From positions 1 to 55,299 of the forward strand of contig NZ_SJEX01000024.1 in NCBI RefSeq assembly GCF_005930495.1: a DNA stretch of 55,299 nt, read 5' to 3'. The first letter of the stretch is position 1. The number at the start of each line of letters is the position of its first letter. Of this stretch, positions 1 to 55,299 are shown in pieces. Made by a program: the position numbers and the translations under genes. This stretch comes from Modestobacter excelsi. Lineage in GTDB: Bacteria > Actinomycetota > Actinomycetes > Mycobacteriales > Geodermatophilaceae. Below the pieces are notes generated by a model. It made no database searches and was not told the origin of the DNA. It saw nothing but the letters and a program-made list of their open reading frames with translations.

Positions 1-1
1 G

Positions 2-1588
2 GACGGGGGTGGGGACAGAGCGGGCGAGCAGTCGGGCCACCGCCGGGGCGACGTCCGCGGCGCGCGTCAGCACCCCGGCGACGTGCGCGTCCGGCCGCAG
101 CACCCAGATCTCGTCGGGGCGTGCGCCGAGCGCTGTGCGCAGGGTCGAGGAGCCGTCGAGGTCGCTGATCCGGTGCACGGCCACCGGTAGGTCGTCAGGG
201 AGCCGCTCGGGGAGTGCCGCATCGTCGCCCACGAGGACGGTCACGCCCTCCCGGGCGAGCTGGCGGAGCCGGGTGACCTCCGGGCGTCCGGGGACGGCGA
301 CCGGGGCGTCGGGCGCCAGCACACCCGGCGCGGGCACCGGCACGTCGCCGCGCGCCGGCCGGCCGGGGAAGGGCCGCCGCTCGTCCGGGGTGGTGAGCGG
401 GGAGTCGACGTACCAGAAGGGCTCGGCCAGCCGGCCGGAGTCGACCTGCGCCCGGGCGGCCGGGTCGGTCGCCGCCCGTTCCAGCACCGCGAGCCGGTGC
501 TGGGCCTCGGCGGGGCTGCCCGGCACCAGGAACCGCATCGTCGCGCCGGTGACCTCGAGGTTCTCCACGGCCGCGGCGTGCCGCTCGTCGGAGTAGCTGT
601 CCAGCAGCGCCTCCGGCGCCCACCCGTGCAGCACGAAGGCGAGCTTCCAGGCCGCGTTCTCCGCGTCCAGCACCCCGGAGTTCAGACCCCGGGCACCGAA
701 CGGGGACACCAGGTGCGCGGCGTCGCCGGCGACCAGCACCCGACCCACCCGCATCCGGTCCACCACCCGGGAGTGGAACCGGTAGACGGACTTCCACACG
801 ATCTCGTACGGCCGGTCGCCGACGACCTGCCGGATCCGGAGGTCCAGCCCGCCCGAGGCCTCCTCGGCGGCCAGGTCGAAGTCCGGCGGGACCTGCCAGT
901 CGATCCGGAAGGTCGAGTCGGGGCAGGGGTGGATGAGCACCTGCCGGCCGGGGTTCCACACCGGGTCGAAGTAGAACCGCCGTTCGGTCTCCCAGCCGGG
1001 CAGGTCGGTCCGGATGTCGCAGATGAGGAACTGGTCGCCGAAGGTCCGTCCCTCGAAGGTCAGCCCCAGCGACGCCCGGACGACGTCGGCGCGCGGGCCG
1101 GCGCAGGCCACGGCGTAGCTGCCCGTGACGGCCACGCCGTTGGCACAGGTCACGGAGACCGCGGCGTCGTCCTGGTCGATGCCGGTGACCTGGTGGCCCC
1201 AGCGGACGTCGATCAGCGGCTGACCCTCGATCGCGTCGTCCAGCAGCTCCTCGGTGAGGCACTGGGAGACGTTGACGAAGGGCGGGAAGGGCGACTGCCC
1301 GCGGTCGGCGAACTGGAAGCTGAACAGCTCGGCGTCGCGGTGGAACGTGCGGGCCGTCGTCCAGGTGACGCCGCGGCGGGCGATCTCGGCACCCACGCCG
1401 ACGGAGTCCCAGACGTCGAGGACGTCGCGCTGCTGGCAGATCGCCTTGCTGCCGACCAGGTCGCGCTCCGGGCGGCCGTCGAGCACGACGACCCGGAGCC
1501 CCCAGCGGGCCAGCAGCAGGGCGGTCGTCTGCCCGACGGGGCCGCAGCCGATGACGACGACCGGCGGCGGGCTCTCCGGAGTGGTCAT
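2..1588 (-). CDS. FAD-dependent aromatic-ring monooxygenase (MhpA/TfdB-like), C-terminus cut by window edge
   Basis: A group A flavoprotein hydroxylase, expected to use NAD(P)H and O2 to hydroxylate an aromatic ring in the cytoplasm. The N-terminus has the FAD dinucleotide-binding motif VIGCGPVGQTTALLLARWG (about residues 12-30). The middle has the second FAD motif GRVLVAGDAAHLVSPFGARG, where this family reads GDAAH. At least 529 codons are present and the open frame runs off the left edge, so the last residues are missing. The ATG at 1588 starts 7 nt after the stop of the MBL gene upstream, so the two are probably co-transcribed. The P450 and alpha/beta hydrolase further upstream suggest breakdown of an aromatic or cyclic compound. 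The exact substrate cannot be read from sequence; 3-(3-hydroxyphenyl)propionate hydroxylase is the closest family I recognise. Confidence 0.88.
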   Translation of the reverse strand, partial: MTTPESPPPVVVIGCGPVGQTTALLLARWGLRVVVLDGRPERDLVGSKAICQQRDVLDVWDSVGVGAEIARRGVTWTTARTFHRDAELFSFQFADRGQSPFPPFVNVSQCLTEELLDDAIEGQPLIDVRWGHQVTGIDQDDAAVSVTCANGVAVTGSYAVACAGPRADVVRASLGLTFEGRTFGDQFLICDIRTDLPGWETERRFYFDPVWNPGRQVLIHPCPDSTFRIDWQVPPDFDLAAEEASGGLDLRIRQVVGDRPYEIVWKSVYRFHSRVVDRMRVGRVLVAGDAAHLVSPFGARGLNSGVLDAENAAWKLAFVLHGWAPEALLDSYSDERHAAAVENLEVTGATMRFLVPGSPAEAQHRLAVLERAATDPAARAQVDSGRLAEPFWYVDSPLTTPDERRPFPGRPARGDVPVPAPGVLAPDAPVAVPGRPEVTRLRQLAREGVTVLVGDDAALPERLPDDLPVAVHRISDLDGSSTLRTALGARPDEIWVLRPDAHVAGVLTRAADVAPAVARLLARSVPTPV

Positions 1589-1595
1589 CGCCGGG

Positions 1596-2558
1596 TCAGC
1601 CCTGCAGCTCGTCCCAGACCTGGCGGTCCCGCTCGGCGGTCCAGATCACCGGGCGATCGATGCCGTCGAACTCGTCCCAGATGCGCTGGACGTCGAAGGG
1701 CAGGCAGTGCTCGAAGATCGGCCACGAGCCGTACTGGGGGGCCAGCGCCTCGTGGGTGGCGGTGAAGGCGTCCTTCAGCGAGCCGCCGGACCGGTGTGCC
1801 TCGCCGACCGTGCGCTGCATGGTGAGCAGGAAGTCGCGGGTCTGCTCGACCGCGGCGTCGACCTCGTCCCGGCCGCGGGCGATCCTGCCGCGGCCGCCGA
1901 CCAGCTGCCGGGCGCCCAGGGCCTTGACCCGGTCCAGGGTGCCGGCGGCCCAGTCGAAGTGGAACGCGTCGCCGGTGTAGAGGGCCGCCTGGGACTCCAC
2001 CAGGTCACCGGCGAAGAGGATCTCCTGCTGGGGCAGCCAGGCGACGATGTCGCCCTCGGTGTGGCCGCGGCCGAGGAACTCCAGCACCAGCTCGCCCCGG
2101 TCGCCGCCGAGCTCGAGGGTCAGCTTGTCGCGGAAGGTCAGGGTCGGCCAGGTGAGCCCGGGGATGGACTCCGGCTCCTCGAACAGCCGCGGCATGCGGC
2201 CGAACTCGCTCTCCCAGTCCTGCTGGCCGCGCTCCTCGATGAGGTGCTTGGTCTGCTCGGAGCTGACGATGACCTCGGCGTCGAAGGCGCTGGCGCCCAG
2301 CACGCGGACGGCGTGGTAGTGGCTGAGCACCAGGTAGCGGACCGGCTTGTCGGTGTGCTCGCGGAGCTTGGCCAGCCAGCGGCGGGCGGCGACCGGGGTG
2401 GCGAGGGCCTCGAAGCAGACGAGGAAGTCCTCCCCCTCGATGGCACCGAGGTTCGGGTCGCCTTCCGCGGTGAGTGCGTACACGCCGTCGGCCAGGACCT
2501 CGAGGGTCTGCTCCTTGACCCCGAGATCGGCGGAGGACGCGAAGGGCTTGGCTGCCAT
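1596..2558 (-). CDS. MBL-fold metallo-hydrolase with altered metal motif
   Basis: A 320-residue metallo-beta-lactamase-fold protein. The fold is supported by LVLSHYHAVRVLGASAF in the position of the usual HxHxDH metal motif, then GRGHTEGDIVAWLP (third metal-binding His) and ILFAGDLV (bridging Asp), as in the family. The unusual point is that the first motif reads H-Y-H-A-V-R: the two histidines are kept, but the Asp-His that would complete the site is missing. The protein may bind one metal, use another ligand, or belong to a divergent subgroup. The ATG at 2558 is preceded by GGGAGCCCCC. It lies about 100 nt downstream of the P450 stop and just upstream of the FAD monooxygenase, so hydrolysis of an ester or lactone intermediate in the same pathway is a reasonable guess. 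Confidence 0.85.
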   Translation of the reverse strand: MAAKPFASSADLGVKEQTLEVLADGVYALTAEGDPNLGAIEGEDFLVCFEALATPVAARRWLAKLREHTDKPVRYLVLSHYHAVRVLGASAFDAEVIVSSEQTKHLIEERGQQDWESEFGRMPRLFEEPESIPGLTWPTLTFRDKLTLELGGDRGELVLEFLGRGHTEGDIVAWLPQQEILFAGDLVESQAALYTGDAFHFDWAAGTLDRVKALGARQLVGGRGRIARGRDEVDAAVEQTRDFLLTMQRTVGEAHRSGGSLKDAFTATHEALAPQYGSWPIFEHCLPFDVQRIWDEFDGIDRPVIWTAERDRQVWDELQG

Positions 2559-2657
2559 GGGGGCTCCCGCTCAGAGGGTCGCTCGGATATCGAACGCCTC
2601 GCTCATTTACCGGTACAGAGTACGGCGCTGGTGGCGGGGACCACAAGCGCCCGAGCC

Positions 2658-4004
2658 TCAGGGACGACCGCTGGCGGCCGTCCACCGGATCGGCAGCCGC
2701 TTCACCCCGCGCTGGAAGTTCGACCGGAGCAGGGCCGGGGGGCCGTCCGGCCCGAGGGTGTCCGTGCGCCGGAGCAGTGCACCGAACAGTGCCCGCATCT
2801 GCACCCGGGCCAGCTGCGCGCCGAGGCAGAAGTGCGGTCCGTGCCCGAAGGAGAGCTGCGGGTTGGGCGCACGCCGGACGTCGAACCGGTCCGGGTCGGA
2901 GAACACCCGCTCGTCCCGGTTGGCCGAGGTGAAGGAGACGGCCACCTTGTCCCCGGCCCGCACCCGGGTACCGGCCAGGTCGACGTCCCGGGTCGCCGTC
3001 CGGCGGAACACCATCACCGGCGTCCACCAGCGCAGCATCTCCTCCACGGCGCCGGGCAGGAGGTCGGGGTCGGCGCGGACCGCGGCCAGCTCCGCCGGGT
3101 GGGTCAGCAGGGCGATCAGCCCGCCGGGCAGGCCGTTGCGCAGCGTCTCGTTGCCGGCGACCGCGAACAGCCAGAACATGTTCTCGAACTCCGCGTCGCT
3201 GACCCGGCCGCCGTCCTCGTCGGTCTGGGCGAGCAGCACCGACATCACGTCCCGACCCGGCGCCCGGCGCTTCTCCTCGGCCAGCAGCCGCGCGTAGCCG
3301 TAGAGGTCGGGCATCCCGGCGCGGGTGCGCGGGTCGGGCATCCGGCCGTCGCCGTCCGGCGCCGGGCGCAGCGCGACCGCCTGCCGGGCCAGCGCGGTGC
3401 CGCCGCCACCGTCGAAGGCGGCGGACGACGCGTAGTCCGGGTCCTGCCAGCCGATCACCCGGTTCGACCAGTCGAACATCAGCCAGCGGTCCTCCGCCGG
3501 CACGCCGAGCACGTCGGCGAGGGTGATCAGCGGTAGGTCCGCGGCGACGTCCTTGGCGAAGTCGCAGCGTCCCTCGGCGTCCCCGTCGATCATCCGGTCC
3601 ACGAGCCCGGCCGCCGTCGTCTCGATGGCGGCGGTCAGCGCGGCCACCGCCCGGGGCGTGAAGGACCGGGACAGCAGCCGGCGCAGCCGGGAGTGGTCCG
3701 GCGGGTCCATGTTGAGCATCATCCGGCGCACCCAGTCCAGGTCAGCGGCGTCGCGGACCTGGGTGGCGCCCAGCCACGAGGAGAAGGTGGCCGGGTCGCG
3801 CAGCACCCGCTCGACCTCCACGTGCCGCAGCACCAGCCAGAAGCCGGGGCCGGCCGGGAAGCCGTGCAGCGCGGGCTCGTCGACCCAGACGACGGGACCC
3901 TCGGCGCGCAGCCGGCGCAGCGCCTCCAGCGGGGGGCCGCTCTCGTAGGTGGCCGGGTCGACCACGGCCAGGGTGTCCGCGGCGCGGACCTCGGTGGCGG
4001 TCAT
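2658..4004 (-). CDS. Cytochrome P450
   Basis: A soluble bacterial-type P450 of about 448 residues. Visible signatures are the I-helix AVAGNETLRNG (the A-G-x-E-T oxygen-activation motif), the K-helix EEMLRWW (ExxR), and the heme loop LSFGHGPHFCLGAQLAR with the cysteine thiolate ligand. The sequence HSRLRRLLSRSFTP is typical of bacterial CYPs. I use the ATG at 4004 (MTATEVRAADTL), with GAGGG about 12 nt upstream. A GTG at 4022 overlaps the stop of the upstream alpha/beta hydrolase as GTGA, a pattern seen several times in this window, and is an equally possible start. It needs ferredoxin partners, none of which is nearby. The arrangement with a hydrolase and an FAD monooxygenase suggests a catabolic operon; the substrate is unknown. 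Confidence 0.92.
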   Translation of the reverse strand: MTATEVRAADTLAVVDPATYESGPPLEALRRLRAEGPVVWVDEPALHGFPAGPGFWLVLRHVEVERVLRDPATFSSWLGATQVRDAADLDWVRRMMLNMDPPDHSRLRRLLSRSFTPRAVAALTAAIETTAAGLVDRMIDGDAEGRCDFAKDVAADLPLITLADVLGVPAEDRWLMFDWSNRVIGWQDPDYASSAAFDGGGGTALARQAVALRPAPDGDGRMPDPRTRAGMPDLYGYARLLAEEKRRAPGRDVMSVLLAQTDEDGGRVSDAEFENMFWLFAVAGNETLRNGLPGGLIALLTHPAELAAVRADPDLLPGAVEEMLRWWTPVMVFRRTATRDVDLAGTRVRAGDKVAVSFTSANRDERVFSDPDRFDVRRAPNPQLSFGHGPHFCLGAQLARVQMRALFGALLRRTDTLGPDGPPALLRSNFQRGVKRLPIRWTAASGRP

Positions 4005-4018
4005 GGCGTCCGTCGCCC

Positions 4019-4777
4019 TCACAGCTCGTCGAGGAAGCCCTCGACGGTCGTCAGCAGCGCCACCGGTGTCTCGTACATGGCGTAGTGCCCGGCGTTGCGC
4101 AGCACCTCCAGCGAGGCGTTCGGGTACTGCGCCAGGAACGTCTGCTCCATCACCGCGGCCCCCAGGGCCGGGTCGTGCTCGCCCACGACCACCCGCACCG
4201 GGACGGGGTGGTCCTGCACCTCGGCGGAGAAGTCGGTCCCCGCCCAGGCGTCCAGGTAGGCGCCGAAGGCCGCCTCGTCGGACTGGTCGAGGGAGAACTG
4301 CACCATCCGGTCCACCCAGGTGCGGCTGAGCCGGTTCCCGGTGGTCAGGTCGATGATCGCGTAGCGGTTCTCGCGGTGGGCGGCCGCGCCGCCGAACAGC
4401 TGCGCCCCCTGCTCGTCGAACGGGACGCCGGTGGACGGCACCGGGCTGACCCCGATCAGCCCGGTGACCCGGTCGCCGGCGTCCAGCAGCACCCGCTGCA
4501 TCGCGCTGCCGCCCATCGAGTGCCCCAGGACGGCGAAGGTCGACCAGCCGAGGGAGTCGACCGCGGCCAGGGCGTCCGCGGAGATCTCGGCGAGGGTGAA
4601 CTCACCGCTCTCGCCCCGCCGCGCGCCGTAGCCCCGGTAGTCGACGAACAGGTAGCTGTACCGGTCGCCGTGGACGAGCTCCGGCAACGACCCCCACCCG
4701 GTGGCCGAGCCGAACCACCCGTGCAGGGCGAGGACCTTGACCGGGCCGGAACCGACCACCAGGGGAGCGCTGACCAT
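4019..4777 (-). CDS. Alpha/beta hydrolase
   Basis: A 252-residue alpha/beta-hydrolase. The oxyanion-hole region is ALHGWFGSATGW near residue 17. The nucleophile elbow is VLGHSMGGSA (catalytic Ser near residue 88), the acid is probably the Asp of VVGEHDPALG, and the base is the His of NAGHYAMYETP near the C-terminus. All three catalytic elements are intact and no signal peptide is visible, so it should act in the cytoplasm. It is the first gene of a minus-strand group with the P450, MBL hydrolase and FAD monooxygenase; its stop overlaps a possible P450 start. Esterase, lactonase and C-C hydrolase activities all occur in this family, and the sequence does not distinguish them. Confidence 0.88.
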   Translation of the reverse strand: MVSAPLVVGSGPVKVLALHGWFGSATGWGSLPELVHGDRYSYLFVDYRGYGARRGESGEFTLAEISADALAAVDSLGWSTFAVLGHSMGGSAMQRVLLDAGDRVTGLIGVSPVPSTGVPFDEQGAQLFGGAAAHRENRYAIIDLTTGNRLSRTWVDRMVQFSLDQSDEAAFGAYLDAWAGTDFSAEVQDHPVPVRVVVGEHDPALGAAVMEQTFLAQYPNASLEVLRNAGHYAMYETPVALLTTVEGFLDEL

Positions 4778-4867
4778 GCCGCAGTCTGGCGCGCCGCCCG
4801 ATGGGCGACAAGGCCGTTCCCGATCGCTGCCCCGGCATCCCGACCGGGGTGCCGGGGCAGCGTCGGG

Positions 4868-5690
4868 TCAGGGGTGGTGGACGTCGGTGACGTGCTCCGC
4901 GACCAGGTCGACCAGCGCCTTCTGGTGCGGCTCGAGGTCGTGACCGCCCATCCCGCCGACGACGGGCAGGATGGCGTCGTCCAGGACGTGCACGCCGGCC
5001 AGGGTCTCTATGGTCGCCAGGCCGCAGAACGGCACGTACACCGGGCTGTAGCCGCCCTCCTGCACGAGCACCAGGCGGCCCTGCGCCGAGCGGTCGGCCG
5101 CGGCCATCACCGTCTCGGTCAGCGTGATGAACCCCCGGGTGGTGACCAGCTGACGGGCCAGCGGGTCCATCGCGTTGGGGTCGAACCCGGAGGCGACCAG
5201 GACCAGCTCCGGTGCGAAGGCCTCCAGCGCCGGGCCGATCACCGTCTGTGCGGCGTACTGGTAGCCGCCGTCGCGGGTGCCCACCGGCATCGGGATGTTG
5301 ATGTTGTAGCCGTGCCCGGCGCCGGTGCCGCGGTCGGTGACCAGCCCCGAGTTCGGCGGGAAGCAGCGGTCCTGGTGCAGCGAGACGGTGAGCACCGACG
5401 GGTCCTCGCCGAAGATCGCCTGCGCGCCGTTCCCGTGGTGGACGTCCCAGTCGACGATGGCGATCCGCTCGATGCCCAGCTCGGCCTGGGCGTGCCGGAC
5501 GGCGACAGCCACGTTGTTGAAGATGCAGAAGCCGAGGCCGGTCTCCGGCAGCGCGTGGTGGCCGGCCGGGTTGACCAGGGCGTACCCGTTGTCGACCGTG
5601 CCGTTCACCACGGCCTCGGTCATGGCGATCGCGCTGCCCGCGCCCAGGGCGGCGATCCGGTAGGCGCCCAGGTCGACGCCTCGGTGCTCA
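4868..5690 (-). pseudogene. 5'-truncated histone deacetylase-family (class II, AcuC/AphA-like) gene
   Basis: Reading leftwards from about 5690, the frame encodes the middle and C-terminal parts of a zinc-dependent deacetylase. It shows NPAGHHA (tandem active-site His), IVDWDVHHGNGAQ (zinc-binding Asp and His), VSLHQDRCFPP, VASGFDPNAMDPL (zinc-binding Asp) and EGGYSPVYVPFCGL. Family members are usually about 340-370 residues. Here the recognisable sequence begins near [15 protein letters not shown], so roughly the first 100 residues are missing. The first in-frame ATG is at 5623, inside the conserved fold, and has no convincing ribosome site. The remaining frame is open with intact catalytic residues, so the truncation may be recent. 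Beyond about 5690 the sequence becomes the tail of a glgC gene on the other strand, which shows a rearrangement breakpoint. A shortened but expressed protein cannot be excluded. Confidence 0.72.
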
Positions 5691-5865
5691 GCAGGGCCTG
5701 CAGGTCGGCAGGAACACGGTGGTGCGCAACGCGATCCGGGACAAGGACGTCGTCGTCCCCGCAGGCGCGCAGGTCGGGGTGGACATCGACCGTGACCGCG
5801 AGTTGTACACGGTGTCCGACAACGAGATCGTCGTCATCGGCAAGGCCCAGCAGGTCGTGCCCTGA
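5655..5865 (+). pseudogene. glgC: 3' fragment of glgC (glucose-1-phosphate adenylyltransferase)
   Basis: Plus-strand sequence ending in TGA at 5863-5865 encodes [18 protein letters not shown] followed by [18 protein letters not shown]. This is the extreme C-terminal left-handed beta-helix of bacterial GlgC (ADP-glucose pyrophosphorylase). Only about 60-70 of roughly 410 residues remain. The piece before about 5690 (reading VDASVL) is in a different frame from the rest, so there is either a frameshift or the breakpoint itself. Everything 5' has been replaced by the truncated, oppositely oriented histone-deacetylase-like gene. No start codon or ribosome site belongs to it, so it is a dead remnant. 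A hairpin 25 nt downstream of the stop looks like the surviving glgC terminator. Confidence 0.75.
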
Positions 5866-5889
5866 GCGGCCGCCGACGGGGGGCATCGG

Positions 5890-5914
5890 CCCTCCGGAGC
5901 GTCGGCCCGGAGGG
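5890..5914 (+). terminator. Hairpin after glgC remnant
   Basis: CCCTCCGG at 5890-5897 and CCGGAGGG at 5907-5914 form a perfect 8-bp stem with a 9-nt loop, 24 nt after the glgC stop. There is no U-tract, as is common for terminators in high-GC actinobacteria. It could also act on transcripts of the minus-strand gene ending at 5992. Confidence 0.5.
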
Positions 5915-5991
5915 TGCCCGAGACCCACTCGAGCACCAGGCTGCACCGCAGCTGCTCGGTCCAGGACTGCTCCGCTCAGGCTCGCCCGGTC

Positions 5992-6657
5992 CTACTGCGG
6001 CCGGTCGGCGTGGACGAGCTCCCGCGGCACGCCGGCCCCGAAGCGTGCCGGGTCGCGCCGGGCCTGCGCGAGCAGCGCGATGTAGGCGAGGTCGACGACG
6101 GAGCAGAGGGCTCCGAGGGGCAGGATGAAGGCGGAGTGCTCGTAGACCCCGAAGACGATGGTGGGAGCGAGTGTCCCGAGCCACTTCGCGATCGCGATCG
6201 TCATCGACTGACCTCGTGGGCCGCGTCGTCCCACGAACATGGCGATGAACAGGACGGACATCAGCAGGTTCTGCAGGAAGGCGGTGTAGCGCGCGGCCTG
6301 GGCGTAGCCGAACTCCACGACGAAGGCCCACTGCACGACGTAGGCCGTGGCGAAGACGCCGACCGCCCAGCAGCAGAACATCCCCCTCGTGACGAACGGC
6401 GGCAGCTCCCGGCGTCCGAACCGGAGAAAGGTGTGGACGATCACGAGGTCTGCCAACGCCCACACCACGTTGACGCCGGCCTGGAGGCCGGGATCGGTGG
6501 AGATGCCCCACACCGAGTAGATGGACTCCCAGGCGATGTTCAGGGCGAGCGCCATCACCGGCAGTGCGTAGGTCTGCTGCGTGAAGCCGATCCTGATGAC
6601 CGCGACGTAGACGATGGTCCAGGCGATGCCGCTGACCGCGGTGAGGAACGTGATCAT
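5992..6657 (-). CDS. Seven-helix membrane protein of the Pyr4/PaxB/DmtA1 type (candidate membrane terpene cyclase)
   Basis: A 221-residue, almost entirely hydrophobic protein with about seven membrane helices. Helix 2 carries ALNIAWESIYSVWG; an N-x-x-W-E signature with a conserved Glu is characteristic of the Pyr4/PaxB family of membrane-bound terpene cyclases, whose bacterial members include DmtA1. Other family-like features are WALADLVIVH, QNLLMSVLFIAMFVGRRG with a following RGQS, AKWLGTLAPT, and an Asp in the last helix (CSVVDLAYIALL). In fungal Pyr4 a Glu and a late Asp are essential; both positions appear occupied here. No prenyltransferase or terpene gene is next to it, so the assignment rests on motifs recalled from the family. 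A function outside terpene cyclisation is possible. It is monocistronic as far as I can see. Confidence 0.6.
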   Translation of the reverse strand: MITFLTAVSGIAWTIVYVAVIRIGFTQQTYALPVMALALNIAWESIYSVWGISTDPGLQAGVNVVWALADLVIVHTFLRFGRRELPPFVTRGMFCCWAVGVFATAYVVQWAFVVEFGYAQAARYTAFLQNLLMSVLFIAMFVGRRGPRGQSMTIAIAKWLGTLAPTIVFGVYEHSAFILPLGALCSVVDLAYIALLAQARRDPARFGAGVPRELVHADRPQ

Positions 6658-6846
6658 CCGTTCTCCGAGGCTCTCGAGGGAGCGTCGGCACGACAGCTCC
6701 GCACCGGCCCGTCCGGGGGCGGTACGGGCGCCCTACGTGCGCGCACAGGGCTGTGCCCGTCGCGCTGCCGACCGGTGGCGAGCTGACCCTCGCCGTACCG
6801 CCTCGATGAGGGCGCACGAGGACGCCGTCATGGCGAGCCGAGCACC

Positions 6847-6852
6847 TAGGCT
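6847..6852 (+). promoter_or_regulatory. Possible -10 element for the enoyl-CoA hydratase gene
   Basis: TAGGCT fits the actinobacterial -10 form TANNNT. It would start transcription near 6859, about 20 nt before the ATG at 6878. No clear -35 is visible. Confidence 0.35.
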
Positions 6853-6877
6853 CAGCGACGGTGTGAGGGGAGGGCGG

Positions 6878-7651
6878 ATGGCCGACTTCCTGCGCGTCAC
6901 GGTCCGCGACCGTGTCGGGTGGATCGAGTACCACCGCCCACCGGTCAACGCCTTCCACTGGGAGATGCTCCGGGAGGTCCCCGAAGCCCTGGAGCACCAG
7001 CTCGCCGACCCGGCTGTCCGAGTGGTGGTGTTCGGCAGTGCTCTGGCCGACCACTTCAGCGTGGGCGCCGACCTCCGGGTCTTCGCCGGCATGGACGACG
7101 AGGGCATGCGTCGCTGGGTCGAGGTGTGCCACGACCTGGTCCGGAGGATGCGCGCGTCGCGGAAACCGCTCCTGGCGGCCGTCCACGGCACCGCGGTCGG
7201 CGGTGGCCTGGAGATGGCGTTGCACTGCGACGTCCGCTTCGCGGCGTCCACTGCCCGGCTCGGGCAGCCGGAGATAGACATCGGGTTCATCCCCCCGGTC
7301 GGCGCGACGCAGGCGCTGGCCCGCCTGCTGGGCCGGCCGCGGGCGCTGCGCTTCCTCTACGACGGCACCCTGCTGAGCGCCGAGGAGGCCCACGCCATCG
7401 GCCTCGTCGACGTGGTGGTGGCTCCTGAGCAGCTCCGCGACGTCGTGCAGGGCTACGCCGAGGGGCTGGCCCGGAAGCCGGCGCGGGCGCTGGCGGCGAT
7501 CCGGCGCTGCGTCACCGAGGGCGGCGACCTCACCTTCGACGAGGGCCTGGCCATAGAGGGGTCGGAGGCGGTGGCGCTGGGGGCGACGCCGGACTTCCAC
7601 GAGGGGGTGGACGCCTTCCTCGGCAGGCGTCCACCGGTCTGGTCGGACTGA
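6878..7651 (+). CDS. Enoyl-CoA hydratase/isomerase family protein
   Basis: A 257-residue crotonase-fold protein. The two oxyanion-hole segments are visible: FSVGADLRVFAGM (about residues 60-72) and AVHGTAVGGGLEMALHCDVR (about 100-119), followed by PEIDIGFIPPVGATQALARL. The usual hydratase glutamates are not both obvious: the position after GGGLE has a Glu, while the second is replaced within the IDIGFIPP stretch. It may therefore be an isomerase, hydrolase or decarboxylase of the superfamily rather than a classical hydratase. The ATG at 6878 has GAGGGGAGGG a few bases upstream. It stands alone, facing the minus-strand DUF2252 gene. The acyl-CoA substrate is unknown. Confidence 0.85.
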   Translation: MADFLRVTVRDRVGWIEYHRPPVNAFHWEMLREVPEALEHQLADPAVRVVVFGSALADHFSVGADLRVFAGMDDEGMRRWVEVCHDLVRRMRASRKPLLAAVHGTAVGGGLEMALHCDVRFAASTARLGQPEIDIGFIPPVGATQALARLLGRPRALRFLYDGTLLSAEEAHAIGLVDVVVAPEQLRDVVQGYAEGLARKPARALAAIRRCVTEGGDLTFDEGLAIEGSEAVALGATPDFHEGVDAFLGRRPPVWSD

Positions 7652-7721
7652 CCGGGACGCCGTGACGGGGACGAGGCCCCGCGACCGGCTCGGGCGCCGG
7701 TGATCGGCAGGGTGACCGGCA

Positions 7722-7746
7722 CGACGCCGTCCGACGCCGTCCGACG
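7722..7746. repeat. 10-bp tandem repeat, about 2.5 copies
   Basis: CGACGCCGTC is repeated directly at 7722 and 7732, with a partial third copy at 7742. It lies in the noncoding gap between the converging hydratase and DUF2252 genes. Confidence 0.7.
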
Positions 7747-7847
7747 TCGCCCCGGCGTGGGGAGGCTGCTCGGCCCCGCTCGGCGGCGCGGTCGTCGCCG
7801 TGGGGATCGCCCAGGCGCTGCGCGGCTCGGGCGGCGGGCGGGCCACC

Positions 7848-9275
7848 TCACACACCCGGCTCGCAGGGGACGGCGCCGCGCGCCACCGCATCGACGAGGC
7901 GCTGGTGGTCCCGTTCGGTCTGGTCGGCGTACACCCGGGCGAACGAGCAGAGGGCGCGGTCGACCTTGTCGGACCTGCCCAGGTAGCCGGCGATCATCGA
8001 GGCGCCGCTGGTGCGCGCGTGGCCCTTGGCCAGCAACTGGCCGCAGATCCCTGCGTAGTCGGCCAGGGCGCGCGGGTCGATCGCATCCAGTGCGACGCTG
8101 CCCTTCATGTTGCGGAACTGGCGCACGTAGTACTGCCGTTCTCCCACGCTGGCCCAGCCGAGCAGCGGGTCGCTCACGGTCTGCAGGGCCTGCTGGTACT
8201 CCACCACCCGCTCGCCCTGGTGGGCGTGCCACGCGGAGTCGCCGTGGACGAACGGGGCGACGACGGAACGCCTGGCCTGCTTGAGCTGGAGGAACAGCAC
8301 GTCCTCGGGGTCGGACCCCTCGCACAGGACGACGTACGCCCGCAGCCCGACGCTGCCCACGCCGACCACCTTGTGGGCGATGTCGACGATCGTGTAGCCG
8401 CCGAGGATCCGGCGCCAGTGCGGGGCCAGCGTCGCCAGGTAGCCGTCCAGGGCCTCGGCCAGCTCGTCGGCCTCGGCGGCCCCCACCCGGGTGATCAGCG
8501 GCGGCTCCTCGACGATGCGCCGGCGTCCCTCGTGCTGCTCGGTGAAGCGGGGGAGTGCCCGGTCGCTCGTCCGGGACCGCGCCTTCTTCGCGGCCCGGTC
8601 CAGCTCCTGGCGCAGCGCCTCGTCGGACGCCGCCGTGTGGAGCCGGTCGAGGTCCAGACGCTGGAACGAGCGCCAGAGCAGCGGCTGGTCCGACAGCTCC
8701 CACAACTGCTCGCGGTAGGAGGCCACGCAGGAGATCACGGCATCGGCGCAGGAGTCCTCGCTCATGGAGTTCTGCCGGCCCGCGACCCAGACGCTCGCGA
8801 CCAGGCGGCGCAGGTCCCACTCCCAGCTGCCCGGGTGCGCCTCGTCGAAGTCGTTGAGGTCGAGCACGAGCTCCTGCTCCGGGGAGCCGTAGAAGCCGAT
8901 GTTGCCCACGTGCGCGTCGCCGCAGATCACCGGGGTGATGCCCGTGGCCGGCAGCCTCGCGAAGTCCTCGGCCATCACCACGGCGGCGCCGCGCAGGAAC
9001 CCGTACGGCGAGGCCGTCATCCGCCCGATCCGCACCGGCACGAGCCAGCTGATCCGGCCCTCGTGCGATTCCTCGAGCAGGTCCAGCACGTCGCGTCGGT
9101 CGTCCGGCGCGCTCCACTCCGACAGCGACGATCGCGGCACCTGCTTCCGCAGGCCGCGGCCGAGGGCGTACCGCTCCGCCCGAGGGGTGCTCGGCGAGCG
9201 CAGGGAGCCGTAGGCCTGGCCGTCGACGGTGGCCAGCACCGTCGGGGCGCCGCCGTGCGGGCGGACGTGCGTCAT
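7848..9275 (-). CDS. DUF2252 family protein
   Basis: A 475-residue member of the DUF2252 family, which is widespread in actinobacteria and has a kinase/phosphotransferase-like fold. Family signatures are ASPYGFLRGAA (near residue 105), VICGDAHVGNIGFYGSPEQ (HGD-like catalytic loop) and LDLNDFDEAHPGSWEWDLRR (DFD-like metal loop). The C-terminal part has VKDVERQYYVRQFRN-like family sequence, here reading GERQYYVRQFRNMKG. I chose the ATG at 9275 because GGGAGG lies 5 nt upstream; the open frame extends 60 codons further but with low-complexity, unlikely sequence. The biochemical role of the family is not established to my knowledge. It converges on the enoyl-CoA hydratase gene and diverges from the rifampin monooxygenase gene. 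Confidence 0.88.
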   Translation of the reverse strand: MTHVRPHGGAPTVLATVDGQAYGSLRSPSTPRAERYALGRGLRKQVPRSSLSEWSAPDDRRDVLDLLEESHEGRISWLVPVRIGRMTASPYGFLRGAAVVMAEDFARLPATGITPVICGDAHVGNIGFYGSPEQELVLDLNDFDEAHPGSWEWDLRRLVASVWVAGRQNSMSEDSCADAVISCVASYREQLWELSDQPLLWRSFQRLDLDRLHTAASDEALRQELDRAAKKARSRTSDRALPRFTEQHEGRRRIVEEPPLITRVGAAEADELAEALDGYLATLAPHWRRILGGYTIVDIAHKVVGVGSVGLRAYVVLCEGSDPEDVLFLQLKQARRSVVAPFVHGDSAWHAHQGERVVEYQQALQTVSDPLLGWASVGERQYYVRQFRNMKGSVALDAIDPRALADYAGICGQLLAKGHARTSGASMIAGYLGRSDKVDRALCSFARVYADQTERDHQRLVDAVARGAVPCEPGV

Positions 9276-9472
9276 CGTGACCTCCCGGCAGCCCCATGTG
9301 CTCGCCGTCGATCCTGGCACGGCCGGTGTGGAGCGGCGTCCCCTCAGGTCGGGCGCCCGTGCTGCCGAGGGCCCGCGGGACGCCGAGCACCTGGAGGAAA
9401 AGGGCTGGACCTGATGCAGCTCCGGCTCGTAGCTTGCCGGTGATCGTGACACCACCCGAGGAGGTGAGACCC

Positions 9473-11105
<1,633 letters not shown>

Positions 11106-11113
11106 TCCCGGGC

Positions 11114-11497
11114 TCAGCGCTGGTCGCGGCGGAGCGGGTGGTCCTCGGGGATCTCCACCAGGGCGATCCGCACGCCGTCGGGATCGTCGATCCACATCTC
11201 CACCAGTCCCCAGGGCTCCCGTCGAGGCGGTCGGGTGACGGAGACCCCAGCGCCGGCCAGCCGCTCGTGCTCACCGGCAACATCCCGCACCTGGAGCCAG
11301 AGGCCGAGCCCGACAGGTGGCTGGTCGGCATGACCCGAGACCTCGAGCAGGCCGTTGCCCAGGAAGTAGACGACGCCGCGGTGCTCCGGTGGGCCGAACT
11401 CCCGGTGGACGGCCAAGCCGAGGACGTCGCCGTAGAAGGCATGTGACCGCGCCGGGTCCGTCGGGCGCAGCAGGACGCGGCTGCTCAACACCTCCAT
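11114..11497 (-). CDS. VOC (glyoxalase/bleomycin-resistance/dioxygenase) superfamily protein
   Basis: A 127-residue protein with two beta-alpha-beta-beta-beta modules: SSRVLLRPTDPARSHAFYGD opens the first, and GLWLQVRDVAGEHERLAGAG with the ending VEMWIDDPDGVRIALVEIPE forms the second. The ending (DPDG followed by a metal-ligand Glu) is typical of VOC proteins. The ATG at 11497 is favoured over an in-frame GTG at 11512 because GGAGGAT lies 7 nt upstream of the ATG. It converges on the rifampin monooxygenase gene, with stops 8 nt apart. The substrate cannot be predicted; glyoxalase, antibiotic-binding and dioxygenase members look alike at this level. Confidence 0.85.
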   Translation of the reverse strand: MEVLSSRVLLRPTDPARSHAFYGDVLGLAVHREFGPPEHRGVVYFLGNGLLEVSGHADQPPVGLGLWLQVRDVAGEHERLAGAGVSVTRPPRREPWGLVEMWIDDPDGVRIALVEIPEDHPLRRDQR

Positions 11498-11946
11498 CCC
11501 GGCATCCTCCACCGACCTGCTGTCCGTGGTGGCTGATCACCGCGGCAACTGGTGGGGCCTCGACCGATCAGAGCGGTGTCACGAGGCTCTGTCGCGGGGC
11601 CGGAACGAGACCACCCCGAGCTCCTGACCTGCAGGAGCACCGGGGTGAGTGTGTGTCCGAGGGACGACACGGTACCTCCGGACACGCCTCCACCGACGAG
11701 GAACGCAGGACCACAGATGTCGCAGGCGTGATGGTGGCGGTGACGCCGCCGGGCGGGCTCGCCGCCGTGGCCAGCACCTGCGCGTCGCTCATGGCGAGCA
11801 GGCAGCGGGGGAGGGCCGGGGCGAGCTCCGGTCGGGACAGGCACCTCGGGACACATCTCGTCCTGCGTCGGGTGGCACGTGCCTGGGTCGGGAGCACGTC
11901 CCAGGGCCGAGGACGGGCTGTGCGCCCGCGGTGTCTGCGCGCTTCG
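11498..11946. other. Gene-poor stretch
   Basis: About 450 nt without a supported gene. Open frames exist on both strands but have poor composition, lack ribosome sites, and match no family I know. The right edge leads into the GTGAC repeat promoter of the next gene. Confidence 0.6.
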
Positions 11947-11990
11947 GTGACCTCGGGGTGACGGCCCGGTGACGGTCCCTGGCGTTGGCT
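11947..11990 (+). promoter_or_regulatory. GTGAC 11-bp direct-repeat box with -10
   Basis: GTGAC (or GTGAC-like) units start at 11947, 11958 and 11969, exactly 11 bp apart. A -10-like TTGGCT lies at 11985-11990, 11 nt after the last unit. Transcription would start at about the ATG at 11997, implying a leaderless or nearly leaderless mRNA. The box at 36091 has the same TTGGCT. Confidence 0.75.
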
Positions 11991-11996
11991 GCGGTC

Positions 11997-12293
11997 ATGA
12001 CGCAGCTCGTGGGGGAGGCAGTGTCGGCCAGCCTGACGCCGGGCCCGGTCATCGACGCGCAGGGGCCGATCGGCCAAGCCCAGCTCGTCGGCGTCCGGGC
12101 GGGCCGCAACAAGGACTTCGACCGCCTGGTGCTCGACTTTGAGGAGCCTGTTCCGGGCAACCTGGTCCAGTACGTGAGGCACCTGCTGCAGGACGGCTCG
12201 GGCAATCCCGTCCCGCTCCGCGGTGGAGTGGCCGTCGACGGCATCGTCGGTCCGATCACCCGCGCGGCGATGGTGCGCGCCCAGGGCCTGTGA
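11997..12293 (+). CDS. Small AMIN-like / peptidoglycan-binding-like protein
   Basis: A 98-residue protein. The middle (VGVRAGRNKDFDRLVLDFEE, about residues 31-50) resembles the start of AMIN-like domains. The end (VAVDGIVGPITRAAMVRAQ) is a typical PG_binding_1 helix motif, where this family reads VDGIxGPxT. The two pieces look like compressed versions of larger cell-wall-binding domains. There is no signal peptide. The ATG at 11997 follows the GTGAC-repeat promoter so closely that the transcript may be leaderless. The next gene, a membrane protein, begins 76 nt downstream and is probably co-transcribed. A role in cell-wall association is inferred from the motif only. Confidence 0.65.
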   Translation: MTQLVGEAVSASLTPGPVIDAQGPIGQAQLVGVRAGRNKDFDRLVLDFEEPVPGNLVQYVRHLLQDGSGNPVPLRGGVAVDGIVGPITRAAMVRAQGL

Positions 12294-12369
12294 AGGAGCC
12301 ACGACGAGGGACGCAGGCCATGGCGCCAGTGAAGCCGCGCCATCCCCGACCACGAGTGGCCGAGGACAG

Positions 12370-13548
12370 GTGATCACCGTGGAACCCACGGAGGCGCCCG
12401 ACCCGAGAGCAGGACTGCTCGACACGATCCGGGCCAGACGAGTCGGCATCGAGGCCTACGTCCGGAGGAAGGCTCCGGTGAGCAGGCGGCTGTCGACCGT
12501 GAGCATCGTCAGCAGTGCCGTCGTCGCCGCGCTGACCGCGGGCCCTGCCCTGGGCGGCCCCACCTTCGCGGAAAGGGTCCAGCAGGGGCTGTCGCTCGAC
12601 GCATCGCGGACGGTGTGGCAGGGGCTGTGCTTCGCCGCGCTCGTGGTGTCGATGACGGCGGCCGTGTCGGCCCACCTGGAGAAGACGAGTGACCTGAGAG
12701 CGCGGGTGGGCGCCGCAGAGGCGGCAGGCGTGATGCTCGCCGGGTTGCAGGCGCGGCTGGAGTACGGCGGGCTCGCCATGCAGGAGGCTGCCCAGGAGTA
12801 CCGGGACGTCCTGGCCGGCATACCCTTCGTCCCGGAGGCGCAGGGTGGGACGACGTCGCCCTCCGAACGCCGCGAGCCCCGCCTGGCGCTGCAGCTGACG
12901 GTCGTCGTCCTGGCAGCGCTCCTGCTGGCTGTCACCTTCGTGGGACTGATCCGAGGCGGCGTGGCTGCCGAGCCGGGCGGCGAGAACGCGGGCGCTCCGC
13001 CGATTGCATCGGAGGGCCCGACGCCCACACCGGCGCCGTCGCCCGCTCCGACCGCGGCTACGCCCACTCCCCGGCCACCCGCGGACGCCACGCAGGGCGT
13101 CTTCGGAGGTGGGACGCAGGACGGTGGTGCAAGCCTGGCCATCGTCATCGACGCGGACCGGGCCATGGCTTACGTCTGCGACGGGCGGCAGTTCGAGTCC
13201 TGGTTGCAGGGGTCCGTCGTCGACGGCCGGCTGGACCTGAGCTCGCCGAGCGGGGCGCGCCTGACGGGTGATCTCGGGGACGGCGCCATCTCCGGCGAAC
13301 TCCGGACCCCCACGTTCGACACACCGTTCACCGCCACGGTGGCCACTGGGCCCGCCGGGGTGTACGAGGCGAGGATCCAGGTGAACGGCACCCAGGCCCG
13401 GATCGGCTGGGCCGTCCTGCCGGACGGCAGCCAGGTGGGCGTCATCGCCGTCGGTGACACGCGCGGTGCAGCGCCCGACCTGGACCTGACCGACCTCACC
13501 TTCACGCACAACGGCAGCCTGTTCACGGCCCGGAAGCTGGGACCTTGA
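12370..13548 (+). CDS. Membrane protein: SLATT-like two-helix domain plus Pro/Thr linker and C-terminal beta domain
   Basis: About 392 residues in three parts. Residues 1-165 contain LLDTIRARRVGIEAYVRR, a hydrophobic segment (STVSIVSSAVVAALTAGPAL) and a second (LCFAALVVSMTAAVSAHLEK), then an amphipathic helical region, resembling SLATT-type membrane proteins common in actinobacteria. A third membrane segment (LTVVVLAALLLAVTFVGLI) leads to a Pro/Thr/Ala-rich linker. The C-terminal domain of about 140 residues (AYVCDGRQFESWLQGSVVDG onwards) is beta-rich and probably extracytoplasmic. The GTG at 12370 has GAGGA very close; GTG at 12379 is an alternative. A decayed paralogue of the C-terminal domain lies at 27931-28218. 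Function unknown; it shares the GTGAC-box promoter of the gene before it. Confidence 0.7.
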   Translation: MITVEPTEAPDPRAGLLDTIRARRVGIEAYVRRKAPVSRRLSTVSIVSSAVVAALTAGPALGGPTFAERVQQGLSLDASRTVWQGLCFAALVVSMTAAVSAHLEKTSDLRARVGAAEAAGVMLAGLQARLEYGGLAMQEAAQEYRDVLAGIPFVPEAQGGTTSPSERREPRLALQLTVVVLAALLLAVTFVGLIRGGVAAEPGGENAGAPPIASEGPTPTPAPSPAPTAATPTPRPPADATQGVFGGGTQDGGASLAIVIDADRAMAYVCDGRQFESWLQGSVVDGRLDLSSPSGARLTGDLGDGAISGELRTPTFDTPFTATVATGPAGVYEARIQVNGTQARIGWAVLPDGSQVGVIAVGDTRGAAPDLDLTDLTFTHNGSLFTARKLGP

Positions 13549-13849
13549 CGCTCGTGTCGGCCGGCACCACCGCGAGCTCGTCGTGAGTGAGGGAGCCAGG
13601 CGCAGGCATTGAGGACCACCCAGTCGTTGAGGAGGGACGCGGGGGAGAGCAGGAGGACACCGTCGGTGGGCGAGGGTGACCGGGCCGTCCGGAACGCCAC
13701 GCAGGAGCAGGCTCGCGCTGTGCTGACGACCTCGGCGGTCTGCTGCCGCTTCCAGCCGAGCAGCGCGAGGAGCGTCGCCTCGCGCGCGCGGCGGTGGTCG
13801 TCCAGCAGCGCGGCGCGGTGGACGGGTCGCCCGAGCGCCGCAATGTCGA
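13549..13849. other. Noncoding stretch before the USP remnant
   Basis: About 300 nt with no supported gene. One plus frame (13750-13920) reads like a decayed helical protein and may be the 5' part of the universal stress protein remnant that follows. Confidence 0.4.
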
Positions 13850-14112
13850 GCCGACCAACTTCCGCTTCCAGGAGGAGGCCGCGGCCGCCATCGACCTGGT
13901 TGTCGCACTGTTCGACGGCGGGGCCCGACCATCCACGAGCAGGTGCGCCGCGGCTCGCCCGCCGCGGAGGTCATCCGGGCGGCCCAGGAGGTCGGCGCCG
14001 ACCTCATCACGCTGGCGTACGGCAGCCGCGGGCTCCCCGCGACCATCCTGCTGGGCCCCACCGCCTCGTGCGTGCAGCCTCCGCGCCGTGTCCCGTGTTG
14101 GTGTGCCGACCT
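13850..14112 (+). pseudogene. Decayed universal stress protein (UspA family) gene
   Basis: From 13943 the frame encodes RRGSPAAEVIRAAQEVGADL followed by ITLAYGSRGLPATILLGPTA, the second half of a UspA domain (normally G-SPA-EIVRAA-EVGADLIVVGSRGRG-LLGS). Near 14068 the frame must shift to continue with the expected ending VRAASAPCPVLVCRP. The sequence before 13943 (EEAAAAIDLVVALFDGG) is again in another frame. At least two frameshifts and the loss of a normal start make this a pseudogene. The nearby phospholipase D gene is intact, so decay is local. Confidence 0.6.
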
Positions 14113-14339
14113 TTCCGCTCAGGCGACACGAGCCCACAGCCTGACGGCTGATCGCAGGCGCGCGCCCCCTGGACAGCCGCCCGGCCTTCTCCCGGGTGCT
14201 GCCCGTGGAGTGCCCAGTGCTGCCTGCGGAGCCGTGAGGAGGGACTCGACCGACGGGTCGGCGAGAACCAGCCAGGCCAGGCCGTGCTGAGGGAGAGTCG
14301 GTCGTTGGTTCCGTCGGCGTCGACGGGCACACTGCCGAG
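14113..14339. other. Noncoding stretch before the phospholipase D gene
   Basis: About 230 nt between the USP remnant and the GTG at 14340. I see no gene, GTGAC-repeat box or convincing promoter here. Confidence 0.5.
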
Positions 14340-15917
14340 GTGATCGACGGCGAGGCGACGACCGGACCCGACGCCGATCCCGGTGACGCTGTGCCGGCAC
14401 CGCAGGACGCCCGCGACGACGTGCGACCAGAACGGGGCGCGCCGCTGCTGGTCCCCGGCGAGACGTGCTGGCGGATCGAGCGGGCCACCCGCTTCGCCGT
14501 CTTCGTCGACGCGGCCGGCTACTTCGCCGCCCTGAAGCGTGCGGTGCTCAGCGCCGAGCGGAGGGTGCTGTTCATCGGCTGGGACTTCGACCCGCGGATC
14601 CGGCTCGACCCGCTCGGCGGCGGCCCAGCAGAGGACGACCGGCTCGGCGCCGTCCTGGAGAGGGCAGTGGAGGAGAACCCGCGGCTGGTCGTCGGCGTCC
14701 TCCAGTGGGACCTCGGCATGCTGCGCGCGCTCGGCCGGGGCCTGGCGCCCATCGTGCTGCTCGACCGGCGCACTCCCGACCGGCTCACCTTCACCGTGGA
14801 CACCCACCACCCGGTCGGCGGTGCGCACCACCAGAAGATCGTGGTGATCGACGACTGCCTCGCCTTCGCCGGCGGGATCGACGTCACCGCCGACCGCTGG
14901 GACACCTCCGACCACGCCGACGGGAACCCGCACCGACGTCGGCCGGCCGCCGGGCGCATCGAGGGTCGGCTGACGGGGCCGTGGCACGACGCGACGAGCA
15001 TGGTGACGGGGCCGGCCGCTCGCGCGATCGCCGAGCTCGCCCGCGAGCGGTGGGAGAGCGGCACCGGGGAGCGGCTCGAGCCGCTCCCCGAGTCGCGCGA
15101 GTGCTGGCCCGAGGCCGTCGACCCGCTGCTCACCGACGTCGACGTCGCGATCTCCCGCACCCGTCCCGCCCACGGCGGCACGACCCTGGTCCACGAGGTC
15201 GAGCTGCTGTGGCTGGCCGCGATCGCCGCGGCCAGCCGCTCGATCTACGTGGAGAGCCAGTACTTCGCCAGCCGCCGGATCGCCGAGGCGATCGCCGAGC
15301 GGCTCCGCGAGCCGGACGGCCCCGACGTCGTCGTCATCAACCCGTGGACCGCCGACGGCTGGCTCTCGGAGAAGGCGATGGGCACCGCGCGCGCCCGGGT
15401 GCTGGAGATCGTCCGCGACGCCGACGTCCACGACCGGTTCCGGCTCTACACGCCGGTGACGGAGCAGCGCGAGCACATCTACGTGCACGCGAAGGTGACC
15501 GTGGTCGACGACCGCCTGCTGCGGTTGGGATCGAGCAACGTGAACAACCGCTCGATGGGCCTGGACACCGAGCTCGACCTGGCGGTCGAGGCGGTCGAGG
15601 GACGGCCCGGGGCGGATCGGCTCGCTGCGACCATCGTCGGCGTCCGTGACCGCCTGCTCGCCGAGCACCTCGGCTGCACGCCGGAGGACGTCGCTGCCGC
15701 CATCGCCGACACCGGCTCGCTGGTGCGGGGCATCGAGCGGCTGCGCCGGCCGACCGGCCGCTCGCTCGTGCCGTTCGAGCCCCCCGACCTCGGTCCCGCC
15801 GACCGGTTGCTCGCCGAGTCCGAGCTGATGGACCCGGAGAAGACGCCGAACCAGTGGCGCCGGGTCGAGCGGTTCTTCGCCCGCCGGCGGCGCGCGCCGA
15901 ACCGGGTGCGCTCCTGA
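14340..15917 (+). CDS. Phospholipase D / cardiolipin synthase-family protein
   Basis: A 525-residue member of the phospholipase D superfamily with both HKD motifs. The first is HHQKIVVIDDCLAFAGGID (about residues 160-180) and the second is HAKVTVVDDRLLRLGSSNVN (about 382-402), followed by NRSMGLDTELDL. Two HKD motifs in one chain form one active site that transfers phosphatidyl groups or hydrolyses phosphodiesters. No signal peptide or strong membrane segment is apparent, unlike cardiolipin synthases with N-terminal helices; it resembles the soluble PLD-like proteins of actinobacteria. The GTG start at 14340 is preceded closely by GAGG and is uncertain. A TSUP permease gene follows after 37 nt, probably in the same operon. 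Confidence 0.88.
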   Translation: MIDGEATTGPDADPGDAVPAPQDARDDVRPERGAPLLVPGETCWRIERATRFAVFVDAAGYFAALKRAVLSAERRVLFIGWDFDPRIRLDPLGGGPAEDDRLGAVLERAVEENPRLVVGVLQWDLGMLRALGRGLAPIVLLDRRTPDRLTFTVDTHHPVGGAHHQKIVVIDDCLAFAGGIDVTADRWDTSDHADGNPHRRRPAAGRIEGRLTGPWHDATSMVTGPAARAIAELARERWESGTGERLEPLPESRECWPEAVDPLLTDVDVAISRTRPAHGGTTLVHEVELLWLAAIAAASRSIYVESQYFASRRIAEAIAERLREPDGPDVVVINPWTADGWLSEKAMGTARARVLEIVRDADVHDRFRLYTPVTEQREHIYVHAKVTVVDDRLLRLGSSNVNNRSMGLDTELDLAVEAVEGRPGADRLAATIVGVRDRLLAEHLGCTPEDVAAAIADTGSLVRGIERLRRPTGRSLVPFEPPDLGPADRLLAESELMDPEKTPNQWRRVERFFARRRRAPNRVRS

Positions 15918-15954
15918 GTCCGCCGCCTCCGACGGGACAGCAGGTCGTGACCGG

Positions 15955-16779
15955 ATGACCTCTGCGTTGCCGGCCGACCTGCTCCCGGAGGGACTGACCC
16001 CTGGGCTGCTCGTCCTCGTCCTGGTCGCTGCGCTCGCGGCCGGGTGGATCGACGCCGTCGTCGGTGGCGGCGGTCTCCTGCAACTGCCCGCGCTGCTGCT
16101 CGTCCCCGGGATCAGCCCTGTCCAGGCCCTGGCGACGAACAAGCTGGCCTCGATCTCCGGCACCACCACCAGCGCCGTCACCTACCACCGCCGCGTCCAC
16201 CCCGATCTGCGGACTGCTCTGCCGATGGCCGCGGTGGCCCTGGTGGGCAGCTTCGCCGGGGCCTCCGTCGCGGCGGCCCTGCCGGCCAGCGTGTTCAAGC
16301 CGGTCATCGTCGTCGCCCTGATCGCCATCGCCGCGTTCACCGTGCTGCGTCCGGCGCTCGGCGAGGTGACCGCACTGCGCCACAGCGGGCGGCGCCACCA
16401 CGGCGTCGCCGGGGCGGTGGGCGCCGGCATCGGCTTCTACGACGGGGTCCTCGGCCCGGGTACCGGGTCTTTCCTCGTCTTCGCCCTCGTGTCGCTCCTG
16501 GGCTACGACTTCCTCAACGCCAGCGCCAAGGCGAAGATCGTCAACGTCGCCACCAACCTGGGGGCGCTGCACTTCTTCGTCCCGTACGGCGCGGTCTTCT
16601 GGGGGCTGGGACTCTTCCTGGGCGCCGCCAACATGCTGGGCGGCTACCTGGGCGCCCGGGCGGCGACCGCCCGAGGCAGCCGCTTCATCCGGGTCGTCTT
16701 CCTCGTGGTCGTGACAGCGCTGATCGGCCGGGTCGGCTGGGACGTGTGGACGGAGAACCTGCGTCCGCTCCTCTGGTGA
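15955..16779 (+). CDS. TSUP/TauE-SafE family membrane permease
   Basis: A 274-residue integral membrane protein with about eight helices. The family signature is GWIDAVVGGGGLLQLPALLL near residue 25, followed by ALATNKLASISGTTTSAVTY, and the second repeat GFYDGVLGPGTGSFLVFALV with NASAKAKIVNVATNLGAL. TSUP proteins export or import small anions such as sulfite, sulfonates or sulfoacetate, or supply sulfur compounds; the particular substrate cannot be told. It starts with ATG at 15955, 37 nt after the phospholipase D stop. It converges on an alpha/beta hydrolase gene, with a hairpin between. Confidence 0.9.
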   Translation: MTSALPADLLPEGLTPGLLVLVLVAALAAGWIDAVVGGGGLLQLPALLLVPGISPVQALATNKLASISGTTTSAVTYHRRVHPDLRTALPMAAVALVGSFAGASVAAALPASVFKPVIVVALIAIAAFTVLRPALGEVTALRHSGRRHHGVAGAVGAGIGFYDGVLGPGTGSFLVFALVSLLGYDFLNASAKAKIVNVATNLGALHFFVPYGAVFWGLGLFLGAANMLGGYLGARAATARGSRFIRVVFLVVVTALIGRVGWDVWTENLRPLLW

Positions 16780-16801
16780 GGGCCGCCACGCCGGCCGATG
16801 C

Positions 16802-16818
16802 GACCGGTGCGGCCGGTC
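16802..16818. terminator. Hairpin between converging genes
   Basis: GACCGG and CCGGTC form a 6-bp stem with a 5-nt loop, between the TSUP gene and the minus-strand hydrolase. It overlaps the hydrolase stop and may terminate transcription in both directions. Confidence 0.4.
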
Positions 16819-17782
16819 AGCCGGTGGCCCGCGGCAGTCGCTCCTCCACCCGGTCCAGCAGGGCCATGAGCGCACCGTCGACGACCTCGGGTCGGGTGAG
16901 GTTGACGCTGTGCCCCGCGCCGGGCACGACGACCAGTTCAGCGCCGGACCCGAGCACCTCGGCGATCCGCCGGCTGTGCGCGGCGGGGGTGAGCCGGTCG
17001 TGGGTGCCGACGACCACCGTGACCGGCACGCGCCGGAGCACCTCGAGCGCGGCCGTCTCGTCGTCGTCGAGGATGGTGGCGTAGAAGGCCGTCGTCACCG
17101 TCAGCGGAGTCTCCTCCAGCATGTCCTGGACCCTGCGCACCAGGGCCGGGTCGGCGTCGTCCCGGCCGAAGAGGTAGTGCCGGGTGTACCACCGGCCCAG
17201 TGCGGTGCCCCGCCGGCGGAACCGCTCCAGGAGCGGGGCGATCAGCTGCAGCCACCACAGGTAGACGGCCAGCAGGCCGAGCCGCCGCACCAGCCCGAAC
17301 AGCCGGCCGACCACCCCGCCCGGGACCACCCCATCGGCCGAGGTCGCGAGGAGGAAGACGCCGACGACCCGGGTGCCGAACAGCTCCGGGCGCTGGCGGG
17401 CCAGCGCCAGCACGCTCATGCCGCCCATGGAGTGCCCGGCCAGGACGACCGGGCCGGAGGGCGTGGTGGCGGCCAGGACCTCGCCGAGATCCCGGCCGGT
17501 CCGGTCGATCGTCGCTGTCCGCAGGTCGCCTCGGGCCGACCGGCCGTGGCCGCGGTGGTCCCACAGGACCAGCCGCGATCGCCCGCGCAGCGCCGCTCGC
17601 TGGCCGTCCCACTCGCCCAGGCGCGCGGTGAAGCCGTGGGTCAGCAGCACGGTGAGCGGGGCGTCCGGGGTGCCGTCCACCTCGACGTGGAGGTCCACGC
17701 CGTCGTCGGTGCGGACCGTCCGCGATGCGGGCGCGGGTGACCCGGCGGCAGTGGGGCGAGCAGAGCGACGGAAGAGGGGCAC
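16817..17782 (-). CDS. Alpha/beta hydrolase
   Basis: A 321-residue alpha/beta-hydrolase with LLTHGFTARLGEWDGQ (oxyanion region near residue 46), LWDHRGHGRSARGD, the nucleophile elbow LAGHSMGGMSVLALA (Ser near residue 117), VVVGTHDRLTP (acidic residue) and VPGAGHSVNLTRPEVV (catalytic His near residue 298). The stretch RTDDGVDLHVEVDGTPDAPL at the N-terminus fits the haloperoxidase/lipase-like subgroup of actinobacteria. The start is a GTG at 17782 after a short GAG-rich segment. No signal peptide is evident. It lies between the TSUP permease (convergent) and an AhpD-like gene in the same direction, 88 nt away. Confidence 0.87.
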   Translation of the reverse strand: MPLFRRSARPTAAGSPAPASRTVRTDDGVDLHVEVDGTPDAPLTVLLTHGFTARLGEWDGQRAALRGRSRLVLWDHRGHGRSARGDLRTATIDRTGRDLGEVLAATTPSGPVVLAGHSMGGMSVLALARQRPELFGTRVVGVFLLATSADGVVPGGVVGRLFGLVRRLGLLAVYLWWLQLIAPLLERFRRRGTALGRWYTRHYLFGRDDADPALVRRVQDMLEETPLTVTTAFYATILDDDETAALEVLRRVPVTVVVGTHDRLTPAAHSRRIAEVLGSGAELVVVPGAGHSVNLTRPEVVDGALMALLDRVEERLPRATG

Positions 17783-17870
17783 CTGCTCATCTCAGGGGCC
17801 ATCGACCGTGACCGCCACCTCACCGGTCCCCGCGAGGTCGTTTGCGGGCGTGCGGGGTGACCACCGCGGG

Positions 17871-18230
17871 TCACCCCTGTTGCGGGTCTGCCTCCTCCGC
17901 GAGTTCCTGGAAGGCCGCGAACGCGCGCGGCCCGTACACGGTGCCCGGTCCGCCGTTCATCGCGATGGCGACGCCGAGCGCCTCGGCGACCTCCGACTCG
18001 GTGGCGCCGGTGCGGACGGCGCCACGTGCATGCGACACGATGCAGCCGTCGCACTCCTTGCTGACCGCGATGGCCAACGCGATCAGTTCCTTGGTCTTCT
18101 GGTCGAGCGCACCGGCGGCGTATGCGGCGGTGTGCATCCGGCGGTACCCGTCGTAGACGTCCGGGATCGCTCGACGCAGTGCGCGGGCCGGTTCGCGTAG
18201 CGCGTCCTGGACGGCGCGGGCATCACCCAT
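17871..18230 (-). CDS. Carboxymuconolactone decarboxylase/AhpD-family protein
   Basis: A 119-residue protein with the CMD-domain signature ALAIAVSKECDGCIVSHARG: the C-x-x-C plus downstream His that forms the active site of AhpD-like thiol peroxidases. It is followed by GATESEVAEALGVAIAMNGG, typical of the family. It probably acts as a cytoplasmic alkylhydroperoxidase or disulfide reductase. The ATG at 18230 is chosen because homologous sequence starts there (MGDARAVQDALREP); the longer open frame upstream is low-complexity. It is divergent from the acyl-CoA synthetase gene at 18437, with a perfect 23-bp palindrome midway between the two starts. Confidence 0.87.
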   Translation of the reverse strand: MGDARAVQDALREPARALRRAIPDVYDGYRRMHTAAYAAGALDQKTKELIALAIAVSKECDGCIVSHARGAVRTGATESEVAEALGVAIAMNGGPGTVYGPRAFAAFQELAEEADPQQG

Positions 18231-18329
18231 GGCGGAATGGTCCCACCGGCCCGGGCGCAGGGCGCGGTGACCCGGTCGTCGGGTCCACCACCGGCGGCGC
18301 ACGGTTGCGGCCACGCTCGGCCCCGGACC

Positions 18330-18352
18330 ACGGGACCCGGCCCGGGTCCCGT
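18330..18352. promoter_or_regulatory. Perfect 23-bp palindrome between divergent genes (candidate operator)
   Basis: Arms ACGGGACCCGG (18330-18340) and CCGGGTCCCGT (18342-18352) are exact reverse complements around a single C. It lies 100 nt from one start (18230) and 84 nt from the other (18437). Symmetry and location suggest a dimeric repressor site, though it could also fold as a hairpin. Confidence 0.6.
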
Positions 18353-18436
18353 TGGATCCGGGTGTCCGATGCGTTGGGGGGACGAGGTCCGGGGTAGGCA
18401 CCCCGTCCAGCTCCCTGCGCAGTGGAGGACACGTCC

Positions 18437-20002
18437 ATGGCCGCCTTCACCTTCAGCCAGCTCACGCCGACGGCCTTCCTGGAGCGTTCGGCGCGGGTGT
18501 TCCCCGACCGCACGGCCGTGATCGACGGCGACAACCGGTTCACCTACCGGGAGTTCGCCGACCGCTCGCGCCGCCTGGCCGGCGCGCTCGGACCGCGGGG
18601 GATCTTCCCCGGTGACCGGGTCGCCGCCCTCTGCAGCAACAGCTCGACGATGCTGGAGCTGCACAACGGCGTCCCGTGGGCGGGCGCGGTCCTCGTCCCG
18701 CTCAACGTCCGGCTCTCGGCCGAGGAGCTGCAGTACATCCTGCGGCACTGCGGGGCGCGGCTCATGGTCGCCGACGGCCAGCTCGCCGGGATCGCCGCGG
18801 AGGTCGCATCCGCCGTCGGGATCCCGCTGGTGATCGCCGGCGGTGACGCCGATGGGTACGAACAGCTGCTCGGCGACGCCGAACCGCTCGCCCGCCCGTG
18901 CGAGGACGAGCGCGGCCTGCTGGCGCTGAACTACACGTCGGGGACGACCGGCCGACCGAAGGGGGTGATGTACCACCACCGCGGCGCCTACCTGCAGTCG
19001 TTGGCCATGGCGATGCACACCGGGCTCGGGCCGTCGAGCCGCTACCTGTGGACCCTGCCGATGTTCCACTGCGACGGATGGTGCTTCCCCTGGGCGGTGT
19101 CGGCGGCCGGGGCGGCCCACGTCTGCCTGCCCAAGGTCGATGCGCAGGAGATCTGGCGGCTGCTCCGGACGGAGGGCATCACGCACTTCAGCGCGGCGCC
19201 GACCGTGCTCACGATGATCGCCAACGCTCCCGAGGCCGAGCAGGGCCCGCTGGACCGGCCAGTACACGTCCAGACGGGGGGTGCGCCGCCGACGCCGACG
19301 CTGCTGGCTCGGATGTCGGGACTCAACATGGACGTCACCCACCTCTACGGGCTGACCGAGACCTACGGGCCGTTGGCGATCAACCAGTGGCATCCCGAGT
19401 GGGACGATGCGGCACCCGAGAGGCAGGCGGAGCTCAAGGCCCGCCAGGGGACCGGCAACGTCGTCGCCGACGCGCTCCGGGTGGTCACCGAGGACGGCGC
19501 TGACGTCCCCGCCGACGGGGAGACCATCGGCGAGATCGTCGCGCGGGGGAACGACGTCATGCGCGGCTACTACCTCGACGACGACGCCACGGCCGCCGCG
19601 ACCCTGGCCGGGACCGGTGACGGTGCGGCCTGGTTCCGCACGGGCGACCTGGGGGTCGTCCATCCCGACGGCTACCTCGAGATCCGCGACCGCAGCAAGG
19701 ACATCATCATCTCCGGAGGGGAGAACATCTCCTCGGTCGAGGTCGAGCGGGCGATCGACGCCCATCCCGCGGTGCTGGAGTCCGCGGTGGTGGGGGAACC
19801 GCACGAGAAGTGGGGAGAGGTCCCGGTCGCGTACGTGACGCTGCGGCCCGAGGCCGACGTCGACGACGGGCAGCTCGCGACGTTCGTCCGTTCGCGGCTG
19901 GCCGGCTTCAAGGTCCCGAAGCGCTTCGTCTACGGAGAGCTCCCCAAGACCTCCACCGGCAAGGTCCAGAAGAACGTCCTCCGAGGCCGCGTCGACGGTT
20001 AG
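18437..20002 (+). CDS. AMP-binding acyl-CoA synthetase (fatty-acid/aryl-CoA ligase family)
   Basis: A 521-residue ANL-superfamily enzyme that activates a carboxylic acid to its acyl-AMP and then CoA thioester. The P-loop-like A3 motif is LNYTSGTTGRPKGVMYHH (about residues 168-185). Later motifs are LPMFHCDGWCFPW, HLYGLTETYGPLAINQWHPE, WFRTGDLGVVHPDGYLEI (A7), RSKDIIISGGENISSVEVE (A8), and the catalytic Lys in PKTSTGKVQKNVLR (A10). All are intact. The motifs match the long/medium-chain and dimethylmalonate-type acyl-CoA synthetases of actinobacteria. The ATG at 18437 has GGAGGACACG upstream. It is divergent from the AhpD-like gene, with a shared palindromic candidate operator. Confidence 0.92.
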   Translation: MAAFTFSQLTPTAFLERSARVFPDRTAVIDGDNRFTYREFADRSRRLAGALGPRGIFPGDRVAALCSNSSTMLELHNGVPWAGAVLVPLNVRLSAEELQYILRHCGARLMVADGQLAGIAAEVASAVGIPLVIAGGDADGYEQLLGDAEPLARPCEDERGLLALNYTSGTTGRPKGVMYHHRGAYLQSLAMAMHTGLGPSSRYLWTLPMFHCDGWCFPWAVSAAGAAHVCLPKVDAQEIWRLLRTEGITHFSAAPTVLTMIANAPEAEQGPLDRPVHVQTGGAPPTPTLLARMSGLNMDVTHLYGLTETYGPLAINQWHPEWDDAAPERQAELKARQGTGNVVADALRVVTEDGADVPADGETIGEIVARGNDVMRGYYLDDDATAAATLAGTGDGAAWFRTGDLGVVHPDGYLEIRDRSKDIIISGGENISSVEVERAIDAHPAVLESAVVGEPHEKWGEVPVAYVTLRPEADVDDGQLATFVRSRLAGFKVPKRFVYGELPKTSTGKVQKNVLRGRVDG

Positions 20003-20037
20003 CGACCCGCCGCCCGGTGGGCAACCAGGACATGCGG

Positions 20038-21657
20038 TCAGCGGTCGGAGTCCGCCTGCTTCCGCAGGCCGGACGCGGTGGACCCGTTGGCGCGCCGACG
20101 CGAGGACACCCTCACGCCGAAGACGGCGTTCTGGTCGCCGTAGAGCTCATCGTCGCTCCGCTCCGGCGGGGGATACGTCGGGCCGTCCTTGGACCACACC
20201 GCCTTGGTCCGGCCGCCGGTGTTCTCGATCACCTTCGGCCGGACCACCATCCACCCCGCGAGGAGCGCCAGTGCTATCACCGGGATGCCGAACACCACCA
20301 CGAGGAAGGTCGTCTTCTCCCAGAAGTGCGGGGACGACTGCCAGCCGGTGATCACCAGCCCGATGATGATGGAGAACAGGAAGACGAGGCCGATGATGCT
20401 GGTGTAGGGGTGCCCGGGCATCTGGAAGGGGCTCGGCGGGACCACCCCACGGTTGGACAGCATCCGCAGCCGGAGCTGGCACAGGAAGATCGTGGCCCAG
20501 GTGAAGACGACGCCCAGGGCAGCTGCTTCCAACGCGATCTCGAACGCGTTGGGGACGAGCGCGTTCAGGACGGCCCCGAAGACGAAGACCACCGAGGTCG
20601 CGACGATCCCGGCCCAGGGGACCCCGGAACCGCTCATCTTCAGGGTGAAGGCGGGCGCCTGCTTGGACATGCCGAGGCTGCGCAGCACGCGGCCGGTCGA
20701 GTAGAGACCGGAATTGAGGCTGGACAGCGCAGCCACGATCAGCACCGCCTGGATCAGGTTGCCCATCCAGCTGATGCCCATCCGGTCGAACACCGTGACG
20801 AAGGGGCTCGTGCCGGCCTCGTACTCGCTCGTGGGGAGCATCGCGACGAGCAGCAGGATGGAGCCGCAGTAGAAGACGCCGATCCGGAAGATGACCGCGT
20901 TGACCGCCTTGGGCACCTCGCGCTGGGCGTCCTCCATCTCACCGGCTGCCACGCCCACCATCTCGATCGCGGCGTAGGCGAAGACGACTCCGGACATGAC
21001 CAGGATCGGGCCGTACCAGGCGAAGTCACCTGAGGACGGCCAGAACCCTCCCGGGTTGCTCCACAGGTTCGACAGCCCCGCCTGGTGGTCGCCGATGTGC
21101 ACGTGGAAGGCCACGACCACGATCCCGACCAGCAGGAAGATGACGATGGCACCGACCTTGGCGATGGACGCCCAGAACTCGAACTCGCCGAACGCCCGGG
21201 CCGACAGCAGGTTGATCGTGAGCACGACCGCGAGCGCGATCAGCACCGTGGCCCAGGTGGGCATGTCCGGGAACCAGTACTGCACGTAGAGGCCCACCGC
21301 GGAGAGCTCGGCGATCCCGGTGAGCGCCCAGTTCAGCCAGTACATCCAGCCGGTGACGAACGCGGCGCGCTCGCCGTAGAACTCCCGCATGTAGGACACG
21401 AACGCGCCGGACGTCGCGCGGTGCAGCACCAGCTCGCCCAGCGCACGCATCAGCAGGTAGGCGATCACCCCGACGAATGCGTAGCTGATCAGGAGCGCCG
21501 GACCGGTGTTGTGCAACCGGGAAGCCGACCCCAGGAACAGGCCCGTGCCGATCGCACCACCGATGGCGATCATCTGCACGTGCCGGCGGTTCAGGTTGTT
21601 TTTGTAGCCGGCCTGCTCCGCGTTCAGTGACTCAGGCGTGCCATCGGTCTGGGTCAT
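20038..21657 (-). CDS. Amino-acid permease (AAT family, APC superfamily)
   Basis: A 539-residue transporter with twelve membrane helices. The N-terminus NLNRRHVQMIAIGGAIGTGL followed by FLGSASRLHNTGP is the hallmark of the AAT subgroup (CycA, AnsP, GabP, AroP). GELVLHRATSGAFVSYMREF and VVFAYAAIEMVGVAAGEMED are further family segments. It is expected to import a neutral or branched amino acid such as D-Ala/D-Ser/Gly or GABA by proton symport. The hydrophilic C-terminal tail (about 60 residues) is longer than in Escherichia coli relatives. The ATG at 21657 has GGGGGAGA at proper spacing; an upstream extension of 13 codons lacks support. It converges on the acyl-CoA synthetase gene, with 35 nt between. 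Confidence 0.92.
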   Translation of the reverse strand: MTQTDGTPESLNAEQAGYKNNLNRRHVQMIAIGGAIGTGLFLGSASRLHNTGPALLISYAFVGVIAYLLMRALGELVLHRATSGAFVSYMREFYGERAAFVTGWMYWLNWALTGIAELSAVGLYVQYWFPDMPTWATVLIALAVVLTINLLSARAFGEFEFWASIAKVGAIVIFLLVGIVVVAFHVHIGDHQAGLSNLWSNPGGFWPSSGDFAWYGPILVMSGVVFAYAAIEMVGVAAGEMEDAQREVPKAVNAVIFRIGVFYCGSILLLVAMLPTSEYEAGTSPFVTVFDRMGISWMGNLIQAVLIVAALSSLNSGLYSTGRVLRSLGMSKQAPAFTLKMSGSGVPWAGIVATSVVFVFGAVLNALVPNAFEIALEAAALGVVFTWATIFLCQLRLRMLSNRGVVPPSPFQMPGHPYTSIIGLVFLFSIIIGLVITGWQSSPHFWEKTTFLVVVFGIPVIALALLAGWMVVRPKVIENTGGRTKAVWSKDGPTYPPPERSDDELYGDQNAVFGVRVSSRRRANGSTASGLRKQADSDR

Positions 21658-21780
21658 CGGTCTCCCCCGCACGTGCGCCGTCGTTGAGGCCGCCACCTAC
21701 CCCTCGTTGCGGTGCCCAACCAGCGACGGTCCAGATTTGCCGGAGCGGCGCTGCGGACATGGGTCCCCGGCTGGGTTGAC

Positions 21781-21810
21781 GACTCCGACTCCGACACCGA
21801 CTCCGACGCC
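21781..21810. repeat. Hexanucleotide repeat in noncoding DNA
   Basis: Five consecutive units of GAC(T/A/G)CC, three of them identical GACTCC. It sits in the 367-nt gap (21658-22024) between the permease and the deacetylase-like gene. The rest of the gap holds a possible -10 (TACCGT, 21935-21940) and no gene. Confidence 0.6.
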
Positions 21811-22024
21811 GGGACGGGCCTTCGGCTGGTGGCCTCAGCCGGCACGCGCGTCGTCGGAGAGCCGCCGGTGGGGAGGCTCTGCACTCGTCCTGGTCGGCGA
21901 GGTCGACGAGGTTCCGGTGCCCCGTCCCGGCCGCTACCGTGCGTCGGACCACCACCACGACAGCGGGTGCTCAGCACAGGGGCCCGGGGGACGGGGAACG
22001 CGTGGGCGCCACCGGTGATGAGTC

Positions 22025-23278
22025 GTGCGGGAGCTGAGTCGACGGGCACTGCTCGGCTGGGCGGGGGCATCCGCGCTCGCCGTCGCCGGCGGCGGCGCTG
22101 CTGTCCGGTCGTCCGCGGCGCCGACGCAGGGGGCGTCCGTGTCAGCGACCTCGTCGGCTGCTCCACCTCCTGACCCGGGGCCGGTCCCGACACCCGAGGT
22201 GCGGCTGATCGGCGATGGGTCGACGGCCGACACCGGCCCGCAGCCTCATCAGCCGGTGCCGCGGAGGCTGATGCCCGGTGAGCGTCCGCCCCAGTTCGTG
22301 GTGTTCTCCTGGGACGGCGCGGCCAACTTGTCGACCGGCCTGTTCCCCCGGTTCCGGACGCTGGCGCGGGAGATCGGCGCGACGATGACCTTCTTCCTCA
22401 GCGGTCTGTACGCGCTGCCGGCCGACCAGCGGATGCAGTACGCCCCACCGCGGCATCCGGTCGGATCCTCCGACATCGGCTTCCTGTCCACCCAGCAGGT
22501 GCTGGACACCGTGGCGGAGGTCCGCCTGGCCTGGTTGGACGGGCACGAGATCGGCACCCACTTCAACGGTCACTTCTGCGGCGCGGACGGTGTCCGGCTC
22601 TGGTCCCCGGAGGACTGGGCCAGCGAGATCGCCCAGGCGAAGCTGTTCGTGCAGACCTGGAAGACGACCACCGGCCGCAGCGACCTGCCACCGCTGCCGT
22701 TCGACTACGACGTCGAGCTGATCGGCGGCCGCACCCCGTGCCTGGAGGGTCAGCGGGGTCTGCTTCCGGCGGCTGCGGCGCTGGGCTGGGAGTACGACGC
22801 GAGCGGGCCGGGCGGTGAGCAGGTGTGGCCGGGCAAGGAACTCGGGCTGTGGGACTTCCCCCTGCCGGCGGTGCCCTTCGAGACGACGGATCCCGCCAAG
22901 AGCGATCACGCGTTGGCGATGGACTACAACTTCATGTACAAGCAGACCGACGGTGACCAGCACGCCGACCCGGCCCAGTACGGCACCTGGCGCGAGCAGG
23001 CGCGCAAGGCGTACATGGCCGGTTTCGAGCGTGCGTACACCACCAATCGAGCGCCCTACTTCGTCGGCAACCACTTCGAGCAGTGGAACGGCGGGATCTA
23101 CATGGACGCAGTGGAGGACGCACTGCGGGCCATCGCCGGCCAGCCCGAGGTGCAGCTGGTGTCCTTCCGTCAGCTGGTGGCGTGGTTGGACGTGCAGGAC
23201 CCCACCGTTCTGGACCGGCTCCGGACCCTGCCGGTGGGCACGGCCCCGGCCACTGGCTGGCAGTCCTTCCTCGCCTGA
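22025..23278 (+). CDS. Tat-exported polysaccharide-deacetylase-like protein
   Basis: A 417-residue protein. The N-terminus LSRRALLGWAGASALAVAG is a twin-arginine signal peptide, followed by an Ala/Pro-rich spacer. The mature part starts PPQFVVFSWDGAANLSTGLF and contains ATMTFFLSGLYAL, GHEIGTHFNGHFCG and APYFVGNHFEQWNGGIYMDA. This layout (F-S-W-D-G first motif, H-x-x-x-H second motif, late His) matches NodB-like deacetylase barrels, with a D-G instead of the usual D-D at the first position. It should act outside the cytoplasm on glycans of the cell envelope or environment. The GTG start at 22025 fits the signal peptide. It appears to be a single-gene unit. Confidence 0.85.
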   Translation: MRELSRRALLGWAGASALAVAGGGAAVRSSAAPTQGASVSATSSAAPPPDPGPVPTPEVRLIGDGSTADTGPQPHQPVPRRLMPGERPPQFVVFSWDGAANLSTGLFPRFRTLAREIGATMTFFLSGLYALPADQRMQYAPPRHPVGSSDIGFLSTQQVLDTVAEVRLAWLDGHEIGTHFNGHFCGADGVRLWSPEDWASEIAQAKLFVQTWKTTTGRSDLPPLPFDYDVELIGGRTPCLEGQRGLLPAAAALGWEYDASGPGGEQVWPGKELGLWDFPLPAVPFETTDPAKSDHALAMDYNFMYKQTDGDQHADPAQYGTWREQARKAYMAGFERAYTTNRAPYFVGNHFEQWNGGIYMDAVEDALRAIAGQPEVQLVSFRQLVAWLDVQDPTVLDRLRTLPVGTAPATGWQSFLA

Positions 23279-23309
23279 CCCGAGCCAGACCGAGCGATCG
23301 GGCCGGGCC

Positions 23310-23474
23310 GGCGGCCGCTTCGCCGCTGCTCGACGGCTGATCCGGGTCGCGCTGCTGGGGCACCTCGTCGACGACCGCGACGCGGTCGACGCCGTGGAGC
23401 TGGAGGCCGCCGTCACCGAGCTGCTCGGCGCGGAGATCGGGCTGTTCCCTGACGTACGAGGGATGGACAGGTGA
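23310..23474 (+). other. Possible remnant of a coding sequence
   Basis: This stretch encodes RLIRVALLGHLVDDRDAVDA followed by VELEAAVTELLGAEIGLFPD and then a TGA. Strong GC bias at third codon positions suggests it was once coding. It has no start codon or ribosome site and is too short to identify. I treat it as a gene fragment of unknown origin. Confidence 0.25.
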
Positions 23475-23491
23475 CGGCCTTGCCTCGAGCG

Positions 23492-24508
23492 TCAGGTGTG
23501 CGGTCTGTCGGGTACCGGGTCGTCGTCCAGCGCGATGGGTGAGCGGCTCGCCGTGCGCGTTGAGGGAGTTCGGCGTCCCGGCCGCGTGCCCGACCGCGTG
23601 GTCAACCGGTCATCACGTTCGCGAGGTGCTGCGAGGATGCCCGCCTCACGAGCTCGCTGGACCGCCATCAGCCGGTCGCGCACGCCGAGCTTGCGGTAGA
23701 GACGCTCGAGGTGCTTGTGCACCGTCCGCGGAGAAGTTCGCAGTCGGCGAGCCATCGCGACGGCGGTGAGCCCGTCCCCGAGCAGAGCGAGAACGGCCAG
23801 CTCGCGCTCGGTCAGGCCGAAGCTGCGCACGGGGTCGTACCGCGCCGCAGACACGGTCTCGAGCACGACCCGCTGGCGGAACAGCGCACTGAGCGCCGGG
23901 AGGACCAGGGCGGCGAGGTCCGCGTCGGCGTCGTCGTAGTCGTCATCGGGGCGGCTGAGGACGTAGGCCTCGACTCCCTCCTCCATCACCAGCGGCAGGG
24001 CCAGCTGGTGGGTGATCCCGAACGGACGGGCAAAGGCCGTCCACTCCTCGACCATCTCCGGTCGAGCGATGGCGCTGGGTACCCGGCCGAGGATCTGCGG
24101 TGCCGTGCTGCGGGTGACCGAGTACCAGCGCAGCAGCGGTTGTGTCGTCGCGTCGACGAGGCGCCCGGACGGCGGTGCTGCCGGCAGGTAGTCGACGGGC
24201 CAGCACCCGGCGACGTGGTCCACCCACCTGCGATCCACGACGTTCCGCGAGCAGCAGGCGGCGTGGAAGGACTGCAGCAGGAGGTCGGCCACGCGATCAT
24301 GGGGGAACGGCCGCGCGCCGGCGGGCCTCGTCAGGATGTCCCCGACGAGCTCCAACCACGCTGCGGAACAGGTGACAGCGGGCGCCACACACCTCACGGT
24401 AACCAGCCGCTGCGCCTTGGTGAAGGCGTTCGCGGCTGAGGACACCAGGAGTACCAACCCCAGCACATCTCGGCCCCGCAGGGGCGTTGTCGAGCCCTGG
24501 GAAGACAT
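23492..24508 (-). CDS. LuxR-family transcriptional regulator
   Basis: A 338-residue regulator with a C-terminal LuxR-type helix-turn-helix: FGLTERELAVLALLGDGLTA, then VAMARRLRTSPRTVHKHLER with the invariant pattern up to LYRKLGVRDRLMAVQRARE. The roughly 200-residue N-terminal part has a GAF-like character (THQLALPLVMEEGVEAYVLS) but I do not recognise a defined sensor domain and see no phospho-acceptor receiver motif. A basic, low-complexity tail of about 45 residues follows the HTH. I use the ATG at 24508; a GTG 15 nt upstream is also open. A near-palindrome lies at 24516-24533, just upstream of this start, suggesting autoregulation. Its targets are unknown. Confidence 0.82.
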   Translation of the reverse strand: MSSQGSTTPLRGRDVLGLVLLVSSAANAFTKAQRLVTVRCVAPAVTCSAAWLELVGDILTRPAGARPFPHDRVADLLLQSFHAACCSRNVVDRRWVDHVAGCWPVDYLPAAPPSGRLVDATTQPLLRWYSVTRSTAPQILGRVPSAIARPEMVEEWTAFARPFGITHQLALPLVMEEGVEAYVLSRPDDDYDDADADLAALVLPALSALFRQRVVLETVSAARYDPVRSFGLTERELAVLALLGDGLTAVAMARRLRTSPRTVHKHLERLYRKLGVRDRLMAVQRAREAGILAAPRERDDRLTTRSGTRPGRRTPSTRTASRSPIALDDDPVPDRPHT

Positions 24509-24515
24509 GCTGCGA

Positions 24516-24533
24516 GTACGCACTTCTGCGTAC
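24516..24533. promoter_or_regulatory. Inverted repeat at the LuxR-regulator start (candidate operator)
   Basis: GTACGCA (24516-24522) and TGCGTAC (24527-24533) are perfect 7-bp arms around CTTC. It lies 7 nt upstream of the regulator's likely ATG and so could overlap its ribosome site or promoter. Confidence 0.5.
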
Positions 24534-24625
24534 TTCCTCGGCTGCTCGGGTCTGCCTACGGTTGATGTTCTCGCAGCTCACGCGACGTCTGGGGGGATCA
24601 TGTCGGGTTTTCGCGTACACAGACG

Positions 24626-24655
24626 TTGACGCACCACCGGCGGATCGGGTGTACA
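24626..24655 (+). promoter_or_regulatory. Possible promoter of the first SARP gene
   Basis: TTGACG (24626-24631) and TGTACA (24650-24655) are separated by 18 nt, a plausible housekeeping -35/-10 pair 170 nt upstream of the GTG at 24824. No GTGAC-repeat box is present here. Confidence 0.35.
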
Positions 24656-24660
24656 AGCCG

Positions 24661-24690
24661 TCGCCGGGCCTCGCCGGGCCTCGCCGGGCC
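24661..24690. repeat. Three perfect copies of a 10-bp repeat
   Basis: TCGCCGGGCC is repeated three times without a mismatch, in the upstream region of the first SARP gene. A short inverted repeat (GTCGG/CCGAC, 24701-24714) follows. Function unknown; slippage-prone. Confidence 0.75.
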
Positions 24691-24823
24691 TCGGCGGGAC
24701 GTCGGTCAGCCGACGACTGAGTGCGGCTGGTCCTCCCGAGACTCCCGACGGCAACGGGCTGGGATGTCCGCCCGGACGCCGTCCCATCGCCATTGCTCCT
24801 TCCAGAGAGGAAGGACGAGTCAC

Positions 24824-25621
24824 GTGGATGCTGCATCGCCCACCCGGGTCACGCTGCTGGACGGCTTCCGGCTCGACGTCCACGGCGTCGACCAGTGTTC
24901 GTCCAGCGGCGGCCTCCCACCTGGCGTGCAGCGGCTGGTCGCGCACCTGTGTCTGTCCGGGAGAGCGAGCCGGACGGCGACGGCCGGCCGACTGTGGCCT
25001 GACGTCTCCGAGTGCCGTGCGCACGGGAGCCTGCGGTCGGCTCTCTGGCGACTGCACAAGGCTGCGCCGGGCGTCATCGAGGTTTCCGGCGAAGTCCTCC
25101 GTCTGGCGCAGAGTGTGCGAGTCGACGTACGGGAACTGAGCGACTGGGCGCAGCGGGCGATCGCCTCACCGGGAGACGACGAGATCGCGGTGCCGGCCGC
25201 CGCGCTCGGGGGCGACCTGCTGCCCGGCTGGTACGACGACTGGGTGCTCTTCGAGCGTGAGCGGCTGCACCAGCTCCGGCTGCACGCGCTGGAGGCGACC
25301 GCTGCGAGACTGGCCGTCCACGGCCGCCACTGGGAGGCACTCCAGGCTGCCTACGCGGCGGTTCGTGCCGAGCCGCTCCGGGAGAGCGCTCACCGGACCA
25401 TCGTGCGGGTCCACCTGGCCGAAGGGAACCTGGTCGAGGCAGCCCGCGCCTACGAGCTGTTCCGGTGCATGGTGGAGAGCGAGCTGGGCGTGCTCCCCAC
25501 TCCGCAGATGACCCGGCTCGTCCAGGGCATCCCACCGCGCCGCTGCTCCTCGGCCATGGAGGCCGCACCCACGGTCGCCGTCCCGTGCCGGTCGACGATG
25601 TCTGCAGTGCGCGTGCTCTGA
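24824..25621 (+). CDS. SARP/BTAD-type transcriptional activator (first copy)
   Basis: A 265-residue regulator of the Streptomyces antibiotic regulatory protein type. Residues 1-105 form an OmpR-like winged helix: VTLLDGFRLDV, then VQRLVAHLCLSGRASRTATA, GRLWPDVSECRAHGSLRSAL and WRLHKAAPG. Residues 110-250 form the bacterial transcriptional activation domain with LLPGWYDDWVLFERERLHQL, AEPLRESAHRTIVRVHLAEG and ARAYELFRCMVESELGVLPT. The GTG at 24824 has AGGAAGGA at good spacing. It lacks the ATPase and TPR parts of large AfsR-type proteins. A paralogue with the same architecture lies at 26217. SARPs bind direct repeats with 11-bp periodicity overlapping the -35 region, which fits the GTGAC boxes in this window. 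Confidence 0.88.
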   Translation: MDAASPTRVTLLDGFRLDVHGVDQCSSSGGLPPGVQRLVAHLCLSGRASRTATAGRLWPDVSECRAHGSLRSALWRLHKAAPGVIEVSGEVLRLAQSVRVDVRELSDWAQRAIASPGDDEIAVPAAALGGDLLPGWYDDWVLFERERLHQLRLHALEATAARLAVHGRHWEALQAAYAAVRAEPLRESAHRTIVRVHLAEGNLVEAARAYELFRCMVESELGVLPTPQMTRLVQGIPPRRCSSAMEAAPTVAVPCRSTMSAVRVL

Positions 25622-25787
25622 CGACGCGCGAGCCGGTTCAGCGCCCCGGCAACGACGTCGGATGTCATCCGAACGAGGGAGTGCGCTCACGCACTGTCAC
25701 GGGGACCATGATCTCCACGATCGACGGCCTGCTTGTGGACGTCGACCCATGCGCAGCCCCTACGCTGCGTGATGACTGGAGTGAAGG

Positions 25788-25997
25788 GTGGCCGTGGCCG
25801 ACGACCGAAGCGCAGCACTTCTCCTGCGTGTGTGGATCGAGGAGGGGTCCGACCAGTTCCGTGCCCGCTTGATGGCGGTCGGCTCGAGCGAGGGGAGCGA
25901 CCGGACGGTTGCGTTGGCCTCGTCGCCGGACGAGGTGCTCGCGGCGGTCAGTTCCTGGCTCGACGAGTACCTCCGGCGAGGGACCTCGACGGACTGA
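25788..25997 (+). CDS. Small conserved protein paired with SARP (first copy)
   Basis: A 69-residue acidic protein. It contains DDRSAALLLRVWIEEGSDQF, then RARLMAVGSSEGSDRTVALA, and ends with VLAAVSSWLDEYLRRG. The GTG at 25788 has GGAG 6 nt upstream. Its closest relative in the window is the protein at 27466, which shares DRSAxLLLRVWxE, FRxRL and the C-terminal V-W-L-D-x-x-L-R pattern. It probably folds as a small alpha-beta domain. I recognise no characterised family. It follows the first SARP gene by 166 nt, so it may be functionally linked with the regulator. Confidence 0.7.
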   Translation: MAVADDRSAALLLRVWIEEGSDQFRARLMAVGSSEGSDRTVALASSPDEVLAAVSSWLDEYLRRGTSTD

Positions 25998-26116
25998 CTC
26001 GGTGAGCTGGCGGAAACTCCCCGCCGGCCGCGATCCTGGCTGGTCCTCGGGTGGCGTGATGCTCCACGTGTCCCGGCCGGGGCGGAGCGGAAGTGTCCGA
26101 GCGGTGGGTCGGGTGA

Positions 26117-26146
26117 TTGACAGCCAGCACCGAGACTCGCCAGTAT
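26117..26146 (+). promoter_or_regulatory. Canonical promoter upstream of the second SARP gene
   Basis: TTGACA (26117-26122) and CAGTAT (26141-26146) are separated by 18 nt. Transcription would start near 26153, giving a leader of about 64 nt before the GTG at 26217. It resembles a housekeeping sigma promoter and has no GTGAC repeat. Confidence 0.6.
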
Positions 26147-26216
26147 CGGAACCGGCGACCCACCCCTACGGCGTCTCGTCGCCGACCAGTCGGGCGCCCC
26201 TCAGGGGGGACATCTC

Positions 26217-26969
26217 GTGGACGGTTCCGCTGAAGCCCGCGTCGAACTGCTCGACGGGTTCTCCCTCGAGCGCGGTCGTGGCGGTGTCTACACGGCTGTC
26301 GAGGGTCTTCCTCAGGGCGCGCAGCGCCTGATCGCCCACCTGGGTCTGTGCGGTCGCCCCACCCGCGCGGCGGTGGCGGGTGAGCTGTGGCCAGACGTAC
26401 CCGAGGACCACGCACACGGCAGCCTGAGGTCGGCGTTGTGGCGTGTGCAGAAGGTCGTTCCGGGGCTGGTCAGCGCCTCCGGCGGCGCTCTTGGGCTCGC
26501 CAACGGCGTACGGGTCGACGTCTGGGACTTCAAGGAGTGGGCCCAGCGGGCCCTGGACCCGACTGCCGACGTCGATGGCACGATGGCCCCACGGTCAGCG
26601 CTCGCCGCTGAACTGCTGCCTGGTTGGTACGACGACTGGGTGCTGCTGGAACGCGAGCGGCTCCGCCAGTTGCGGCTGCACGCCCTGGAGATGCTGGCGG
26701 ACAAGCTCGCACGCGCCGGGCGTCACGGCGAAGCGGTCCAGGCGGCCTGCGCCGCGGTGCACGCCGAGCCGCTGCGGGAGAGTGCCCATCGCGCCCTCAT
26801 CCGGGTGCACCTGGCCGAGGGCAATGCCGCGGAGGCCGTGCGCGCATACCAGTGCTTCCGGGACCTGCTCGCCCACGAACTGGGCGTCGCCCCCACCGAG
26901 CACATGGAGGAACTGATGTCCCGTGCGCACCTCGGGGCCCTGGGGCCGAGACGCCCCGTGCCCGACTGA
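26217..26969 (+). CDS. SARP/BTAD-type transcriptional activator (second copy)
   Basis: A 250-residue paralogue of the regulator at 24824, with the same winged-helix plus BTAD layout and extensive identity by eye. Shared segments include LLDGFSLERG, GAQRLIAHLGLCGRPTRAAV, GELWPDVPEDHAHGSLRSAL, LLPGWYDDWVLLERERLRQL, AEPLRESAHRALIRVHLAEG and ELGVAPTEHMEEL. The GTG at 26217 follows an AGGGGGGA ribosome site. A separate promoter (TTGACA/CAGTAT) precedes it, so the two copies can be expressed independently. It is followed, about 500 nt on, by the second copy of the small paired protein. It is a candidate activator of the GTGAC-box promoters; binding specificity is inference. Confidence 0.88.
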   Translation: MDGSAEARVELLDGFSLERGRGGVYTAVEGLPQGAQRLIAHLGLCGRPTRAAVAGELWPDVPEDHAHGSLRSALWRVQKVVPGLVSASGGALGLANGVRVDVWDFKEWAQRALDPTADVDGTMAPRSALAAELLPGWYDDWVLLERERLRQLRLHALEMLADKLARAGRHGEAVQAACAAVHAEPLRESAHRALIRVHLAEGNAAEAVRAYQCFRDLLAHELGVAPTEHMEELMSRAHLGALGPRRPVPD

Positions 26970-27218
26970 GCGCGCACTTCCTCCCGGCCGGAGACGGTGG
27001 GCAGAGCTGTGCGACGCCGGCGTCTGATCCGACCTGGAGCCCGGGGGATCGCGCGCTGGGGCCGAGGCGGACGCCGTTCATGAGTCGACCCGCCGGTGGG
27101 CGCGGCCCCGAGCGAGGGACGGGGTGACCACGCGCAGCCAGCCTGCACCTGCACGACCTCGGCGGTGACCAGGTCCGGCCCACGGTCAGGGAGGTCTCGG
27201 CACCTCGTGGTGCCCGGG

Positions 27219-27250
27219 GTGACGGTCCCGTGACGGGCGAGGGCGAGGCT
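27219..27250 (+). promoter_or_regulatory. GTGAC 11-bp direct-repeat box with -10
   Basis: GTGAC at 27219 and 27230, then GAGGCT at 27245-27250, 10 nt after the second unit. It lies in the 496-nt gap 26970-27465, about 210 nt before the small-protein gene at 27466, the only gene downstream I can support. The rest of the gap holds no gene I can support. Confidence 0.65.
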
Positions 27251-27465
27251 GCCGTCGTCGGGACCAAGGCGCGTCCGTGAGCAGGGCGGGTGTGCCAGCA
27301 CGCCAGAAAGCGGCGGACGAGCAGCACCTGGCTCCCCGCTGGGTCCTGATGTGCCTCTGACCGGCGTGGGGGACGGGGACGTCGGACCGCACGGGACGGC
27401 CGAGTCCTCCCCTCGACGGTTGCGCCCCCGTCGCGTGAGCACCTCCCGCGGTGTCAGGAGCAAGG

Positions 27466-27777
27466 ATGTTGCCTCACGGAGATGACCGCTCGTGGACGAA
27501 GAGCCGCCTGCCCGGCGGGTGGTGGAGGCAACCCGGCTGGACGGTGCCCGTGGACGGCGACCGCAGTGCCGTCCTGCTCCTCCGGGTCTGGCGAGAGGAC
27601 AGCACCCGTTCCTTCCGCGGACGGTTGACCAGCATGGGAACCTCCCCCGGCAGTCCAGCTGAGGAGCTGGTCACCGTGGGCCTGGCCGCCTCACCGCGGG
27701 ACGTCGTCGAGGCGGTTCGTGCCTGGCTGGACGACTTCCTGCGGGACACTCCCCACTCGATCGACGGCGACGAGTGA
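27466..27777 (+). CDS. Small conserved protein paired with SARP (second copy)
   Basis: A 103-residue protein whose C-terminal 75 residues are paralogous to the 69-residue protein at 25788: DGDRSAVLLLRVWREDSTRS, FRGRLTSMG, then VGLAASPRDVVEAVRAWLDD and FLRD. The extra N-terminus of about 28 residues (including GWWRQPGWTVP) is unique. The ATG at 27466 has AGGAG 5 nt upstream and is preferred over an upstream GTG at 27451. It is probably transcribed from the GTGAC-repeat box at 27219. Function unknown; pairing with SARP genes twice suggests a linked role. Confidence 0.72.
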   Translation: MLPHGDDRSWTKSRLPGGWWRQPGWTVPVDGDRSAVLLLRVWREDSTRSFRGRLTSMGTSPGSPAEELVTVGLAASPRDVVEAVRAWLDDFLRDTPHSIDGDE

Positions 27778-27930
27778 GCCCCGTGCGATCGCCTCCGCGG
27801 CAGCGAGACCTGCCGCGTCCACGACACCGGTGGGTGCCCGAGGGGGATGCCGCGTGGCGCGCGCTCCGGGCGGGAATCCCCGTCCCGGTTGCGGGACCCG
27901 TCGCGGACGGTCCCGTGCCCCGTCGCCGAG
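27778..27930. other. Noncoding or decayed stretch
   Basis: Between the small protein and the recognisable part of the next remnant. It may be a decayed 5' portion of the same paralogue, but I cannot align it convincingly. Confidence 0.4.
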
Positions 27931-28218
27931 GGTCGGCTGGACCTGGCCGGCGCGAACGGCGCAACCCTCACCGGCACCGTGAACGACGACCTCGCCTCCG
28001 GCCACATCGCCGCGAAGGGGCCGGTCCACCCCGTTCACGGCGACGCGGTGGCCGAGCCCGCAGGGGAGCACGGAGCCTCGATCATGATCGAGGGCGTCGT
28101 CGTGCTCCTCCGCTGGGTGGTCCTGCCCGAGAGCACCTCCGCAGCGGCGAGGGCACCGCCCATCCAGCAGCCCACCGCGTTCGCGGGTCACCGGCTCGGC
28201 CGTCGGCTCAGCCAGTGA
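27931..28218 (+). pseudogene. Decayed paralogue of the C-terminal domain of the 12370 membrane protein
   Basis: The frame reads GRLDLAGANGATLTGTVNDD then LASGHIAAKGPVHPVHGDAV and later LRWVVLPESTS. This parallels GRLDLSSPSGARLTGDLGDG, AISGELRTPTFDTPFTATVA and IGWAVLPDGSQ in the protein at 12370. The preceding membrane domains are absent, the reading frame before the match is scrambled, and no start or ribosome site is present. It therefore looks like a fragment left from a duplicated copy. After the match the frame runs into unrelated residues before a TGA at 28216. Confidence 0.55.
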
Positions 28219-28253
28219 GCACCCGGACGGTCGCGGGCCTCCCCGTCCGGAAG

Positions 28254-28297
28254 GTGATGTCCGGGTGACAGCGGAGTGACGGTCGCGGCCCTACGGT
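28254..28297 (+). promoter_or_regulatory. GTGAC 11-bp direct-repeat box with -10
   Basis: GTGAT at 28254, GTGAC at 28265 and 28276, all 11 bp apart; TACGGT at 28292-28297 follows after 11 nt. The DUF2235 gene begins 75 nt downstream. The box at 45320 has the identical TACGGT at the same distance. Confidence 0.8.
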
Positions 28298-28371
28298 CCG
28301 ACGGCGTCGTGCGCCGGGCGACGGCACTCGTCGGTCGCGACGGTCCACGACCCCCTCGAGAGGAGCCTGTG

Positions 28372-29916
28372 ATGCGTCACCTCGTCGTCTGCTGTGACGG
28401 GACCTGGCAGACAGCCCGCAACCGGACGAACGTGCGCCGGCTGGCGGACGCGCTGGCGCCCGCCGGTGCCGACGGCACGGAACAGGTGTGTCGGTACTTC
28501 ACGGGTGTCGGTACCGACGGCTCGCTCCTGGCGCAGGTGACCGGCGGCGTGGCGGGGGAGGGCCTCTCCGGCAAGGTCATCGAGGCCTACATCTGGACGG
28601 CGACGGCCTACCAGGAAGGCGACCGCATCTCGCTGTTCGGCTTCAGCCGTGGGGCGTACACGGTGCGCAGTCTGCTGGGGCTCATCAGCGCCTGCGGCCT
28701 CCTGGACCTCTCCGACCTGCCCGCGAAGGAGGCGCGCACGCTCGTCCAGCGGGTGTACGACGAGAAGTACCGAGCGCGGGACGAGGCGCGGCCGGACTGG
28801 CGCCGGGGAGCGCGGTTCCGCTTCGATGCGGCCGACGAGGCCGAGATCCCCGTCTCGTTCATCGGGGTGTGGGACACCGTGGGGTCCCTCGGCATCCCCG
28901 ACCACCTCGGCCTCGTGAACCTGCTCGACTCACCCCGTCGCTACGAGTTCCACGACGTCACGCTGAACCCCCACGTCCCGCACGCGCGTCACGCCATCGC
29001 GCTCGACGAGTTCCGTGGGCCCTTCACACCCACGCTCTGGGCCGGTCCGGCGCCCGGTCAGGACATCCGGCAGGTCTGGTTCCCCGGGGACCACGGTGAC
29101 GTCGGAGGTGGCCACCGTGAGACGGGGCTCTCCGAGGGAGCCCTCGTGTGGATGGCGCAGGAGGCGACCGCCGCGGTCGGGCTGGGCTTCTCGAAGGTCG
29201 GCATCGACGACGTCCGCCCGAACCCGTCCGACCGCATCCACGGAGATGCCCGTAGCGTGCCCGGGCCGGCCGGGGCGGTGGCCGACGCGCTGTTCCAGCC
29301 GCGTCCCCGCGCGGTTCCGCTGCTCGATCCGGCGGACCCGACCGATCCCTCGATCCACGAGTCCGCCTACCGCCGGCAACGTGACCGGCAGCTGCCCGGC
29401 GGTCCCTACCGGCCCACGCGCCGGCTGGCGCCCGGGGGGTCCGGGTCGGTGGACGTCTCCGCGGCCGAGCCCTGGAACGCCACCGGGCTGTACGTCGAGG
29501 CGGACCGGTACCGGTTCACCGCGGAGGGCCGGTGGCGCAGCGGCACGTTCCAGACCGGTCCGGCGGGCGCCACGGGTGGCCAGCTGCTGCACTGGCGCGC
29601 ACTCGGGCAGCTCGCCGGCACGCTGGTCGGAGGAGCCGAGAGCCTGTACCGATGGCTGAGCGGGAACCGCGCCGCCGACTTCTACGGAGCGCCCAGGGAG
29701 TCGACCCGGCCCTGGATGTCGCTCGTGGGTGTGGTTGCGAACGAGGTCCCGGCTCTCCCGCCGCAGCAGGCGCGACCGCACGAGCAGCTGCCGATCGGCG
29801 CGGGCGTCGAGCACGAGGTGACCCGGCCGGGCTACCTCTACGCCTTCGCCAACGACGCCTGGGGCTTCTACGGCAACAACTCCGGCAGCGTGCGGCTCAC
29901 GGTCACCCGTGCGTGA
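28372..29916 (+). CDS. DUF2235 alpha/beta-hydrolase (Tle1-like lipase) with lectin-like C-terminus
   Basis: A 514-residue protein. The DUF2235 domain (about residues 1-330) starts HLVVCCDGTWQTARNRTNVR and has the nucleophile elbow ISLFGFSRGAYTVRSLLG (Ser near residue 92), FIGVWDTVGSLGIP (acidic residue) and VWFPGDHGDVGGGHRETGLS (catalytic His region). Relatives include type VI secretion phospholipases of the Tle1 family. The last 120 residues (VDVSAAEPWNATGLYVEADR, then YRFTAEGRW, ending NDAWGFYGNNSGSVRLTVTR) resemble the galactose-binding PA-IL/LecA-type domain, suggesting glycan binding. No signal peptide is visible. ATG at 28372 follows AGAGGAG. It is driven by a GTGAC-repeat box. Confidence 0.85.
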   Translation: MRHLVVCCDGTWQTARNRTNVRRLADALAPAGADGTEQVCRYFTGVGTDGSLLAQVTGGVAGEGLSGKVIEAYIWTATAYQEGDRISLFGFSRGAYTVRSLLGLISACGLLDLSDLPAKEARTLVQRVYDEKYRARDEARPDWRRGARFRFDAADEAEIPVSFIGVWDTVGSLGIPDHLGLVNLLDSPRRYEFHDVTLNPHVPHARHAIALDEFRGPFTPTLWAGPAPGQDIRQVWFPGDHGDVGGGHRETGLSEGALVWMAQEATAAVGLGFSKVGIDDVRPNPSDRIHGDARSVPGPAGAVADALFQPRPRAVPLLDPADPTDPSIHESAYRRQRDRQLPGGPYRPTRRLAPGGSGSVDVSAAEPWNATGLYVEADRYRFTAEGRWRSGTFQTGPAGATGGQLLHWRALGQLAGTLVGGAESLYRWLSGNRAADFYGAPRESTRPWMSLVGVVANEVPALPPQQARPHEQLPIGAGVEHEVTRPGYLYAFANDAWGFYGNNSGSVRLTVTRA

Positions 29917-29969
29917 TCACCGCGGGGCGACGCCCGTCCCCCTGCACGGCCCGGCCGCTCCGGCACGGA

Positions 29970-31223
29970 TCAGGGCAGTCCGGCCGACCACCTCAGCCGG
30001 ACCACGCCGGGCGCTGCCTCCCGCCCCGGGGTCAGGCTCTCGTTGGCCAGGTAGATGCCACCGGGGGCGGGAACCGCGGAGGCCACCGACACCAGCTCCG
30101 GCCCTCCGTACATGGCCGACCACAGCGGCGTGCTCCCGTCGGGACTGACGACGAGGACGCCGGTGCGGCCGGCCTGCCGCAGCAGCAGCCGGGCGGGCAG
30201 CCGCATGACCAGGGGCTTGACCCGGGGATGGGCGTGCAACCAGGTGAGGAGGCGGCCACGCTCGGCGAACAGGGCCACCCAGATCCGCCCGTCGGCGTCG
30301 CGGTCCATCCCGTCGGCCATGCCGGTGATCCCGTCGAGCACCACGTCGGCAGTCCCGGCACCGGGACCGCCCAGGTGGAAGCGGGTCAGGCGGAACATGG
30401 AGGTCTGGCTGACGAGGACGGACTCCTCGCGGGGCCGCCCAGGGTGGGGATCGATGAGCACCGCGTTGATGAAGTAGAACCCGGCCGCGATCAGCCGGGT
30501 GGTGCCGGTGTCCAGGTCGTGACGCCACAGCCGGCCGTTGGGGGACAGCGCGATGGCCTCGTCGACGGCGTCGTCCGGGGAGGCGCCGGGGTAGTCGAAG
30601 GGCTCCGACAGGTAGATCCGTCGGCCGTCCTCGCTGACGTCCAGGTTGTCGCACACGGCCAGGCGACGGCGGGGTCCGCTGGTCCCGGGGCCGGCTTCCG
30701 GCGCGGACGGGTCGTCGTCGGCGTACACCACCGGCGAGCGCGGTCGGGGATCGTCGACCGGGACCTCGAGCACCAGCGGCTCGATGGCGCGGTCGTGCCG
30801 GGTGAGCCGGTACAGCCCCGGGGCGGCGGCGACGCCGTTCCCCGCCCCGTAGGACCCGGATCCGCAGAAGTAGACCTGGTCGGGGTCGTGGGGCGCCGCG
30901 TGCAGCCCGTACGCCATCAGCGGCAGCTCGACGAACGGCTCCGCGGCATGGGTCCGGGCGTCCACGGTCCAGATCCGCCGGTCGGTGGCTGTGACGAGCG
31001 CGGTGGCGCCACCGTCGACGAGCACCAGGTCGTCGATACCCGGCAGGTCCGACGGGAACCGCTGCAGGCCCTCGGCGAAGTCGGCAGAGTGGTCCACTCC
31101 GGCGATCACCGCCGCGGTGGACTCGTCGATGACCAGCGGGCCGCCGAGGCTGATCTCCGGGCGGGGTGCCGACCGCTTCCACCACACGATCCCCGCCAGC
31201 AGCGCCAGCCCGACGCGGATCAC
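29970..31223 (-). CDS. SMP-30/strictosidine-synthase-like beta-propeller, membrane-anchored
   Basis: A 417-residue protein and the last gene of a five-gene minus-strand operon. The N-terminus VIRVGLALLAGIVWWKRSAP is a membrane anchor or uncleaved signal, so the rest is probably outside the cytoplasm. The body shows six-bladed propeller repeats typical of the SMP-30/gluconolactonase and strictosidine-synthase-like group: LAVCDNLDVSEDGRRIYLSE, NGRLWRHDLDTGTTRLIAAG, ITGMADGMDRDADGRIWVAL and ending GGIYLANESLTPG. The start is GTG at 31223, overlapping the epimerase stop as GTGA. Lactonase or condensing activity on a product of the operon's oxidases is a guess. Confidence 0.8.
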   Translation of the reverse strand: MIRVGLALLAGIVWWKRSAPRPEISLGGPLVIDESTAAVIAGVDHSADFAEGLQRFPSDLPGIDDLVLVDGGATALVTATDRRIWTVDARTHAAEPFVELPLMAYGLHAAPHDPDQVYFCGSGSYGAGNGVAAAPGLYRLTRHDRAIEPLVLEVPVDDPRPRSPVVYADDDPSAPEAGPGTSGPRRRLAVCDNLDVSEDGRRIYLSEPFDYPGASPDDAVDEAIALSPNGRLWRHDLDTGTTRLIAAGFYFINAVLIDPHPGRPREESVLVSQTSMFRLTRFHLGGPGAGTADVVLDGITGMADGMDRDADGRIWVALFAERGRLLTWLHAHPRVKPLVMRLPARLLLRQAGRTGVLVVSPDGSTPLWSAMYGGPELVSVASAVPAPGGIYLANESLTPGREAAPGVVRLRWSAGLP

Positions 31224-32239
31224 GACCGGGCCTCCCGCCCGGTACGACGCGGGCCGCCGGTGGCCCGTAGCCAGGCGACGGTGTCCTCGAGCGTCCGGGC
31301 CAGCGGACGCGGGCTCCACCCCAGCTCGGCGCGGGCCCGGGCGGTGTCGTACCAGGCGTAGCGCCCGATGATCTGCAGGACGTCGCGGGTGACCGGTGGC
31401 TCACGTCGGCGCAGCCTGCTCGCCAGGCCCACGACCGCCACCGCCGCGTGCAGCAGGGCCGGCGGCAGCTGGAACCGCGGCGCGGGAACGCCGGCGATCG
31501 CGGCAGCCTGCTCCAGGAACCCGCCGCTGGTGACGTTCTCCCCGCTGAGCAGGTATCGCCGGCCGGACTGCCCACGCTCAGCGGCCAACAGCATCCCGTC
31601 GGCGAAGTCCCGGACGTCGAGGCACCCGAACCCGACCGGGACCGCCGCCCTCATCCGGCCGGCGATCACCGCGGAGAGGAGCTTGTTGGCCGGCGCTCCG
31701 ACCGGGTCCTCCGGCCCGAGGGTGAAGGACGGGCAGACCGCCATCACGGCGAAGCCCGGGCGGGCAAGGGCTAGCGAGGCCCGCTCGGCCTCGCGGCGCA
31801 GCACGGCGTAGGGCAGGTCCAGGACGTGCGCGGCCGGGTCCGCCGACTCATCGAGCGGCTCGGCCCGGTTGTTCACGCCCACGGCGAGGGCGCTGCTGAT
31901 GACGACCGCGGTCTGCACCCCCGCCGCAGCGGCTGCCCCGAGCAGGCGCTCCGATCCGAGGACGTTGACCCGCCGCATCTCCGCGACCGTGCGGGGGCCA
32001 CCGCCCATCCGGACCTCGAAGTCGGCGTGCAGCACCGTGTCGATGCCGGCGCACGCGGCAGTCAGCGACAGCGGGTCCTCCAGGTCTCCGTCGGCCACCT
32101 CGACGTCCAGCTGACCCAGCAACACCGGGTCGCTGTCCCGCAGCTCCAGGACGCGCGGCCGGACACCGCGCTCGTTGAGCCGCCGGACGACGGCGGAGCC
32201 GAGGAACCCCGTCGCACCGGTGACCAGCACGCCGCTCAC
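31220..32239 (-). CDS. NAD(P)-dependent epimerase/dehydratase or 3-beta-HSD-like extended SDR
   Basis: A 339-residue extended short-chain dehydrogenase. The N-terminal cofactor motif is VLVTGATGFLGSAVVRRLNE; an acidic DGDLEDPLSL and VVISSALAVGVNN (catalytic Ser) follow. The active-site Tyr is in LPYAVLRREAERASL: the position four after Tyr, normally Lys, is Arg. This YxxxR variant is unusual and may change activity. Late motifs FGCLDVRDFADGMLLAAERG and ARAELGWSPRPL agree with the family. I choose GTG at 32239, which overlaps the P450 stop as GTGA, since the Rossmann motif begins just after it. It belongs to the redox operon and probably oxidises or reduces a pathway alcohol or ketone. Confidence 0.85.
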   Translation of the reverse strand: MSGVLVTGATGFLGSAVVRRLNERGVRPRVLELRDSDPVLLGQLDVEVADGDLEDPLSLTAACAGIDTVLHADFEVRMGGGPRTVAEMRRVNVLGSERLLGAAAAAGVQTAVVISSALAVGVNNRAEPLDESADPAAHVLDLPYAVLRREAERASLALARPGFAVMAVCPSFTLGPEDPVGAPANKLLSAVIAGRMRAAVPVGFGCLDVRDFADGMLLAAERGQSGRRYLLSGENVTSGGFLEQAAAIAGVPAPRFQLPPALLHAAVAVVGLASRLRRREPPVTRDVLQIIGRYAWYDTARARAELGWSPRPLARTLEDTVAWLRATGGPRRTGREARS

Positions 32240-33999
32240 CGCGCCGTCCCGCCGACAGCGATCCGCAGACTGCGGGCGTACAGGTTCTGCTCGTCGAGCT
32301 CGAGTTCGCTCCGCCGTTCCAGCCTCCCCAGGCGCAGCAGGCCCCGGAGAGACTCCTGCAGCGTGATCTCTGACGCGTAGCGGCCGAGGCACTTGTGCCG
32401 CCCGTAGCCGTGCTGCAGGTACAACCGGCTCTGCGGGGTTTCGTCGGCCCGCTCGGTCATCTGCGGGTGGTCATCGAGGAGCTCGTCGCGGGTCACGTCG
32501 AAGACGAGGGGGTCAGGCGTGACCCGCGGGTCACGCATCGCCCCCGCGTATCCGACGAAGACCGGGGTGCCCCGGCGGATCGGGACGCCGCCGAGTTCCA
32601 CGCCCTCGACCGAGCACACCCTGAGCAGCACCTCTCCCTGCGGCCGCAGTCGCAGGCCCTCGAGCGCGTACGAGCGCAGCCTGCGGAGACCCGCGTCGTA
32701 CCCGGGGTCGCCCGGCTCCAGGGCCGCGAGTCCGACTGCGTCGTCGTAGCTGGACCCGGGGCGCGTCCCGTACTCGCCGCTCGCCAGGCGCAGCACCGAG
32801 TCCACCACCCGGCAGGTCGCTTCCTGCGGGTTGACCACTGCCCCCACCACGACCCCGAAGACGTTCGACCGGATCATCGAGTCGGACAGGCGCCGCTGCA
32901 GTTCACCCTCCGGAGGGGGCGCGCCGAGGAGCGCGGCGACGTCGCGGGCGAGCAGGCCGTCCTCCGCGGTGGCGGCACCCTGGAGCCGCAGCAGCCGGGT
33001 GAGCAGCGTGTCGGGGACCGGCTGGCCGGCGGCCAGCGTCGCCTTGTGCGTCGCGAGGAGGGCGTGGATGTAGGCGGTGAGGTACTCGGTGGCGACGATG
33101 CCCCGCTCGCGGAACTCGGCGAACGACGGACTGGCGGGGTTGAAGTTGTTGAACGTGTTGCGGAACACGTCCTTGACCCAGCCGAAGAGGTCGTCCGCCG
33201 TGGGTACCCGGCCCTCCGCGATCCGCTGGAACGTGTAGACCCGCAGCAGCGCATCGTCGAGCGGGAAGGCATCCCCACCGCAGTACCCCGGCAGCGACGA
33301 CGGCTCGCCGGCGCCCGGAGCAGGGACGCCGAGGTAGTCGCCGACGATGCGCAACGGCAGGGAGCGGGCCAGGGTCGGAACGACGTCGACCTCGCCCGGC
33401 CCGGCCGCCTCGACCTCCCGAGCCCAGCCCTCGGCCGCTGCACGAGCCAGGCCGGTGAGCCGCTGCTCGTCGGCACGGGACACCGCGCGGCGCAGGATCA
33501 CGTCGTCGATCCGGTACAGGCCCTCGTCGTCGGTGCCGAGCAGGAAGTGGGAGAAGGCGTCCGGGTCCTTGGTCCTGTCGTCGGTGGCGCGGGCCATCTC
33601 AGGCGCGTACAGGTCGACGGTGAACTGGTCGTGGCGCGACAGACAGGTGATCACGTGCTCGTGCCGCGCGACGACCACCGGCCCGATGGCCGGTCGGAAG
33701 ATCGGCATGGTGTCGGCGGGTTGGTCGAGCAGCTGCTGCAGCATGTCCAGCGGTGCCGTGGCCAGCCAGGTCGAGACCACCTGACCGACCGCGTCCCCCC
33801 GTCGTCTCGCCGCCGCCGCGAAGTCGGCGGCCGCGGCCACGGCGGCCTGACGGTCCGCCTCGTAGGCCGCTGGGTCCCCGGCGTACCGCGGGTCGTCCGG
33901 GTCTGGCACCGGGGGCGGTGGCGGTGGCAGCGGGGTCCGCGCCTCGGCCTGGGAGACGTCGTCGAGGAAGACCCCCGTCGTCGTGGCTGTCGCGGTCAT
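32236..33999 (-). CDS. Divergent large cytochrome P450
   Basis: A 587-residue protein, longer than typical bacterial P450s (about 400-450). The heme loop is LYLQHGYGRHKCLGRYASEI, with His-Gly in place of Phe-Gly and the Cys ligand kept. The K-helix ExxR is YALEGLRLRPQGEVLLR. The region NVFGVVVGAVVNPQEATCRV would be the I-helix and lacks the usual A-G-x-D/E-T. This loss is also seen in P450s that rearrange peroxides rather than activate O2, such as allene-oxide-synthase-like or fungal Ppo-type enzymes. The N-terminus of about 100 residues is Pro-rich and then helical. ATG at 33999; it follows the Dyp peroxidase by 21 nt in the same operon. Peroxide-driven chemistry is inference. Confidence 0.78.
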   Translation of the reverse strand: MTATATTTGVFLDDVSQAEARTPLPPPPPPVPDPDDPRYAGDPAAYEADRQAAVAAAADFAAAARRRGDAVGQVVSTWLATAPLDMLQQLLDQPADTMPIFRPAIGPVVVARHEHVITCLSRHDQFTVDLYAPEMARATDDRTKDPDAFSHFLLGTDDEGLYRIDDVILRRAVSRADEQRLTGLARAAAEGWAREVEAAGPGEVDVVPTLARSLPLRIVGDYLGVPAPGAGEPSSLPGYCGGDAFPLDDALLRVYTFQRIAEGRVPTADDLFGWVKDVFRNTFNNFNPASPSFAEFRERGIVATEYLTAYIHALLATHKATLAAGQPVPDTLLTRLLRLQGAATAEDGLLARDVAALLGAPPPEGELQRRLSDSMIRSNVFGVVVGAVVNPQEATCRVVDSVLRLASGEYGTRPGSSYDDAVGLAALEPGDPGYDAGLRRLRSYALEGLRLRPQGEVLLRVCSVEGVELGGVPIRRGTPVFVGYAGAMRDPRVTPDPLVFDVTRDELLDDHPQMTERADETPQSRLYLQHGYGRHKCLGRYASEITLQESLRGLLRLGRLERRSELELDEQNLYARSLRIAVGGTAR

Positions 34000-34020
34000 A
34001 GGGGCCTCCGGCCGTGGACC

Positions 34021-35334
34021 TCAGGATGTGGACGTGTCGCTCAGGAAGCGCAGAGCGGTGATGCTGGGCAGGAAGAAGTACTCACCGCCGCGCACGGTGA
34101 CGAAGCGGGGGAGTGATCGGTACCGGCGCGGGAGGGGCCGTCCCTGCACGGTGAAGTCACCGGCGCCCGGCCCGGCGATCGGGTCCGGTTCGTTCCGCAG
34201 CCCGTCGAAGCGCGGCGAGTTGATCCACTCCCGCTGCACGAACTCGTACTGGCGTTCGATGCTCGCGTTGAGGAAGACGCCGATCAACCCGCGGTCCGCC
34301 CCGTCGTCGGGTCGTGCGTCCTCGAGCGCCGGGCCGTACGGCAGACCCCGGCGCACGAGCAGGTGACGGCGTTGCGCGATCGACCCCGTCCGGGGGAGCG
34401 CGCGGCGCACGTGCGCCGCCCGGGGACAGCGGTAACCGCGCGCGTCGTCGGCGTAGTCGAAGGCGTTGTTCCGCTGTGGGTCGGTCGCCAGCTCGGCGTC
34501 GTCGGCGTCTCCGGTCAGCGTCAGCGGTGCCCCGCTGGGCCAGCGGCCCATGAGCTTGGCGGCGAGGAGGTCGGGGTCCGCCCTCCCGTTGTCGCGGAGG
34601 AAGCCGCGGAACGCGGGGACGTCCTGGGCCAGCTTGCGGTAGACGGCGTAGGTGCCGTTGCGGCCGAGCTCATCGGGCGTGGTCAGGCGTACGGCGCCCA
34701 GCTCGTCGGGGTGGCCGAGCAGGAACTCGCCCGCAGCCACCGGTTGGCGCCCCGGGGTGTCCGCCAACCCGCTGCCGCTCAGCACCGGCTGCGAGATGCC
34801 GTCGCGGAAGCCGAAGTGCTCCCGCCCCGCGCGCGTGCCCCCGAGCGCGTCGGCGCGCTCCGTGCCGACGGCCTCCAGCCCACCGACCGCGGCCCGCTCG
34901 CCGAAGGCGCGGACCTGCCGGTCGAGCAGTTGCTCGTCGTGCGCGAACAGCATGAGCAGGGCGTGCACCCCGCGGTCGGCGAAGGGAGGCACCGGCTGCC
35001 AGTGGTCGGGAAGGTCCTCGTCGACGTCCCTCAGCGCGGTGGCGGCGCGTGCGGCCATGCCCTGGCGGAAGTCGTCCGGGAAGCTGGCGAGGGACTCCGC
35101 CGGCAAGCCGAGCGCCTCGAGGCCGGGGAAGGTGAGGCCCACGTTGGCGCACCACGCCGGGGTGGCGTCCCACTCGAGCGCGGTGGTGACCGGCTCGACC
35201 AGGCCGGCCAGCCACGCACGTGCCGCGCGGGCGTCGGTGAACCGGTGGAACAGGTACGCGGCGTGGGGCATGCGGTAGCCCCTCAGCACCAGTCCCTGGA
35301 TGTCGCCGAGGTCCAGGGCGGTGGTCGTCTGCAT
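34021..35334 (-). CDS. Dyp-type heme peroxidase
   Basis: A 437-residue dye-decolorising-type peroxidase. The diagnostic distal motif is HFGFRDGISQPVLSGSGLAD (the G-x-x-D-G motif, Asp acting as acid-base). The proximal heme-ligand His is in CPRAAHVRRALPRTGS. The start DLGDIQGLVLRGYRMPHAAY and the ending FFLPSITALRFLSD match the COG2837 family. There is no Tat signal, so it probably works in the cytoplasm or is carried by a partner. ATG at 35334 lies 5 nt after the TAG of the upstream gene. It lies between an orphan protein and a large P450, so an oxidative biosynthetic or protective step using peroxide is likely. Confidence 0.9.
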   Translation of the reverse strand: MQTTTALDLGDIQGLVLRGYRMPHAAYLFHRFTDARAARAWLAGLVEPVTTALEWDATPAWCANVGLTFPGLEALGLPAESLASFPDDFRQGMAARAATALRDVDEDLPDHWQPVPPFADRGVHALLMLFAHDEQLLDRQVRAFGERAAVGGLEAVGTERADALGGTRAGREHFGFRDGISQPVLSGSGLADTPGRQPVAAGEFLLGHPDELGAVRLTTPDELGRNGTYAVYRKLAQDVPAFRGFLRDNGRADPDLLAAKLMGRWPSGAPLTLTGDADDAELATDPQRNNAFDYADDARGYRCPRAAHVRRALPRTGSIAQRRHLLVRRGLPYGPALEDARPDDGADRGLIGVFLNASIERQYEFVQREWINSPRFDGLRNEPDPIAGPGAGDFTVQGRPLPRRYRSLPRFVTVRGGEYFFLPSITALRFLSDTSTS

Positions 35335-35339
35335 CGGCG

Positions 35340-35861
35340 CTACTCGTTGAGCGTGTCCAACAGGGCCGACCAGGCCTGCTTGAGCCGCAGCGCGCTCTTG
35401 ACGTCGCGCACGGTGGCCGTGGGGTAGGCCCGGTAGTACACGTCCGGTGGGAGCTCGCGCGACCGGATGAAGGCTTTGAACGCCTCGATGTCCGTGGAGC
35501 CGCCGGCCGGCCAGCCCTCGCAGTTGGAGTAGATCGCGTCGAAGGACTCCGCTGCATCCGAGGCGAACTGCTCGATGTAGGTGTCCCACGGAGGGTCGTA
35601 GTTGCTCGCGAAGAGCAGGCTCCCCCCGTCCGCGTCGTCGGGCAGGACCACCCACCGGGCGAAGTGCACCGTGCCGATGGTGTCCAAGGGGCTGGGCCCG
35701 CCGGCCGCGATCCGCCGGCCCACCTGGGCCAGGACCTGCTGCAACTGCTGCCGGCGTCCCGGGATGATCCGGGCGATCGCGTTGAGTGCCTGAGTGCCCT
35801 CGGCCAGCGGCGAGGGTGCTTGGGCCACGGCGTCCTCGGCCGTTCGCGGGATGGTCGTCAC
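35340..35861 (-). CDS. Protein of unknown function leading the redox operon
   Basis: A 173-residue protein, first in the minus-strand operon with the Dyp peroxidase. The core GTVHFARWVVLPDDADGGSL, followed by LFASNYDPPWDTYIEQFASD and AIYSNCEGWPAGG, resembles a ferredoxin-like alpha-beta domain that I have seen beside Dyp-type peroxidases, but I cannot name the family. The predicted start is GTG at 35861 (reading VTTIPRTAEDAV), with AGAGGAG just upstream. A triple GTGAC box on the minus strand (35970-35996) gives a leader of about 85 nt. Tight spacing to the peroxidase (5 nt) suggests the two products work together. Confidence 0.7.
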   Translation of the reverse strand: MTTIPRTAEDAVAQAPSPLAEGTQALNAIARIIPGRRQQLQQVLAQVGRRIAAGGPSPLDTIGTVHFARWVVLPDDADGGSLLFASNYDPPWDTYIEQFASDAAESFDAIYSNCEGWPAGGSTDIEAFKAFIRSRELPPDVYYRAYPTATVRDVKSALRLKQAWSALLDTLNE

Positions 35862-35953
35862 GGGACGCTCCTCTGGGTGGACATCCGGGATCGCGATGGG
35901 CGCGGCGGTCTCGGTGCCGCGCACGGTGGGGCTGAGCTGTACCGCAGGTGCGC

Positions 35954-35996
35954 AGTCTCGCGAGTCGCCGTCAGCGCGATGTCACGGCGGCGTCAC
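35954..35996 (-). promoter_or_regulatory. Triple GTGAC 11-bp direct-repeat box with -10 (minus strand)
   Basis: On the minus strand GTGAC units begin at 35996 and 35985, with CTGAC at 35974, all 11 bp apart. GAGACT follows after 10 nt (35959-35954). It should drive the five-gene operon 35861-29970. Confidence 0.8.
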
Positions 35997-36090
35997 CGGA
36001 CGGTCTCTCTGCCACCTCCCTGGGCCTCGTCGAGTCGGTGGGCCGGGTGCCGACGCGGGGAGGTCGGCGAGCGTCGTCCGTGCCTCGGCG

Positions 36091-36122
36091 GTGACAGCCC
36101 GGTGACGAGCGCTGCGTTGGCT
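36091..36122 (+). promoter_or_regulatory. GTGAC 11-bp direct-repeat box with -10
   Basis: GTGAC at 36091 and 36102, then TTGGCT at 36117-36122 after 10 nt. It is divergent from the triple box 95 nt to the left, so one regulator could switch both redox operons together. The ATG of the next gene is at 36157. Confidence 0.8.
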
Positions 36123-36156
36123 GGCGTCGCTCACCGACCACCCGAGGGCAGCCGTC

Positions 36157-37812
36157 ATGAACAGATTTCTCCAGGTCAAGCAGATCCTCGATGACGCCGT
36201 CGGCGGCGCGGGGAGCCCCGTGGGTGGGCCGCACCGCGCTTTCTGGCGCAACCAGACACGCGACCAGTTCATGGCCTTCAAGATCTTCGGCCTGCCGATC
36301 GTCACACTCGGCGACGGCGCCGGCTCCAACCTGGTGAAGGCGCTGCGCGGCGAGAACCCCTTCGGCCAGGACATCGGCACCCCCGGCGCCACCTTCCGCC
36401 GCATGCCCGCCGGCCGGCCGCCGGTGGCCGGCGAGCTGATCGACGTCATCACGACCTGGATCGACGACGGCTGCCCGGAGGAGGTCGGGGAGATCGGCGG
36501 GATCGAGGCGTCGGTCGAGGGGGCGCCGTCGGGCCGCGCGTTCCTCATCGTCCCCGCGGCCGGCACCCCGGTCCCAGGCCGGTTGACACTGCGGACCGTG
36601 GACGGCTCCCAGGGTGACGTCGTCGTCCGCGTGCAGTCGGGCAGCGGCGCCGGCGTTCACGTCGATCCCGCCACGGTCCACGCGTCAGCGGTGGCCACCG
36701 AGGTCACCGTGACGGCCACCTCACCCAGCGCAGCGGTCAACGACACGACGATCGAGGTGGTCCAGGGCACGACCGTCCTGGCGTCCATCGCGCTCACCGC
36801 GGTCGCCCGCCCGGCCGTCCGGTTCCGGGGGACCTTCCAGTGCCGGCTCCCGACCGATCCCGACCCGTTCGACCACCCCTGGGGGGAGAACTCGAGCTTC
36901 GGCGTCTTCGCCGTCCAGGGACCCGATCCCGATCATCCCGACGAACCCCCGCTCGACCGCGTCGTGCGCTTCCACGACGGTGTCGCCCTGCGCCCCTTCT
37001 GCGATCCCATCGGGGTCGACGTCACGTCGATCGAGGCCCGGGTGGGGGACGAGACGGTGCAGTTCGACGTCGGGGACCCGGTGATCGGGCTGCCGGTCCG
37101 GCTGGGATCGGCCTGCGTGTTCGACGGCCGGAACCGTACCTTCGCACCGGACGGCTTCGAGCCGATCGCCGAGTTCCGGCTCGAGCTGGGCACCGTGTAC
37201 GCCGGCGCGTCTGCTCCCGCAGTGCCCCGACCCTCACCGGCCGACCCTCCCGGCTCCACCGCGCCCTACGCCAACGGGGTCGTCCTGACCGATGCCGACC
37301 CCTCGGCCGACGGTCCGGGCGACTTCGGCATCCCCGCCGCCACGTGGGCGGAGAACGCGTGGAACACGATCGCGGTCAAGTTGTCCCGGCTCGTCGCGCA
37401 GCAGCCGGCCGACGAGCGCTCCACCCGCATCCGCGACCGTCGCATCCAGGAGCACACCGACACCCGGCCCGGCCACGGCCTCGACGCCATCGCCACTCCG
37501 CTGCAGTTCATGGAGCGCTACACCGGCCTCATCGACCGGGAGGTCGTGGTCGCGTCGCCGCGCCACGGGGCGCTTGCCTTCCTCGCCGACCTGCCGGCCG
37601 TCCGCTTCACCGCCGACTTCCTGGCCTTCGACACCGACTGCCAGATCGGCCGGGTGACGGGCACGCTCGACGCGCCGGAGCTGTCGAGCGGACCTGCCGT
37701 CCCGCCGAGCGTGACGACCGAGGCCGCCCCAGGCCGGGCGGCGGCCCCGCAACGGGGTCCGCAGCCGGCCGCGCAGGAGGGCCTGCGCCGGGTCCCGCTG
37801 GACCAGCAGTGA
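36157..37812 (+). CDS. Large protein of unknown function paired with ferritin-like gene
   Basis: A 551-residue protein I cannot assign to a named family. The N-terminal 110 residues (HRAFWRNQTRDQFMAFKIFG, then GSNLVKALRGENPFG, ATFRRMPAGRPPV and ITTWIDDGCPE) look like a conserved helical domain reminiscent of cytochrome-c-like modules but without a CxxCH heme site. Residues about 130-220 form a beta-sandwich-like stretch (GRLTLRTVDGSQGDVVVRVQ). The remainder is mixed alpha-beta and ends in an Ala/Pro/Gln-rich tail. No signal peptide. Its TGA overlaps the GTG of the ferritin-like gene, so the two are translationally coupled and probably form a complex or consecutive steps. Confidence 0.7.
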   Translation: MNRFLQVKQILDDAVGGAGSPVGGPHRAFWRNQTRDQFMAFKIFGLPIVTLGDGAGSNLVKALRGENPFGQDIGTPGATFRRMPAGRPPVAGELIDVITTWIDDGCPEEVGEIGGIEASVEGAPSGRAFLIVPAAGTPVPGRLTLRTVDGSQGDVVVRVQSGSGAGVHVDPATVHASAVATEVTVTATSPSAAVNDTTIEVVQGTTVLASIALTAVARPAVRFRGTFQCRLPTDPDPFDHPWGENSSFGVFAVQGPDPDHPDEPPLDRVVRFHDGVALRPFCDPIGVDVTSIEARVGDETVQFDVGDPVIGLPVRLGSACVFDGRNRTFAPDGFEPIAEFRLELGTVYAGASAPAVPRPSPADPPGSTAPYANGVVLTDADPSADGPGDFGIPAATWAENAWNTIAVKLSRLVAQQPADERSTRIRDRRIQEHTDTRPGHGLDAIATPLQFMERYTGLIDREVVVASPRHGALAFLADLPAVRFTADFLAFDTDCQIGRVTGTLDAPELSSGPAVPPSVTTEAAPGRAAAPQRGPQPAAQEGLRRVPLDQQ

Positions 37813-39206
37813 CCCGGGCCCGAGCGACCCGGCTCCTCCAGGTGCCCGACCTGGACGTCGGGCCGGCCGCCCGGGATCCAGCGACCGACGCGACTGCCAC
37901 GACGATCCCGAAGCCGCCTGAGCTGACGTGGTGGGACTGGGCCGTGTTCCTGCTGCACACGGCGGCGGAGGTCGAGCACGCCTTGATGACCCAGTACCTG
38001 TACGGCGCCTACTCCCTGGCCGACTCCGACTTCGCCGGACCGGAGGTACCGCCCGACGCGGCGCTCCGGACGGCGGCATGGCGCACCACCATCACCGCCA
38101 TCGCCCGGGAGGAGATGGGGCACCTGCTCACCGAGCAGAACCTGCTGCGGTTCATCGGCGGGCCCCTCAACCTCGAGCGGGAGGACTTCCCCTTCCGATC
38201 GGTGCTGTACCCGTTCCCCCTGACCCTGGAGCCGTTGAGCAGGACGTCCCTGGCCAAGTACGTCGCCGCGGAGATGCCCGCCGACCCCGACGAGGCGGAC
38301 ATCCCCGAGATCGTCGCCCGTGCGACCGGCGCCACGGGCGGGATGCGCCCCAACCGCGTCGGGGTCCTCTTCGACACGCTGATCGACGTCTTCTCCGATC
38401 CCGCGAAGCTCACCGACGCAGATCTGGACCCGGGCTCGGCAGCGGACCGGCAGGCCCGGCCGGAGGACTGGTTCGGGTTCGGTCGGCTCATCGTGCGGGC
38501 GGTGGCCACCCGTGCCGAGGCAGTCGCCGCCCTGCGGGCGGTCGGTGAACAGGGCGAGGGGGCCGCGCTGCCGTCGGTGGGCGAGCCGCTCGCCCACTTC
38601 CACCAGTTCCTCCGGATCTACCGCGAGTTCCCCGAGACCTCGGACGGCGAGGTGCCTGCCTGGGTGCCCGGGCGCGCCGTGCCCACCGACCCCACCACCG
38701 GCCCGCAGCCCGACGGCGACCCGACGGTGGAGCGCAACCGCATCAGCCACCCCGTCACGCGGACGTGGGCCCAGCTGTTCGACGTCCGGTACCGGATGCT
38801 GCTGGTCGACCTCGTCCATGCGCTGTCCCGGCCCGGTCCGCTCGTCGACGACGACGGCGCGCCCACCCCGCGCGGACACCTCCGGGACTGGGCGTTCCTC
38901 CAGATGCGTGGTGAGGGGCTGTCGGGGATGCGCGGCATCGCCCGACTGCTGACCACGCGACCGGCCAAGGCCGACCCCGCACCCGGCGATCCGGCGTGCG
39001 CGGGCCCACCGTTCGAGCTGCCGTACTCGCTCGCGATCCCCGACGACGAGCACAGCCGCTGGCGGCTGCACCTCAGCTTGCTGGACAGCTCGGCACGGCT
39101 GACCGAGGACCTCGCCGCGGCCGGTGAGACCGGGGACCTGCTCGACGAGCTCACCCGCGTCGACGCCGCCGCGCGGGCCGTGGTCGAGTCGTTGCTGATC
39201 GCATGA
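37809..39206 (+). CDS. Ferritin-like protein of the VioB/RebD (iminophenyl-pyruvate dimer synthase) type
   Basis: A 465-residue protein. The domain begins WWDWAVFLLHTAAEVEHALM followed by TQYLYGAYSLAD and later TTITAIAREEMGHLLTEQNL with LLRFIGGPLNLEREDFPF. The E-x-E-H and E-E-M-G-H patterns are metal-ligand helices of the ferritin-like domain found in VioB and RebD, which couple oxidised tryptophan-derived imines in violacein and rebeccamycin synthesis. The stand-alone form here lacks the large extra domains of VioB. A metal-dependent oxidative or coupling reaction is likely; substrate unknown. GTG start at 37809 overlaps the previous stop. It is followed by a VTT membrane gene overlapping as ATGA. 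Confidence 0.8.
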   Translation: MTRARATRLLQVPDLDVGPAARDPATDATATTIPKPPELTWWDWAVFLLHTAAEVEHALMTQYLYGAYSLADSDFAGPEVPPDAALRTAAWRTTITAIAREEMGHLLTEQNLLRFIGGPLNLEREDFPFRSVLYPFPLTLEPLSRTSLAKYVAAEMPADPDEADIPEIVARATGATGGMRPNRVGVLFDTLIDVFSDPAKLTDADLDPGSAADRQARPEDWFGFGRLIVRAVATRAEAVAALRAVGEQGEGAALPSVGEPLAHFHQFLRIYREFPETSDGEVPAWVPGRAVPTDPTTGPQPDGDPTVERNRISHPVTRTWAQLFDVRYRMLLVDLVHALSRPGPLVDDDGAPTPRGHLRDWAFLQMRGEGLSGMRGIARLLTTRPAKADPAPGDPACAGPPFELPYSLAIPDDEHSRWRLHLSLLDSSARLTEDLAAAGETGDLLDELTRVDAAARAVVESLLIA

Positions 39207-39844
39207 CGCGCCGGTACGCGACGGCCGTCGCCGTCGTCGCCGGCATCTCCCTCGGCGGCTTCGTCCTCGCCGAGGCGCTCCACCTGCCCTGGGCAGCCAC
39301 CGCACCGTCGCTGGGGACGTCGGCCGCGCCGATCGCGGCGGTGCTCGGGGTGGGCATGCTCGTGGGTGATGCGGTGCTCCCCGTGCCCTCCAGCCTGGTC
39401 ATGGTGGCGCTGGGCAGCACCTTCGGCCTGGTGGGAGGCAGGGTCCTCGGACTGGTGGGCAAGGTCGGCGGAGCCCTGGTGGGATTCGCCATCGGGCGGC
39501 AGCTCGCGGGCTCGGCCCCGCCGCCGGACGGAGAGCGGGCGGCCCGGCTGCTGCGCCGCTGGGGCGCCGTCGCCGTCACCGTGAGCCGCCCGGTACCGGT
39601 CCTCAGCGAGACCGTCGCCGTCCTCGCCGGGATGTCGACGATGAGCTGGCAGCGGGCCGGGGTCGCCGCGACAGCCGGGTCCCTGCCCGAGGCGGCGTTG
39701 TTCTCCTGGGCCGGGGCCAGTGCCGGCGGCGGCGGCGGCGGGATCGTCATCTGGCTCGCCCTCGTCCTGACCGCATCGGCGGTCTGGGCCGTCGACCATC
39801 GCCGCGCGTCCGCAGGTCGGCGGGCCGCGTTGACGGAACGGTGA
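39203..39844 (+). CDS. VTT/TVP38-like small membrane protein (DedA superfamily)
   Basis: A 213-residue hydrophobic protein with about five membrane segments. GDAVLPVPSSLVMVALGSTF and the following GLVGGRVLGLVGKVGGALVG with FAIGR resemble the core of SNARE-associated/DedA-like (VTT) proteins, and RWGAVAVTVSRPVPVLSETV, then AVLAGMSTMS, is the conserved re-entrant motif. Members flip or transport lipids or keep membrane proton balance. Its ATG overlaps the stop of the ferritin-like gene (ATGA). The last gene of the plus-strand redox operon; its end overlaps the next promoter box at 39830. Confidence 0.75.
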   Translation: MTRRYATAVAVVAGISLGGFVLAEALHLPWAATAPSLGTSAAPIAAVLGVGMLVGDAVLPVPSSLVMVALGSTFGLVGGRVLGLVGKVGGALVGFAIGRQLAGSAPPPDGERAARLLRRWGAVAVTVSRPVPVLSETVAVLAGMSTMSWQRAGVAATAGSLPEAALFSWAGASAGGGGGGIVIWLALVLTASAVWAVDHRRASAGRRAALTER

Positions 39845-39862
39845 CGGCGCGGCTGCCAGGCT
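39830..39862 (+). promoter_or_regulatory. GTGAC-type 11-bp direct-repeat box with -10
   Basis: TTGAC at 39830 and GTGAC at 39841, then CAGGCT at 39857-39862 after 11 nt. The box overlaps the last codons of the VTT gene. Transcription would start about 25 nt before the ATG at 39893. Confidence 0.7.
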
Positions 39863-39892
39863 CGGCGGGCATCCGGGTCCGTCCCGCGCCCG

Positions 39893-42355
39893 ATGAGGGC
39901 CCGGGCCGCCGACTCCGCCCAGGACAAGGCATCCGCCTGCACGGTCTGCCCGCGCGTCGGAGAGGACGGCCCGTTGATCACCGTGGACTTCCGCTACCTG
40001 ACCGGGATCAGGAGGCCGGTGTTCCGGAACGCCCGGCTCACCGGGGACTGGAACGGTTGGACCGAGATCCCGATGGCCGAGGTCGTCGCCGACGACGGCT
40101 GCCCGGGGTTTTCCGCGACGGCGGAGTTCGACGACGCGGAGGCGGGGCGGACGATCCGGTGGGGCGTTCGTCTCGACGGCCCGACGGGAGCCAACGTCTG
40201 GGGTGTCCCGACCGAGGGTGCCGGTACCGACCCGGACGAGCGGCTGTGCGCGGTCCACCTCCCCGAGGCGGGTCGGCAGCTCGAGGCCCGGTACCACCTG
40301 ACCTGGGGGCGGCGCCTCGGCGCCCAGAAGGTCGTGCACGACGGCGCGGGGGACCCGGGGGCACGTTTCGCTGTGTGGGCGCCGAACGCCCGCACGGTCG
40401 ACGTCGTCTTCGGGCGGCGCGACCGTGGCTACATCGGGGACGACGGATCCGGCACGGACCCCGCCATGCCCACGCTCCCGCTCTCGGCGGGGCCGGACGG
40501 GGTCTGGCAGAGCGCGCCTCAACCGGGGTTCGGCCGGTTCTCGGGCGCGCCCTACATGTTCCGCATCGAGAACGCCGAAGGCCAGGTCCGCTACCGCACC
40601 GACATCTACTCCCGGTGGCAGGCCGGGCGCGGTGCCACCGACCCGGCCGGCGGCGCGTGGGACGGCGATCCCCGGACACTCGACGGAACGGTCAGCTGCA
40701 GCGTGGTCATCGATCCAGACCTGGTCCGCGAGGAGTTCGAGCCGACGACCGCGCCGCCATTGCTCCTCGCAGACGACGACTTCTGGAGGGACGAGTTCAC
40801 GCCGGGTCCACCGGTGCCGACCCGGATCGAGGACCTGGTCATCTACGAGCTGCACGTGGGCGCACTCGGCTACCCCCGCCGGGGGCCCGGCACGCTGGCG
40901 GATGCGATGCGGCTCCTGGACCAGCTGGCCGAGCTGGGGGTGACGGCGGTCGAGGTCATGCCCCTGGCGGAGTTCTCCGGCGACCTGGCCTGGGGCTACG
41001 GCGCCACCCACCACTTCGCGATCGAGTCCAGCTCCGGCGGCCGGGACAAGTACAAGCACTTCGTCCGCGAATGTCATCGTCGCGGTGTCGCCGTCATCCA
41101 GGACGTCGTCTACAACCACTTCGACCAGACGGCCGGGCGGGCGGAGTGGCAGTACGACTCGTCGGCGCCCGAGGACAACATCTACTACTGGTACGAGGGG
41201 CGGAGCACCGACTACCCGGATCCCCGGGGCGGCTACCTGGAGAACGGGTCCTCCGGCGACGCGCCTCGCTACTGGGCGGAGCCGGTGCGGCGGCTGTTCA
41301 TCAGCAGCGCGGTGCAGCTGGTCGAGGAGTTCCACGTCGACGGGCTGAGGGTGGACCTGACCCAGGCGATCCACCAGGACAACGCCCGGCGGGCGGACAA
41401 GAGGAGCGTGGGCAGCGCCAACCTGTTCGGGCAGAGGCTCCTCCGCGAGTGGAGTCGAACGCTCCGGATGGTGCGCCCGTCGGTGCTGCTCATCGCCGAG
41501 GACCACAGTGGTTGGCCGGCTGTCACCCAGAGCCCCGACGTAGGTGGACTGGGGTTCGACGCGACGTGGTTCGCGGACTTCTACCACCACCTCATCGGCG
41601 ACTCCGACATGGCCGGGGGAAAGGCCCGGCTGCTGCGGGAAGCCGGCGCGGGCGGCGACGGTCCCCTCCGGGTGGCGGACTTCGCCGGACAACTCTGGCT
41701 CACCCAGTACGACAAGATCGTTTACTCAGAGTCCCACGACGAGGCCGGCAACGCGGGGGGCTCCGCGCGCACCAGCAGAGTGGCCGTGGGGAACGCGCCG
41801 CTGTGGGGTGCTACCCGGGACTACGCAGAGGCGCGCTGCCGAGTCGTCGCCGGCCTCTCGCTGCTGTCCGCCGGGACGCCGATGTTCTTCATGGGCGAAG
41901 AGGTCGTGGCCCAGCGCTCCTACCGGTACGACAACATCGACGACAGCAAGGAGGACCTGCACGGCGAGCGAGTCGCAGCCGGTGCCACGATGTTCCGCTG
42001 CTACCAGGACCTCATCCGCCTGCGGCGAGCGAACACAGCGGTCCGGTCCCAACACATGGACGTCGTGCACGTCGATGACGCGAGCCGGGTGATCGCCTTC
42101 ACGAGGAGGGCCGGTGAGAGCGAGGTCCTCGTCGTGGCCAGCATGAACAACCATCCCTTCCTCGACGGCTACGACATCCAGGTCGATCCCGGACGACTAC
42201 CGGCCGGGATGTGGCAGGAGATCTTCAACAGCGACTCGCACCTCTACGGCGGCAACGACGTCGGCAACTTCAGCACGGCCGTGCCGGTCACTGCAGGTCG
42301 GTTGCGGCTGCGGCTACCGGCCAACGGCCTGCTGGTCCTGCAGCGGCGTCCCTGA
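39893..42355 (+). CDS. GH13 alpha-amylase-family enzyme, glucan branching enzyme-like
   Basis: An 820-residue protein. An early TGDWNGWTEIPM segment and a following CBM48-like domain (ARFAVWAPNARTVDVVFGRR) precede the catalytic barrel. Barrel motifs are VVYNHFDQ (region I), FHVDGLRVDLTQAIH (region II with nucleophile Asp), LLIAEDHSGW (region III with catalytic Glu) and VYSESHDEAGNAGG (region IV with His-Asp). The YELHVGALGYPRRGPGTLAD start resembles GlgB and trehalohydrolase (TreZ) enzymes. Branching enzyme is most likely, TreZ-like hydrolysis possible. The ATG at 39893 lacks a clear ribosome site; a TTG at 39975 after GGAGAGGA is an alternative start. It lies under a GTGAC-repeat promoter. 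Confidence 0.85.
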   Translation: MRARAADSAQDKASACTVCPRVGEDGPLITVDFRYLTGIRRPVFRNARLTGDWNGWTEIPMAEVVADDGCPGFSATAEFDDAEAGRTIRWGVRLDGPTGANVWGVPTEGAGTDPDERLCAVHLPEAGRQLEARYHLTWGRRLGAQKVVHDGAGDPGARFAVWAPNARTVDVVFGRRDRGYIGDDGSGTDPAMPTLPLSAGPDGVWQSAPQPGFGRFSGAPYMFRIENAEGQVRYRTDIYSRWQAGRGATDPAGGAWDGDPRTLDGTVSCSVVIDPDLVREEFEPTTAPPLLLADDDFWRDEFTPGPPVPTRIEDLVIYELHVGALGYPRRGPGTLADAMRLLDQLAELGVTAVEVMPLAEFSGDLAWGYGATHHFAIESSSGGRDKYKHFVRECHRRGVAVIQDVVYNHFDQTAGRAEWQYDSSAPEDNIYYWYEGRSTDYPDPRGGYLENGSSGDAPRYWAEPVRRLFISSAVQLVEEFHVDGLRVDLTQAIHQDNARRADKRSVGSANLFGQRLLREWSRTLRMVRPSVLLIAEDHSGWPAVTQSPDVGGLGFDATWFADFYHHLIGDSDMAGGKARLLREAGAGGDGPLRVADFAGQLWLTQYDKIVYSESHDEAGNAGGSARTSRVAVGNAPLWGATRDYAEARCRVVAGLSLLSAGTPMFFMGEEVVAQRSYRYDNIDDSKEDLHGERVAAGATMFRCYQDLIRLRRANTAVRSQHMDVVHVDDASRVIAFTRRAGESEVLVVASMNNHPFLDGYDIQVDPGRLPAGMWQEIFNSDSHLYGGNDVGNFSTAVPVTAGRLRLRLPANGLLVLQRRP

Positions 42356-42359
42356 CGGC

Positions 42360-43361
42360 TCAGAAGACGATGGTGAGCCCGTCGGCCCGGGCCTGGTCGG
42401 CGGTGTAGGCCACGCCGTCCACCTTGAGCCCGGCCGGGTCGACCAGGGTGAGCAGTCCGCCCGAGTTGCCGAGCTGGACAGGCGCGGTCAGCCGGATGCG
42501 GGCCGCGTCGCCGGCCCCGAGCATCGTCCCGTTCAGCGGCATCCGGTGGTCGCCGACGTCGACCAGCGCCCATCCGTCGAGGTCCGCGGGGACGGCGGAC
42601 GTGTTCAGCAGGGTGACCGTCTCCTCTTCCGGCGCCGGCCCGGGGCCGTTGACCAACGCGGCCACGATGCGGACGCGGTGGTCCCCGTCGGCCATGTCGG
42701 TCAGCGCATGCCCGGTCGAGTCGTCGGTGTGCCACGCCTGGCTCTGGAAGGCGAGGAACACGGCCACCGTCTGCTGGGCACCGGGGAAGTGCAGCATGAG
42801 GCCGCCGTCCTGCCAGACACCGTCGTCCCGGCGGAACTGGGCGGAGTTCCCCTGGTTCATGTGCACGTCGTGCACGCCGTTGCCGGGCGTGAAGCCGAAG
42901 ACCGCGTCCGGGGTGCCGGCCTCGGGAGGCCACCGCTCCCCGAAGGCGAACAGCCGCGCCGTGGGATCGCTGCGGGCCCGCCCCACGAAGTGGGCCAGCG
43001 CGGCGGCCAGGTCGTTGTCCGGTCCTGGCGCCGTCGCCGGCATCCGGTGCATCGCGGTGCGGTCGAACAGGTTGCCCCGGATGAAGTCGAGCGCGCCACT
43101 CCCCGGCTGGTTCGGCAGCGGTGTGAACACGTCGGGGAGCCGGAGGACGGCGTCGAGGACCGGGTGCGCGAACGCCTCGTCGGCGAGGTACAGCAGCTCT
43201 GACGGGGACTGCCGGGACAGCACGTTCACCGCCAGCCGGAAGGTGGCGTCCCCGCCCTGGACCCGCACCTGGAGCGCGGGCTGCCGGTCCCACCCTCCGA
43301 CCGTGAGTCCGTCACCCGGCCGGCGAGCACGCCCACCGGTGAGCCGCTCCGCCGTACGCAC
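42360..43361 (-). CDS. DUF2278 (YukJ-like) protein with C-terminal lamin-tail-like domain
   Basis: About 333 residues. The DUF2278 core reads DATFRLAVNVLSRQSPSELL, SGALDFIRGNLFDRTAMHRM, PGPDNDLAAALAHFVGRA, HDVHMNQGNSAQFRRDDGVW, GLMLHFPGAQQTVAVFLAFQ and SQAWHTDDSTGHAL. The last 90 residues (VTLLNTSAVPADLDGWALVD, then NGTMLGAGDAARIRLTAP and KVDGVAYTADQ) look like a lamin-tail domain, often found on secreted or surface proteins. The start is uncertain: I propose GTG at 43361; a GTG at 43430 is also in frame. No GTGAC box faces this gene. It converges on the GH13 gene with only 4 nt between stops. The function of DUF2278 is unknown. Confidence 0.78.
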   Translation of the reverse strand: MRTAERLTGGRARRPGDGLTVGGWDRQPALQVRVQGGDATFRLAVNVLSRQSPSELLYLADEAFAHPVLDAVLRLPDVFTPLPNQPGSGALDFIRGNLFDRTAMHRMPATAPGPDNDLAAALAHFVGRARSDPTARLFAFGERWPPEAGTPDAVFGFTPGNGVHDVHMNQGNSAQFRRDDGVWQDGGLMLHFPGAQQTVAVFLAFQSQAWHTDDSTGHALTDMADGDHRVRIVAALVNGPGPAPEEETVTLLNTSAVPADLDGWALVDVGDHRMPLNGTMLGAGDAARIRLTAPVQLGNSGGLLTLVDPAGLKVDGVAYTADQARADGLTIVF

Positions 43362-43399
43362 GCCGACCGGCTGACCCGGACAGCGGGCCCCTCCTGTGC

Positions 43400-43431
43400 G
43401 TGACGCGACGGTGACGCGGCCCGGGTACACC
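43400..43431 (+). promoter_or_regulatory. GTGAC 11-bp direct-repeat box with -10
   Basis: GTGAC at 43400 and 43411, then TACACC at 43426-43431 after 10 nt. It precedes the MBL-fold gene at 43482 and overlaps possible 5' sequence of the divergent DUF2278 gene. Confidence 0.78.
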
Positions 43432-43481
43432 TGGTGGCGGGCCTGTGCCGCCCGGCCCGTGCGACGCTGGGAGGAGGAGAC

Positions 43482-45323
43482 ATGACCACGACTGACGTCG
43501 GTCCGTCCAAGGTGCCGGACGCGCGGAGCACTGGATCGGTGGATGCGCACCGCGATGCGCGTCCGTGGCGTCCCGCGGCCCTTCGCGACGTACCCCGGGA
43601 ATCATTGACCGGGCTGTCCTACGTCGTCGTGGACGAGGTGGTGACCAATCTCGTCACGCTGGCGGTGAGCCCTTGGCCCCGTGCCGACGAGCTCGGCCGG
43701 CTGCGCTTCGACGACTCGGCCGACCGCGGTCACGTCGTCGTGCACCGGTCGGAGCTGCACGGGGTGCTGTATGACGGGTGGCTGCAGCGGGAACCCCGCG
43801 TCGGCGACGCCTTCGCTGCCCGGATCACCCCCGAGGTCGAACGGCGGCTGGCGGCGGGGGAGGACGTCCGCCTGGACCGAGGTCTGCGGCTCACCGACGT
43901 CATCGCGAGCGAGGTCCACGACCTCAGTGCCGAAGCGCGCACGGTCGGCAAGCTGGCCTACTTCGCCGCGATGGCCCCGAGGGTCACCCTGGAGGAGGCG
44001 AAGCGGCGCGATCAGGAGGGCAAGATCCTCCGCCCGAAGGTGGTCGAACCGCACCGGCTCCGGGCACGACGGTGGAACGGGCCGGTGCTCGCCGCCACCG
44101 ACACCGACGCGATGGCCACCGCACCACCCGGCACGCTGCCCGGGAGTCTCCTCAAGCCCACGGCGGCCGGCGAGTTCCTCCGCGAGATCACCGCGGAGCC
44201 CGAGTCGCTCGTCTACTTCCTGCTCAACGTCGGTGACGGCGACACGCAACTGGTCCTGCTGCCGACCGAGGAGGGCGCGGGGGGCCGTCGGGCGGTAGTC
44301 GTCGACGTGGCCACGAGCGGGAAACTGGTCGACCTCGTCACGGCGCTCGCGGACGCCGGCATCCTGCTGGACCCCGGGACGACGCCCGGCGTCTTCCCGG
44401 TCGTCGTCGCGACGCATCCTCATGACGATCACATCGGAGGGATGCCGCAGTTCCTCGACCGCTTCGGCCGGGCGGGGCAGATCAGCGACTTCTGGGAACC
44501 GGGGTACTACCACCCCAGCGCCACGTTCGTGGAGACGATGGCGCTGCTCGAGGAGTGCGCGATCCCGCGGACAGAGCCCACCAGCGGGATGACACGCTGG
44601 ACCGGTGGCGCGAAGATCACCGTCCTGGCACCGTCGGTCTCCCTTCGGGTCCGCTACGACTCCTACGGCGTCGATGTCAACGACGCCTCGATCGCGCTCA
44701 AGGTCGAGTTCCCCGCCGCCCGCGTGGCACAGCAGCTCGACGAGCAGCGCCGGGAGGGCAACCGCCATTACCTCCGGCTGGACTCCCCGTGGAACCTGAT
44801 CCTGGGCGCCGATGCCCAGACCACCTCCTGGGCGCACGTCACCGCCGACTTCCCCCAGTTGAGACGCCAGTACGACACGCCGCTGTACAAGGAGCTCGCC
44901 GCGGCACGCGGGCTGGACCACCTCGCAGCGGATGTCTTCAAGGTGTCCCACCACGCGTCCAAGCACGGGATCAACCTCGAACTCGTCGAGCGGATCCAGC
45001 CCGAGGTCGCCCTGGTCTCCTCCGTCTGCGGCGGCGGGAAGTACAACTTCCCGCATCTGTTGGCGACCGAGGCGATCCGCGAGGCGATGCAGCGGACCAC
45101 GTCGAGGAACACCGCCCGGCTCGACGACCACCGGCTCGGCATCCACTACACGGGTGCGACCGTCCGTGGAGACGGAGACCCCCGGCCCGCCGGCACGATT
45201 GCGATCGTCCTCTCGCCGAGGCGCCGGACCAAGATGCGGATGTGGCGCTTCGGGGACACCCCGCGGCAGGCGGTCGACCTCCAGGACGCGGTTCGCCTGG
45301 CCCCACTGCGCTCACCGAGGTGA
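43482..45323 (+). CDS. ComEC-like MBL-fold hydrolase with long N-terminal extension
   Basis: A 613-residue protein. The N-terminal 235 residues are unassigned and rich in charged residues. The MBL domain starts FLLNVGDGDTQLVLLPTEEG and has the intact metal motif VATHPHDDHIGGMPQFLDRF (HxHxDH). It continues with LILGADAQTTSW and DVFKVSHHASKHGINLELVE (late His), in the style of ComEC-Rec2 C-terminal domains. No membrane segments are present, so it is not a DNA channel itself; the domain is found alone as a nuclease or phosphodiesterase-like enzyme. Strong ribosome site GGAGGAGGAGA precedes ATG at 43482. The HAD-M28 gene follows under its own box. Confidence 0.8.
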   Translation: MTTTDVGPSKVPDARSTGSVDAHRDARPWRPAALRDVPRESLTGLSYVVVDEVVTNLVTLAVSPWPRADELGRLRFDDSADRGHVVVHRSELHGVLYDGWLQREPRVGDAFAARITPEVERRLAAGEDVRLDRGLRLTDVIASEVHDLSAEARTVGKLAYFAAMAPRVTLEEAKRRDQEGKILRPKVVEPHRLRARRWNGPVLAATDTDAMATAPPGTLPGSLLKPTAAGEFLREITAEPESLVYFLLNVGDGDTQLVLLPTEEGAGGRRAVVVDVATSGKLVDLVTALADAGILLDPGTTPGVFPVVVATHPHDDHIGGMPQFLDRFGRAGQISDFWEPGYYHPSATFVETMALLEECAIPRTEPTSGMTRWTGGAKITVLAPSVSLRVRYDSYGVDVNDASIALKVEFPAARVAQQLDEQRREGNRHYLRLDSPWNLILGADAQTTSWAHVTADFPQLRRQYDTPLYKELAAARGLDHLAADVFKVSHHASKHGINLELVERIQPEVALVSSVCGGGKYNFPHLLATEAIREAMQRTTSRNTARLDDHRLGIHYTGATVRGDGDPRPAGTIAIVLSPRRRTKMRMWRFGDTPRQAVDLQDAVRLAPLRSPR

Positions 45324-45352
45324 CTCGGCGGTGACGCCGCAGCGTCTACGGT
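45320..45352 (+). promoter_or_regulatory. GTGAC 11-bp direct-repeat box with -10
   Basis: GTGAC at 45320 and 45331, then TACGGT at 45347-45352 after 11 nt. The first unit overlaps the stop of the MBL gene. The ATG of the HAD-M28 gene is at 45383. Confidence 0.8.
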
Positions 45353-45382
45353 CGCGCCGCCTCCACCGACCCGGGAGTCGTC

Positions 45383-47134
45383 ATGAAGCTGGTCTTGTTC
45401 GACCTGGGACAGACGCTCGAGGACGGCGACGTCCTGCTGCCCGGGGCGCTGGAGACGCTCGAGGCGATCGATGCACTGCGCGACGGCGACCGACCGGCCG
45501 CGCGACTGGGCCTCGTGTCCGACTTCGACATGACGAACGACCCCTCGCAGGTGCCGGTCATCCAGCAGCGTTACTACGCGCTGCTCGACGACCTCGGCAT
45601 CCGGAGGTTCTTCGAGCCGGTCGCGGAGCGGGTCACGCTGTCGACCGAGGTCGGCGTGTTCAAACCCGACGAAGCCGTCTTCCGCGCCGCGGTGACGAGG
45701 GCCGTGCCTGGCCTCGAGTTCCGCGACGTGCTGTTCGTGACCGAGAACCGCAGCCACGTCCTGGCTGCCCGGCGTCTCGGCCTGAGGGCCGTGCACCTGC
45801 GTGGGCCGGGGCAACCGGACGGTGAGGTCGACGGGTTGACCGATCTGATCCCGCTCGTGCGCGCGTTCACGGAGCAGGACACCGGGCCGGCGCAGACCGC
45901 CGTCCTGACCGCCCCACCCGGTGCGGAGGACGCGATCCCCGCCGACGTGGGGATCACCTGGACGAGGCTCGGTGACGTGCTCCTGGTGAGCGGCCCCTCC
46001 GACCCCGTGCAGGAGGTCGTCGCCGGTACCGGCCTGACGACGGCCACGTCGACCTCCGTGCCGAGAGGGCGACTGCACCTCGTCACCCAGATCGGGCGCT
46101 GCTTCCAGCAGGAGCACCCCGACGTCCCCGTCGTCGTCGACAAGGGACGGTACCTCGTCGTCGACCTCGATCCTGAGCAGGCCGCCGCTCTCGACGGATC
46201 GCCGACCGGGTGCTTCGGTGTGCGGCCGTTGCCGGCCAGCGAGGCGGTGTTCGAGCAGCGCACCGTGGGCCGGCCCGCCGGCGCCGCGCCGGCCCGGCTG
46301 CGCACACGCGAGCACGCGCTGTCGCGGGCGGCGTTCGAGGCGGACCTCGCCACGCTCGTCGGTTTCGGCACCCGGCACTCGACGCGCCCCGAGTTCCTGG
46401 CCGCCGTCGAGTGGGCCCGGGGCGAGCTGACCGCGTCGGGCTGTGCGACGCAACTACAGACCGTCCCAGTGGGCGCCGGGACCAGCCGGAACCTCATCGC
46501 CGACCGGGTCGGCCACGGGAGCGACCGCCAGCTGGTGCTCGTCGGCGCGCACCTCGACTCGGTGAACCTGGCCGGTGGTCCTGCGGCTGCCGCGCCAGGC
46601 GCCGACGACAACGCCTCAGGCGCTGCCGGGGTGCTCGCGATCGGCCGGGCGCTCGCCGAGGAGGCCATCGCCCACGACCTGCGGCTGATCCTGTTCGGAG
46701 GAGAGGAGCAGGGTCTCCTCGGCAGCCTGCACTACGTCGCTGGGCTCGACCCGACGGAGCGCAGCCGCATCCGAGCCGTGATCAACATGGACATGATCGC
46801 GGGGCGCAACACGGACACGCCGACGGTGCTGCTGGAGGGGGCCGCCGTCTCGCAGGACGTCATCGACGCACTGGCCGCTGCAGCGCAGGAGCAGACCGAC
46901 GTGGCGGTCCAGACCAGCCTCAACCCGTTCAACAGCGATCACGTGCCGTTCCTCGATCAGGGGATCCCGGCCGTCCTGACCATCGAGGGGGCCGACGGCG
47001 CCAACGACAGGGTCCACACCGACCGGGACCGGATCGAGTTCCTCGACCACGTCCTCGCCCTCGAGATCCTCCGGATGAACGTGTCGTTCCTCGTGCAGGC
47101 GCTGAGCGAGGACCAGTGGGTGACCGTGCGGTGA
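45383..47134 (+). CDS. HAD-like domain fused to M28 zinc aminopeptidase
   Basis: A 583-residue fusion. Residues 1-165 are HAD-like: KLVLFDLGQTLEDGDVLLPG (motif I), RLGLVSDFDMTNDP, VGVFKPDEAVFRAAVTRAVP (motif III Lys) and DVLFVTENRSHVLAARRLGL. In motif I the second catalytic Asp is Gly (D-L-G-Q-T), so phosphatase activity is doubtful. Residues 310-580 are an M28 peptidase: RQLVLVGAHLDSVN, GADDNASGAAGVLAIGRAL (metal Asp), LILFGGEEQGLLGSLHYVAG (catalytic Glu pair), AVINMDMIAG and NSDHVPFLDQGIPAV (metal His). All metal ligands are present. No signal peptide; secreted M28 enzymes usually have one. Driven by a GTGAC-repeat box. Confidence 0.85.
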   Translation: MKLVLFDLGQTLEDGDVLLPGALETLEAIDALRDGDRPAARLGLVSDFDMTNDPSQVPVIQQRYYALLDDLGIRRFFEPVAERVTLSTEVGVFKPDEAVFRAAVTRAVPGLEFRDVLFVTENRSHVLAARRLGLRAVHLRGPGQPDGEVDGLTDLIPLVRAFTEQDTGPAQTAVLTAPPGAEDAIPADVGITWTRLGDVLLVSGPSDPVQEVVAGTGLTTATSTSVPRGRLHLVTQIGRCFQQEHPDVPVVVDKGRYLVVDLDPEQAAALDGSPTGCFGVRPLPASEAVFEQRTVGRPAGAAPARLRTREHALSRAAFEADLATLVGFGTRHSTRPEFLAAVEWARGELTASGCATQLQTVPVGAGTSRNLIADRVGHGSDRQLVLVGAHLDSVNLAGGPAAAAPGADDNASGAAGVLAIGRALAEEAIAHDLRLILFGGEEQGLLGSLHYVAGLDPTERSRIRAVINMDMIAGRNTDTPTVLLEGAAVSQDVIDALAAAAQEQTDVAVQTSLNPFNSDHVPFLDQGIPAVLTIEGADGANDRVHTDRDRIEFLDHVLALEILRMNVSFLVQALSEDQWVTVR

Positions 47135-47161
47135 CGAGAGCGCAGGGCGTCAACGGGTGCC

Positions 47162-47485
47162 TCAACCGTTCGTCGACGGGCCGGGCGGCATGCGCCGGTA
47201 GGTGACGCTGGCGTCCCCTGCGGCGAGGGTGAGCAGGTCCCCGGAGCGGCGTGCCGTGTAGTCCACCTTGCGGTCGTGTGCCGTCTGGATCCGCACCGCC
47301 CCGTCGGGGAGGACGTCGAACGCCGCCTCGTCCCACACCGGCCGTCGCGTGCCCTCGGTCGTTGCCCGATAGGTGCGGTCCGGGAAGAACTCGATCTCCT
47401 GCGGGTAGGGCGTCGTCGACCCGCCGTCGTCGACTCTGCGCCACCGGCCCACCAGCGCGTCGACGGTGACGTCCGTGCCGTTCAC
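47162..47485 (-). CDS. Small lipocalin-like protein of unknown function
   Basis: A 107-residue protein: VDALVGRWRRVDDGGSTTPY, then PQEIEFFPDRTYRATTEGTR, AFDVLPDGAVRIQTAHDRK and LLTLAAGDASVTYRRM. The alternation suggests a small beta-barrel similar to lipocalin-like/META-type domains that start with a GxW motif. The GTG start at 47485 lies 6 nt after the stop of the metalloprotease gene, so they form one operon. A role as inhibitor or accessory protein of the protease is a guess based only on position. Confidence 0.65.
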   Translation of the reverse strand: MNGTDVTVDALVGRWRRVDDGGSTTPYPQEIEFFPDRTYRATTEGTRRPVWDEAAFDVLPDGAVRIQTAHDRKVDYTARRSGDLLTLAAGDASVTYRRMPPGPSTNG

Positions 47486-47491
47486 GGGGGA

Positions 47492-49717
47492 TCAGCGCTC
47501 GGATGTGCGCCGATCATCGCCGTCCTCCTCGGTGACACGCTGCCGAGCCGTCGTGACGAGCTCCCGCAGGGTTCCGTCCTCCGGTCCGTCGTCCGGTCCG
47601 CCGTCCGGTCCGCCGTCCGGCGCGGCCGTCAGGGTGTGCCGCCGGGGCGCCTGCTCGCGCTTCGTGATCTGCGCCTGGACGTCGTCGAGCGTCTCGACGG
47701 CGCGGCGGGACTCCGCGCAACTCATGATCACATCGCCCTCGGCCAGGCGCTCGAGCGCGCGTCGGTAGGGTTCGCCGGTCGTCGCTCGACCCCGGAGTGT
47801 CCGCTTGGCAGCGAGCCACGCGTAGTGCGGGCCCAGCGTCGGATCCGACGCCGCTTGCTCGATCACCTCGACGCCGTGACCGATGTCGGCCGAGGCGGCG
47901 ATGGCGAGCATGGCGTCGGGGGTCGAGAGGATCCCGAACGCGGCCCGCTCCTGGCCGGCCGTCGTCGCCCCAGCGACGAGCACGGAGGCTGAGCCGGTGA
48001 GCCCACGTGTCGCACCTCCGTCGTCCCACTGGACCTCGACGATGATGCGGTACAACCCCGGGCCAGGGAACAGCGCGCCCTGCGGACCGTGCGTGATGGT
48101 CGCTGAGTGGGCGACCCGCCCGTCCGGCTCGAGCAGGCGCAGGGGCTGCTTGTCGACGCACGCCACCAGCGGGAGGAAGGTCCGGACCGTTCCGGCCGGG
48201 TCGAGCACCTTGCCGCGCACGGCCCCCCCGCGAAGGCTCAGGGTCGCCGGGACGCGCACCGGGGCCGCCGACTCGTTGACCAGCCGGAAGTCCACGCGAG
48301 CAGGTGCGCCCAGCGGGAGGAGCGGGTCGAGTGGGCACACCTCGAGCCGCAGACCGCCAGGCTGCTCGATCAGGTCATCGGCAGCGATGGGTGCGGTCGA
48401 GTAGTCCTCGCCGAACTGGATGCCGCCGGGACGCACCCAGATGTCTGGCATGTGCCGGAGGCGTTTCTCGTCGTCGGTGTGGAACGCCCAGCGGATGTTC
48501 TGCGGGAAGGGGCGCCCCGAGTGCGCACGTCGGGCGATCACGTCCGTCGTGTTCATGAAGCCGTTGTCCGAAGCGTTGTGGTAGAGCCCCATCGCGTGGC
48601 CGAGCTCGTGGACGGCGGTCCGGAAGTAGGTCGGCTCGTCATCACCGAAGCGCGTCCCGCGCAGGTCACCCCAGCTCGGCTCGTCCCGGTCGTAGACCCA
48701 GTCGCACGCGATCCCGACGCCTTCCCGGGCGGTGCTGTCGACGTCCACGGCGGCCCTGTCGTACATGATGCCGCGCTCGGTCTCGTCGATGCGGCGCACG
48801 CACAGCAGGTGGTAGTGCCAGTCCGCGTCGAGCAGGTCCTGCCGGGCTTCGCGGTACTCGAGCATGGCCGCATGCATCTCGGCGTCGCTCCACGACTCGC
48901 CGCTCTTCTCCGCGATGCCTGCATCGCTCTCGATCACGGCCACGTCCCAACCAAGTGGCTCGAACACCTGGTTCCAGCCGTAGCCGTCCGAGCCGTTCGT
49001 CCTCGGGACGACGCCCTGCGGGACGCGATCGATCTCCAGGGTGGCGCGACGGAGGAAGGGGGAGACCCAACCGAGTGCGAGGGTCCCGGTCACCGCGCCC
49101 GCCGAGTTCTTCAGTTCCCCGGTGAGGTAGTCGGCGGCGGACGGGTAGCCCGGTGGCGCGGTCGTCCACGAGAGCTGCACCGTCGAGGCGCCCTCGTTGG
49201 TCCACGCGGTGACCGCGGCGTCGAACCGGAACAGCTCGAGCGTCAGGGTGAAGCTCTCCTGCGAGCCCGGGGAGTCCGACACCTCGACTGCGCGCAGGTA
49301 GTACCGGTAGTCGGCGCGTGGGAACACCGGGATGCCGTCGGCCGGGTTCGGTTCGCCAGCCGCGCCCGCGGGTGGGGTGGCGGAAAGGTGACGGAGGTAC
49401 AGGTCGCCGCTGATGGTGGCGGTGCCCCCCAGTTGCTGGACGCGAAGGGTGCCCAGGTAGTAGATCGCCCCGGGATGTGTCGGCGAGGCCTGCAGGGGCG
49501 TGTACCGCACGTAGTAGCAGCCGCCGCGCAGCGCACGCATCGGCGTCACCGGCCCGCTGTCGCTTGCATCGCCGAGGCCGGCGCGGTGGTCGCGCGCCAG
49601 GAACAGGAGGCCGTTCGGCAGTTGAGGGGGTGGCCCCTGGGGATTCGGGAGGCGGCCGCCCCCGGTGCGGTAGGCGGCGACCTGGCCGGCCGACGAGCGT
49701 GCAGAAGGAGCGGTCAT
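47492..49717 (-). CDS. Zincin metalloprotease, multidomain
   Basis: A 741-residue protein. The active site is TAVHELGHAMGLYHNASDNG: HExxHxxGxxH with three zinc ligands and the catalytic Glu, as in metzincins. The N-terminal 200 residues are beta-rich (GGCYYVRYTPLQASPTHPGA, GTATISGDLYLRHLSATPP). The C-terminal part contains an Ig-like stretch (ARVDFRLVNESAAPVRVPAT) and ends with helices and a Gly-Pro-Asp repeat. No signal peptide is visible at either possible start (ATG 49717; GTG 49723). A 12-bp tandem repeat codes for the Pro-Asp-Gly tail. It is transcribed from a minus-strand GTGAC box and followed by the small gene at 47485. Confidence 0.8.
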   Translation of the reverse strand: MTAPSARSSAGQVAAYRTGGGRLPNPQGPPPQLPNGLLFLARDHRAGLGDASDSGPVTPMRALRGGCYYVRYTPLQASPTHPGAIYYLGTLRVQQLGGTATISGDLYLRHLSATPPAGAAGEPNPADGIPVFPRADYRYYLRAVEVSDSPGSQESFTLTLELFRFDAAVTAWTNEGASTVQLSWTTAPPGYPSAADYLTGELKNSAGAVTGTLALGWVSPFLRRATLEIDRVPQGVVPRTNGSDGYGWNQVFEPLGWDVAVIESDAGIAEKSGESWSDAEMHAAMLEYREARQDLLDADWHYHLLCVRRIDETERGIMYDRAAVDVDSTAREGVGIACDWVYDRDEPSWGDLRGTRFGDDEPTYFRTAVHELGHAMGLYHNASDNGFMNTTDVIARRAHSGRPFPQNIRWAFHTDDEKRLRHMPDIWVRPGGIQFGEDYSTAPIAADDLIEQPGGLRLEVCPLDPLLPLGAPARVDFRLVNESAAPVRVPATLSLRGGAVRGKVLDPAGTVRTFLPLVACVDKQPLRLLEPDGRVAHSATITHGPQGALFPGPGLYRIIVEVQWDDGGATRGLTGSASVLVAGATTAGQERAAFGILSTPDAMLAIAASADIGHGVEVIEQAASDPTLGPHYAWLAAKRTLRGRATTGEPYRRALERLAEGDVIMSCAESRRAVETLDDVQAQITKREQAPRRHTLTAAPDGGPDGGPDDGPEDGTLRELVTTARQRVTEEDGDDRRTSER
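47581..47620. repeat. 12-bp tandem repeat coding Pro-Asp-Gly tail
   Basis: Three near-identical 12-nt units (CCGGTCCGCCGT type) at 47581, 47593 and 47605 plus a partial one, inside the protease gene. On the coding strand they give DGGPDGGPDDGPEDG. Copy number may vary between strains. Confidence 0.7.
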
Positions 49718-49821
49718 GTGCACTCACCTGAGATGTGACGACGCTGCTCGGTCGACGCACGGCACAAGTCACAGCGGCCGTGCAGGCCGCGATCCCACCG
49801 CGCGATCGTGCGACGCCGGCC

Positions 49822-49853
49822 AGCATGAACGGGCGGCGTCACCACGACGTCAC
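49822..49853 (-). promoter_or_regulatory. GTGAC 11-bp direct-repeat box with -10 (minus strand)
   Basis: On the minus strand GTGAC at 49853 and 49842, then CATGCT at 49827-49822 after 10 nt. The leader to the ATG at 49717 is about 98 nt. Confidence 0.75.
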
Positions 49854-49932
49854 GCCGCACGGCTGCTGCCCACGTCGACGTGGCGCTCGACGGCGGCACG
49901 TCGATCTCTCGTCGCGACGCTCCGGGCACGGC

Positions 49933-50673
49933 TCAGTCGGTGGCCAGGGTCCGCTTCACCAGGTGCTCGAGCACCCGATCGGTCTTGGACCTCGGGTCGG
50001 AGTCGACGGGGACACCGAAGTCGTCCAGGTACCCGTTCAGCGCCGACTGCTTCGACTCCGCCTCGTCCAGCTTCGCGACGGTCGACAACTCGAGGAAGTC
50101 CAGGTGGTCGACCGTCCACCGTTCGGCCCGGACGTCGAGATCGCCCAGCGTCCCCCCGAGGTCGTCCCATCGCGTCGCCGTGATGGGTGGCAGCACGGTG
50201 AGGGTCCGGAGGTTGACCCGGATCGGAGAACAATCGCGCAGGAAGGTCTCCTGCGCCTTCGTGAAGAGGCTCGCCGCGGACCGTTGTCCGCGGCCAGCAC
50301 CAGCGACGATGTCGTCGGGCCGGTCGGCGGTGTGCGAGATCGCGAGGACTCGTCGCTGACCGGCCCAGTCGGCCTCGATCTTCACCTCCCCGTCGTCCCC
50401 CTTCTCGGCCGCGAGCCAGTCGTCGGTGAGCTGGGACCGTCGACCGGGGCGGAGCTTGATCGTGCTGTCGTCCGTGCTGTCCGGCTTGTGGCGGGCACGC
50501 AGGACCACGCCCGCCGTCCTCAACGGGGTGCCGGCCGAGACGCCCCGGGCGACGTCCTCGCAGAAGTGGATCCGCCAAGGCTCGTCCACAGGGGGCAGTC
50601 CGAGTTCCGCCACGGCCGACTCCGTCTGGTCGCCGCTGGAGTTCACCTTGATCTCGACCCGGTCGAGCCGCAT
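49933..50673 (-). CDS. CYTH-like domain protein
   Basis: A 246-residue protein that resembles the CYTH (adenylate cyclase/thiamine-triphosphatase) fold. The pattern RLDRVEIKVNSSG at the start, AGVVLRARHKPDSTDDSTIK with LRPGRR, then GEVKIEADWAG, SLFTKAQETFLRD and LDFLELSTVAKLDEAESKQS follows the actinobacterial CYTH-like proteins I remember. The N-terminal ExExK motif is degenerate (E-I-K-V), so catalysis is uncertain. ATG at 50673; triple GTGAC box 105-130 nt upstream. It is divergent from the M43 protease gene, which has its own box. Confidence 0.6.
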   Translation of the reverse strand: MRLDRVEIKVNSSGDQTESAVAELGLPPVDEPWRIHFCEDVARGVSAGTPLRTAGVVLRARHKPDSTDDSTIKLRPGRRSQLTDDWLAAEKGDDGEVKIEADWAGQRRVLAISHTADRPDDIVAGAGRGQRSAASLFTKAQETFLRDCSPIRVNLRTLTVLPPITATRWDDLGGTLGDLDVRAERWTVDHLDFLELSTVAKLDEAESKQSALNGYLDDFGVPVDSDPRSKTDRVLEHLVKRTLATD

Positions 50674-50761
50674 GTCGGTGCCCCTGCCTCGTCGGAGCCG
50701 GGCCGGGACCAGGCGGGCCCGGATGGGCCGGACGGCCCGTTCAACCGGCGATCTGCCCGGG

Positions 50762-50804
50762 ACGCTAGGGCCCGGTCGTCAGCGCTCGGTCACCGTGCCG
50801 TCAA
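50762..50804 (-). promoter_or_regulatory. Triple GTGAC-type direct-repeat box with -10 (minus strand)
   Basis: On the minus strand TTGAC at 50804, GTGAC at 50793 and CTGAC at 50782, 11 bp apart. TAGCGT follows after 10 nt (50767-50762), the best -10 match of the set together with the box at 55223. Confidence 0.8.
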
Positions 50805-50925
50805 CGGCAGAGCGACGGGACGGAGGTCGTGGAAGTCAGGAGTCGACCTCCGCGGTGGGTGAGGCCTGTCGACCGTGGCGCCGCGGTGACGACGTACCGA
50901 TGACCCCGGCCGCACCGGAGGCTGG

Positions 50926-50941
50926 GTGACGCGAGGGTGAC
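50926..50941 (+). promoter_or_regulatory. GTGAC 11-bp direct-repeat box, weak -10
   Basis: GTGAC at 50926 and 50937. The downstream sequence (GATGGC region near 50950) is a poor -10. It lies 130 nt before the M43 protease start; the 399-nt gap 50674-51072 otherwise holds only the divergent box. Confidence 0.6.
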
Positions 50942-51072
50942 GCCGACGTGATGGCCGCACGGGAACATCTCCCTCGCCACGGGGCGGGACAGGACGCAGG
51001 AACCCGGGGCCCACCAGATGTGGGAACCCGTCGCTCCCGTCGGGCACGTCACGACCAGACGGAGGCAGGCAG

Positions 51073-51969
51073 ATGGCGAAGCTGGTGCTCGGGGAGCGTG
51101 AGTTCGACAGTCAGGAGACGTTCGTCCGGGAAGGGCGGCGCTGCGGGACGCCACAGCTCAACGACTTCCAGAAGGAGCGCGTCCGCGCTCACCTCCGGAC
51201 GGCCCGGGCCAACGGCATGGATGCCGCGGGGGTGACGCAGATCGACATCCCGGTGCACTTCAACGTGGTGCACGACGGCGGAACGGGCGACGTGACCGAC
51301 CAGGAGCTCGACGCCCAGCTCAGTGTCCTGAACGACGCCTACAAGGCACACGACATCGTCTTCCACCGGGCGTCGGTGGAACGCAGGGACGACCCCGTCT
51401 GGTTCAGGATGACCATGGGCAGTCCGGCCGAGCGGAAGGCGAAGACGGAACTCGGCAAGGAGCAGCATCGATCGCTGAACCTCTACACCGCCGGCATCGG
51501 CGCCGGCCTGCTCGGGTGGGCCACGTTCCCGAGCGACTTCGCGGGCGACCCTCTCCTCGACGGCGTCGTCGTCCTCTTCTCAAGCCTCCCTGGCGGTTCC
51601 TCGGCGCCGTACGACCTCGGCCTGACTGCCGTGCACGAGGTCGGACACTGGCTCGGCCTCTTCCACACCTTCGAGGGCGGGTGCACCCCGCCCGGAGACG
51701 AGGTCGGGGACACGCCGTTCGAGGCGAGCCCGAACTTCGGGCCGGCGAACCCGACGCGCGACACGTGCCCGAATGACAGCGGAACCGACCCGACCACCAA
51801 CTACATGGACTACACGGACGACGCCGGCATGACGGAGTTCACCTCGGGTCAGGTCACGCGGATGAAGGAGCAGGTCACGATCTACCGTCCCGACCTGCTG
51901 GGTGCCGGCCACGCCGATGCCGCCGACGCCGCGCGGGCGGGGATCGACTTCGAGACCGGCGACTTCTGA
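51073..51969 (+). CDS. M43-type (pappalysin-like) zinc metalloprotease
   Basis: A 298-residue protease. Zinc site: LTAVHEVGHWLGLFHTFEGG (HExxHxxGxxH). The Met-turn is NYMDYTDDAGMTEFTSGQ, and C-x-x-P-G-D-E-V-G-D-T-P-F spacing with CPNDSGTDPTTNYMD matches the pappalysin family, including the N-terminal VTQIDIPVHFNVVHDGG. Typical bacterial members are secreted with a signal peptide; here the N-terminus MAKLVLGEREFDSQETFVRE has none. ATG at 51073 follows GGAGGCAGG. The next gene starts 17 nt downstream and is likely co-transcribed. Substrates are unknown. Confidence 0.88.
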   Translation: MAKLVLGEREFDSQETFVREGRRCGTPQLNDFQKERVRAHLRTARANGMDAAGVTQIDIPVHFNVVHDGGTGDVTDQELDAQLSVLNDAYKAHDIVFHRASVERRDDPVWFRMTMGSPAERKAKTELGKEQHRSLNLYTAGIGAGLLGWATFPSDFAGDPLLDGVVVLFSSLPGGSSAPYDLGLTAVHEVGHWLGLFHTFEGGCTPPGDEVGDTPFEASPNFGPANPTRDTCPNDSGTDPTTNYMDYTDDAGMTEFTSGQVTRMKEQVTIYRPDLLGAGHADAADAARAGIDFETGDF

Positions 51970-51985
51970 TCCGAGCCGTTGCGGG

Positions 51986-52612
51986 ATGACCTACCGATTC
52001 GGCGAGCTGCGCCTCGATGACCCGCAGGAGGGTCCGCTGCGGGTGCAGGGCGACGGCTACGCCGCGGCCGGTGAACTCGTGACGCTCATCGTCAGCCCGG
52101 ACGTGCACCGGCTGCTGGGGATGTCGGACGACGAGGTCGCCGGGGCGTCGGAGATCGACCGGCGCTACCGCGAGGCCCTCCGGGGCATCTACGCGAGCGG
52201 CGAATGGCGTCCACCGCACGTCGACCCTGCCGCGCTGCCGGCGCGGCAGGAGGTCGAAAGCGCGGTCGAACGACTCCTCGGAGCGGGTCGCACCACACGC
52301 CTGCGCGGCCTGTCGTGGCGGGTCCGTGGCGGTGACGCGCTGCTGGACGAGGACGTGGCCGACGTCCTGAGTCTCACGCAGGACCAGCGGAGGCAGGTGA
52401 CGGCGGCGGCCGAGCAGAACGAGCAGGAGAACGCCCGCGTCCTGGCCCAGGTCAGCGCGGTGCGGGGGCGAGGGGCAGGACGGACCAGCGACTCGTCCGG
52501 GCTCCAGGCCGCCGCGATGAGGGCCGACGACGCCGGTCATGCACGGCTCCTGGCCCTGCTCACACCGGATCAGCGAGAGCGGTTCACGCAGCTGAGGGAA
52601 GGCGGGAGTTGA
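51986..52612 (+). CDS. Helical protein with LTxxQ-like motifs
   Basis: A 208-residue protein, no signal peptide. The N-terminal half is mixed (RFGELRLDDPQEGPLRVQGD, GELVTLIVSPDVHRLLGMSD). The C-terminal half is helical and carries two LTxxQ-like segments: VLSLTQDQRRQVTAAAEQNE and LLALLTPDQRERFTQLREG. These resemble the LTxxQ repeats of Spy/CpxP periplasmic chaperones, but without export signals the similarity may be only structural. It follows the M43 protease after 17 nt. A partner or inhibitor of the protease is possible by position. Confidence 0.6.
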   Translation: MTYRFGELRLDDPQEGPLRVQGDGYAAAGELVTLIVSPDVHRLLGMSDDEVAGASEIDRRYREALRGIYASGEWRPPHVDPAALPARQEVESAVERLLGAGRTTRLRGLSWRVRGGDALLDEDVADVLSLTQDQRRQVTAAAEQNEQENARVLAQVSAVRGRGAGRTSDSSGLQAAAMRADDAGHARLLALLTPDQRERFTQLREGGS

Positions 52613-52622
52613 CCGTGCTGCG

Positions 52623-52654
52623 GTGACGGCTCGGTGACGATGCTCCACGAACAT
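52623..52654 (+). promoter_or_regulatory. GTGAC 11-bp direct-repeat box with -10
   Basis: GTGAC at 52623 and 52634, then GAACAT at 52649-52654 after 10 nt. The holin-like gene starts 41 nt downstream. Confidence 0.75.
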
Positions 52655-52694
52655 GGGTGCTCGCTACGCGGGAGATCTCGAGGAAGGAACAGCC

Positions 52695-52955
52695 ATGTCA
52701 GCGCCCACTGATCTGCCGAGGAACGCCAACGACCCTGCCAAGTCCACCCGGACCACAGCCGCAAAGGCCTGGGCGGCGGCTCTGTTCAGCGCGGTCCTGG
52801 CATTTCTCTCCTCGCTCCTCACTGCGCTGGGTGGTACCGACACCGGGTTCGACTCGATCACCGCCGGCCAATGGCTCACCGCGGTGATCGCCGCGCTCAT
52901 CGCCTTCGGTGGCGCAGCCGGCCTCACCTACTACGTCCCGAACAAGCCTCGCTGA
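52695..52955 (+). CDS. Small holin-like membrane protein
   Basis: An 86-residue protein with two membrane segments: KAWAAALFSAVLAFLSSLLT and WLTAVIAALIAFGGAAGLTY, joined by a short loop (ALGGTDTGFDSITAGQ), and a short charged end VPNKPR. This size, the T-A-G-Q-W-L turn and the ending are characteristic of actinophage holins. No phage genes surround it. ATG at 52695 has AGGAAGGA upstream. Under the same promoter type as the cluster proteases. It may have been recruited for export or membrane permeabilisation; that role is inference. Confidence 0.65.
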   Translation: MSAPTDLPRNANDPAKSTRTTAAKAWAAALFSAVLAFLSSLLTALGGTDTGFDSITAGQWLTAVIAALIAFGGAAGLTYYVPNKPR

Positions 52956-53080
52956 CCCGTCGCGGGCCTCGGAGAACGAGGTCGGCATGCCCGGCCGCAG
53001 CGATGGACCACGGTCCGGACCCGCGCTCCGTGAACCGGCATCCCGGGCAGCTCGCTCTGCCGGCCACCGGCAGGCGATGG

Positions 53081-53112
53081 GTGACAGCGTGGTGACGCTG
53101 CCTCCTCATCAT
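53081..53112 (+). promoter_or_regulatory. GTGAC 11-bp direct-repeat box with -10
   Basis: GTGAC at 53081 and 53092, then CATCAT at 53107-53112 after 10 nt. The leader to the collagen-like gene ATG at 53212 is about 93 nt. Confidence 0.72.
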
Positions 53113-53211
53113 CGAAGTCCGGTCTCGTGCCGGCGTTCCTGCTGGCATCCGGCGGACGGGGCGGGACCATCGCCCATCCTCGACGGCGCTCATCCCTGAG
53201 GAGGTACCCCG

Positions 53212-53760
53212 ATGACCCATTCAGGGGACACCGCTGCACAGTCGGGCAGCTACGGGGAGCGAGGGTCCGGCAAGGCCACGCGTCTGGTCGCCTGGCTGGC
53301 GCTGCTCCTCTCGCTCATCGCCGTGCTCCTCTCGCTGATCATCCCAGCCATCGCCGGTACGAAGGGGGTCAAGGGCGACCCGGGCCCGGCCGGCGTGACG
53401 GGACCCGCCGGGGAGCCGGGGCCGGCGGGTCCCCCCGGTCCGGCCGGTCCGGCCGGACCGGCCGGTCCTCCCGGTCCCGCCGGATCCAGTGGTCCTCCCG
53501 GGCCGTCGGGATCTGTCGGCGGCACAGGGACATCAGGAGCGGGGACCTCGTCCTCCCTCACGCCGGTCGGTCCTCCGCAGACCGGAGTCGGAGGTGCGGT
53601 GGAGGACTCAGCAGATCCGCGGGTGCTGTTCATGACAGCCGGCGGCACGCTCATCGGCGTGGCGTTGATCACGGGCGTGTACGCGATGCGGCGACAGCGG
53701 CCGGACGGGATCGACGACGTGCCCGCGGGCGACAGCGGATCAGGTGACCCCGCTCGTTGA
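53212..53760 (+). CDS. Collagen-like repeat surface protein with sortase-type C-terminus
   Basis: A 182-residue protein. Residues 22-49 are a hydrophobic export segment ([20 protein letters not shown]). Residues 52-105 are collagen-type Gly-X-Y triplets ([20 protein letters not shown] and following). After a Ser/Gly/Thr linker comes [10 protein letters not shown], resembling an LPxTG-type sorting motif, a short spacer, a membrane helix ([20 protein letters not shown]) and a basic RRQR stop. ATG at 53212 with GAGGAGGT upstream. Its 3' end overlaps the sortase gene start. Likely attached to the cell surface by that sortase; the exact cleavage site P-P-Q-T-G is inference. Confidence 0.85.
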
Positions 53761-54460
53761 GGGCGCGGCCGTGCGCAGACCTCGGCCGTCGCCCTCGGCC
53801 GGTCGGCAGCAGCGGACCGGACGGATCGGTGTCGTCTGGGGCGGGGTGGGTGTCGTCCTGCTCGCCCTCGGCTGTGTGCTGCCGAGGGGGTCGCCGTCGG
53901 CCGCTGCGGACGGGACCGCCCCGGTGAGCTCCGTGGACATCAAGGTCCCCGACGCGACGGGCCTGGCTGAGCACGAATCCTACGTCCCTCCCGCGGTGGC
54001 CCTCAGCCCCGCGCCGGCCCCCACGCACCTGGACATCCCGCGGATAGGCGTGCACACCGACGTGATCCCGTTGGGGCTGAACCCGGACGGGACGGTGATG
54101 GTGCCGCCGGTGGACCCGCACGCCCCCGCGGGCTGGTACCGCCATCTCGCGTCGCCGGGTGAGCCGGGACCGGCGGTCCTGCTCGGGCATGTGGACAGCT
54201 ACCAGGGACCCGCGGTGTTCTCCCGGCTCTCGGCCCTCGCCCCGGGCGACAGCGTCTCGATCGATCGCGCCGACGGCCGCACCGTCGTCTTCACCGTCCA
54301 GTCGGTGCAGACCTACCCGAAGAGCTCCTTCCCCACCGACCTGGTCTACGGCCCGGCTGACGTACCGGTCCTGAGGTTGATCACGTGTGGAGGGTCGTTC
54401 GACCGCGTCCACCGCAGCTACCTCAGCAACGTGGTGGTCTTCGCCGGGTTGGCCCGTTGA
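53744..54460 (+). CDS. Class F sortase
   Basis: A 238-residue sortase. An N-terminal membrane anchor ([20 protein letters not shown]) precedes a Ser/Ala/Pro-rich stalk. The catalytic domain starts [20 protein letters not shown] and has the His in [20 protein letters not shown], the Cys in [20 protein letters not shown] and the Arg seven residues after it. All three catalytic residues are present. The GTG at 53744 lies inside the collagen-like gene (17-nt overlap), so the two are translationally coupled: a sortase with its probable dedicated substrate. Class F sortases of actinobacteria have few known substrates. Confidence 0.9.
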
Positions 54461-54534
54461 CCGCGGCGCGGACGCCCGTCACCACCCGGTCGCCCGAGCC
54501 GGCAGGCGACCGGCCTGATGATCACGGAGGTCCC

Positions 54535-54591
54535 ATGGCACCGCACGAACCCCCGGAACGCGAGCCCTCGCCCGAGGTCGACCGGCGATGA
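54535..54591 (+). CDS. 18-residue upstream ORF coupled to the next gene
   Basis: ATG at 54535 is preceded by GGAGGTCCC (a strong ribosome site) and encodes MAPHEPPEREPSPEVDRR. Its TGA overlaps the ATG of the gene at 54588 as ATGA. The downstream gene has no ribosome site of its own beyond this. It may serve as a translational coupler or be a short, real peptide. Confidence 0.5.
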   Translation: MAPHEPPEREPSPEVDRR

Positions 54592-55172
54592 GCGACGTCG
54601 CGACGATCCTGCCCGCCTACATCGGGGTCGCCCTCCTGCTCATCGGGGGGGCGTGGGCGTACTTCACGTTCCTGCACCAGCGTCAGGGTGAGCCTGCCAC
54701 CGACATCGACGTGGACCTGGAGTTCATCGGCACCCAGGCGGAGCAGCACATCATCCAGGTCACGGCCGACCTCGAGAACAGGAGTCTCGTACGGCACCGC
54801 TACCAGGACTTCATCCTGACCATCCGCTACCTGACGAGGGAGGACGGCGTGGTGGACGGCGACGCCCCCCTCAACTACCAGCTCAACTGCCCCCGGACGA
54901 TCGACAGTCGGATCGGGGGCGAGAAGCGGTACTTCGCCAACCCGAGCTACATCAACCCCAGGCAGCGGTTCCGCCACCGGTACGTCACCTACCTACCGCA
55001 CGACGCCACGTTCGCGTGGGTCCAGTGCAGGTTCACCTACGACCACACCGGGCTCTGGTCCCGGTGGGCCAGGGCGCACCACCGCGACTCCGTGGTCACG
55101 AACAGCCAGCGGATCCGCCGCGTCCCCCAGTGCGGTGATCCGTGTCGCTGCGACCGGGGAGTCGTCCTCTGA
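54588..55172 (+). CDS. Membrane-anchored protein of unknown function
   Basis: A 194-residue protein with one N-terminal membrane helix (ILPAYIGVALLLIGGAWAYF) followed by a beta-rich domain: DIDVDLEFIGTQAEQHIIQV, TADLENRSLVRHRYQDFILT, RYFANPSYINPRQRFRHRYV, TYLPHDATFAWVQCRFTYDH. The C-terminus carries several Cys. I do not recognise the family. The pattern of a beta sandwich on a membrane anchor suggests an accessory envelope protein. It is translationally coupled to the 18-residue ORF and lies 127 nt after the sortase gene, so it may belong to the same transcript. Confidence 0.7.
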   Translation: MSDVATILPAYIGVALLLIGGAWAYFTFLHQRQGEPATDIDVDLEFIGTQAEQHIIQVTADLENRSLVRHRYQDFILTIRYLTREDGVVDGDAPLNYQLNCPRTIDSRIGGEKRYFANPSYINPRQRFRHRYVTYLPHDATFAWVQCRFTYDHTGLWSRWARAHHRDSVVTNSQRIRRVPQCGDPCRCDRGVVL

Positions 55173-55222
55173 CCACGATGACCTCATGAGCACCCACCGA
55201 GCCGGCGGGGGCGGCGGGCGAG

Positions 55223-55265
55223 GTGATCCCGCGGTGACGCCTCAGTGACGCGTCGCTCCTAGCGT
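55223..55265 (+). promoter_or_regulatory. Triple GTGAC-type direct-repeat box with -10 at window end
   Basis: GTGAT at 55223, GTGAC at 55234 and 55245, 11 bp apart, then TAGCGT at 55260-55265 after 10 nt. It should drive a gene beyond the right edge, so the regulon continues outside this window. Confidence 0.8.
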
Positions 55266-55299
55266 GCCCCTTCCGGGACGGGACGGGAGGGAGCAGGGG

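What the first reader, a model, noticed from the sequence alone, without database searches (positions are those of the whole stretch)
11947..55265. Fourteen GTGAC-N6-GTGAC boxes with fixed spacing to a -10: an undescribed regulon
Direct repeats of GTGAC with an exact 11-bp period occur at 11947, 27219, 28254, 36091, 39830, 43400, 45320, 50926, 52623, 53081 and 55223 on the plus strand, and at 35996, 49853 and 50804 on the minus strand. Five of them have three units. Thirteen of the fourteen have a -10-like hexamer 10 or 11 nt after the last unit, always pointing to the nearest downstream gene. I found none before the genes of 1-11.9 kb or 14-26 kb. This is the layout of activator sites replacing a -35 element. 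Known analogues include SARP heptamers (11-bp period), PhoB/PhoP boxes and AfsQ1/GlnR sites of the form GTnAC-N6-GTnAC. A set this regular in one accessory cluster looks like a coherent regulon.
Basis: partly seen in the sequence, partly recalled or inferred. Interest (0 to 1): 0.92.

Follow-up and report, generated by a model that had tools for sequence, protein, structure and literature searches.

The report
SARP-controlled regulon with GTGAC boxes
A soil actinobacterium carries a repeated DNA switch, two copies of GTGAC one helix turn apart at a fixed distance from the promoter, that is very probably read by small SARP activator proteins encoded beside it, and in related species the same switch sits in front of phage-tail-like injection machines as well as enzyme genes.

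Summary
The boxes are real: 14 exact GTGAC-N6-GTGAC in the window, 0.34 expected, and no GTGAC pair at any other period from 5 to 20. The window is a contig of a Modestobacter species (Geodermatophilaceae). The likely readers are two short SARP activators (24824-25621, 26217-26969) beside the box cluster. Among 112 Geodermatophilaceae genomes a strict box-plus-minus-10 pattern occurs in 52 of 57 with this SARP (413 sites) and in 5 of 55 without (5 sites); within-genus label shuffles never reach this. The layout (11-bp direct repeats, 3' repeat 8 bp from the -10) is the published SARP promoter layout. Unusual is the regulon: not an antibiotic cluster but many scattered promoters of peptidases, a lipase, oxidases, a sortase and unknown proteins; in relatives 12 of 17 contractile-injection (eCIS) loci of SARP-positive genomes start at a box, though not the window genome's own. 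A BTAD-eCIS association was already in print; I found no such operator in the passages read. Binding, activation and transcription starts are inferred, not shown.

The parts
24824..25621 (+). SARP1, short SARP activator (265 aa, BTAD domain)
   Evidence: PF03704 E 7e-17; 59% identical to SARP2
26217..26969 (+). SARP2, short SARP activator (250 aa), proposed reader of the boxes
   Evidence: PF03704 E 1e-21; AF2 model pLDDT 90, best solved matches AfsR 8k60/8hvr, TM about 0.7; AfsR by profile E 1e-13
23492..24523 (-). LuxR/GerE-type regulator, divergent from SARP1
   Evidence: PF00196 E 4e-12; in 20 of 112 genomes, 19 of them SARP+
25794..25997 (+). SARP-linked small protein, copy 1 (67 aa)
   Evidence: tblastn and alignment
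27550..27777 (+). SARP-linked small protein, copy 2 (75 aa), downstream of the 27219 box
11947..11973 (+). triple GTGAC box; before AMIN-like ORF 11997-12293
   Evidence: units conserved in G008, Geodermatophilus telluris and G. tzadiensis; PF24837
27219..27234 (+). GTGAC box, -10 GAGGCT
   Evidence: kept in G006 and G007, not seen in the G008 stretch aligned
28254..28280 (+). triple box (first unit GTGAT), -10 TACGGT; before Tle1-like lipase 28369-29916
35970..35996 (-). triple box (last unit CTGAC); before minus-strand run 35924-29970 (unknown, DyP peroxidase, P450, epimerase, SGL-like below cut-off)
36080..36106 (+). box (upstream unit GTGCC); before 36157-39844 run (unknown, ferritin-like/VioB-like, VTT)
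39830..39845 (+). box (TTGAC, GTGAC), -10 CAGGCT; before alpha-amylase/branching-enzyme-like 39893-42355
43400..43415 (+). box, TACACC; before 43434/43605-45323 (weak Lactamase_B match, below cut-off)
45320..45335 (+). box, -10 TACGGT; before M28 peptidase 45383-47134
49838..49853 (-). box, -10 CATGCT; before 47492-49549/49723 (matrixin-like, below cut-off)
50778..50804 (-). triple box (TTGAC, GTGAC, CTGAC), -10 TAGCGT; before 49933-50673 (unknown)
50926..50952 (+). triple box (last unit GTGAT), -10 GAACAT; before M43 metalloprotease 51073-51969
52623..52638 (+). box, -10 GAACAT; before open frame 52653-52955 (unknown, 100 aa)
53081..53096 (+). box, -10 CATCAT; before open frame 53127-53747 (unknown) and class F sortase 53744-54460
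55223..55249 (+). triple box (first unit GTGAT), -10 TAGCGT; target gene lies beyond the contig end
47120..47135 (+). exact dyad inside coding sequence, no -10: probably not a box

Best explanation
The boxes are operators of a short-SARP activator clade (SARP1/SARP2 of the window). Inferred mechanism: SARP protomers bind two adjacent 11-bp units (CGGTGACRNNN) side by side. Taking the A-N3-T hexamer as -12 to -7, with the commoner spacing, the two units cover -40 to -19, centred at -29.5, where AfsR sits on the afsS promoter. The SARP thus stands in for the missing -35 element and recruits the housekeeping polymerase. The regulon is genome-wide and accessory: peptidases, a lipase, oxidases and unknown proteins, and, in relatives, operons of extracellular contractile injection systems (eCIS). 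Shown by computation: motif, spacing, position before genes, co-occurrence with the SARP, conservation of units. Inferred: binding, activation, dimer, transcription starts, and which of the two SARPs does it.
For: Co-occurrence in 112 family genomes: strict R-sites in 52 of 57 SARP+ (413 sites) and 5 of 55 SARP- (5 sites), Fisher 7e-20; 0 of 100000 within-genus shuffles reach 52; reversed pattern 4 matches in all 112. Own genus: 12 of 12 against 0 of 11. Spacing: over 201 dyads (overlapping pairs of triple boxes counted each), A-N3-T with A at 12 nt (83) or 13 nt (38) after the last unit, 0 to 8 at the other offsets below 22. 192 of 201 dyads intergenic by my gene calls; in the 43 loci, 16.5% of the sequence is intergenic by the same caller. 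In those 43 loci GTGAC pairs at period 11: 96 (94 intergenic), other periods from 5 to 19: 1 to 10. In 82 sites with the shorter spacing the base after each unit is G (93%, 91%) or A, never C or T, which that search did not impose. Published layout: 3' repeat 8 bp from the -10, repeats 11 bp apart (PMC10936776, passages). Fold: AfsR and EmbR are the top matches. G084 has the LuxR but no SARP and no site. In Micromonospora loci (L132, L134, L147, L148) boxes lie next to the SARP, with no small protein found by tblastn.
Against: No binding, expression or transcription-start data. Five SARP+ genomes have no strict site (G068, G070, G077, G082, G099) and five SARP- genomes have one each (G042, G104, G110, G119, G126). 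Co-inheritance of one genomic island could link SARP and boxes without direct contact; within-genus shuffling does not remove all shared ancestry. No exact box stands before SARP1 or SARP2, so no autoregulation is visible. 80 of 201 dyads lack A-N3-T at the two main offsets (some are upstream pairs of triple boxes). The window genome's own eCIS has no box and a diverged SARP of its own. PF00486 did not match the SARPs, so the winged helix rests on the model and the AfsR match. SARP presence was decided by one query at E 1e-30.
Confidence: 0.87

Rival explanations
1. The boxes are sites of a core OmpR-family response regulator (PhoP, MtrA, GlnR or AfsQ1 type), some of which also use 11-bp direct repeats.
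For: Streptomyces PHO boxes are 11-nt direct repeats with a GTTCACC core, and a GTGAC GlnR site is reported (PMC6988585, passages).
Against: OmpR-type genes are as numerous in SARP- as in SARP+ Modestobacter genomes (means 11.3 and 10.1), yet the 11 SARP- genomes have no strict R-site. The core letters differ from the PHO box. The individual regulators were not identified, only PF00486 counted.
Confidence: 0.05
2. Another gene of the same island reads the boxes: the LuxR/GerE regulator at 23492-24523 or the small linked protein.
For: The LuxR gene lies beside a SARP in 18 of the 20 genomes that have it (positions); SARP+LuxR+ genomes have more sites (median 12 against 3). GerE is a known eCIS-associated domain (PMC8213781, passage).
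Against: 33 of 38 SARP+LuxR- genomes have sites; LuxR+SARP- G084 has none. Tandem 11-bp direct repeats fit SARPs rather than LuxR dyads (recalled). The small protein was found within 2 kb of the SARP in only 21 of 44 loci (one query, E 1e-3); its own co-occurrence with boxes was not tested.
Confidence: 0.06
3. The repeats are chance, coding bias or a mobile repeat.
For: Genomes of other families of the order have 7 to 30 plain dyads and SARP- Modestobacter genomes 12 to 27.
Against: Shuffle, reversed-pattern and period controls; at 11947 the spacers vary while the units stay.
Confidence: 0.01

Closest known systems
SARP operators (AfsR/afsS; DnrI, ActII-ORF4, PimR)
   Same: Direct repeats 11 bp apart, 3' repeat 8 bp from the -10, overlap with or lack of a -35, SARP fold (PMC10936776 and PMC10972967, passages)
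   Different: Core GTGACR; up to 24 strict sites per genome, scattered, with eCIS and hydrolase targets instead of one biosynthetic cluster
BTAD- and GerE-associated eCIS loci (Geller 2021)
   Same: BTAD regulator near eCIS; GerE also present (PMC8213781, passages)
   Different: The passages seen report domain association only; here an operator, promoter layout and co-regulated genes are given, and the regulator is often far from the eCIS
Streptomyces SLP/CIS cluster regulator SlpR (SCO4263 homologue)
   Same: Cluster-specific regulator of a CIS (PMC10286715, PMC13277306, passages)
   Different: The protein family of SlpR and any operator were not in the passages seen
PHO boxes
   Same: 11-nt direct repeats (PMC6988585, passage)
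   Different: GTTCACC core

Membership tests
SARP activators | BTAD domain | tested here: met
   PF03704 in both proteins
SARP activators | N-terminal OmpR-type winged helix | tested here: met
   AF2 model of SARP2 matches AfsR and EmbR over about 250 to 270 columns; PF00486 itself was not hit
SARP operators | direct repeats 11 bp apart | tested here: met
SARP operators | 3' repeat 8 bp from the -10 | tested here: met
   hexamer starts 10 nt after GTGAC in 83 of 201, i.e. 8 nt after a heptamer GTGACGN, and 11 nt in 38 of 201; 80 of 201 have it at neither offset
SARP operators | binding by the SARP | not testable with these tools
   only co-occurrence and neighbourhood
SARP activators | control of an antibiotic biosynthetic cluster (typical, not defining) | tested here: not met
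   among 40 window frames scanned no polyketide synthase, condensation or carrier domain; one stand-alone AMP-binding enzyme at 18422-20002. A polyketide cyclase family is a target in Micromonospora loci
PhoP/MtrA/GlnR operators | boxes present wherever the core regulator is present | tested here: inconclusive
   OmpR-type genes in all 23 genus genomes, boxes only in SARP+ ones; individual regulators were not identified

The most novel reading that the evidence does not exclude
A SARP clade has left antibiotic clusters and become the master activator of a large accessory interaction regulon in Geodermatophilaceae: contractile injection particles, hydrolases, TIR and patatin proteins scattered over the genome fire together from one operator, with a SARP-to-SARP cascade and a dedicated small partner protein.
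Probability: 0.5. Interest if true: 0.75.

Novelty: new variant of a known kind. Interest (0 to 1): 0.64.

Why it matters
It links a sharply defined operator to a probable activator across a whole bacterial family, and gives a searchable code (GTGACRN5GTGACRN10-11ANNNT) that predicts which genes are switched on together with contractile injection systems. That makes the question of what turns eCIS on, and what is made with it, directly testable in culturable soil bacteria.

Tried and rejected
Core OmpR regulators as readers: equal numbers in SARP+ and SARP- genomes. The LuxR neighbour as reader: G084 and 33 LuxR-less genomes with sites speak against it. eCIS control in the window's own genome: its eCIS (C1) has no GTGAC dyad; a diverged SARP (L177:11-808) and an ATCTGA-N5-ATCTGA repeat lie before it. 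The idea that all targets form one pathway: 82 target representatives match 102 Pfam families, the commonest in 3 members. The strict pattern carries a background of GTGACC sites in SARP- genomes (seen for g18; g25 matches were counted but not listed), which requiring R after each unit removes. Structure of the small protein gave no match at E 0.001. Alignment A1 had four rows on the wrong strand and was replaced by A2. One search prints a fixed label 'SARP+' for every locus; it is not a result, SARP status is. The box of 27219 was not found in the G008 stretch aligned. Paper searches. Read by passages only: PMC6988585, PMC10972967, PMC8213781, PMC13170358, PMC10936776, PMC13277306, PMC10286715, PMC12961389, PMC13102240; the last gives a SARP-family regulator linked to CIS genes in S. 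clavuligerus as a hypothesis. All other papers were seen as listings only.
Full report
What the window is. The window is the whole contig C97 of a 5.26-Mb, 178-contig genome. Its same-genus relatives include G006 and G004, whose contigs match Modestobacter altitudinis 1G4 and M. lapidis DSM 100206 by length and position; G007 matches Geodermatophilaceae bacterium URHA0031 in the same way. So the genus is Modestobacter, family Geodermatophilaceae (inferred from these matches).

The observation. GTGACN6GTGAC occurs 14 times exactly (0.34 expected). The period is strict: 14 pairs at 11 bp and none at any other period from 5 to 20. The genome has 55 exact matches against 1 for the reversed pattern. 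SARP-negative genomes of the genus have 12 to 27, so part of the 55 is background.

The promoter layout. Over 201 dyads from the window, relatives and named loci (overlapping pairs of triple boxes counted each), a hexamer with A-N3-T starts 10 nt after the last GTGAC in 83 and 11 nt in 38; the other offsets below 22 give 0 to 8, and a second peak at offsets 22-23 (20 and 13) is what upstream pairs of triple boxes give. 192 of 201 are intergenic by a simple GC3 gene caller, which misses some short genes; by the same caller 16.5% of the 43 loci is intergenic. 148 of 201 have a called gene start within 450 nt downstream. In the 82 sites with the shorter spacing the base after each unit is G (93%, 91%) or A, and C then G before the unit are preferred (57 to 71%). 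The published SARP promoter has direct repeats 11 or 22 bp apart with the 3' repeat 8 bp from the -10, and the afs box is centred at -29.5 (PMC10936776, passages). With the unit CGGTGACRNNN and the hexamer at -12 to -7 the boxes here take the same position (inferred).

Two short SARPs (BTAD) lie directly before the main box cluster. The AF2 model of SARP2 (pLDDT 90) has AfsR, then EmbR, as best solved matches. In 112 Geodermatophilaceae genomes a match to SARP2 at E 1e-30 is present in 57. Strict R-sites occur in 52 of these (413 sites) and in 5 of the other 55 (5 sites); the reversed pattern gives 4 in all 112. The split holds inside genera that have both kinds: Modestobacter (g1) 12/12 against 0/11; g18 9/9 against 1/14; g19 11/14 against 0/2; g20 18/20 against 0/6; g27 (1/1 against 1/2) is too small to tell. 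Label shuffles within genera never reach 52 (0 of 100000, largest 45). Three of the five SARP+ genomes without sites carry only distant relatives (1e-38 to 1e-43), one is in 610 contigs, one (G077) is unexplained. In the single-contig genome G008, 8 of 12 strict sites lie within about 20 kb of a SARP gene.

Rivals. OmpR-type genes (PF00486, E 1e-10) number 8 to 14 in every Modestobacter genome, with or without boxes. The LuxR gene is in 20 genomes, 19 of them SARP+ and 18 with it beside a SARP; 33 of 38 SARP+LuxR- genomes have sites and the one LuxR+SARP- genome has none. SARP+LuxR+ genomes have larger regulons (median 12 against 3 sites), so LuxR may be an upstream or joint regulator.

Conservation. 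The triple box at 11947 is present before the AMIN-like gene in G008, Geodermatophilus telluris and G. tzadiensis, units kept, first spacer different between genera. The 27219 box is kept in G006 and G007; the G008 stretch after SARP2 that I aligned does not show it. Outside the family, boxes stand beside the SARP in Micromonospora loci and between the SARP and the next gene in Streptomyces zaomyceticus; many other non-family loci have none.

The targets. In the window: M28 and M43 peptidases, a matrixin-like protein below cut-off, a Tle1-like lipase, a DyP peroxidase and P450 run, a ferritin-like/VioB-like protein, an alpha-amylase-like protein, a class F sortase and several unknowns. After dyads elsewhere in the genome, ten proteins scanned: TIR, patatin, LGFP/galactose-oxidase-like, kelch, GtrA, a phage integrase, a PQQ-like and an H2TH protein and two without match; some of these dyads lack the -10 and may be background. 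Over 128 downstream proteins there are 83 clusters; 82 of the 83 representatives (one cut by the locus edge left out) match 102 Pfam families, led by S8 peptidases in 3 members. Two relatives have a box before another SARP gene (L156, L174), a possible cascade.

Contractile injection systems. Pvc16_N marks eCIS in 19 of 112 genomes, 20 loci. Seventeen loci are in SARP+ genomes. In 12 of these a box with -10 stands 24 to 186 nt before a run of eCIS genes: before Pvc16 or the AAA-WHD gene in G003, G006, G007, G083, G087 (second locus) and G088, and before a sheath-tube run in G043, G062, G080, G087 (first locus), G089 and G090. In G006 the called start lies inside the Pvc16 domain match, so the distance there is approximate. 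In the stretches fetched no box precedes the operon in G000, G047, G071, G072 and G094 (SARP+), nor in G067, G091 and G112 (SARP-); 12 of 17 against 0 of 3 is Fisher 0.049. eCIS and SARP co-occur (16 of 19 against 41 of 93, Fisher 0.002, not corrected for kinship). The BTAD-eCIS link itself is in print (PMC8213781; repeated in PMC12961389). 'BTAD' with 'contractile injection' gave 6 papers, SARP with 'contractile injection system' and Streptomyces 2, Geodermatophilaceae with SARP 1, SARP with 'direct repeat' and GTGAC 2. I read passages of five of these (PMC8213781, PMC12961389, PMC13102240, PMC13170358, PMC6988585), none of which describes this operator; the others were seen as listings.

A linked small protein. 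A 67-83 aa family lies within 2 kb of the SARP in 21 of 44 named loci examined, twice in the window. No Pfam match for the longer frame 27451-27777, a beta-beta-beta-alpha model of modest confidence (pLDDT 74), no significant fold match. A partner role is a guess.

Verdict. A well-supported SARP regulon with a precise operator; unusual in size, scatter and targets. Mechanistic steps past the DNA pattern remain inference.

Noticed in passing
window 25794-25997 and 27550-27777: Uncharacterised 67-83 aa protein family linked to these SARPs in Geodermatophilaceae; one copy sits downstream of a box.
   Followed up: partly
window 23492-24523: LuxR/GerE regulator divergent from SARP1; genomes that have it carry larger box regulons.
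   Followed up: partly
L177:11-1250 (own genome, contig C1): A second, diverged SARP, a small ORF and an ATCTGA-N5-ATCTGA repeat (11-bp period) lie before the window genome's eCIS: possibly a parallel SARP code.
   Followed up: partly
window 11997-12293: AMIN-like ORF is internally shortened relative to the G008 protein: residues 1-78 then 201-222 align in one frame.
   Followed up: partly
window 11973-11999: The ATG begins at the seventh base after the TTGGCT hexamer in the window and in G008, as a leaderless transcript would have it.
   Followed up: no
L156:9863 and L174 (upstream of 5096): Boxes before further SARP genes suggest a SARP cascade.
   Followed up: no
L132, L134, L147, L148 (Micromonospora): Boxes beside the SARP precede a polyketide-cyclase-family gene and, in two loci, a protein that looks ACP-like by my own reading of its sequence: the classical SARP role with the same operator.
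   Followed up: partly
g18 genomes: Recurrent GTGACC-type dyads with a -10-like hexamer in many g18 genomes, also without this SARP; origin unknown.
   Followed up: no
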